Shown here in pieces: positions 1 to 32,694 of a DNA stretch of 32,694 nt. Position 1 is the first letter of the stretch, and each line of letters begins with the position of its first letter. The stretch is from an uncultured Eubacteriales bacterium (lineage in GTDB: Bacteria; Bacillota; Clostridia; Lachnospirales; Lachnospiraceae). The notes under the pieces are model-generated. The model worked only from the letters and a program-made list of their open reading frames with translations. It did not search any database and was not told the origin of the DNA. The stretch lies in assembly GCA_900318405.1 (NCBI GenBank), contig ONKP01000012.1, positions 1 to 32,694 of the forward strand, given 5' to 3'. A program made the position numbers and the translations under genes.

Positions 1-22
1 CCCGGTACTGCCCGATAATCCT

Positions 23-79
23 CTACCTTGCGCCTGCCTCGTTTCTCCTGCCGTAGCAGACGAAAAGTATCCTTGTCAT
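23..79 (-). other. 18-codon ORF with good RBS near the window edge, possibly a broken gene
   Basis: On the minus strand an AAAGGAG ribosome binding site lies 7 nt before an ATG at 79. The reading frame begins MTRILFVCYG and stops at 23-25 (TAG). That start resembles the N-terminus of low-molecular-weight protein tyrosine phosphatases (V-C-x-G of the CX5R loop), but the next residues, RRNEAGAR, do not continue the motif. A different minus-strand frame stays open from here to the window edge without an ordinary start codon. It could be a frameshifted gene, a short leader peptide or chance. The sequence before position 1 would be needed to decide. Confidence 0.2.
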
Positions 80-110
80 AACAAAACTCCTTTATTGTTT
101 CAATTGTTCA

Positions 111-192
111 TCACAGTACACTCGATGCCAGTCACTGTCGCACATGGATGGTTACTGTTCACTCTTTGCCAGCCACTGTCACACATGGCTCT
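111..192. repeat. Degenerate 41-bp tandem repeat, two copies
   Basis: TCACAGTACACTC at 111-123 matches TTACTGTTCACTC at 152-164, and GCCAGTCACTGTCGCACATGG-like 21-mers occur at 127-147 and 168-188; all are offset by exactly 41 bp. Read on the minus strand each copy starts a small ORF: MCDSGWQRV from 186 and MCDSDWHRV from 145. The second ends TAA at 92-94, directly against the ribosome binding site of the ORF starting at 79. It belongs with the other junction repeats in this window. Confidence 0.75.
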
Positions 193-229
193 GGCAGTGT
201 CTGAACTGCAGCCATGGATGATGGACCGG

Positions 230-258
230 TTGTCTTCTCCCTGTGTTTGGTATAGAAT
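230..258 (+). promoter_or_regulatory. Probable sigma-A promoter of the lipoprotein gene
   Basis: TTGTCT (230-235) and TAGAAT (253-258) are separated by 17 bp, giving a predicted start near 265 and an untranslated leader of about 100 nt before the ATG at 364. Confidence 0.5.
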
Positions 259-363
259 AAGCATAAATTGAAAAAGTCTGAATATTTAGCTTTTCAGGCT
301 TATCGTTCAGGCAACTGGCATCTGATAAATGATCACGTGTCCGTTCAACGCGGGGTGTTAAAT

Positions 364-1704
364 ATGAATTCTACGCAGAAAAGATTTGTTATAGCCGGGC
401 TTATCTGTGCGCTCGGATTCACGGGTTGCGGTTCCTCCAAATCAGCAACCGCCTCCACTTCAACCGTGGAAATGGCCACCGTCAACGCAGCCAAAAATCT
501 GATCGGCAGTGGTGTATCTTCATGCGATTCTACCCTTACTTCTGCCAGCTATGACCCTGCAGGAAAAGGATCCGTCACATCCGTAGACGGACAGCCTGTC
601 AATGCCGGCTTATCGGCTGGAACTTCAGCCTCAACTGACGCATCTGCATCAGGTACTTCTGCCACCAGCTCTTCCTCTGCCGACAGTTCAGGCGCAGACG
701 CAAATACTGCTGCGAACGGAACTGATGGCACAGCTGCATCAGCCAACGGAACAGATGCATCGGACGACGGCTCAGGTACAGATGTATCTGCAGTCGGCAC
801 AGATACCGGAGATGCTACGGGGACAGACGCTTCCGCGTCAGCTTCTTCGTCTTCATCATCTTCAGCCGGCAATGCATCTTCATCCATAGATTTTTCTGTT
901 ACAGCCGACTCTGAAAATCAGAAAGCAGCCCTCTGTCTGGCCAGCCTCGACCGGATCACCTGGACTTCCGGAATAACTTCCTTCGGTGGATATACGCCAT
1001 CTGCAGCGATGCTCCGCGTTCTGCAGGAAACAGGATCCACCATATCCGACGGCGGTAAACACTACGGATATATGCTCATCGACATCAATACGTATGCCGG
1101 CATCTGTTATGACAGCGATTCGCATTTCTACTCTTCCGGTGCTGCCGCGGCAGCATTCATCATCGGCACGCTGAATGCGGACGCCACGTCCCTTTCTAAC
1201 AGCGGAGAAGAATTTCAGATTGTCGCTGCCAACGGAAGCAGCTCACAGGAAACATACACAAATCTCATGAATACTTATGGATTCACCGGTATGAATCAGT
1301 GGCTGAACGCAGGCGGCATCGATCCGAGCATAGACGGCTACGGTGCAGCCTTTCTGAGCGCGGAAGACCTCAGCAGAATCTGGCTGAAAAACTACCAGTA
1401 TTTCACCACGGATTCCAATGGTTCGACGGTTGAGACCTGGTTCCAGAGCCCGTCAGATTCACCTATCCGCACAGCACTCGGCAGTAAATACACAACCTGG
1501 AGCCTGCCAGGCAACTACACCGGCGGCAGCGATGCCACAGATTATGATACGACGGTCGATGCCGGTATCGTTTCCTCCGGCAGTTCACCCTACGGCATCG
1601 CCATTATCTCCGATTACGCGGCACAGCCGGACAAACTGGTTCCGCTCGTGCAGGCGCTCGACGCCGTACATACAGAGCTCATGTCCGCCGCAGGATTATC
1701 CTGA
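364..1704 (+). CDS. Lipoprotein with a catalytically degenerate serine beta-lactamase-like domain
   Basis: 446 residues. The start at 364 is chosen because it directly precedes a lipoprotein signal (basic MNSTQKR, hydrophobic core, lipobox GFTGC with Cys22); an upstream TTG at 268 would put 32 unrelated residues before it. Residues about 60-180 are a low-complexity Ser/Ala/Thr/Asp/Gly linker. From about residue 190 the sequence resembles Lachnospiraceae class A beta-lactamase-like serine hydrolases, with landmarks GYMLIDINTYAGICYDSDSH, LSAEDLSRIWLKNYQYF and a C-terminal DAVHTELM. Where active relatives have Ser-x-x-Lys (about residues 254-265) this protein reads FYSSGAAAAAF, and the later K-P-G equivalent of KTG reads SLPG. 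Both lysines appear missing, so a binding or structural envelope role is more likely than hydrolysis. It ends convergently to purD. The fold assignment comes from remembered family patterns, not a search. Confidence 0.75.
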   Translation: MNSTQKRFVIAGLICALGFTGCGSSKSATASTSTVEMATVNAAKNLIGSGVSSCDSTLTSASYDPAGKGSVTSVDGQPVNAGLSAGTSASTDASASGTSATSSSSADSSGADANTAANGTDGTAASANGTDASDDGSGTDVSAVGTDTGDATGTDASASASSSSSSSAGNASSSIDFSVTADSENQKAALCLASLDRITWTSGITSFGGYTPSAAMLRVLQETGSTISDGGKHYGYMLIDINTYAGICYDSDSHFYSSGAAAAAFIIGTLNADATSLSNSGEEFQIVAANGSSSQETYTNLMNTYGFTGMNQWLNAGGIDPSIDGYGAAFLSAEDLSRIWLKNYQYFTTDSNGSTVETWFQSPSDSPIRTALGSKYTTWSLPGNYTGGSDATDYDTTVDAGIVSSGSSPYGIAIISDYAAQPDKLVPLVQALDAVHTELMSAAGLS

Positions 1705-1738
1705 GCGTACACATACATCTAACATCTACAGGGAGCAT

Positions 1739-1950
1739 ATACATCCAGTCTGCAAACCTTCGCAGACGCCGGTGCTTTGCAAGTCCGACAGAATGGAGGA
1801 CGAACTTGCGCGAGTAGTGAGCCACATCCACACACAAAGTGTGTGAGTGTGGCGAACACCGCGACAGTGTGAGAATCCAGTAAAACTGGATTCTCACACA
1901 TGGCACCGCTGCGTCGAGAAAGAGCGCAAGCGTTTTGCAGCTGGATGTAT
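1739..1950. repeat. Nested palindromic element between convergent genes
   Basis: Outer arms ATACATCCAGtCTGCAAA (1739-1756) and its complement at 1934-1950 pair over 17 bp with one bulged T. Inside are two hairpins of the same design, 15-nt arms and an AAA loop. One is at 1821-1853 (one mismatch, one G-T). The other is at 1867-1899 and is perfect, GTGTGAGAATCCAGT against its complement. No T-run follows either hairpin, so they are not standard intrinsic terminators, though they may stop transcription from both sides. The layout suggests a small mobile palindrome or a structured RNA; neither can be shown here. Confidence 0.7.
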
Positions 1951-1966
1951 GATGCTCCTGTATGAA

Positions 1967-3256
1967 TCAGCCTTTGAATTCATCGATGGCATGTCCGATA
2001 TCATGGCGATAATACTTGTTGTCGAAATCGACCCACTCCACCGCCTTATAAGCGTTCGCACGTGCCTCCTTCAGATCCTTCCCGAGGGCGGTCACATCCA
2101 GCACACGTCCGCCGTTTGTAACGATCTCACCCTTCTCATTGAACTTTGTTCCCGCATGGAAGCAGTAATATCCCGGGTGATTTTTGAAATTCTCCAGCCC
2201 GCGGATCGGGTATCCCTTCTTATAGGATACCGGATAGCCGTCGCTCGCGAGAACGACCGTGACGCAGGCATCATCCATGAACTGCAGATCGATCTGATCC
2301 AGTGTGCCGTCGATGCAGGCCTCAAAGACATCCACGATATCATTTTTCATTCGTGGCAGAACGACCTGTGCCTCAGGATCACCGAAGCGCGCATTGTACT
2401 CCAGAACCTTCGGTCCGTCCTCCGTCAGCATCAGACCGAAGAAGATCACGCCCTGGAAAGGACGTCCTTCTGCCTTCATGGCATCTACTGTCGGCTGGAA
2501 GATATACTTCTGGCAAAAATCATCGACCTCTTTTGTATAGAACGGCGTCGGCGAGAAATTGCCCATGCCGCCCGTGTTCAGGCCCTGATCTCCGTCTTTT
2601 GCCCGCTTATGGTCCTGCGCCGAAGCCATGGTCTTCACAATATTGCCGTCAACAAAGGAGAGAACGGACACCTCGCGGCCAGTCATAAACTCCTCGATCA
2701 CGAGCTGGTCGCCCGCAGATCCGAATTTCTTATCCACCATGAGTTCCTGTACACCGGCTTCTGCCTGCGCCAGATCCTCACAGATCAGAACGCCCTTGCC
2801 GAGTGCCAGTCCGGACGCCTTCAGAACGATCGGGAACTTTGCCTTCGTGCGAAGGTACTCGAGCGCGGAATCCGGGCTGTTGAAAACCTCGTAATCTGCC
2901 GTCGGGATGTTGTATTTCTTCATCAGATCCTTGGAAAATGCCTTGGAGCCCTCGAGGATCGCTGCATTTTTTCTCGGTCCGAAGACGCGGAGTCCCTCGG
3001 CCTCGAAAGCGTCCACAATACCGCCGACAAGAGGATCGTCCATACCGACAACTGTCAGATCAACGGCATTGTCCTTTGCAAACGCAACGAGTTTATCAAA
3101 CTCCATGGCGCCGATATTCACACATTCCGCCAGCTCGGCAATACCCGCATTGCCGGGTGCACAGTAGATCTTGTCTACCTTCGGACTCTGCGCTATCTTC
3201 CAAACGATGGCGTGCTCACGTCCGCCGCCGCCGACAACCAGAACTTTCATACCCAT
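1967..3256 (-). CDS. purD: Phosphoribosylamine-glycine ligase
   Basis: Joins 5-phosphoribosylamine and glycine with ATP to give GAR, the second step of de novo purine synthesis in the cytosol. 429 residues, the usual length. The N-terminus VLVVGGGGREHAIVWKIAQS is the family signature, followed by an ATP-grasp domain (FPIVLKASGLALGKGVLICE around residues 140-160) and NTGGMGNFSPTPF, with metal and ATP residues in LEYNARFGDPEAQVVLPRM near residue 290. ATG at 3256 follows AAGGAGGAG by a good distance; a second in-frame ATG at 3250 is possible. It is last in purE-purM-purN-purD, 15 nt after purN. purH, often found between purN and purD in Firmicutes, is absent here. Confidence 0.97.
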   Translation of the reverse strand: MGMKVLVVGGGGREHAIVWKIAQSPKVDKIYCAPGNAGIAELAECVNIGAMEFDKLVAFAKDNAVDLTVVGMDDPLVGGIVDAFEAEGLRVFGPRKNAAILEGSKAFSKDLMKKYNIPTADYEVFNSPDSALEYLRTKAKFPIVLKASGLALGKGVLICEDLAQAEAGVQELMVDKKFGSAGDQLVIEEFMTGREVSVLSFVDGNIVKTMASAQDHKRAKDGDQGLNTGGMGNFSPTPFYTKEVDDFCQKYIFQPTVDAMKAEGRPFQGVIFFGLMLTEDGPKVLEYNARFGDPEAQVVLPRMKNDIVDVFEACIDGTLDQIDLQFMDDACVTVVLASDGYPVSYKKGYPIRGLENFKNHPGYYCFHAGTKFNEKGEIVTNGGRVLDVTALGKDLKEARANAYKAVEWVDFDNKYYRHDIGHAIDEFKG

Positions 3257-3271
3257 GATGCTCCTCCTTTG

Positions 3272-3916
3272 TCAAATTTCTCCGAACGTGTAATTGCTGA
3301 TCTTCACTTTACCGTCTTCCACTGAAACGCGTCCGTTGGCGATCAGATTGATGGCCTCCGGCATGATTTTCCACTCCGCCTGTTCCATGACGCGGCGCTG
3401 CAGAATCTCCGGGGTGTCGCCCTCCTGCACATAGACCGCCTTCTGGAGGATGATCGGTCCCGTGTCGGTTCCGATGTCAACAAAATGAACGGTGGCACCG
3501 GTGACGCGGACACCTCTCTCCAGCACCTTCTCATGCACATGAAGCCCGTAGTATCCCTTGCCGCAGAAGCTCGGGATCAGTGCCGGGTGGATATTGATCA
3601 TTCTGTTCTTAAAAGCATTGACCATCTTCTCCGGAATGACGACCATGCAGCCTGCGAGCACGACCAGACCCGGAGTCCAGCTCTCTGTCTGTGCCAGATA
3701 GGCTTCTTCAAACGCAGCTCTGGTCGGATAATCCCTGGGGCTTACGCAGACAGCTTCGATTCCGTGCTTCCTGGCTCTCTCCAGCGCATAGGCATTCGGG
3801 TTATTGGAAAGCACGCCGACAACCTCTGCGTTCGTGATCTTTCCACTGTCGATGGCATCGAGGATCGCCTGCAGATTGGTTCCGCCTCCCGAGACAAGTA
3901 CCGCTATTCTCAGCAT
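3272..3916 (-). CDS. purN: Phosphoribosylglycinamide formyltransferase
   Basis: Transfers a formyl group from 10-formyl-THF to GAR, giving FGAR in purine synthesis. 214 residues, typical of PurN. Seen in the sequence: the N-terminal VLVSGGGTNLQAILDAI, the INIHPALIPSFCGKGYYGLHVH segment with the catalytic Asn-His pair, and VTGATVHFVDIGTDTGPII with the active-site Asp. The ATG at 3916 overlaps the last 7 nt of purM, implying translational coupling. No competing identity is plausible. Confidence 0.97.
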   Translation of the reverse strand: MLRIAVLVSGGGTNLQAILDAIDSGKITNAEVVGVLSNNPNAYALERARKHGIEAVCVSPRDYPTRAAFEEAYLAQTESWTPGLVVLAGCMVVIPEKMVNAFKNRMINIHPALIPSFCGKGYYGLHVHEKVLERGVRVTGATVHFVDIGTDTGPIILQKAVYVQEGDTPEILQRRVMEQAEWKIMPEAINLIANGRVSVEDGKVKISNYTFGEI

Positions 3917-4935
3917 AATACGACGCCCTTCTGTCCCTCGACGATGGAACCGATTCTGTACGGATACTCACCAGCTGCTGAAACGGCATCCATTGTTTTT
4001 TCCACGTCCTCCGGACGAACCGCCAGCACCATGCCGATTCCCATGTTGTAGGTGTTGTACATAACCTTCTCGTCAACGTTGCCCTTCTTCTGCATCAGAC
4101 GGAAGATCGGCGGTACCGGATAGGAATCCTTCTCGATGCGCGCGCAGACGCCGTCCTTCAGCATACGCGGAACATTTTCATAAAAACCGCCGCCGGTGAT
4201 ATGGCTGCAGGCATGGATTCTGACGCCTTCCTTGCGGATCGACTGCAGTGCTTTTACATAGATTTTTGTCGGCGCGAGCAGCACATCGCCCAGTTTTCCG
4301 CCGAGCTCATCGTACCATGTGTCGAGGGATTCCGGTGTCATGTCAAAAATCTTGCGGACGAGTGAGAAACCGTTGGAATGTACGCCGGAGGAAGCCAGAC
4401 CGATGAGTACATCTCCCGGCTGCAGATCTTCACCCGTGATCATGTCCTTCTGATCGACAACACCGACCGCGAAGCCCGCCAGATCGTATTCATCCTCCGG
4501 ATAGAAACCGGGCATTTCTGCTGTCTCTCCGCCGACGAGTGCTGCGCCTGCCTGACGGCAGCCGTCTGCCACACCCTTGACGATATCGGCGATCTTCTCA
4601 GGATAGTTTTTACCGCAGGCGATGTAATCCAGGAAAAACAGCGGGTCGCCGCCGGCGCATGCCACATCGTTCACGCACATGGCCACACAGTCAATACCCA
4701 CGGTGTCATGACGGTCCATGAGGAACGCGAGTTTCAGCTTGGTTCCGACGCCGTCTGTACCGGACAGAAGCACCGGGTGCTCCATATCCTTGAACGCCTC
4801 GGCGGAAAAGGCGCCGGAAAATCCGCCGATGCCGCCGAGCATCTCAGGGCGCACCGTTGTCTTCACATACTTTTTCATCAGCTCGACGGATTTATATCCG
4901 GCTTCAATATCTACTCCCGATGTTTTGTAATCCAT
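3910..4935 (-). CDS. purM: Phosphoribosylformylglycinamidine cyclo-ligase (AIR synthetase)
   Basis: Closes the imidazole ring of FGAM with ATP, forming AIR. 341 residues, standard length. The N-terminal MDYKTSGVDIEAGYKSVELM and LLSGTDGVGTKLKLAF are family hallmarks; CVNDVACAGGDPLFFLDYIA and ALVGGETAEMPGFY are the nucleotide and substrate segments shared with the PurM/HypE superfamily (HypE itself is at 22584-23609). AGGAGAGAGAGG lies before the ATG at 4935. The spacer toward purE carries a tandem repeat (4951-5019). Its end overlaps purN. Confidence 0.97.
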   Translation of the reverse strand: MDYKTSGVDIEAGYKSVELMKKYVKTTVRPEMLGGIGGFSGAFSAEAFKDMEHPVLLSGTDGVGTKLKLAFLMDRHDTVGIDCVAMCVNDVACAGGDPLFFLDYIACGKNYPEKIADIVKGVADGCRQAGAALVGGETAEMPGFYPEDEYDLAGFAVGVVDQKDMITGEDLQPGDVLIGLASSGVHSNGFSLVRKIFDMTPESLDTWYDELGGKLGDVLLAPTKIYVKALQSIRKEGVRIHACSHITGGGFYENVPRMLKDGVCARIEKDSYPVPPIFRLMQKKGNVDEKVMYNTYNMGIGMVLAVRPEDVEKTMDAVSAAGEYPYRIGSIVEGQKGVVLC

Positions 4936-4950
4936 AAATGACCTCTCTCT

Positions 4951-5019
4951 CCTGGTTGTTCCGTGCTGTCATGACACGGATTTTCCTGTTTGTTCCGTGT
5001 TGCTCGTCATGGCACGGAA
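4951..5019. repeat. Tandem repeat (period about 34 bp) upstream of purM
   Basis: CCTGGTTGTTCCGTG at 4951-4965 recurs as CCTGTTTGTTCCGTG at 4985-4999, and each is followed by a TCATG(A/G)CACGGA block, so each copy can also fold as a CCGTG/CACGG hairpin. On the minus strand the two copies give ATGACGAGCAAC and ATGACAGCACGG starts. The first encodes MTSNTEQTGKSVS and its stop (4969-4971) overlaps the second start as ATGA. The purM ribosome binding site comes from the last copy. The rest of the purE-purM spacer (5020-5170) holds a short CAGATG/CATCTG hairpin and nothing else I recognise. Confidence 0.7.
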
Positions 5020-5170
5020 GCGCGTCATTGTTTCCTCATTTGTAATGCGTTTCCAGATGTCCTATCCATCTGAAATGCCATTACTCATACGGCCGGTTCT
5101 GTCTGAGAATCGACATTTTTCACACAATTGCACACATCGGCTGTGCAGCTGTCAGTCCCCATCCCTCTGC

Positions 5171-5677
5171 TCAGGACTGATAACCTCTGTAGCCGGTCTT
5201 CTGAAGCTTGGCGTCCTTCGCGATCACACCGTCGCGGCCGTCAGCCATTGCTTTTTTCACACGCTCACGAACCGCCGGATCCGATACACCGAGGATACGG
5301 GCCGCGAGAAAAGCAGCGTTCTTTGTACCGTCGATTGCCACGGTCGCCACCGGTATGCCGGAGGGCATCTGAACGATCGAATACAGCGCATCCGTGCCGT
5401 CGAGATTTTTGCTGCTGAGCGGCACACCGATCACCGGCAGGGATGTAAGCGCAGCGCACATACCCGGAAGCGCAGCAGCCATGCCCGCTCCTGCGATGAT
5501 GACCTTCAGGCCTCTCTCTTCCGCTGACTCTGCCCAGTCAATCAGTTCATGGGGCTCCCTGTGTGCCGAGATGATCCGCATCTCATAGCTGATGCCGAGA
5601 TCCTCCAGCTGAGCCGCTGCCTTCTGCATGACGGCCATATCTGAATCACTGCCCATTACAATGCCTACCTGTGCCAT
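5171..5677 (-). CDS. purE: N5-carboxyaminoimidazole ribonucleotide mutase
   Basis: Class I PurE converts N5-CAIR to CAIR. 168 residues, usual length. Motifs: VGIVMGSDSD at the phosphate-binding N-terminus, RIISAHREPHEL with the catalytic His, AGAGMAAALPG and SIVQMPSGIPVATVAI. GGAGGA lies 6 nt before ATG 5677. It heads the purine group; purK, its normal bacterial partner, is not in the window. The 151-nt spacer to the preceding aminopeptidase gene shows no convincing promoter, purine riboswitch or PurR box. Confidence 0.96.
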   Translation of the reverse strand: MAQVGIVMGSDSDMAVMQKAAAQLEDLGISYEMRIISAHREPHELIDWAESAEERGLKVIIAGAGMAAALPGMCAALTSLPVIGVPLSSKNLDGTDALYSIVQMPSGIPVATVAIDGTKNAAFLAARILGVSDPAVRERVKKAMADGRDGVIAKDAKLQKTGYRGYQS

Positions 5678-5828
5678 AATCTGTCCTCCATATTGTAAAC
5701 ATGTATGCAGGTTATTCCCGCACCAAATATATTAACACCCATATACTACAAGACGCCACAGTACTGAATGAAGCCCGACTGTTTTATTTCTGCTCTTTAC
5801 ATCTGCCGAAGCGGAATCAGCTGCATGA

Positions 5829-7967
5829 TTACTGCGTCGCAGCATCCAGCGGTCTGTTCAGTTCTTCCGTTCCCGGCAGAACAAAACGTCCCTTTTCGAT
5901 GATCGGCACTGCCGTGCCATCCGGCCGGACCACCTCGATCAGTCCCAGCTCTTCATAGGGAATCGTGATGTCTGTGTGGCAGCCGAAGTAAGCCGCGGAG
6001 ATATCCTTTTTCCGCATGATGGAAACCTCATTATCCCTCGCAATGATCTCCTTGCCGTCCGGGTTGTAAACCTTCAGATCCTCCTGCCAACTGTAGCAGG
6101 TATCGCCAAAGGCGAAATGCGGCCCCATCTTCTCCGCGATGAGAATCGGCAGCTTTGACGCAATATTATACTTCTGCGCCATGCGGTAAGCTGTCGTATT
6201 CGTGCCGATCGCAAATTCCCCGACAGGAACCGTCGGATGGTGATACAGAATATTTTCCTGAATATAGCGCCGGTTTTCTTCCTCACTGTCAAAATTCGTG
6301 CAGCCGTATCCTGTCACGAGGCCGTCCTTCACCTCGATCCGGAGGTTTTCATAGTGCAGTTCCTCCAGGTATACACGGCTCACAAACAGTGTTCCCGTCG
6401 TTCCCTTCAGTCTGGGCGATGTGAAGACCTCACCCACGGGAATATTGACATCTGCCACGCAGTTCTCAAAATTGGTCTGTTTCGACGGATCCGTCAGCTC
6501 ATGAAGTGCGACCGTGATATCCGTCGTATTGCCGTTCATTCCCTTTACATGTACACTGGTTCCCGTGTCCAGCACATCGATGATCTTCTGCTGAATACGC
6601 TGATACGTCCGGTAATCGAGATTATTGATTTCCTCTGTCGCGTGAAAAATCTCTTCGAATTTTTCCCCGATCGCCGGCACCGGCCACGCAATGATCGTAA
6701 AGCTGCGGTCCTCACCCTTAATGAAACGGTTGGTGATCTGACCTGCTTCATTATTATAGCGCACCTGCTGCCGCTGCGCATCCGGTGTCATCTGTATGGC
6801 ATCAGGACACGCCGCCGGTGCAAATGCTTTTTCACCGAACACGTCCATAACAGCCGGACCGCCGTGCACGAAAGCGAGATTTCTGTAATGCTCATAGGCG
6901 CACTGCAGGGCCCGGAGCTTGTCAGAAACAAAGGCATCATCCAGAAATACCGCCGCGTCATTCCTGTGATCGTATTCAAACTGCGGATTCGGAATGGCGC
7001 CGTAATATCCGATCCGGAGATGCTGCCGGCGGTTGACCGCGTGTGTGGCTGAACGGTAGATCACACTCTCCAGTCCCATATCCGCAAACTGCAGGACAGC
7101 CTGCCGCACAACCTGCTCAAAACCCGTACGGTAACGGATATTCACCGTCCGCTTTTTGGACATATCCTTGTGTTCGGCCTCAAAGCCCAGGCGATAGCCG
7201 TTGGTGAATGTGCCGGCCATCCGCGCCACTTCTTCCTGTGGCAGTGATGAGAGGAAAGAGGAAAGCCGCTCTTCATCCGGCGTCACATATTCTCCGAAAA
7301 AATACAGGCTCCGAAGATCTGTCAGATCCCCGTTCATGATAAGATCCGCAGCAAAGGATACGCCGGGATCCAGCGCTTCTCTCGTCCGCTGATCCATGAA
7401 ATCCATGCAGTAATCGCGGCACCAGGAGCACAGGGTCTCACGCACCCGGCGCACCGCATCCGCTGATGACGGCTGTGTGCCCGACGCGGAAAAATCCTCG
7501 AACTGCCGGTAGATCTCCAGGAAAAGCTCCGTCGTAACGAGCATATCCCACCGCCGCGCCTCATACGCCCACACAACGGCTCCCCGGCATTCCATATAAA
7601 GGAAACTGATCAGCTGTCCCATGTCACGGCCGAATACAGAAGCTGCGAAGGTCGGATTGCCAAAACTTTTTCCGTAGTTTTCCGGAAGGATATCCTCATA
7701 ATCCGCATGATTTGCCACCCGCAGTTCATCGAGCGTCAGGTCGTAGAGAGATCCGTCCGACACCTGATCCATCCGCTCATACATGGAGGAAAGGAAGGCC
7801 GCTTCCCGCGTAAAAAAAGAACGATACGGTTCCTCTACGGACATCTCATCCGCAATTTCCGTAACCCGTTCACGGGCAAGCTGCCATCTCTCTTCTTCCC
7901 CGCCCGTCAGTACACAGGCGCGGTTCAGTTCTCTGGCCGCTGTGTTCCAGAATCCGGTATCGGTCAT
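5829..7967 (-). CDS. M29-family aminopeptidase with a long N-terminal extension
   Basis: 712 residues. The C-terminal half matches the M29 (thermophilic aminopeptidase, AmpS/PepS-like) metallopeptidases, two-metal cytosolic enzymes that remove N-terminal residues. Candidate metal ligands are Glu in VGEVFTSP, Glu in VGEFAIGTN, His in EKMGPHFAFGD, and His and Asp in CHTDITIP. Ordinary M29 enzymes are about 400 residues, so roughly the first 300 (to about DMSKKRTVNIRYRTG) form an extra domain; I believe longer forms occur in Clostridia but cannot confirm it. The ATG at 7967 is preceded by GGAAAGGAAG, and both lie in the last copy of a 47-bp repeat. It sits between pyr and pur genes with no obvious link to nucleotides. 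Confidence 0.8.
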   Translation of the reverse strand: MTDTGFWNTAARELNRACVLTGGEEERWQLARERVTEIADEMSVEEPYRSFFTREAAFLSSMYERMDQVSDGSLYDLTLDELRVANHADYEDILPENYGKSFGNPTFAASVFGRDMGQLISFLYMECRGAVVWAYEARRWDMLVTTELFLEIYRQFEDFSASGTQPSSADAVRRVRETLCSWCRDYCMDFMDQRTREALDPGVSFAADLIMNGDLTDLRSLYFFGEYVTPDEERLSSFLSSLPQEEVARMAGTFTNGYRLGFEAEHKDMSKKRTVNIRYRTGFEQVVRQAVLQFADMGLESVIYRSATHAVNRRQHLRIGYYGAIPNPQFEYDHRNDAAVFLDDAFVSDKLRALQCAYEHYRNLAFVHGGPAVMDVFGEKAFAPAACPDAIQMTPDAQRQQVRYNNEAGQITNRFIKGEDRSFTIIAWPVPAIGEKFEEIFHATEEINNLDYRTYQRIQQKIIDVLDTGTSVHVKGMNGNTTDITVALHELTDPSKQTNFENCVADVNIPVGEVFTSPRLKGTTGTLFVSRVYLEELHYENLRIEVKDGLVTGYGCTNFDSEEENRRYIQENILYHHPTVPVGEFAIGTNTTAYRMAQKYNIASKLPILIAEKMGPHFAFGDTCYSWQEDLKVYNPDGKEIIARDNEVSIMRKKDISAAYFGCHTDITIPYEELGLIEVVRPDGTAVPIIEKGRFVLPGTEELNRPLDAATQ

Positions 7968-8085
7968 TCTCTCAGACTTCCTTTCCGTACATAAATATCA
8001 AAGTTATCGATCACTTTCTCAGGCTTCCTTTCCGTACATGAAGATCAAAGTTATCGATTACTCTTTCAGGCTCCCTTTCTGCACA
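7968..8085. repeat. 47-bp tandem repeat joining the HD gene end to the aminopeptidase start
   Basis: TCTCAG-CTTCCTTTCCGTACAT-type units begin at 7970, 8017 and 8064, offset by exactly 47 bp. On the minus strand the first unit is the end of the HD gene (…VQKGSLKE, TAA). The second encodes VIDNFDLHVRKGSLRK followed by TGA. The third encodes VIDNFDIYVRKGSLRE from a GTG at 8014 and ends TGA at 7964-7966, overlapping the aminopeptidase ATG as ATGA. The shift between copies is not a multiple of three, so each copy sits in a new frame and stops at the next unit's start. Confidence 0.9.
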
Positions 8086-8648
8086 TTGGCATCCAGGATC
8101 GACTGCATATACTTCCAGATATCCTCGGAACCGGTGCCGGTCTTCGCATTTCTCTCTTCCACCTGGCTGCGCGCGATCCCGTGTTCTTTCCAGTCGCCGC
8201 CGCCATTGGAATTGTTCAGGAGCATCGGCTGAAAATTATCCATGGTATGTGCAAAACGCGCCTCCGGCGTCTCATAGGCGTTGAATTCCTCCCAGAGAGC
8301 CCGGAGGGCAGCGCCCTGATCCTCCGGCAGCAGACCGAAGATTCTGTCCGCCGCCGCATTTTCGCGGGTGCTCTCCGTCTTTTTGCCCTCTTTGTCATAG
8401 GCGTAGGTGTCCCCGGCATCGATCTCAACGATATCGTGGATCAGCACCATCAGCATCGTCCTGCCCACGTCGATCTTCGCATTTGCATATTCGCTGAGAA
8501 GCCACGTCATGACAGCCAGATGCCAGGCATGATCGGCATCGTCTTCACGCCGCCCGTGCCCCGTCAGATGCGTCTGTCTCAGTATCGTCTTTTCCTTATC
8601 GATTTCCAGAATAAAATCAAGCTGTTTCCGGAATCTTTCCTCGTCCAT
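8058..8648 (-). CDS. HD-domain hydrolase, YfbR/HDDC2-like 5'-nucleotidase
   Basis: 196 residues from ATG 8648, chosen because GAGG sits 6 nt upstream; a GTG at 8660 would add four residues. The HD superfamily pattern is clear: His in HAWHLAVMTWLL, His-Asp in VLIHDIVEIDAGDTYAY, and a later Asp in HTMDNFQPMLLNN. Order and spacing fit the HD_3 group containing YfbR and HDDC2, metal-dependent 5'-deoxynucleotidases acting on deoxynucleoside monophosphates. That role would fit a pyr-pur neighbourhood, but the exact substrate is inference. The last codons (VQKGSLKE) are copied twice into the downstream spacer, and the start region resembles the 37-bp repeats upstream of it. Confidence 0.8.
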   Translation of the reverse strand: MDEERFRKQLDFILEIDKEKTILRQTHLTGHGRREDDADHAWHLAVMTWLLSEYANAKIDVGRTMLMVLIHDIVEIDAGDTYAYDKEGKKTESTRENAAADRIFGLLPEDQGAALRALWEEFNAYETPEARFAHTMDNFQPMLLNNSNGGGDWKEHGIARSQVEERNAKTGTGSEDIWKYMQSILDANVQKGSLKE

Positions 8649-8668
8649 CCTGCGCCTCACTCTCTGTC

Positions 8669-8817
8669 ACTGAACTGTATTTCCTCTGCCTCTGTCATGA
8701 AACAGAGTCAGCCATCCACTCTTCTGCGCCTGCATGAAATACAATCAGTCATGCACTCCTCCGCGCCTGCATGAAATACCGTCAGCCATGCACTCCTCTG
8801 CGCCTCACGAAATACCG
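8669..8817. repeat. 37-bp tandem repeat, three good copies plus a degenerate one
   Basis: Units at 8708-8744, 8745-8781 and 8782-8817 share TCAG(C/T)CATGCACTCCTC-GCGCCTGCATGAAATACCG; a decayed unit lies at 8669-8707 and a stub (TCAGTC) at 8818. On the minus strand each has a GGAGGAG-like ribosome binding site, ATG and a tiny ORF: MADGISCRRGGVHD (8745-8789), MTDCISCRRRRVDG (8708-8752) and MADSVS (8695-8715). Consecutive ORFs overlap, and the HD gene's own GTGAGGCGCAGGATGG start resembles the same unit. Confidence 0.9.
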
Positions 8818-8823
8818 TCAGTC

Positions 8824-9147
8824 TCAGGTCATCCTGTGAATGCCCAGCAGACAGACGCCGAACCAGATGATCAGCACCACACCCGACAACACCGTACTGA
8901 TGACTGCCAGCCGCTGCTTTTCTTCTCCTCCTGACAGGGCCTGTACGCCGTACACAAAGGCAATCAGGGCAAAAACAGCTGCGATCAGTCCGAAAGTGCC
9001 TGCCACAGAGCCTACATCGCCGGCGCGGCTGCTGCTGTACATGAACAGAATGATCGTCATGACACCGGAGACTGCCGTCAGACACAGCGAACGCCTGGAT
9101 TTTCTGTTGTCATCCTTCTCGATGAAAGAATAGCGTCTTTTTTTCAT
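8824..9147 (-). CDS. Small three-helix membrane protein of unknown function
   Basis: 107 residues: a basic cytosolic N-terminus (MKKRRYSFIEKDDNRKSRR), then three predicted membrane spans around residues 21-37, 47-70 and 80-102. Length and layout recall a small Lachnospiraceae family I think is DUF6142, which is a recollection and unverified. The start is not strong: GGGAACAGA precedes ATGTACCTATGAAA, where a three-codon ORF ends in a TGA that overlaps the chosen ATG. It lies 42 nt after pyrE and is probably co-transcribed with the pyr genes. No function can be given. Confidence 0.65.
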   Translation of the reverse strand: MKKRRYSFIEKDDNRKSRRSLCLTAVSGVMTIILFMYSSSRAGDVGSVAGTFGLIAAVFALIAFVYGVQALSGGEEKQRLAVISTVLSGVVLIIWFGVCLLGIHRMT

Positions 9148-9189
9148 AGGTACATTCTGTTCCCGTTGTATCCTTTCAGCAATATCTTC

Positions 9190-9885
9190 TCAGAAGAGAT
9201 CCTTATATTCCTCCGCGCCGTACTGTGCATAATATTCGCGGATTGCCTGCTTTCTTTCCTCTGTGAGCACCGGTGTGCCATCCTTCTGAGATGCCCTGCC
9301 AAGGCAGCTGTACACATCAGCCATCGTCACAATGGCATCCGTCGGAAATCCGTACTTGTCAGAAATCTCTGCAAGCGCACTCTTTGTCCCCTTGCCACGC
9401 TCCATGCGGTTCAGGGAGACCATCATACCTACTACGTTTACTTTTGCCTGCGAAGTGAGGATCGGCCAGGTCTCCTCGATGGACTTGCCGGATGTCGTCA
9501 CATCCTCGATGATGACCACGCGGCTGCCATCCTCCAGGCTGCTGCCGAGCAGGATACCCTTGTCACCGTGGTCCTTCACTTCCTTGCGGTTGGAACAGTA
9601 GCGCACATCAACGCCGTACATCTCACTGATCGCCATCGACGCAGCCACAGCGAGCGGAATACCCTTGTACGCCGGTCCGAACAGCACATCAAAATCAAGG
9701 CCGAAGCGGTCATGAATGGCTCTGGCATAAAAGCCGCCGAGCTTCCGCAGCTGCGTACCGGTCACATAGGCACCTGCATTCATAAAAAACGGAGACTTTC
9801 TCCCACTCTTCAGGGTAAAATCTCCGAATTTAAGTACATTGCTCTCCACCATGAACGAAATAAACTGCTCTTTATAGTCTTCCAC
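9190..9885 (-). CDS. pyrE: Orotate phosphoribosyltransferase
   Basis: Adds PRPP to orotate, giving OMP. 231 residues from GTG 9885, preferred because GGAGG lies 8 nt upstream; GTG 9891 would be only 2 nt from it. The PRPP-binding motif VVIIEDVTTSGKSIEET is intact, with FGDFTLKSGRKSPFFMNAG at the N-terminus and FGPAYKGIPLAVAASMA for orotate/PRPP contacts. The start lies 16 nt after the pyrD stop. Last of the core pyrC-F-K-D-E order. Confidence 0.95.
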   Translation of the reverse strand: MEDYKEQFISFMVESNVLKFGDFTLKSGRKSPFFMNAGAYVTGTQLRKLGGFYARAIHDRFGLDFDVLFGPAYKGIPLAVAASMAISEMYGVDVRYCSNRKEVKDHGDKGILLGSSLEDGSRVVIIEDVTTSGKSIEETWPILTSQAKVNVVGMMVSLNRMERGKGTKSALAEISDKYGFPTDAIVTMADVYSCLGRASQKDGTPVLTEERKQAIREYYAQYGAEEYKDLF

Positions 9886-9906
9886 GTCCACTTCCTCCTT
9901 TATCAG

Positions 9907-10827
9907 TCATGTATTGTCCACAGCGCCGATCAGATCTGTGATCTGCTCAATACCGTAACGATCCAGATAGGCCGAGAAGCCGTCGATGATTTTTTCCGTG
10001 ATCGTCGGATCGGTGAAATTAGCTGTTCCGACAGCGACTGCCGTCGCCCCCGCGAGGATAAATTCCATGGCATCCTCCCAGGAATGAATACCGCCCATCC
10101 CGATCACGGGAATTTTCACGGCATGCGCTGCTTCATAGACCATCCGTACAGCCACAGGATGAATAGCCGGTCCTGACATGCCACCGGTTCTGTTCGCCAG
10201 CACGAACTTCCGGCGGCTGACATCGATCTTCATGCCGGTGATCGTATTGATCAGCGAGATGGCGTCAGCGCCGCCGGCCTCGACAGCTCTGGCCATATCG
10301 GCGATGCTCGTGACATTCGGGCTCAGCTTCATGATGACCGGCTGCCGCGCTGCGCGTTTGCAGGCCTTCGTTATTTTTTCAGCGGTCGCCGGATCCGTGC
10401 CAAAAGCAATGCCGCCCTCTCTGACATTGGGGCAGGAGATATTGATCTCCAGCGCATCCACGGGCTCATCAGCCAGACGGCGCACGACGTCCACGTACTC
10501 CTCTTCGGAATGGCCGCACACGTTGACGATGATCCGGGTGTCATATTTTTTCAGAAACGGGATGTCCCGCTCGCAGAACACGTCAATGCCGGGATTCTGC
10601 AGGCCGACGGCATTCAGCATACCGCCGTATACCTCCGCTATGCGGGGTGTCGGATTGCCGGGCCACGGCACAGAGGCGACGCCCTTGGTCACAACGGCGC
10701 CGAGCCTGTTCAGATCGGTATATTCACTGTATTCCGCTCCGGAGCCGAAAGTTCCGGAAGCTGTCATCACGGGATTCTTCAGTTCTATTCCCGCCAGATT
10801 GACCTTCAGTCTGTCGTCATTCATCAT
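9907..10827 (-). CDS. pyrD: Dihydroorotate dehydrogenase, catalytic subunit (type 1B)
   Basis: FMN enzyme oxidising dihydroorotate to orotate; with PyrK it uses NAD+. 306 residues from ATG 10827, with AGGAGGAG just upstream (ATG 10824 also possible); an open frame extends further upstream into pyrK but has no support. Motifs: LAGIELKNPVMTASGTFGSG at the N-terminus, EINISCPNVREGGIAFG with the active-site Cys and Asn, SLINTITGMKIDV and GMGGIHSWEDAMEFILAGA plus VGTANF for FMN phosphate. Type 1B is supported by pyrK directly upstream. Confidence 0.95.
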   Translation of the reverse strand: MMNDDRLKVNLAGIELKNPVMTASGTFGSGAEYSEYTDLNRLGAVVTKGVASVPWPGNPTPRIAEVYGGMLNAVGLQNPGIDVFCERDIPFLKKYDTRIIVNVCGHSEEEYVDVVRRLADEPVDALEINISCPNVREGGIAFGTDPATAEKITKACKRAARQPVIMKLSPNVTSIADMARAVEAGGADAISLINTITGMKIDVSRRKFVLANRTGGMSGPAIHPVAVRMVYEAAHAVKIPVIGMGGIHSWEDAMEFILAGATAVAVGTANFTDPTITEKIIDGFSAYLDRYGIEQITDLIGAVDNT

Positions 10828-10852
10828 GTGCTCCTCCTGAAGCAGCTTTGTA

Positions 10853-10918
10853 CTGCCGCCTGCCGGTTCAGCCCGGACTGATCTGCCCTGCCGTCTGTCT
10901 GCCAGTTCAGCCGAGATC
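10853..10918. repeat. Duplicated pyrK-end segment in the pyrK-pyrD spacer
   Basis: TGCCAGTTCAGC at 10900-10911, which contains the pyrK stop codon, recurs as TGCCGGTTCAGC at 10861-10872, offset 39 bp, with flanking similarity (CTGCCG… before, …GATC after). It is a decayed single duplication of the end of pyrK. Confidence 0.55.
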
Positions 10919-11746
10919 AAGTTGCTCCGCGCGGAAGACAGGTCCGTCCGTGCACACCCTGGCATTTCTGACATGCGAATGGCCGTCCACTTCCGTTGTT
11001 TTGCACACGCAGGCCAGGCAGGCACCGATGCCGCAGGCCATCCTCTCTTCCATCGAGATCCAGCAGGGGATCTGCTTTTCCACAGCGAATGCTTTCAGTG
11101 CACGCAGCATGGGAAGCGGTCCGCAGGCAAAAATAATCTCCGGCACGCATCCGTTTTCCCGCAGAGCATCCAGCACATTTCCCTTTGTGCCCGTACTGCC
11201 GTCCTCCGTGGCGATCATTACATCCCCATAGGAGGCAAACTCCGGCACAAGAAAGGTTTTACTTCGATAACCGAGAACACCGGTCACATGCGTCGGCTGC
11301 ATACGGAGCTCTCCGTCACTGTCTTTTCCGGTTACGCCCTCGCTCTCATGGAGAACACGGGCCGTTTCCAGCAGAGGCGGAATGCCGATGCCGCCGCCAA
11401 TCAGTGTCACACGACGGCCGGCAGCCTCTTCCAGAGGAAAACCGTTGCCGAGGGGTCCCATCATACGCAGCGTTGCTCCTGCTTTCATGGCAGCCAGCTC
11501 CTGCGTGCCTCCGCCTGATACGCGGTAGACGAGACGGAGAATCCCCTTCTCCGCGTCAATCCCACACAGACTGATCGGACGCGGCAGAATCCTCGCCGCA
11601 TCGGGGAGGTAGAGATTAACGAACTGCCCCGGAACCGCAAGAGCTGCTGCCTCCGGCGCCTCCAGTCTCATATCCCATATGCCGTCAAGGATCTCTGTCT
11701 GTGAAAGAATCCGGGCCGTTTCCATATGTTTCATCGTTTTTTCCAT
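10907..11746 (-). CDS. pyrK: Dihydroorotate dehydrogenase electron-transfer subunit
   Basis: FAD and [2Fe-2S] subunit that passes electrons from PyrD to NAD+. 279 residues. N-terminal flavin domain with PGQFVNLYLPDAARILPRPI, NAD-binding IGGGIGIPPLLETARVL and FACGPLPMLRAL, and a C-terminal cluster-binding stretch with Cys238, Cys243, Cys246 and Cys265 (ERMACGIGACLACVCK … ARVC). ATG 11746 follows GGAAGGGGACAGAATC; a second ATG (Met5, 11734) overlaps the stop of a small upstream ORF as ATGA and is an alternative start. The spacer before it carries degenerate repeats. Confidence 0.95.
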   Translation of the reverse strand: MEKTMKHMETARILSQTEILDGIWDMRLEAPEAAALAVPGQFVNLYLPDAARILPRPISLCGIDAEKGILRLVYRVSGGGTQELAAMKAGATLRMMGPLGNGFPLEEAAGRRVTLIGGGIGIPPLLETARVLHESEGVTGKDSDGELRMQPTHVTGVLGYRSKTFLVPEFASYGDVMIATEDGSTGTKGNVLDALRENGCVPEIIFACGPLPMLRALKAFAVEKQIPCWISMEERMACGIGACLACVCKTTEVDGHSHVRNARVCTDGPVFRAEQLDLG

Positions 11747-11755
11747 GATTCTGTC

Positions 11756-11840
11756 CCCTTCCAGCCGGAATATCCTGGTTTCCGTCTGAAATTTTCCTCA
11801 TTTCTCCCAACCGGAAATTTCCTCATCCCTTCCAGCCAGA
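11756..11840. repeat. Degenerate repeats upstream of pyrK
   Basis: CCCTTCCAGCC occurs at 11756-11766 and 11827-11837, a relative TTCTCCCAACC at 11802-11812, and TTTCCTCA at 11793-11800 and 11818-11825 (offset 25). On the minus strand each unit reads stop-like TGAGG, GGAAATTT, then a purine-rich GGAAGGG or GGGAG and ATGAG. The pyrK ribosome binding site is the last copy. The remainder of the pyrF-pyrK spacer (11841-11919) holds two small hairpins and nothing else I recognise. Confidence 0.6.
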
Positions 11841-11919
11841 ATTCCCAGCGCTCACAGGCCGCAGCAGTGTCAGCACTGCGGGTAAATGCCCTGCTTTACC
11901 TCCGAAAATTTCCGTGCGC

Positions 11920-12852
11920 TCACGCACCGGCGATGGCGCCGTTGATATCCGCGATCATATCGAGTACCGCCTGACGGGAAGCGTCTGCATAGGCAGCCTC
12001 GCCGAACTCCGCATATTTTTCCTTGCGGTACGCACAGATGATGCCGCGCGAGCTGTTGACGATCGCACCGAGACCGTCCTCATTGAAAAATCCGCGGAGA
12101 TCCGAGCCTTTTCCGCCCTGTGCACCGTAGCCCGGCACAAGGATATAACTCTGCGGCATGATTTTTCTCAGCGCCGTGCCCTGCTCAGGATAGGTTGCGC
12201 CGACAACGGCACCCACATCATAGTATCCGTACTCGCCGGGTTCACCCTCACGTGCCCACGCATTTACTTTTTCAGCGACCAGCTCGTAGAGCGGACGCCC
12301 GTCGATCAGACGGTCCTGAAATTCCCCGCTCGACGGGTTGGATGTCTTCACAAGAACGAAAATACCCTTCTGTTCCTTCCTGCAGACATTGATGAACGGA
12401 CGGACACCGTCGCTTCCGAGATACGGATTGACGGTCGCAAAATCCTCATGAAAGGCGGTAAACGCATGCGTACCGACCCGTGTATGGCCCAGATGCGCCT
12501 GCGCATAGGCATCCGATGTGGAACCGATGTCACCCCGCTTGATGTCACCGATCACGCAGAGTCCCTTGCTCTGGCAGTAGGTAACGGTACGCTCAAAACA
12601 GGTCATGCCGGGAATGCCGTACTGTTCATACATGGCAATCTGCGGCTTCACCGCCGGGATCAGATCATAGGTGGCGTCGATGATGCCCTTGTTGAATTCC
12701 CAGATGGCCTCAGCAGCACCTTCCAGTGTCTCGCCGAATTCAATGAAAGCGGTGTTCAGAATTTTCTCCGGCACATAGTCGAGCATCGGATCAAGTCCGA
12801 CAACAACAGGTGCGTTCTTCTCTCTGATATTCCGGATCAGATCATCAATCAT
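11920..12852 (-). CDS. pyrF: Orotidine 5'-phosphate decarboxylase, long form
   Basis: Decarboxylates OMP to UMP. 310 residues, matching the longer (subfamily 2) OMP decarboxylases rather than the 230-240-residue form. The catalytic Asp-Lys-Asp signature is in VIGDIKRGDIGSTSDAYAQA, with VVVGLDPMLDYVPEK at the N-terminus and SYILVPGYGAQGG late. ATG 12852 overlaps the pyrC end by 8 nt and has GGGAG 8 nt upstream, so it is preferred over more upstream starts inside pyrC. Confidence 0.95.
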   Translation of the reverse strand: MIDDLIRNIREKNAPVVVGLDPMLDYVPEKILNTAFIEFGETLEGAAEAIWEFNKGIIDATYDLIPAVKPQIAMYEQYGIPGMTCFERTVTYCQSKGLCVIGDIKRGDIGSTSDAYAQAHLGHTRVGTHAFTAFHEDFATVNPYLGSDGVRPFINVCRKEQKGIFVLVKTSNPSSGEFQDRLIDGRPLYELVAEKVNAWAREGEPGEYGYYDVGAVVGATYPEQGTALRKIMPQSYILVPGYGAQGGKGSDLRGFFNEDGLGAIVNSSRGIICAYRKEKYAEFGEAAYADASRQAVLDMIADINGAIAGA

Positions 12853-14143
12853 ATACAAGTCTCCCTTCGTGATAAACGATGCTGCCACCGCAGATGGTGG
12901 TGCGCACACAGCCTGTCAGCTCTTTTCCCGCAAATGGTGTATTTTTTCCGCGGGATGCGAACTGCAGCGGATCTACCACCCAGATCTTATCAGGGTCGAT
13001 GATCGTCACATCGGCCTCGCTCCCCTCTGCCAGCGTCCCTCTCCTGTCCAGATGGAGGATGCGGGCGGGATTGGCGCTCATTTTTTCTGCCATCTGCAAC
13101 GGGGTCAGGACACCCGGTCTGACAAGCTCCGTGATCGTCAGCGCCACCGATGTCTCCAATCCGGTAATGCCGAACGGCGCCTTTTCCATGGACTGTTCCT
13201 TGTCCCGGCGCGTATGCGGCGCGTGGTCCGTGCTGATCACTTCAAAAATATTCTCCGCCAGCCCGTTCCGCAGCGCTTCGCGGTCCTCGGCCGTGCGGAG
13301 CGGCGGATTCATCTTGTAATTTGTATCGCCGGGAATGCGGTCTGCACTGGTAAGCGTGAAATGATGCGGGCATACCTCGCCGGATACATCGATGCCTCTG
13401 GCTCTGGCGATCTTCAGCATATCATAGCTGCCCTTTGTCGAGCAGTGGCACAGATGAAGATGTACTCCCGTCTCCTGTGCAAGAAGAATATCGCGCGCGA
13501 TAATAACGTCTTCGGTATTGTTTGTGATGCCTCTGAGGCCCTGTGCCCGGGAAAAATCGTCCTCGTTCACGCAGCCGCCGTTGACCAGGCTGCTGTCTTC
13601 GCAGTGATCAAGGAAAGGAATATGCAGTTCGGCAGCCGTTTTCATGGCCTCACGGCAGAGAAGGGCATTCATCACGGATTTCCCGTCTTCGCTGATCGCC
13701 GGAATGCCGGCTTTTACCATGCCGCGAATATCAGACAGCCTGACACCCTTCTGGCCTTCCGTAACCGCACCCGCCTGCAGCACGTGAACCGGTGCTGTAT
13801 GCGCAGCCTTATTCATGACGTAATCCACGCGGTCCGGCGTATCGATCACCGGCTTCGTATTCGGCATGGCGACGATCGTGGTGATGCCGCCGCGTGCGGC
13901 TGCCCGCGCGCCGCTTGTCACATCTTCCTTGTCTGTCTGCCCGGGATCGCGCAGATGCACGTGCATATCGATCAGTCCCGGCATAACCCAGCAGCCGGCA
14001 GCATCCAGTGTGACATCCGCATGCCGACGGATGTGCTTTGCCACACGTGTTACCTTACCGTCACTCAGATACAGATCCATGATCCCGTCAACATCTGCCG
14101 CAGGATCAAGAACTCTTCCATTCCTGATTAAAATAGATTTCAT
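12845..14143 (-). CDS. pyrC: Dihydroorotase
   Basis: Zinc enzyme closing carbamoyl-aspartate to dihydroorotate. 432 residues, type I length. Metal-binding DMHVHLRDPGQTDKEDV near residue 60, later DHCEDSSLV and HLCHCST His residues, and ISTDHAPHTRRDKE with the catalytic Asp. ATG 14143 follows CGGAGTG. First gene of the pyr operon; the promoter at 14232-14260 is about 90 nt upstream. The genes for the earlier steps (carAB, pyrB) are not in the window. Confidence 0.96.
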   Translation of the reverse strand: MKSILIRNGRVLDPAADVDGIMDLYLSDGKVTRVAKHIRRHADVTLDAAGCWVMPGLIDMHVHLRDPGQTDKEDVTSGARAAARGGITTIVAMPNTKPVIDTPDRVDYVMNKAAHTAPVHVLQAGAVTEGQKGVRLSDIRGMVKAGIPAISEDGKSVMNALLCREAMKTAAELHIPFLDHCEDSSLVNGGCVNEDDFSRAQGLRGITNNTEDVIIARDILLAQETGVHLHLCHCSTKGSYDMLKIARARGIDVSGEVCPHHFTLTSADRIPGDTNYKMNPPLRTAEDREALRNGLAENIFEVISTDHAPHTRRDKEQSMEKAPFGITGLETSVALTITELVRPGVLTPLQMAEKMSANPARILHLDRRGTLAEGSEADVTIIDPDKIWVVDPLQFASRGKNTPFAGKELTGCVRTTICGGSIVYHEGRLVYD

Positions 14144-14231
14144 ATTGACACTCCGTCCGGAATGACGCCTGCATTCATGCCTTCTGATTTCTGTTGTTTT
14201 CTACTGGCATGATACGCCATTTATCCAGACA

Positions 14232-14260
14232 AGTATACAGGAAGCCCCCTGTATTTTCAA
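14232..14260 (-). promoter_or_regulatory. Sigma-A promoter of the pyr operon
   Basis: On the minus strand TTGAAA (14255-14260) and TATACT (14232-14237) are 17 bp apart, predicting a start near 14225 and a leader of about 80 nt before pyrC. The leader has a small TGGC/GCCA hairpin but no recognisable PyrR anti-antiterminator motif. Confidence 0.8.
14235..14254. promoter_or_regulatory. Perfect inverted repeat inside the pyr promoter, candidate operator
   Basis: ATACAGG (14235-14241), six bases, CCTGTAT (14248-14254). It fills the -35/-10 spacer and overlaps the -10 hexamer, the classic place for a repressor. A further half-site, AATACAG, lies just upstream near 14270. A second inverted repeat, GCCTGAA/TTCAGGC (14292-14298 and 14308-14314), sits between this promoter and the divergent cold-shock promoter. 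The binding protein is unknown. Confidence 0.55.
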
Positions 14261-14338
14261 GGAAACTGCAAATACAGCCATCCCGCGAAAAGCCTGAATT
14301 TACGCCGTTCAGGCAGTACCACGCTGTATGTTTTATTC

Positions 14339-14367
14339 TTGACATTCAACACACTGATATCTATAAT
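14339..14367 (+). promoter_or_regulatory. Perfect consensus sigma-A promoter of the cold-shock gene
   Basis: TTGACA (14339-14344), 17 bp, TATAAT (14362-14367): both hexamers match consensus exactly. Transcription should start near 14374. Confidence 0.92.
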
Positions 14368-14373
14368 GCAAAT

Positions 14374-14400
14374 TGTCGATGGGGACAAAAACCGTCGACA
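14374..14400 (+). promoter_or_regulatory. Hairpin at the start of the cold-shock mRNA leader
   Basis: TGTCGATGG (14374-14382) pairs with CCGTCGACA (14392-14400) over 9 bp with one G-T, loop GGACAAAAA. It begins at the predicted 5' end and is followed by about 40 nt of U-rich sequence up to GGAGG at 14441. It could be a temperature-responsive leader, as known for E. coli cspA, or a 5' stabiliser; this is inference. Confidence 0.55.
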
Positions 14401-14453
14401 TTATTGTTATTTTCTTTTTTATCTTATTTTTTTGTCAAGCGGAGGTACTTTAA

Positions 14454-14654
14454 ATGAACAAGGGAACTGTTAAGTGGTTCAGCGCTGAAAAGGGATACGG
14501 ATTCATTACCGGAGAAGATGGAAAGGACGTATTCGTTCATTTTTCAGCCATTCAGGGCGAGGGCTTCAAGTCTCTGGATGAGGGTCAGGCTGTTTCTTAC
14601 GATCTCGTAGAGGGACCGAAGGGTATGCAGGCTGCCAACGTTGTAAAACTTTGA
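14454..14654 (+). CDS. csp: Cold-shock domain protein
   Basis: 66-residue single cold-shock domain, a cytosolic RNA/ssDNA chaperone that melts RNA structure. RNP1 is KGYGFI (residues 13-18) and RNP2 is VFVHF (26-30); the N-terminal [10 protein letters not shown] is diagnostic. GGAGG lies 8 nt before ATG 14454. The perfect promoter and good ribosome binding site suggest high expression. Which csp paralogue it is cannot be said. The 170 nt after it, up to the terminator, holds no gene I can support. Confidence 0.97.
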
Positions 14655-14816
14655 TTGCAGCTGCACGATATCAGGAATATGAACACAGGGTTCGCCGTTC
14701 GCGGTGAATTCCGGCATTACCAGGTAATCTTGTTCAGCATATTAAGTACCGATTCAGTTCAGATATATCATATGTAAACAAGACAGCAGGTACGTGGCAT
14801 AATTGGTTTTACGCAG

Positions 14817-14857
14817 AAAAAAAGGAAGGACGCCGGCGGATCGCCGGCGTCCTTTTT
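14817..14857. terminator. Strong bidirectional intrinsic terminator
   Basis: GGACGCCGGCG (14828-14838), loop GAT, CGCCGGCGTCC (14842-14852): an 11-bp perfect GC-rich stem with TTTTT after it on the plus strand and an A-run (14817-14823) before it that gives a T-run on the minus strand. It can end csp from the left and the membrane-protein gene at 14959-15324 from the right. Confidence 0.9.
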
Positions 14858-14874
14858 ACTGTACTGTATAAGCT

Positions 14875-14940
14875 CTTCGAATCGCATACAGTCTCTTACA
14901 CACGCGAAGCGTGTGTAAGAGACTGTATGTGGTTTCGAAG
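14875..14940. repeat. Long hairpin: 21-bp perfect stem plus 7-bp outer stem
   Basis: CTTCGAA (14875-14881) pairs with TTCGAAG (14934-14940). After a 3/4-nt internal loop, 14885-14905 (CATACAGTCTC…ACACACGC) pairs perfectly with 14909-14929 around a GAA loop. The three-base loop and CACAC/GTGTG arms recall the two hairpins at 1821-1899. No T-run follows. ATACAGT at 14886-14892 can alternatively pair with ACTGTAT at 14863-14869. Confidence 0.85.
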
Positions 14941-14958
14941 GCAACAGGTATGAGGATG

Positions 14959-15324
14959 TTACTGTGCGCTGGATGACACTACTGCACTTTCCGCAGACGT
15001 AGAAGAAGCTGCTACGCTCTCCGTGCTGTCAGAAGCTGTACTGTCGGCTGAAGACGAAGATGATGTACTGCTGTCATAATCATTAAGCGTCTGCTGATAT
15101 GCCTCTATCTGCGAGAGATCGAGTTCTGTCGTGACGGCTGCGCTGTTTTCAGAGGCTTTCTGCTGCGCATTACCGTAAAGAGCCATGCAGAACCACACAA
15201 TCAGTGCTGCCAGGCAGGCAAGCGTGATCCCGAGGATCAGGTGCTGCTGAAACTTTTCCTGCTTCATCAGCTTTTTCCGGTTCTTTTTCTCTTCTTTGTA
15301 CTCGTCTACTTTTTCCTGACTCAT
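14959..15324 (-). CDS. Single-span membrane protein with Ser-rich tail, unknown function
   Basis: 121 residues. A charged Lys/Glu-rich N-terminus (1-28) is followed by one membrane span (about 29-50, LILGITLACLAALIVWFCMA), then an outside segment and a tail from about residue 84 that is almost wholly Ser, Ala, Thr, Asp and Glu. The charge pattern suggests an inside N-terminus and exported tail. ATG 15324 is preceded by AGAGGAA at about 11 nt. The Ser/Ala/Asp-rich tail resembles the linker of the lipoprotein at 364-1704. No family is recognised. Confidence 0.65.
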   Translation of the reverse strand: MSQEKVDEYKEEKKNRKKLMKQEKFQQHLILGITLACLAALIVWFCMALYGNAQQKASENSAAVTTELDLSQIEAYQQTLNDYDSSTSSSSSADSTASDSTESVAASSTSAESAVVSSSAQ

Positions 15325-15394
15325 GATGAAATATTCCTCTCTGATTTCTTATTTCTCCCGCATCCGCTGATCAGTCAGCATGCCGGACTGAACC

Positions 15395-15423
15395 ATTATA
15401 CACTTTCCTGCAGCAATTGAAAA
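15395..15423 (-). promoter_or_regulatory. Probable promoter of the Ser-rich membrane protein gene
   Basis: Minus strand TTTTCA (15418-15423), 17 bp, perfect TATAAT (15395-15400). The -35 matches consensus at four of six bases. Confidence 0.5.
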
Positions 15424-15463
15424 GAGCGGCAATTTTTATGATGCGTGTCGCCCGCACAGAGCA

Positions 15464-15469
15464 TATAAT
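15464..15469 (+). promoter_or_regulatory. Possible -10 box for the DUF5721-like gene
   Basis: A perfect TATAAT lies about 94 nt before the ATG at 15563. No recognisable -35 hexamer is found 16-18 bp upstream, so support is weak. Confidence 0.3.
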
Positions 15470-15562
15470 ATAGGCATGGCTTTCTGTCATACGCGGGAAA
15501 CATATGCGGAGCGCCTGCTGCAAGGAGTTGAAACGGGAAGTTTCGTAAGGAGTACAGGATTT

Positions 15563-16060
15563 ATGCTCGCACTTCAGATTGAGAATATCAAAGGCTTCAT
15601 GAGCCACCTGCTGCTGAAAGGCACGTTCGACCGTTTTCTTGTGTCGGATATATCCGTCACGACATTTACATCGTTTCATATTGACGGGGTTTATCACCCG
15701 GAATTTTATGCGGATGATATCACACCGGAAGAGGCGGAAAATATTCCTGACGGAACACAGGTGGAATGGAAAGCCGTGCGTCCGTTCCTGCTCCAGGTAA
15801 TCCGCGGCAAACGGCTTCCTCTGTCCTTTCACTTCGTCCTTCAGTATCCTGCAGAAGAGACCGCAGTCCTTCTGGACGAAAACGGCCTCGTATCCGATCC
15901 CGATGAGATCTATGGCCTCTTTCTCAATCTGCAGTACCGCAATTCAGCACTCACGCTGACGACAGGTTCATCGCTGAAAAGCTTCACCGCAGGCCATGCG
16001 ATCGACCAGGCCTGGGACCGCAGCGTGCGCGAACTGCTGACGGCAGAGAATATCCTGTAA
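15563..16060 (+). CDS. DUF5721-like protein
   Basis: 165 residues from ATG 15563, preceded by AAGGAG; the frame is open back to 15476 but the first 29 residues look non-coding. The protein resembles a Lachnospiraceae family I know as DUF5721: an N-terminal MLALQIENIKGFMSHLL, the central VSDISVTTFTSFHIDG, VEWKAVRPFLLQVIRGKRLP and a C-terminal LTLTTGSSLKSFTAGHAIDQ. Family members have no established role; the sequence is soluble-looking with no signal peptide. It converges on aroK, with a 111-nt spacer (16061-16171) in which I see nothing. Confidence 0.75.
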   Translation: MLALQIENIKGFMSHLLLKGTFDRFLVSDISVTTFTSFHIDGVYHPEFYADDITPEEAENIPDGTQVEWKAVRPFLLQVIRGKRLPLSFHFVLQYPAEETAVLLDENGLVSDPDEIYGLFLNLQYRNSALTLTTGSSLKSFTAGHAIDQAWDRSVRELLTAENIL

Positions 16061-16171
16061 ACCCGCATGTCAGAAATGATGCCACCGTGCTGTATTCAGC
16101 CCGGCTGTGATACCGTACGGGGATGCTGTGCAGATCATATTCTGTCTGATGCAGGAGAAAAATATGTCAGC

Positions 16172-16753
16172 TTATACAGCGCCGCATTTTCTGAGAATCT
16201 CAGATGCGATCTCCGCTTCCGTCCGGCCGTCGGTATTCACCGTGATGTCAGCTGCCGCCTCATATGCCGGACGTCTTTTTTCCATCATGGCGCGAATATC
16301 TTCTATATTTTTATGACCGTTCAGAAGCGGGCGGCTGTTGTCCCCGCTGACACGCGACAGGATGGTCTCCGGGGTGGCCAGCAGCAGAACAACCTTTCCG
16401 CCCTGATGCATCAGCTCCACATTTTCCTCACGCATGGCTGCGCCGCCGCCGCAGGAAACCACGCTGTTAGCCGTCCCCGCGAGCTTTCGGAGCAGTTCCG
16501 TTTCCATCCGGCGAAACGCCGGCTCTCCTTTTTCCGCAAAAATTTCCTGAATCGTCATGGAAGCTGATCTTTCAATCTCTCTGTCCATCTCCACGGCATG
16601 CATGCCGTAAACATCGCGGAGATATTCCGTAGCTGTCGATTTGCCGCATCCCATGAAACCGATCAGGTAAATATTAAAAGAAAGGGCGGAGAGTCCGTCC
16701 TTTCCTTTCGAAATCCGTTCTCTCCGTCCTTCTGTCTGTATATCTCTGTCCAT
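16172..16753 (-). CDS. aroK: Shikimate kinase
   Basis: Phosphorylates shikimate at O3 with ATP in the chorismate pathway. 193 residues; about 25 precede the usual start of the fold. Walker A is GFMGCGKST (residues 32-40), followed by the substrate Asp in VEMDREIE, Arg in FRRMETELL, CGGGAAM and the lid NSRPLL. The ATG overlaps the htpG stop by one base (TAATG), so translation is probably coupled to the chaperone gene, an unusual partner. Other aro genes are not in the window. Confidence 0.93.
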   Translation of the reverse strand: MDRDIQTEGRRERISKGKDGLSALSFNIYLIGFMGCGKSTATEYLRDVYGMHAVEMDREIERSASMTIQEIFAEKGEPAFRRMETELLRKLAGTANSVVSCGGGAAMREENVELMHQGGKVVLLLATPETILSRVSGDNSRPLLNGHKNIEDIRAMMEKRRPAYEAAADITVNTDGRTEAEIASEILRKCGAV

Positions 16754-19005
16754 TACTGCTTACTCTCTTCCGGTTCTTCTTTTTCCGTGCTTCCGTTCCC
16801 GGTCAACTTTAACATAATATCATTGCTGCGCGCAACGAATTTTGTCATCTCATCGGGGGTGAGCGAACGGTTGCTGAGAACCGCCAGATCATAGATCTGC
16901 TCAACGAAGATCTTTACGCCCTCTTCATCGTCCTTATGTTCATAGACGTATTTGACAAGCGGATGTCTCGCATTCAGGATCAGGGTCTGACTTCCCTCGA
17001 ACATATCCATGTTCGTGTTCTGGCCGCTCATGCCGTAGATCTTCATCATATCGTAGTAACGGCGCATCTCCTCGGAGATCGTCACCATAGCGGCGATATT
17101 TTTGTCCTTGAGGTTCTCCGCCTTTACAGCCAGCTGATCCTTGCCGAGTTCTTTCCGGAAGAGCTCCTGCAGCTTCTCACTCTCCGTCTTCAGGTTGCGG
17201 CTGCTTCCCTTCAGATCGTCGGTAAGCGCTGCGTCGATGCGCTGGAACTGCACGCTGTCGTCGATCTGCTCCATGCGGCTGATGAAAGGCGCATCGATCG
17301 TCTGACCCAGCTTATAGGCCTGCTTCTTCTGCGCACGGAACATATTGATGTACTGGGACTGCTGTACCGCATCGGTGTAATAGTAAACCGTGGTTTTCTT
17401 CTTATCTTCTTTGCCAGCGTCCTCTTTGCTGTCAGAAGCTTCCTTCTTATCTGTACTTCCGGCTTCAGCGGCCTTATCTCCGTTTTCCGCTGTCTTTTCA
17501 GCAGACTTATCATGATCTGCAGCTGTATCAGCAGACTTGTCGCCGTTTTCTGCAGCGGCTTCGCCGTCTTTATTTTTCTCCGAAGCTGCGTCAGCGCCTT
17601 TCTCTTCCTTATCCTCTGCCGGTGCGGCGGCATCAACGATCTCCTTCAGCGTGGAGAACTTACCGTCGAGATCCTCATAAAGCACGTAATCCTTCATTCT
17701 CTCCTGGAACTTCTCGTCCTTCAGGATGCCGTACTTGATAAAAATACCGATGTCGTTCCAGTATTTCTCATAGTCGGCCCGTTTGGTCTTGAACATGCCG
17801 CTCAGCTTGTCGCTGACCTTCTTGGAGATATAATCGGAGATCTTCTGCGCGAAACCATCGTTCTGCAGAGCGGAACGCGATACATTCAGCGGCAGATCCG
17901 GGCAGTCAATGACACCCTTCAGCACCAGCAGGTACTCGGGGATGACTTCCTTGATATTATCCGCGATGAACACCTGGTTATTATACAGTTTTATTTTTCC
18001 CTCAATGGACTCATACTCGGTATTGACCTTCGGGAAATAGAGAATGCCCTTCAGATGGAACGGGTACTCCATGTTCAGATGGATCCAGAACAGTGGATCT
18101 CTGTAATCGTTGAATACCTTGCGGTAAAATTCCTTATATTCATCATCCTTGCATTCGGACGGCTGCTTCAGCCAGAGCGGTTGCGTATCGTTGACGGGCA
18201 CCGGTCTCTTCTCGATTTTTACCTCGTCCTTTGCAGGGCTTGTCTCCACCTTTTCGGTGGTACCGTCATCATTTTTCTTCTCCTCGTATTTGGCATCGGT
18301 GTGGATATGCTCGATGACCTTATCGGTATCCTTCAGATCCTTCTCGTCGATGGTCTCTGTCTGCGGCTCTGCCGTCTCATTGACCAGGTAGATCTCCGTC
18401 GGCATGAATCCGCAGTACTTCTCGATCGTCTCGCGAACCTTGTACTCGTTCGCGAATTCCAGACTGTCATCGGAGATGTGCAGCGTAACCGTCGTACCGG
18501 GTTCCGTGCGGGTACCGTCCTCCATGTCGTAATCCGTACCGCCGTCGCAGGTCCAGTGTACCGGCTGTGCGCCCTGCTGATAGCTCAGCGTATCGATCTC
18601 TACCAGATCCGCAACCATGAACGCGGAGTAAAAGCCGAGTCCGAAATGGCCGATGATCTGATCGTTGTCTGCCTTATCCTTGTACTTGTCGAGAAATTCT
18701 GATGCACCTGAAAAAGCGATCTCCGTGATATCCTTGACGACCTCATCCGCCGTCATACCGATACCGTTATCCTCGAATTTCAGCGTCTTTTCCTTGTCAT
18801 TGACAGAAACGGTGATCTTCGCCTTATATCCCTCCGGGAGCTCCGCCTCTCCGATCGCGTCCAGTTTCTTGCGCTTCGTGATCGCATCGCAGCCGTTGGA
18901 GATCAGCTCACGGATAAAAATATCCTTGTCTGAGTACATCCATTTCTTGATAATGGGAAAAATATTGTCGCTGTTGATGGAAAGATTGCCATGTCTTGCT
19001 TCCAT
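16753..19005 (-). CDS. htpG: Hsp90-family chaperone HtpG with a long acidic insertion
   Basis: ATP-driven cytosolic chaperone. 750 residues, against about 620-640 for most bacterial HtpG. The N-terminal GHKL ATPase has RELISNGCDAITK, DNGIGMT and IGHFGLGFYSAFMVAD; the middle domain has YFPKVNTEYE and LPLNVSRSALQND. Extra length comes from a charged linker near residues 230-262 and a low-complexity Ala/Glu/Asp/Lys insertion at about 456-535, rich in DKSA and AAENGDK units, inside the middle domain just before YYYTDAVQQSQYINMFR. ATG 19005 follows AGGAG. The promoter is at 19164-19192 with a CIRCE-like site beside it. Confidence 0.95.
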   Translation of the reverse strand: MEARHGNLSINSDNIFPIIKKWMYSDKDIFIRELISNGCDAITKRKKLDAIGEAELPEGYKAKITVSVNDKEKTLKFEDNGIGMTADEVVKDITEIAFSGASEFLDKYKDKADNDQIIGHFGLGFYSAFMVADLVEIDTLSYQQGAQPVHWTCDGGTDYDMEDGTRTEPGTTVTLHISDDSLEFANEYKVRETIEKYCGFMPTEIYLVNETAEPQTETIDEKDLKDTDKVIEHIHTDAKYEEKKNDDGTTEKVETSPAKDEVKIEKRPVPVNDTQPLWLKQPSECKDDEYKEFYRKVFNDYRDPLFWIHLNMEYPFHLKGILYFPKVNTEYESIEGKIKLYNNQVFIADNIKEVIPEYLLVLKGVIDCPDLPLNVSRSALQNDGFAQKISDYISKKVSDKLSGMFKTKRADYEKYWNDIGIFIKYGILKDEKFQERMKDYVLYEDLDGKFSTLKEIVDAAAPAEDKEEKGADAASEKNKDGEAAAENGDKSADTAADHDKSAEKTAENGDKAAEAGSTDKKEASDSKEDAGKEDKKKTTVYYYTDAVQQSQYINMFRAQKKQAYKLGQTIDAPFISRMEQIDDSVQFQRIDAALTDDLKGSSRNLKTESEKLQELFRKELGKDQLAVKAENLKDKNIAAMVTISEEMRRYYDMMKIYGMSGQNTNMDMFEGSQTLILNARHPLVKYVYEHKDDEEGVKIFVEQIYDLAVLSNRSLTPDEMTKFVARSNDIMLKLTGNGSTEKEEPEESKQ

Positions 19006-19163
19006 GAAAAATCACACTCCTCGCCTGACGTATTCCGCTGTTTAATTACAAGTCCGGAATACAGATGCCTCCGGACATTTTGCCAACTTGCATATCCAAC
19101 CACGTTTCCCGAAATCCTCGAGCCTTCACTCCTGGATTTCAGCCGTGTATGTCAACACAAAGT

Positions 19164-19192
19164 ATATTAGAGCGCGAATGACCAAAAGTCAA
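19164..19192 (-). promoter_or_regulatory. Sigma-A promoter of htpG-aroK
   Basis: Minus strand TTGACT (19187-19192), 17 bp, TAATAT (19164-19169). The leader of about 150 nt contains a GTCCGGA/TCCGGAC hairpin, roughly 65-90 nt before htpG. Confidence 0.85.
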
Positions 19193-19193
19193 G

Positions 19194-19228
19194 AAAAAAT
19201 CAGCACTCGTTTCATTCGAGTGCTGATT
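19194..19228 (-). terminator. glnS terminator that is also a CIRCE-like operator
   Basis: AATCAGCACTCG (19198-19209) and CGAGTGCTGATT (19217-19228) form a 12-bp stem with a 7-nt loop; on the minus strand it is followed by a T-run (19194-19199), so it is a good intrinsic terminator 26 nt after glnS. The same bases read TCAGCACTC-N9-GAGTGCTGA, 16 of 18 matches to the HrcA-binding CIRCE consensus TTAGCACTC-N9-GAGTGCTAA. It ends 5 bp upstream of the htpG -35 box. Confidence 0.8.
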
Positions 19229-19254
19229 AAAGATGATGACAATATAAATATTCC

Positions 19255-20970
19255 TCAGTGCGCTGCCGGAAGTTTGAAGGAACTCTTCAGCGATACAATT
19301 CTTCCGAACACCGGCTGACCGGGCTGGCTGAGCTTCGGATCTGCGGAGAAAAATCCATTGCGCACGAACTGGAAGCGGTCATACGCCTTCGCCTCTGCGA
19401 GTGCCGGCTCCACATATGCCTGGCAGATCTCCATGGAATCCGGATTGATATTCATGGATCCGTCTTCCTCGTTGTAGACGCCCTTCTCTTCATCGATCAG
19501 ATTATTATAGAGGCGAACCTCTACCTGCTTTGCATCTGCAGCATTGACCCAGTGGATCGTTCCCTTTACTTTTCTTCCATCCGGGCTGTTGCCCCCGCGG
19601 GAAGCCGGATCATAGGTCACATGGATCAGCGTCACACGGCCATCCGCATCCTTTTCGCAGGATACACACTTCACAAAGTAAGCCTGCATCAGGCGGACCT
19701 CATTGCCGGGGAACATACGGAAATATTTTTTCGGCGGGACTTCCATAAAGTCGCTGCGCTCAATATAGAGCTCGCGCGAGAATGTCACTTTTCTGGTGCC
19801 CAGCGCCTCGTTTTCCGGATTGTTCGGAACCTCGAATTCCTCTGTCTTGCCCTCCGGGTAATTATCGATTACGACCTTCACCGGATCAAGAACCGCATAC
19901 ATGCGCGGCGCTTTGGCCTTCAGGTCATCACGGATACAGTACTCGAGCATGGCGTAATCGGTCGAGCTGTTTGCTTTTGCGATACCGCCGAGTTCGACAA
20001 ATTTCTGGATCGATTCCGGCGTGTAGCCGCGGCGGCGGAGCGCAGCGATCGTGACGAGACGGGGATCATCCCATCCGTCAACGGTTCCGTTCTCCACCAG
20101 CTTCTTAATATAACGCTTTCCGGTGACCACATTAGTCAGGTAGAGCTTGGCAAACTCGATCTGGCGTGGCGGATTTTCAAACATGCCGACATTCTGCACA
20201 ACCCAGTTGTACAGCGGACGATGATCCTCGAACTCCAGCGTGCAGAGAGAATGCGTAACACCCTCGAAGGCGTCCTCCAGCGGATGCGCGAAATCGTACA
20301 TCGGATAGATGCACCACTTATCTCCCGTGTTCTGGTGGGTCAGATGCGCGATACGGTAAAGAATCGGGTCGCGCATGTTGATGTTGGCGGCCTTCATGTC
20401 TATTTTTGCACGGAGAACCTTTTCACCGTCGGCGAATTCGCCGTTCTTCATTCTCGTAAAGAGATCCAGATTTTCTTCCACGCTGCGGTTGCGATTCGGA
20501 TCATCCTTCCCGACATCGTTCCAGCCGCCTCGGTACTCACGGATCTCTTCAGCGGACAGATCCGATACATAGGCCTTGCCGGCTTTGATCAGATTGAGCG
20601 CAGCTTCATACATGCGGTCAAAATAATTGGAGGCAAAATACGGCCCGTTAAACTTCACGCCGAGCCACTCCACATCTTTTTTGATCGCCTCTACATACTC
20701 GCCCTTCTCCTTCGTCGGATTCGTATCGTCGAAGCGGAGATTGAACTGGCCGCCGTATTCCTTCGCGATATGGTAGTTGAGAAGAATCGACTTGGCGTGA
20801 CCGATATGCAGGAAACCGTTCGGTTCCGGCGGGAAACGTGTCACCACATGCGTGTACTTTCCCTCTGCCAGATCTTTGTCGATCTCCATCTCGATGAAAT
20901 TGCGGGAAGTCTTCTCGGCACCTTCTTCAGTGCCGGAACTTTCATTCCCCGTGATCTTTTCGTTATCCAC
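19255..20970 (-). CDS. glnS: Glutaminyl-tRNA synthetase
   Basis: Charges tRNA-Gln with glutamine. 571 residues from GTG 20970, chosen because AAGGAGG lies exactly 8 nt upstream; the frame is open to 21030. Class I landmarks: [15 protein letters not shown] (HIGH), [19 protein letters not shown], and [16 protein letters not shown] at the KMSKS position, followed by [20 protein letters not shown]. The C-terminal half is the anticodon-binding beta-barrel region. Its presence implies direct Gln-tRNA charging, so GatCAB may be dispensable for glutamine. It lies downstream of tRNA-Val with a terminator between them. Confidence 0.96.
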
Positions 20971-20987
20971 CCTCTTATCCTCCTTCA

Positions 20988-21020
20988 TGTACTGTATTAA
21001 GCCGTCGACACGCATACAGT
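20988..21020 (-). promoter_or_regulatory. Inverted repeat just upstream of the glnS ribosome binding site
   Basis: ACTGTAT (20991-20997) and ATACAGT (21014-21020) can pair with a 16-nt loop a few bases before AAGGAGG, so the stem could affect glnS translation. The 33-nt segment closely matches 14860-14892: both begin TGTACTGTAT and end CGCATACAGT at the same spacing. Confidence 0.4.
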
Positions 21021-21075
21021 TTTGAGGCATGCGAAATATGAATGTTTACAGCATTAAGACAAGACTGCCTATATA

Positions 21076-21111
21076 ACAAGACTGCCGCACTTAAATCAAG
21101 TGTGGCAGTCT
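21076..21111 (-). terminator. Terminator of tRNA-Val
   Basis: Minus strand AGACTGCC-A-CACTT, loop, AAGTG-C-GGCAGTCT, then TTGTT. One A/C mismatch interrupts a 13-bp stem (21079-21111). The 3' arm with its tail, ACAAGACTGCC on the plus strand, is repeated at 21059-21069 and 21076-21086, a 17-bp-period duplication. Confidence 0.7.
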
Positions 21112-21119
21112 GTCATGCG

Positions 21120-21193
21120 TGGAACCGACGGGGATCGAACCCGTGACCTCTCGCGTGTGAGGCGAACGCTCATCCCGGCTGAGCTACGGTTCC
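21120..21193 (-). tRNA. tRNA-Val (anticodon CAC)
   Basis: The minus strand folds as a full cloverleaf: acceptor GGAACCG/CGGTTCC, D stem GCTC/GAGC, anticodon stem TTCGC/GCGAG with loop CTCACAC giving anticodon CAC (codon GUG), variable AGGTC, T stem ACGGG/CCCGT with loop TTCGATC. The discriminator is A and CCA is not encoded. Confidence 0.96.
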
Positions 21194-21204
21194 ATACGTG
21201 CTTT

Positions 21205-21233
21205 AGTTTAGCACCGCATCATTCTTCGGTCAA
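21205..21233 (-). promoter_or_regulatory. Promoter of tRNA-Val
   Basis: Minus strand TTGACC (21228-21233), 17 bp, TAAACT (21205-21210), 11 nt before the mature 5' end. Confidence 0.8.
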
Positions 21234-21279
21234 TGTAAAATTGCATGTTCTGAAAATGATAGAGTTACAGTTCAAACAC

Positions 21280-21308
21280 TACCAGGGCCACGGAACACGT
21301 GGCTGGTA
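21280..21308 (-). terminator. Terminator-like hairpin after glf
   Basis: TACCAGgGCCACG (21280-21292) pairs with CGTGGCTGGTA (21298-21308) around GAACA, with one bulged G. On the minus strand it follows glf by about 35 nt but only a weak T-stretch comes after it. Confidence 0.5.
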
Positions 21309-21344
21309 ACGAGTGACCTGCAGCATGACAGAAATATCTGTATA

Positions 21345-22463
21345 CTATCTGAGCAGCTCATCCGCTTTTGCCAGCGCTGACGCGATCACAGCATCCATAT
21401 CGTAATAACAGTACTCACCGAGCCGCCCGCCGAATACCACGTGCTGCTCCCTGTCTGCCATTTCCCTGTACTGTGCATACAGCTTCCCGTTTTTCTCATC
21501 GTTGACAGGGTAATACGGCTCGGAGCCCGGCTTCCACTCGGAAGAGTACTCGCGGCTGATGACAGTCTTCGGCAGATCATTTCCGTTTTCATCTTTGCCG
21601 AACTCAAACCACTTGTGCTCGATAATCCTCGTCCACGGCGTTTCACGGTCCGTGTAATTCACCGCGGCATTGCCCTGGAAATTCGGCTTGTCCAGAACCT
21701 CTGTTTCAAAGCGCACCGAACGGTATTCCAGCGCCCCGAGTGAAAAATCAAAATAGGCGTCGATTGCCCCTGTGTAGATCACCTTGTCAGCCATGCTGTC
21801 CCAGGAGGCTCTGTCCTTCAGGTAATCCTCTCCCAGCCGCACCTCAACGCCATCGAGCATATTGGCAACCATTTTTGTATAGCCGCCCACGGGAATTCCC
21901 TGATACAGGGCATTAAAATAATTGTTGTCAAATGTCAGTCTCACAGGAAGGCGTCTGATGATAAACGCCGGCAGTTCACGGCACGGCCGACCCCATTGCT
22001 TTTCCGTATATCCCTTGATCAGCTTCTCATAGATATCCGTGCCGACCAGCGAGATCGCCTGCTCTTCCAGATTCTGAGGATTTGTGATACCGGCTTCTCT
22101 GCGCTGCGCCTCTATTTTTGCCGCTGCCTCTTCCGGCGTGGCAACGCCCCACATTTTGTTGAACGTATACATATTGAAAGGCAGAGAATACAGCTCTCCC
22201 CTGTAATTTGCCACCGGTGAATTGGTAAAGCGGTTGAACACGGCGAACTGGTTGACATAGTTCCACACCTCTGTATTATTCGTGTGAAAAATATGCGCAC
22301 CGTATCTGTGAACGTTGATGCCCTCGATCCTCTCCGTGTATACATTGCCGGCAATGTGCGGGCGCCTGTCAATGACGAGCACATGTTTACCCGCTTTTTT
22401 TGCCTCGTGTGCAAACACAGCGCCATACAATCCCGCGCCGACAATGAGATAATCATATTTCAT
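21345..22463 (-). CDS. glf: UDP-galactopyranose mutase
   Basis: Flavoenzyme converting UDP-galactopyranose to UDP-galactofuranose for cell-surface glycans. 372 residues from ATG 22463, with AGAGGG upstream; the frame is open to a GTG at 22553 but the flavin motif starts at MKYDYLIVGAGLYG. Visible: FAD-binding GAGLYGAVFAHEAKKAG and VIDRRPHIAGNVY, HRYGAHIFHTN, SPVANYRGELYSLPFNMYTF, YTEKQWGRPCRELP, YYPVNDEKN and FGGRLGEYCYYDMD. It lies 120 nt after hypE; glycosyltransferase partners are not nearby. The spacer holds a CCGGCAA/TTGCCGG hairpin. Confidence 0.95.
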   Translation of the reverse strand: MKYDYLIVGAGLYGAVFAHEAKKAGKHVLVIDRRPHIAGNVYTERIEGINVHRYGAHIFHTNNTEVWNYVNQFAVFNRFTNSPVANYRGELYSLPFNMYTFNKMWGVATPEEAAAKIEAQRREAGITNPQNLEEQAISLVGTDIYEKLIKGYTEKQWGRPCRELPAFIIRRLPVRLTFDNNYFNALYQGIPVGGYTKMVANMLDGVEVRLGEDYLKDRASWDSMADKVIYTGAIDAYFDFSLGALEYRSVRFETEVLDKPNFQGNAAVNYTDRETPWTRIIEHKWFEFGKDENGNDLPKTVISREYSSEWKPGSEPYYPVNDEKNGKLYAQYREMADREQHVVFGGRLGEYCYYDMDAVIASALAKADELLR

Positions 22464-22583
22464 GGCTTTCCCTCTGTAATTGTCCGTTCTGCCGGCAATG
22501 TTGCCGGTCATTGACATGATCGCTGTTTTCCAGTTATTATCAGGATTTCCCACGCAGGGGATCTTTGCCGGTTCCTTAACTCC

Positions 22584-23609
22584 TCAGCAGATTCTCGGCA
22601 GACCTTCGCCCTGCAGCACATCCATCCGGCGCATGCCGCCCACCGGCGTCCGCATCAGCAGGTCACCCGGTCGGCCGCCCTCTGATTTTTCTGCCGTTGT
22701 CACACGTCCTATGATGGCAGCATCTGCTCCGTAGCGGGAAGCGCGGATCACAGCAAGCGCTTTTTCCGCATCGGCACCGTCCACAATGGCCGTCAGCTTG
22801 CCCTCATTTCCCATGTACATCGGATCGAGTCCCAGCAGACCGCAGAAATCCCGGACCCTGGGGGAAACGGGAACCGCATCGCTCTCAAGCGTAAATACAA
22901 GTCCGCACGCTTCGGCGAGCTCCTTCAGAACAGTACCCAGACCGCCTCTCGTGATGTCCCGCAGGACATGTACCTTCACGCCGGCAGCAATCAGCGCCTG
23001 AACCATCTCGCCAAGCGGCGCGTTATCACTCTGAATATCCGTATCGATCTGCATGCGCTCGCTCAGGATCGCCGCATGATGGTCACCCATATTACCTGAG
23101 ACGAGAATGGCATCGCCGTCCCGGGCACCGGATGCTCCGATTTCCAGCCCTTCCGGCACAAAGCCGACGCCGGCTGTATTGATCATCATGCCGCCTCTGC
23201 TCTTTTCGGCGTCGATCACCTTGGTATCACCGGCCACGATCTGTACCCCCGCCTCGCGCGCTGTCTCCGCCATAGCATGCACCACACGTCGCAGCAGCTC
23301 CGTTGAAAGTCCCTCCTGCAGAATGAAACCCGCCGTGAGATACTTCGGCGTCGCGCCGCGCATCAGGAGATCATTGACCGTCCCGCATACGCTCAGCCGG
23401 CCGATGTTTCCGCCCCTGTACTCCAGCGGCGTCACGACAAAGCTGTCCGTTGTCAGTGCTATGCGGCTGCTGCCCGGCACAACAGCACTGTCCTCCATCT
23501 GATTGAGGATCTCGTTATCAAACTCTTCTGCAAAAATACCGGCGATCAGTTCCCCAGTGGCCTGTCCGCCGCTCCCATGCGCCATCGTTATCGTTTCTGT
23601 CATCGTCAT
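22584..23609 (-). CDS. hypE: Hydrogenase maturation protein HypE
   Basis: Dehydrates the carbamoyl group received from HypF on its C-terminal cysteine to a thiocyanate, the source of the CN ligands of the [NiFe] site. 341 residues, PurM-like fold. Seen: MAHGSGGQATGELIAGIF, LTTDSFVVTPLEYRGGNIG, VCGTVNDLLMRGATPKYLT, VAGDTKVID, DITRGGLGTVLKELAEA and the essential C-terminal PRIC with its terminal Cys. ATG 23609 lacks a strong ribosome binding site and overlaps as ATGA the stop of a 26-codon ORF in the upstream repeat region. Confidence 0.96.
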   Translation of the reverse strand: MTMTETITMAHGSGGQATGELIAGIFAEEFDNEILNQMEDSAVVPGSSRIALTTDSFVVTPLEYRGGNIGRLSVCGTVNDLLMRGATPKYLTAGFILQEGLSTELLRRVVHAMAETAREAGVQIVAGDTKVIDAEKSRGGMMINTAGVGFVPEGLEIGASGARDGDAILVSGNMGDHHAAILSERMQIDTDIQSDNAPLGEMVQALIAAGVKVHVLRDITRGGLGTVLKELAEACGLVFTLESDAVPVSPRVRDFCGLLGLDPMYMGNEGKLTAIVDGADAEKALAVIRASRYGADAAIIGRVTTAEKSEGGRPGDLLMRTPVGGMRRMDVLQGEGLPRIC

Positions 23610-23672
23610 TTATTTCTGCCGTCCCGCGGCGACAGCCTCCCGGAGATCTTCTCTCCGTACGTTCTCAGCATT

Positions 23673-23771
23673 CTGTCTGTTCTCATGTGCGGCTCTCTCA
23701 GCCAGCACTTCCTGTCTGTTCTCCTGTCGGCTCTCTCTGCCGGCACTTCCTGTCTGTTCTCCTGCAGGTTA
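23673..23771. repeat. 38/39-bp tandem repeat between hypD and hypE
   Basis: CTGTCTGTTCTC starts units at 23673, 23712 and 23750, each followed by a GGCTCTCTC-like block that in the last unit is the hypD end (GGTTACTCTCTCCG, containing the stop at 23769-23771). On the minus strand the third-generation copy opens an ORF at 23686 (MRTDRMLRTYGEK…) that ends TGA at 23606-23608, overlapping the hypE start. Confidence 0.85.
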
Positions 23772-24812
23772 CTCTCTCCGCCCGTTGGAAAGCCACGTAA
23801 AACAGCTTCCCTCCTGGGAGACCATGCAGGCACCCTTCGGGCTCATCGGCGTGCACACTTTTCCGAAAAGCGGACAGTCTACCGGCCGGATCCGCCCCGT
23901 GAGCACATCGCCGCAGCGGCAGGCTCTGTTGGCGCCGCTGTCATCATCCAGCCCGTCGCTCCCCGCATCATATGCCGCGTATTCCGGCCTCAGCATCAGG
24001 CCGGAGCCTTCAATGGCACCGAGCCCGCGCCATGCGGCACGACAGGGAACGAAATACCTGCTGATCAGTTCCTGCGCCCTGATATTTCCCTCCTCCGTCA
24101 CGACGCGGGGATAAAAATTCATGACCCTGCCGCGGCCATATGACCTTACAATCCCGTAGACCGCCGCGAGAATTTCCTCACCGGTAAAACCGGCGACCGC
24201 GAAGGGAATCTGATACCGTTCCGCCAGAGGCACAAAGGCGCGGCTGCCTGTCACAACCGACACGTGTCCGGGCGCGAGAAATCCCTGCACGGGCGCACCG
24301 CCACGGCACAGCGCATCGATGACCGGCGGCATGGTCTTCATCGCCGTCAGAAGTCGCACGTTGGTAATTTTTTTCTCCGTGATCTGCTGCATCAGCAGCG
24401 CGTACGCCGGCGCCGTTGTCTCAAACCCGACCGCCGCAAAAACAAACGCCGTATCCGGATGTTTTTCCGCCAGGAGCAACGTGTCGAGCGGCGAATACAC
24501 CATCTCCACGCGCGCTCCCTCACCTCTGGCCGCAGAGAGGGTTGTCCTGCTGCCGGGCACGCGGATCAGATCCCCGAACGTGACGAGGCAGGTGCCCGGC
24601 GTCTCCGCCAGTTCAATGGCTCTGTCCACATACGCTGTCGGGGTGACACACACAGGACAGCCCGGCCCGGAGATCAGCCTTATTTTCGGCGAGAGCATGG
24701 CGGGAATGCCGTTCTTCGCGATCGCCGCCGTGTGACTGCCGCACACCTCCATGATCTGCATCTCGGGGCCGTCATAGGCGGCCAGATATTTTCTGATATC
24801 CTCCAGATTCAC
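23769..24812 (-). CDS. hypD: Hydrogenase maturation protein HypD
   Basis: Fe-S scaffold on which, with HypC, the Fe(CN)2CO unit is built. 347 residues. Conserved Cys24 in MEVCGSHT, Cys52 and Cys55 in GPGCPVC, GFETTAPAYA, and a C-terminal ACRCGDVLTGRIRPVDCPLFG for the [4Fe-4S] cluster. The GTG start overlaps the hypC stop as GTGA, so the two partner proteins are translationally coupled. Its end is copied into the downstream spacer repeat. Confidence 0.96.
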   Translation of the reverse strand: MNLEDIRKYLAAYDGPEMQIMEVCGSHTAAIAKNGIPAMLSPKIRLISGPGCPVCVTPTAYVDRAIELAETPGTCLVTFGDLIRVPGSRTTLSAARGEGARVEMVYSPLDTLLLAEKHPDTAFVFAAVGFETTAPAYALLMQQITEKKITNVRLLTAMKTMPPVIDALCRGGAPVQGFLAPGHVSVVTGSRAFVPLAERYQIPFAVAGFTGEEILAAVYGIVRSYGRGRVMNFYPRVVTEEGNIRAQELISRYFVPCRAAWRGLGAIEGSGLMLRPEYAAYDAGSDGLDDDSGANRACRCGDVLTGRIRPVDCPLFGKVCTPMSPKGACMVSQEGSCFTWLSNGRRE

Positions 24813-25027
24813 TCCTCAAAGGCCTCCAGCTCCTCAAAAATATCGCGCATCTCATCCGCCTCCTGCTCAGAGACCTTCTGAATGATACAGCCCGCGTGCA
24901 CGAGCACCATATCGCCCGCCTTCACATCGACGAGCCCGGCGCGCGCATTCACGCGATTGCCGCTGAAGTCCACGACGGCACCGCCGTCTTTTACTTCAAT
25001 TACTTTTCCCGGAAGTGCAACGCACAT
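24809..25027 (-). CDS. hypC: Hydrogenase maturation chaperone HypC
   Basis: Small chaperone that forms the HypCD complex and delivers iron to the large-subunit precursor. 72 residues, typical. Starts MCVALPGKV with the essential Cys2, then GAVVDFSGNRVNARAGLVDVKAGDMVLVHAG. AGAAGGAGG precedes ATG 25027. It overlaps hypD by 4 nt. In the 110-nt spacer to hypF I see no repeat or terminator. Confidence 0.95.
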   Translation of the reverse strand: MCVALPGKVIEVKDGGAVVDFSGNRVNARAGLVDVKAGDMVLVHAGCIIQKVSEQEADEMRDIFEELEAFEE

Positions 25028-25137
25028 ACCGTCCTCCTTCTGTTCCTCAAATACTGATACCTCCGGCCCGGTGATGTCTTTGCCGCGATGCCCGGAGATA
25101 CAGATGCCTGCGCCCGCAGGGCCGCAGATAACACTGA

Positions 25138-27846
25138 TCAGCAGTCGATATCCGCCAGCGCCATCTGTCCAAGCGCGATTCCACCATCACCGGACGGAAC
25201 CTTCTCATTGATATATACACGGAAGCCTCTTGCTGTCAGCTGGCTCACGATTCTCTGCAGCAGGATCCTGTTGCAGAACGTACCGCCCGAAAGCGCCACC
25301 GTGTGCACCTGGATGCCGTTTTCCCCGGCCTCCCAGGATATTTTTTCACACACGTTGACGGTCATCTCGGCCACAGCATCGTGAAATTCCAGTGCGAGTT
25401 CGTCCCTCGGCACGCCGCCGTCCACTGCCATGCGCAGATCGCCGATCAGCCGCGAACCGTCGGCAAGCCAGATATCATCCTTATGTTCCATGACAAAGCG
25501 CAGCGGGTAACGGCCATTCAGCGGATTCTCCTTCGAATATACGCCGTTCTTCCATTTTCTCTCCGCGCGCTCCGCGGCACATTCCAGCTTTTCCGCACAC
25601 TCGCCTTCATAGGTGTTAAACTGGCAGATACCGAGCTGAGCCGAAGCCGCGTCAAACAGTCTGCCCATCGAGCCGTTGAAGTGCGTATTGACATTGGCAG
25701 CAAGGGCGATTTCGTAGAGCTGATGCATATCCGGATCAAGGATCTCATCAGAGCTCACATGTTCCCAGATCAGCTGTCTGTCCTCGGCATCAATGATGTA
25801 GCAGGTCAGTGTCTGAATGGCATTTTTTGAGGACATGTCGCCGCCGAGCATTTTGACCGGCATCAGATGCCCCATTCGCAGGAAATGTCCTTTCCTCTCG
25901 ACCTGCTTCGGTTCTTCATCATCCCTGTCAAAATAATCGTTCATCGGAATCGCGTGCAGCGTTTCCTGTTCCTTCTTTTCTTCCTGATAGGTGATGGAAA
26001 GCTCTTCATCCAAATCACAGAGCATGAATTCCGAGCCCCAGATGGTCCCGTCATCTCCGTAACCTGTCCCGTCAAAGGAAACGCCGATAACAGGCCCCTT
26101 CAATCCGTATTCGGCAATCACCGAGGCAATATGCGCCTTATGATGCTGCACCGCTTTGACGCCGGAATCCGTGCTGCCGTCCCCGGCTTCTCCAAACATC
26201 CGGATCGCATCGTGATGCGATATGTACGAAGGATGGCTGTCGGCAACCGCTCTCACGGGATGCACGTCCAGCAGGCCTTCCATATGCCGGACGGACACTT
26301 CACGCGCGTTGGATGTCTGCACGCCGGAGAGATCGCCGAAATGGGAAGACAGGTATACCACATTGTCTCTGCCCAGAGCAAATACGCTCTTCAGGTCTCC
26401 ACCAGCGGCAAACGTCGGAACTTTCAGCGGAGCCGGCAGAAACAGCGGAGCCGGAACGATTCCCCTCGCACGGCGGATCACCTGAACGACCTCCCTGGTG
26501 GCGCCTCCCTCCAGACCGATCTCTGTCACCTGATAGATGGAATCCTCCAGTGGTGTCACGATCTCGCGGTTATGCGTCAGAATAAAATCAGGGCATCCCT
26601 CGGACAGATTTTTCAGCATATCCTCATCACGTGTGATGATGGGCTCACCGCCGCGATTGCCGCTGGTCATGACGAGCGGTCCGAGTTCCTTCACGAGAAG
26701 GATCTGCAGCGGATTGCAGGGCAGCATGGCGCCGATCCTGTCCGATTCGCCGCAGATATTATGGGCAAAATCTCTGACGGGATCTGTGGTATTGCTGTAG
26801 ATCCGCTTAAGAAGAACGATCGGTCTTGCCGGCGAGCGGAGCAGTTCCTCCTCTTTCGCCGATACGGTACAATATGCCCTGATGCTCTCCACGTCCGGAA
26901 ACATCACAGCAAAAGGCTTGGAAGCCCTGTGCTTGAATCCCCGGAGTCTGCGGGCAGGATCTGAGATATCCGGCCGGAAGACAAAGTGAAAACCGCCGAT
27001 GTCCTTGACGGCACCTATCCTGCCATCGCGCAGTTCACGGATGCCCTCCTGCAGCGCCGCTTCCCCGTACAGAGGGGCAGATGAATCTTCCGGAGCAGCG
27101 CCGTCCGCGGGCTGCGCATCCGCAGTCATAAGCTTATGAGGATCTTCCTCAGATACATTCCGGTAAGCACTTACATTCTCTCTTGTCACACAGCGGAGGA
27201 CCGGTCCGCAGTCATGACAGGAAATCGTCTGGGCATAGCACCTTGAATTGCCGCATTCCTCATATTCCGCCCGACAGGCCGGACACATGGAAAACTTATG
27301 CATTGTCGTCCGTTTACGGTCATACGGCACCCCGGTCATGATGCTGAAACGCGGTCCGCAGGATGCACAGCTGATAAACGGATATCGATAGCGCCGGTTG
27401 TCAGGATCCAACAGTTCCCTTTCGCAGTCCGGGCATGTGGGAAGATCCGGCGGCAGAATACGGACAGCCTCCCTGTGTTCCGTGCTCCGGATAATGCTGA
27501 ACCCGCAGTTTCCTGTCTTTAGTTCTTCACGAAATCCTGTATCACATGTATTCTCTTCCGCAGTCTGTCTGCTCTCACTGTCTTCCCGCACTTCTCCGTC
27601 AGTCGCATCTCTCACATCGACGTGATCGATGACAGCGCCGGCCGGAGGCTCTTCTCGCAGCCGCCGTATCAGCTCATTGACGGCTTCCTCATTTCCTGAA
27701 GCATGAATGATCACAATGCCGCCCGCATTCCGCACACTTCCCGCAATACCGAGCTGCACCGCCTGCTCCGCCACATAGGGACGGAATCCAACGCCCTGTA
27801 CCAGACCATATAATGTAATAATCTTCTGAATGCCTGTCTGTTCCAC
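25138..27846 (-). CDS. hypF: Carbamoyltransferase HypF
   Basis: Makes carbamoyl-AMP from carbamoyl phosphate and transfers the carbamoyl group to HypE. 902 residues, longer than the usual 750 or so. Order: acylphosphatase domain (YGLVQGVGFRPYVAEQA, residues 13-30); a Cys4-Cys4 zinc pair with Cys138, 141, 160, 163, 188, 191, 210 and 213, exactly C-x2-C-x18-C-x2-C-x24-C-x2-C-x18-C-x2-C; YrdC-like domain from about 265; Kae1-like domain with VQHHKAHIASVIAEYG, VSFDGTGYGDDGTIWGSEF and ALSGGTFCNRILLQRIV. Extra hydrophilic insertions lie at about 82-115 and 222-262. GTG 27846 has AGGGGG 8 nt upstream. Confidence 0.96.
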   Translation of the reverse strand: MEQTGIQKIITLYGLVQGVGFRPYVAEQAVQLGIAGSVRNAGGIVIIHASGNEEAVNELIRRLREEPPAGAVIDHVDVRDATDGEVREDSESRQTAEENTCDTGFREELKTGNCGFSIIRSTEHREAVRILPPDLPTCPDCERELLDPDNRRYRYPFISCASCGPRFSIMTGVPYDRKRTTMHKFSMCPACRAEYEECGNSRCYAQTISCHDCGPVLRCVTRENVSAYRNVSEEDPHKLMTADAQPADGAAPEDSSAPLYGEAALQEGIRELRDGRIGAVKDIGGFHFVFRPDISDPARRLRGFKHRASKPFAVMFPDVESIRAYCTVSAKEEELLRSPARPIVLLKRIYSNTTDPVRDFAHNICGESDRIGAMLPCNPLQILLVKELGPLVMTSGNRGGEPIITRDEDMLKNLSEGCPDFILTHNREIVTPLEDSIYQVTEIGLEGGATREVVQVIRRARGIVPAPLFLPAPLKVPTFAAGGDLKSVFALGRDNVVYLSSHFGDLSGVQTSNAREVSVRHMEGLLDVHPVRAVADSHPSYISHHDAIRMFGEAGDGSTDSGVKAVQHHKAHIASVIAEYGLKGPVIGVSFDGTGYGDDGTIWGSEFMLCDLDEELSITYQEEKKEQETLHAIPMNDYFDRDDEEPKQVERKGHFLRMGHLMPVKMLGGDMSSKNAIQTLTCYIIDAEDRQLIWEHVSSDEILDPDMHQLYEIALAANVNTHFNGSMGRLFDAASAQLGICQFNTYEGECAEKLECAAERAERKWKNGVYSKENPLNGRYPLRFVMEHKDDIWLADGSRLIGDLRMAVDGGVPRDELALEFHDAVAEMTVNVCEKISWEAGENGIQVHTVALSGGTFCNRILLQRIVSQLTARGFRVYINEKVPSGDGGIALGQMALADIDC

Positions 27847-27882
27847 CAGGATGTCCCCCTCTCAGATTCTGTCAGCCTGTAA

Positions 27883-27888
27883 ATTATA
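27883..27888 (-). promoter_or_regulatory. Possible -10 box before hypF
   Basis: A perfect TATAAT on the minus strand, about 40 nt before hypF. No good -35 hexamer is seen at 16-18 bp, so hypF may instead be read through from the ech genes. Confidence 0.3.
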
Positions 27889-27963
27889 ATCCCTCTGCAC
27901 GGGTTTATTCCGATCATGCCATGTCCGCTGTGATCGAATGAGTCCCGCTGCCCCGTATCACAA

Positions 27964-28005
27964 GAGGGCGCCGCACGAATGCATATGCATGGTACGAACG
28001 CCCTC
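27964..28005 (-). terminator. Hairpin after echF, possible attenuating terminator
   Basis: GAGGGCG (27964-27970) and CGCCCTC (27999-28005) enclose a further imperfect stem centred on the palindrome ATGCATATGCAT. Only TTGTG follows on the minus strand, so termination would be partial. Confidence 0.45.
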
Positions 28006-28022
28006 CCTGAACGAGATCAAAC

Positions 28023-28529
28023 TTATTTGCCGGGCGTCTCTGCCGGTTTGCCAGCCCCGTCGGCATTCTCTGCCGCAACAGGCTTTGCCGTCTCCGGCGC
28101 CTTTGCCTCTTTTGCCGCCAGAGCTTTCTTTGCCGCCGCGGCCTTCAGTGCTGCCTGTTTCTTTTTCTCGGCTTCCGCCGCCATGGCCTCTGCAGAACGA
28201 TGATGAAGATCATCATATTTCTCCGGACCGGGTTCCTGATAACCCGGTACCATCGTCAGACACTTCTTGGGGCATTTGAGCACACAGTAACCGCAGGCTA
28301 CGCAGTCAAAACGGTTGATATCCCAGGTGCCCTCTTTTCTGTCAACTTTGATCGCATCAGAAGGGCAGCTCATCTGACAGATGCCACACGAAATGCACTT
28401 ATCGATATCGATCTCTATATGTCCTCTGGAGCGGTCCGGATAAACGGCCGGCTCTGCGGGATAATTTCTGGTCACCGGCTTTCTGAAGAGATTCTTCAGC
28501 GCCTCACCCGCATATCTCAAGATTGCCAT
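28023..28529 (-). CDS. echF: Ech hydrogenase subunit F (two-[4Fe-4S] ferredoxin-like)
   Basis: Electron-entry subunit of the membrane-bound Ech [NiFe] hydrogenase. 168 residues. Two [4Fe-4S] motifs: Cys45, 48, 51, 55 (CISCGICQMSCP) and Cys76, 79, 82, 86 (CVACGYCVLKCP). From about residue 112 there is a non-conserved Ala/Lys/Pro-rich tail of roughly 55 residues. AAGGAGG lies 9 nt before ATG 28529, right after the echE stop. Last of the ech genes here. Similar proteins occur in related complexes (NuoI, HycF); the neighbours decide for Ech. Confidence 0.93.
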   Translation of the reverse strand: MAILRYAGEALKNLFRKPVTRNYPAEPAVYPDRSRGHIEIDIDKCISCGICQMSCPSDAIKVDRKEGTWDINRFDCVACGYCVLKCPKKCLTMVPGYQEPGPEKYDDLHHRSAEAMAAEAEKKKQAALKAAAAKKALAAKEAKAPETAKPVAAENADGAGKPAETPGK

Positions 28530-28543
28530 TTCTGGATGCCTCC

Positions 28544-29623
28544 TTATCTCTCTGTACAGCTGATGCAGGGATCGATCGTCAGAATGAGGATCGGTACATC
28601 CGCCAGATCTGCACCCTTCAGTGTCTCTGTCAGACCCGCCAGATTGGCGAATGTCGGGGTACGGAGACGGAAACGATCCAGATATTTTTTACCGCTTGCC
28701 TTGGTGTAGTAAATTGCTTCGCCTCGCGGCTGCTCGATTCTCGCCATGTACTCACCGTTCGGCATACCCTTGACCGGCACATTGATGTCTCCCTCAGGAA
28801 TCTTGCTGATTGCCTGACGGATCAGATCGATCGACTGGTACACCTCTTTGATCCTGACGGTGCAGCGGTCAAAGGAATCACCATTCGTACCCGTGATCGG
28901 CTCCATATCCAGATATTTATAGGCTTCGTAGCCGGTCATACGGTAATCAAACGACATGCCGGAAGCCTTGGCGAAAGGACCGCAGCATCCGAGGTCATGT
29001 GCCTGCTGTTTGGTCAGCACGCCGACACCCTTCAGACGGGACTGTACCGAGTAATCGTTGACAAAAGCCTTCTCGAGAGGCTTAACTTCTTCCTCAATCT
29101 CATCCAGTGACTTCAGGATCTGCTGCATCATTTCCGGCGTGATATCCTTGTTGACACCGCCGATCTGATTGACAGAAAAGATCAGCCGGCCGCCTGCTGT
29201 GAGCTCATGCAGGTCAAGGATCTTCTCACGGACACGCCAGCATGCGTAGAACAGGTTCTCAAATCCGAACGCATCGGCCATCAGTCCCATCCAGAGCATA
29301 TGGCTGTGCATTCTGCCGAGCTCCGCCCAGATCACGCGCAGGAACTTTGCCCGATCCGGAACCTCTACATTCATGATATGCTCAACAGATTCCACATAAC
29401 CCAGGCCATGACCGAACGAACAGATACCGCAGGTTCGCTCGATCACATAAACCATCTTGTTGAAATCCCGCTTGTCAGCCAGAGATTCAAGACCTCTGTG
29501 GACAAAACCGATATTCGGAACAGCCTCTACAACCTTTTCATCCTCGATCACGAGATCCAGATGGATCGGTTCGGGAAGAACGGGATGCTGAGGGCCGAAA
29601 GGAATTACGCTTCTTTTTGCCAT
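28544..29623 (-). CDS. echE: Ech hydrogenase large subunit
   Basis: Carries the Ni-Fe site that reduces protons or oxidises H2, on the cytosolic side. 359 residues. N-terminal nickel motif RTCGICSFGHG (Cys65, Cys68) and C-terminal DPCISCTER (Cys353, Cys356). The protein ends three residues after the last Cys, so there is no C-terminal extension for an endopeptidase, as reported for EchE and CooH. MAKRSVIPFGPQHPVLPEP is the group 4 start. The ATG overlaps the echD stop (TAATG). Confidence 0.96.
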   Translation of the reverse strand: MAKRSVIPFGPQHPVLPEPIHLDLVIEDEKVVEAVPNIGFVHRGLESLADKRDFNKMVYVIERTCGICSFGHGLGYVESVEHIMNVEVPDRAKFLRVIWAELGRMHSHMLWMGLMADAFGFENLFYACWRVREKILDLHELTAGGRLIFSVNQIGGVNKDITPEMMQQILKSLDEIEEEVKPLEKAFVNDYSVQSRLKGVGVLTKQQAHDLGCCGPFAKASGMSFDYRMTGYEAYKYLDMEPITGTNGDSFDRCTVRIKEVYQSIDLIRQAISKIPEGDINVPVKGMPNGEYMARIEQPRGEAIYYTKASGKKYLDRFRLRTPTFANLAGLTETLKGADLADVPILILTIDPCISCTER

Positions 29624-30312
29624 TACTGTTCACCCTCTTTCCCGTCTGCTGTCTCTGTTTTCTTTGTTTGCGGTGCCTGAATCGCCTGCGCGTTCATCTG
29701 CTCACCACGGATCGCTCTCTCGGAGAGCGGGGATGATGCCGCACCGGCATCTCCCGTCGGCACACTGGAAGCCATCTTGGTGCCCGGAATATCCTTGTCG
29801 GCCGCCATGGCTTTCATCTCAGCCTTGCGCAGCGGAACAGCCTTCTGTACGATGGCGTTCAGCTCTGCGGAACCTTCCTGATCCGGCTGCTCGGAAGCGC
29901 CCGGAACAACCGTTTTCGGCTTGTCCTTTGCGATCTTCTTCTGCCGCACATCCTCCGGGAGCATGGCAGCCCATTTGCTGATGCGGTAGAGCTTGGTATG
30001 GTAATCCATGTGCATCATCCGCATGTGAACGCCGTACATGGTCTCCATCTCATTTTCATAGAACGTCGCATAAGGGTAAAAAACACCGATGCTCGGCACT
30101 TCCTGATCCAGCTCCACATACACACGGAGCGTGATCATGGCGTAGGTACTCTCGTCAACGAAGGAATAGCTGAGCTCGTAGCGATTGTTGATCCACGCCG
30201 CACAGATCTGTGCCAGACGCAGACGACTGTGGCGCATAAACTGCACATTCTCCATGAGATCCTCGAGCTTGATCTCACGGATGGTATCTCTTGGGATTAT
30301 AATCTTAGGCAT
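29623..30312 (-). CDS. echD: Ech hydrogenase subunit D with a long C-terminal extension
   Basis: Homologous to the NuoC (30-kDa) type subunit of complex I; a small peripheral-arm subunit. Residues 1-127 hold the family part: RLAQICAAWINNRYELSYSF, FYPYATFYENEMETMYGVHM. From about residue 128 to 229 there is a hydrophilic, Lys/Ala/Gln/Glu-rich region without recognisable motifs; EchD of Methanosarcina is, from memory, near 120 residues. The start overlaps the echC end by 8 nt and the end overlaps echE by one base. Confidence 0.9.
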   Translation of the reverse strand: MPKIIIPRDTIREIKLEDLMENVQFMRHSRLRLAQICAAWINNRYELSYSFVDESTYAMITLRVYVELDQEVPSIGVFYPYATFYENEMETMYGVHMRMMHMDYHTKLYRISKWAAMLPEDVRQKKIAKDKPKTVVPGASEQPDQEGSAELNAIVQKAVPLRKAEMKAMAADKDIPGTKMASSVPTGDAGAASSPLSERAIRGEQMNAQAIQAPQTKKTETADGKEGEQ

Positions 30313-30772
30313 TTCCGCTGCCTCCGTTCTTTCTTGCCTTCACCAGAGCGTCATGTTCATCTGACCTCTTCTGGAAAAGTTCTACCGCCTTGACAATTCC
30401 GTCGATAATGGCCTGCGGCCGCGCTGCGCAGCCCGGCACATAGATATCTACCGGAATACAGGTATCCACGCCACCGTGAATATTATAGGTATCCTTGAAC
30501 ACACCTCCGGTGCAGGCGCATACGCCTACCGCCACAACGACCTTCGGCCGCGGCATCTGATCATAAAGCTGTTTTACCACCGGCGCACACTGGTCGTTGA
30601 TTCCACCCGTGACAAGCAGAATATCCGCCTGCATGGGGTCACCGGTATTCACAACGCCGAGCCTCTCCGCGTCATAGACGGGCGTGAGGGCAGCCAGTAC
30701 TTCAATATCACAGCCGTTGCATGATGCTGCATCATAATGCAGGAGCCACGGCGATCTTTTTACATCTGCCAT
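30305..30772 (-). CDS. echC: Ech hydrogenase small subunit
   Basis: NuoB-like subunit carrying the [4Fe-4S] cluster next to the Ni-Fe site. 155 residues. Cluster cysteines: Cys18 and Cys21 in ASCNGCDIE, Cys85 in AVGVCACTGG and Cys115 in VPGCAARPQAI (the usual GCPPRP reads GCAARP). AGGAGG precedes ATG 30772. It lies 12 nt after echB and overlaps echD. Confidence 0.95.
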   Translation of the reverse strand: MADVKRSPWLLHYDAASCNGCDIEVLAALTPVYDAERLGVVNTGDPMQADILLVTGGINDQCAPVVKQLYDQMPRPKVVVAVGVCACTGGVFKDTYNIHGGVDTCIPVDIYVPGCAARPQAIIDGIVKAVELFQKRSDEHDALVKARKNGGSGNA

Positions 30773-30784
30773 TATTTTTCCTCC

Positions 30785-31648
30785 TCAGAATATCAGCATC
30801 AGAACAAACAGGTTGACGCCCGCGGAAAGCAGCGTGACGATCCAGGTGATCTCCAGCATCTTCTGCCATTTCATTCTGGCTGAAGCGTTGTCGACAAGAA
30901 TCTCGAAAAACCACACAATGACGGCAACCACCACAGCGAGAACCCAGCTCCACGGATGTCTGTTGATGATAAACAGTGCCACGACAGCGAGGAGGAATAC
31001 ATTCTCATACCACTCTGTCACCTTGAACAGTGCGAGATTGCGTGATCCCATCTCTGTCGCTATGCCCTGCACGAGCTCCTGATGCGCGTGCTCCGAAGCG
31101 GAAAGGTCAAACGGGCTCTTCCGCATCTTGATCGTAAGAATAAAAACAAAGGCGATGAAAACACCCGGCAGGTAGACGATCATGCTGACATCACCTGAGA
31201 TGATATCGCGTACATTGAAAGAACCGCAGGCAAGGTAGAAGCCGACGCAGGTCAGCAGAACTGACGGCTCATAGGCCATCATCTGCAGGAGCTCACGGTT
31301 GCCTCCGATGGTGCTGCAGGGTGAGCTTGTGATCACCGATGCAAAGTACAGGAAGGTCGATGATGTTGACAGAACAAAGAATGTCATCAGAAGATCGGTT
31401 CCCGCAAAGAGCATGCAGCCGGTAAAGATCATCATGATGAGGTAGGACGCCAGCATCATACTCTGCGCGCGGTTTACCGCGATGACCTGTTTATGCCACA
31501 GTTTATTTACATCAAAAAATGCCTGACGGACAGGCGGTCCGATACGTCTCTGCATACGTGCGGAGATCTTCCGGTCAAATCCGGCGAGATAGCCACCGAT
31601 CAGCGGTGCCAGAAAGATATAGCAGATGACTGAGATTACACTGCGCAT
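30785..31648 (-). CDS. echB: Ech hydrogenase membrane subunit B
   Basis: NuoH-like integral membrane subunit linking the hydrogenase module to the ion channel. 287 residues with about eight predicted spans. Landmarks: GFDRKISARMQRRIGPPVRQAFFDVNKLW near the N-terminus (the quinone-site-like loop of NuoH), MRKSPFDLSASEHAHQELVQGI, the conserved acidic loop, and WSWVLAVVVAVIVWFFEILVD. The ATG overlaps the echA stop (TAATG). Confidence 0.94.
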   Translation of the reverse strand: MRSVISVICYIFLAPLIGGYLAGFDRKISARMQRRIGPPVRQAFFDVNKLWHKQVIAVNRAQSMMLASYLIMMIFTGCMLFAGTDLLMTFFVLSTSSTFLYFASVITSSPCSTIGGNRELLQMMAYEPSVLLTCVGFYLACGSFNVRDIISGDVSMIVYLPGVFIAFVFILTIKMRKSPFDLSASEHAHQELVQGIATEMGSRNLALFKVTEWYENVFLLAVVALFIINRHPWSWVLAVVVAVIVWFFEILVDNASARMKWQKMLEITWIVTLLSAGVNLFVLMLIF

Positions 31649-32694
31649 TATACGGCACCTCCTATGATATACAGCATGGTGATGATGATAACCGCTGTCA
31701 TGAGAAGCTGCGACGGCAGCATCAGTTTCCTCTGACCGATCTTATGAGCAAAGTAGTAATTGGTCAGATACAGTTTCTTCGTATCTCCCTTGGAATCGAC
31801 AAAAGCATCATTGTTTCCGGTGTTAATGCCGTTCATATAGGAAAGCTTGATATTCGTCGGTGCATTCGCCGCCGCACGGTAAGAGATCAGCGGGATGGCG
31901 AAGACAACCATGATGACGATGATCAGGATATAGAGCACCTTCATCGGAAGCACGTCTGTATAGCTGCCGTACATCTCGACGATCATGGGATCGACAAAGA
32001 CTTTGGAGAGCAGCGGGAAGAGCGCGCAGAGTGCGATCATGAGCACCGCATGGATATTCAGGGAGATCTTCTCGTTCAGTCTCGTAATATCCCTGATCTT
32101 TGGCGAATCCGTGGCAGCGATCAGCTTGCCCATCCACTTCGTCCAGTAGAAGGAGGTTGTCGCGGAACCGAAGATAATGAAAAATACCAGCAGGATATTT
32201 CTGTCATCAACGGATGCGCGCAGTGCTGACCACTTGGAAACGAGCATGCCGAACGGTGCGAGGAACATACCTGCAATACCAATAAACTGCAGGATGGCAA
32301 GCCACGGCAGACGGTAGATCAGTCCGTGGAAGTCCTCAATATCTCTCGTATGCATGGAATTTTCCGTAGCACCCACATCCTGGAACAGCAGCGATTTCGA
32401 TACCGCATGGAAGATCATGAGGAAAACGGCTGCCCAGATTGTCTCGGTCACACCAACGCCGCAGCATGCGACCATCAGTCCGAGGTTCGAAATCGTGGAG
32501 AAAGCCAGCACCTTTTTTGCGTCTGTCTGTGCGATAGCCATGACAGATGCGGCGAAGAACGTAAAACCTCCGACAGCTGCAATCAGCATGCCGGTAACCG
32601 TTCCGGACATAGCCGGTGCCAGACGGATGAGCACATAGATGCCCGCTTTTACCATGGTAGCGGAGTGCAGCAGAGCGGATGACGGCGTAGGAGC
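31648..32694 (-). CDS. echA: Ech hydrogenase membrane subunit A (partial, runs off the window)
   Basis: NuoL/Mrp-antiporter-like subunit thought to pump H+ or Na+. The C-terminal 348 residues are present. The frame is open to the last base, and the most upstream residues read APTPSSALLHSATMVKAG, the invariant NuoL motif, so the true start lies outside and the ATG at 32655 is an internal Met. Many hydrophobic spans follow, with AQTDAKKVLAFSTISNLGLM and the His-rich channel segment FHAVSKSLLF. First of echA-B-C-D-E-F. Confidence 0.94.
   Translation of the reverse strand, partial: APTPSSALLHSATMVKAGIYVLIRLAPAMSGTVTGMLIAAVGGFTFFAASVMAIAQTDAKKVLAFSTISNLGLMVACCGVGVTETIWAAVFLMIFHAVSKSLLFQDVGATENSMHTRDIEDFHGLIYRLPWLAILQFIGIAGMFLAPFGMLVSKWSALRASVDDRNILLVFFIIFGSATTSFYWTKWMGKLIAATDSPKIRDITRLNEKISLNIHAVLMIALCALFPLLSKVFVDPMIVEMYGSYTDVLPMKVLYILIIVIMVVFAIPLISYRAAANAPTNIKLSYMNGINTGNNDAFVDSKGDTKKLYLTNYYFAHKIGQRKLMLPSQLLMTAVIIITMLYIIGGAV

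What the first reader, a model, noticed from the sequence alone, without database searches (positions are those of the whole stretch)
92..23771. Window-wide pattern: operon spacers filled by gene-junction tandem repeats
Seven junction spacers, with unrelated sequences, carry short tandem units (periods about 25-47 bp) made from the neighbouring gene end and/or start, often with stop-start overlaps. Tight junctions (purM-purN, pyrC-pyrF, hypC-hypD, htpG-aroK, ech genes) lack them, as do a few longer spacers (5678-5828, 22464-22583, 25028-25137). A shared mechanism, such as slippage at junctions with selection for extra initiation sites, would be a new genome-scale feature. A neutral replication-slippage explanation is equally open.
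Basis: partly seen in the sequence, partly recalled or inferred. Interest (0 to 1): 0.8.

Follow-up and report, generated by a model that had tools for sequence, protein, structure and literature searches.

The report
Scattered tandem duplications tolerated in spacers
The short repeats between these genes are real, but they look like ordinary small DNA duplications that occur across this bacterium's genome and survive where they do no harm, rather than a special device at gene junctions.

Summary
The repeats are real. Of 17 window spacers tested, 6 exceed all 200 shuffles; 3 are strong arrays: 7958-8086 (47 bp), 8682-8821 (37 bp), 23666-23764 (38 bp). One of the six, 113-188, is a dispersed element with at least 41 matches in this genome.

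In a 1.21-Mb sample (56%) of the genome, arrays are far above chance (30 of 342 co-directional spacers against 0.45 in shuffles) but not specific to operon junctions: 5.7 per 10 kb co-directional, 5.3 divergent, 4.2 convergent (P=0.63). They avoid start codons (3 of 61, expected 11.6). The raw excess over stop codons (22 of 61, expected 11.5) shrinks to 20 of 57 (expected 16.1, P=0.12) once the last 20 nt before the start are excluded, and is absent in a fresh sample. Units carry no excess of ribosome-binding site plus start codon over their own shuffles (9 of 61 against 8.1). In coding sequence 91 of 96 periods are multiples of 3, in spacers 33 of 82.

Best reading: recurrent short tandem duplication filtered by purifying selection, at a raised level in this genome.

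The parts
7958..8086 (-). 47-bp x 2.7 array spanning the stop of the 8058-8660 gene and the start of the 5829-7967 gene; each unit repeats the upstream gene's tail with an AAGGAAG-type SD
   Evidence: shuffles 0 of 200
8682..8821 (-). 37-bp x 3.8 array between the 8824-9147 gene and the 8058-8660 gene, beginning 2 nt after the upstream stop
   Evidence: shuffles 0 of 200
23666..23764 (-). 38-bp x 2.6 array in the hypD-hypE spacer, beginning 4 nt after the hypD stop
   Evidence: shuffles 0 of 200
4950..5002 (-). weak 34-bp-spaced direct repeat in the purE-purM spacer
   Evidence: shuffles 0 of 200; genes named; not listed by TRF at score 30
11756..11842 (-). weak direct repeats (25- and 71-bp spacing) in the spacer between pyrF (11920-12852) and a dihydroorotate dehydrogenase electron-transfer-like gene (10907-11746; below that family's cut-off)
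   Evidence: shuffles 0 of 200
113..188 (.). two partial copies, 41 bp apart, of a dispersed element; not a gene-junction duplication
5829..7967 (-). 712-aa gene downstream of array 7958-8086; no NCBIfam match
8058..8660 (-). 200-aa gene whose 3' end is duplicated in array 7958-8086; no NCBIfam match

Best explanation
The arrays are unrelated, recurrent short tandem duplications (spacer periods: median 29.5 bp) that arise throughout the genome and persist where selection tolerates them. A founding duplication copies a stretch once; later slippage between the copies and point mutation give the imperfect arrays of a few copies. In coding sequence almost only frame-preserving periods survive; in spacers most duplications that would reach a start codon are removed; a unit that covers a stop codon is harmless because the first copy keeps the gene's end intact, so gene ends and spacers collect them. 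The level is raised in this genome and looks similarly high in one congener (G014). Shown: excess over chance, similar density in the spacer types, frame filter, start avoidance, lack of shared sequence, differences between species. Inferred: neutrality, and slippage as the step that adds copies.
For: Excess over shuffles in co-directional (30 of 342 against 0.45), divergent (10 of 51 against 0) and convergent spacers (2 of 55 against 0). Density per 10 kb 5.71, 5.31 and 4.15, coding 0.93; co-directional against other spacers P=0.63. Coding periods multiple of 3 in 91 of 96, spacer periods in 33 of 82 (Fisher P=3e-16). Start overlap 3 of 61, expected 11.6. Only 1 pair among 82 spacer arrays shares sequence. 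Junctions differ between species: no array at the 7958-8086 junction in 9 of 9 relative loci read; an unrelated 37-bp array at the 8682-8821 junction in G014; none between hypE and its upstream neighbour in 7 of 7 congener loci.
Against: Sample 1 alone keeps a borderline stop excess after the start zone is excluded (16 of 41, expected 11.8, P=0.065), and start avoidance is not significant in sample 2 alone (2 of 19, expected 3.8, P=0.19). Units are purine-rich on the coding strand (58.6% against 54.2%, P=0.001) and fold slightly better than other spacer pieces (P=0.005), so placement or formation is not fully random. Nine of 13 clean exact duplications have 0-1 nt flanking homology, which classical slippage between existing repeats does not explain for the founding step. 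No strain comparison was possible.
Confidence: 0.75

Rival explanations
1. Functional junction device: selection keeps repeated SD/start sites to support re-initiation or coupling into the downstream gene.
For: Array 7958-8086 repeats an SD and a start/stop region (by reading). Crude counts: 14 of 61 unit pairs carry SD plus start on the coding strand against 2 of 61 on the other; 8.4 per kb in arrays against 3.5 per kb in the rest of the same spacers. SD cores: 23 of 61 units against 15.2 in random spacer pieces, 1 of 300 draws reaching it.
Against: Against shuffles of the same units the excess is gone: SD plus start 9 against 8.1 (122 of 300 shuffles reach it), SD cores 23 against 20.4 (67 of 300). 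Start overlap is depleted. Divergent spacers are as rich. Orthologous junctions lack the arrays.
Confidence: 0.05
2. Mutational hot spot at gene ends: duplication is more frequent around stop codons, for example where translation and transcription uncouple.
For: 22 of 61 co-directional arrays cover the upstream stop and 29 of 61 begin no later than 10 nt after it, against 11.5 and 15.3 expected.
Against: With the start zone excluded the excess is 20 of 57 against 16.1 (P=0.12); sample 2 alone 5 of 19 against 3.8. Divergent spacers, which have no stop codons at their edges, have the same density.
Confidence: 0.12
3. The arrays are copies of a dispersed mobile repeat family (MIRU- or REP-like) inserted at gene ends.
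For: True of one window spacer: 113-188 belongs to an element with at least 41 matches in the genome.
Against: Among 82 spacer arrays only 1 pair shares sequence. Against the 1.21-Mb sample, 4936-5170, 7958-8098, 11747-11919 and 23610-23771 gave no match listed apart from themselves, and 8682-8821 only its own copies.
Confidence: 0.03
4. Assembly artefact of a draft genome.
For: 91 contigs, 91.66% complete; exact two-copy duplications exist (22 of period 15 or more).
Against: Most arrays are imperfect (median 87.5% match), coding periods respect frame, and other genomes also hold arrays.
Confidence: 0.03

Closest known systems
Tandem repeats of Borg elements (PMC9879509; passages, section 9)
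   Same: Arrays in ORFs have unit lengths divisible by three while only 14-38% of intergenic ones do; [quoted passage not shown] they arise independently and evolve fast; units are A-enriched.
   Different: Borg units are perfect copies on archaeal extrachromosomal elements; here most are imperfect (median match 87.5%) and lie on a bacterial genome, with only a mild purine bias.
Unique satellites / minisatellites (VNTR-type) of bacteria, e.g. Clostridioides difficile (PMC6749651, passages)
   Same: Head-to-tail arrays that are unrelated to each other; coding ones with periods in multiples of 3.
   Different: That survey uses other thresholds, so densities cannot be compared; copy-number polymorphism between strains is untested here.
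Mycobacterial interspersed repetitive units, MIRU (passages in PMC12548453, and PMC2734929)
   Same: Units of 40-100 bp; found between co-directional genes; array 7958-8086 has a stop/start arrangement that resembles theirs.
   Different: MIRUs are one family that inserts at start codons with a -4 nt overlap; these arrays share no sequence and avoid start codons.

Membership tests
Minisatellite / VNTR-type tandem array | head-to-tail units of roughly 10-100 bp | tested here: met
   median period 29.5 bp in spacers, longest 125 bp
Minisatellite / VNTR-type tandem array | copy number varies between strains | not testable with these tools
   one genome per species held; between species junctions differ
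MIRU | one sequence family dispersed over many loci | tested here: not met
   1 pair among 82 spacer arrays shares sequence
MIRU | insertion at the start codon of the downstream gene | tested here: not met
   3 of 61 co-directional arrays reach the start, 11.6 expected
Borg-type tandem repeats | unit length divisible by three in ORFs, not in spacers | tested here: met
   91 of 96 against 33 of 82
Borg-type tandem repeats | perfectly repeated units | tested here: not met
   median match 87.5% over 82 spacer arrays
REP/BIME-type repeats (features recalled) | dispersed palindromic units | tested here: not met
   arrays are not dispersed copies and units are only slightly more structured than other spacer pieces; the separate element at 14860-14950 does look like this

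The most novel reading that the evidence does not exclude
This lineage has a raised rate of largely homology-independent short tandem duplication (about 15-75 bp, in purine-rich and somewhat hairpin-prone sequence, without Ku), so that spacers and frame-neutral coding sites are continually lengthened: a bacterial counterpart of the Borg repeat process.
Probability: 0.25. Interest if true: 0.5.

Novelty: new member of a known kind. Interest (0 to 1): 0.27.

Why it matters
A striking local pattern (repeats that look built from gene ends and starts) can come from unbiased duplication plus selection against damage. The start-exclusion placement test gives a usable null for anyone who reads function into repeats that span stop or start codons. 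The raised density here and in G014, and the scant flanking homology of the youngest duplications, make the group a possible system for asking how short tandem duplications begin.

Tried and rejected
Extra initiation sites: a crude sense/antisense count looked strong but vanished against shuffles of single units. Attraction to stop codons: 22 of 61 looked significant against plain uniform placement, but is largely explained by start avoidance and was not seen in the second sample. Former coding repeats that lost their frame: rejected because spacer periods are not mostly multiples of 3 (33 of 82). Dispersed family: rejected for the class; true of 113-188. Ku-dependent joining: no Ku match in 0 of 16 genus genomes searched, control positive in Bacillus subtilis. 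Loss of MutS-type proteins: 2 matches in this genome; mutL, recJ and sbcCD were not searched. Helical phasing of periods: weak (R 0.12).

Papers: five searches. Seen: PMC9879509 (passages and section 9), PMC6749651, PMC2884548, PMC2734929 and PMC12548453 (passages only). None of the titles listed describes such arrays in this genus, but no search named the genus, which I could not identify; only named the family Lachnospiraceae, which I infer from the titles of relatives.

Limits: genes were called by a hexamer caller written here, not a published tool; short genes and starts may be off. Arrays are TRF score 50 or more, period 15 or more; 10 of shorter period in sample 1 were dropped; 3 of 181 at contig or stretch ends were set aside. 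Retraining the caller moves one array between classes (81 spacer and 97 coding; 82 and 96). Comparator samples are small (10-30 kb noncoding each), and the E. coli one counts an rRNA operon as noncoding, which lowers its density.

Full report
What is in the window. Tandem Repeats Finder gives three strong arrays: 7958-8086 (47 bp x 2.7), 8682-8821 (37 bp x 3.8) and 23666-23764 (38 bp x 2.6), all between minus-strand genes. A self-match scan of 17 window spacers against 200 dinucleotide shuffles each finds 6 that no shuffle reaches: those three plus 113-188 (41 bp), 4950-5002 (34 bp) and 11756-11842 (71 and 25 bp). A seventh, 21059-21086, is reached by 1 of 200.

What the units are. Array 7958-8086 is a real junction duplication: its units repeat the tail of the upstream gene (ending KGSLKE in the gene itself), an AAGGAAG-type SD and the stop or start region (the unit reading is mine). 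8682-8821 and 23666-23764 begin 2 and 4 nt after the upstream stop and do not reach the called start. 113-188 is different: two partial copies of a dispersed element with at least 41 matches in this genome, 35 in congener G012 and none in the 14 other congeners. An SD and ATG on the minus strand at 79 suggest that its spacer is divergent (my reading).

Genome-wide test. In sample 1, 42 arrays lie in 71.0 kb of co-directional spacer, 11 in 15.8 kb divergent, 4 in 12.2 kb convergent, 62 in 679 kb coding, and 2 at stretch ends. Spacers of 40 nt or more with an array: 30 of 342 co-directional (shuffle mean 0.45), 10 of 51 divergent (0), 2 of 55 convergent (0); length-matched coding pieces, mean 4.2 of 342. 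Both samples: co-directional 61 arrays (5.71 per 10 kb), divergent 14 (5.31), convergent 7 (4.15), coding 96 (0.93). Co-directional against the other spacers: P=0.63. Operon-type spacers are not special. In sample 2 alone the values are 5.31, 2.84 and 6.46, from 19, 3 and 3 arrays.

Stops and starts. In sample 1, 17 of 42 co-directional arrays cover the upstream stop and 1 of 42 the downstream start. Against uniform placement of the ancestral unit, both samples give 22 of 61 over stops (expected 11.5, P=0.0003) and 3 of 61 over starts (expected 11.6, P=0.0005). With units that reach the last 20, 35 or 50 nt before the start excluded, stops are 20 of 57 (expected 16.1, P=0.12), 18 of 50 (14.7, P=0.13) and 14 of 43 (11.6, P=0.21). 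Sample 1 alone keeps a borderline excess (16 of 41, expected 11.8, P=0.065). Sample 2 alone has stops 5 of 19 (expected 3.8) and starts 2 of 19 (expected 3.8, P=0.19). Most of the stop effect is the mirror image of start avoidance. Coding arrays are not depleted near gene starts (10 of 96 within 60 nt of the start, 12 of 96 within 60 nt of the stop, about 6.8 expected at either end), so the avoidance concerns spacer arrays that reach the initiation region.

Frame filter. Coding periods are multiples of 3 in 91 of 96, spacer periods in 33 of 82 (Fisher P=3e-16). Duplication everywhere followed by purifying selection predicts this.

Initiation sites. A crude count put SD-plus-start sites at 8.4 per kb on the coding strand of arrays, 0.6 on the other strand and 3.5 per kb in the rest of the same spacers. 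With one unit per array, 9 of 61 carry SD plus start, against 8.1 (sd 2.5) for shuffles of the same units and 5.9 (sd 2.3) for random spacer pieces; SD cores alone 23 of 61 against 20.4 and 15.2. The units are purine-rich (58.6% against 54.2%), which accounts for the SD-like words. Selection for extra initiation sites is not supported.

Relatives. The junction of 7958-8086 has no array in the spacer of 9 of 9 relative loci read; the junction of 8682-8821 has an unrelated 37-bp array in G014. Between purE and purM, 2 of the 14 congener loci that show both genes have arrays (226 and 18 bp), and 0 of 29 family loci have one just upstream of purM. Between hypE and its upstream neighbour, 0 of 7 congener loci have one. 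Density of noncoding arrays per 10 kb: 5.39 here, G014 4.48, G020 2.99, G003 2.73, 24 pooled relative loci 1.02, G028 0.96, G001 0.89, G050 0.80, E. coli K-12 0.78. The difference is clear against E. coli and the pooled loci (P=0.0005 each), nominal against G050 and G001 (P=0.02 and 0.05), and not significant against G014, G003, G020 and G028.

How duplications may start. Of 22 exact two-copy duplications of period 15 or more, 13 have no decayed extra copy. Nine of these have 0-1 nt of flanking homology, the others 2, 3, 3 and 13 nt. The mean of 1.85 exceeds random (0.74, P=0.002), driven in part by the one with 13 nt. No Ku match was found in any of 16 genus genomes; MutS-type proteins are present. 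Units fold slightly better than other spacer pieces (P=0.005). Template switching or fill-in is possible; the numbers are too small to decide.

Known kinds. The pattern matches what was described for Borg elements (unit lengths divisible by 3 in ORFs but not in spacers, independent origin, arrays that start within an ORF end; PMC9879509) and the mutually unrelated satellites of C. difficile (PMC6749651). MIRUs differ: one family, inserted at start codons (PMC12548453; PMC2734929). I file the arrays as ordinary minisatellite-type arrays at a raised density.

Noticed in passing
window 113-220: Copy of a dispersed element (core about window 151-188): at least 41 matches in this genome, 35 in congener G012, none in the 14 other congeners (only part of the candidates was scored, so counts are lower bounds).
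   Followed up: partly
window 14860-14950: Near-perfect 90-nt hairpin element (MFE -56 kcal/mol, z -12): 30 matches here, 22 in G012, 76 in G004, 73 in G014, 49 in G010, 12 in G005, none in 10 other congeners (both strands of a palindrome can count). Possibly REP- or MITE-like.
   Followed up: partly
window 20996-21035: A further dispersed motif beginning GTCGACACGCATACAGTTTT, 9 places in the 1.21-Mb sample with up to 4 mismatches.
   Followed up: no
window 21059-21086: Marginal 17-bp-spaced direct repeat beside the tRNA-Val gene (1 of 200 shuffles reached it; tRNA).
   Followed up: no
L084, L106: Relatives of the 8058-8660 protein (67% and 55% identity) lie in records titled Solobacterium and Bacteroidales: naming or binning error, or transfer.
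   Followed up: no
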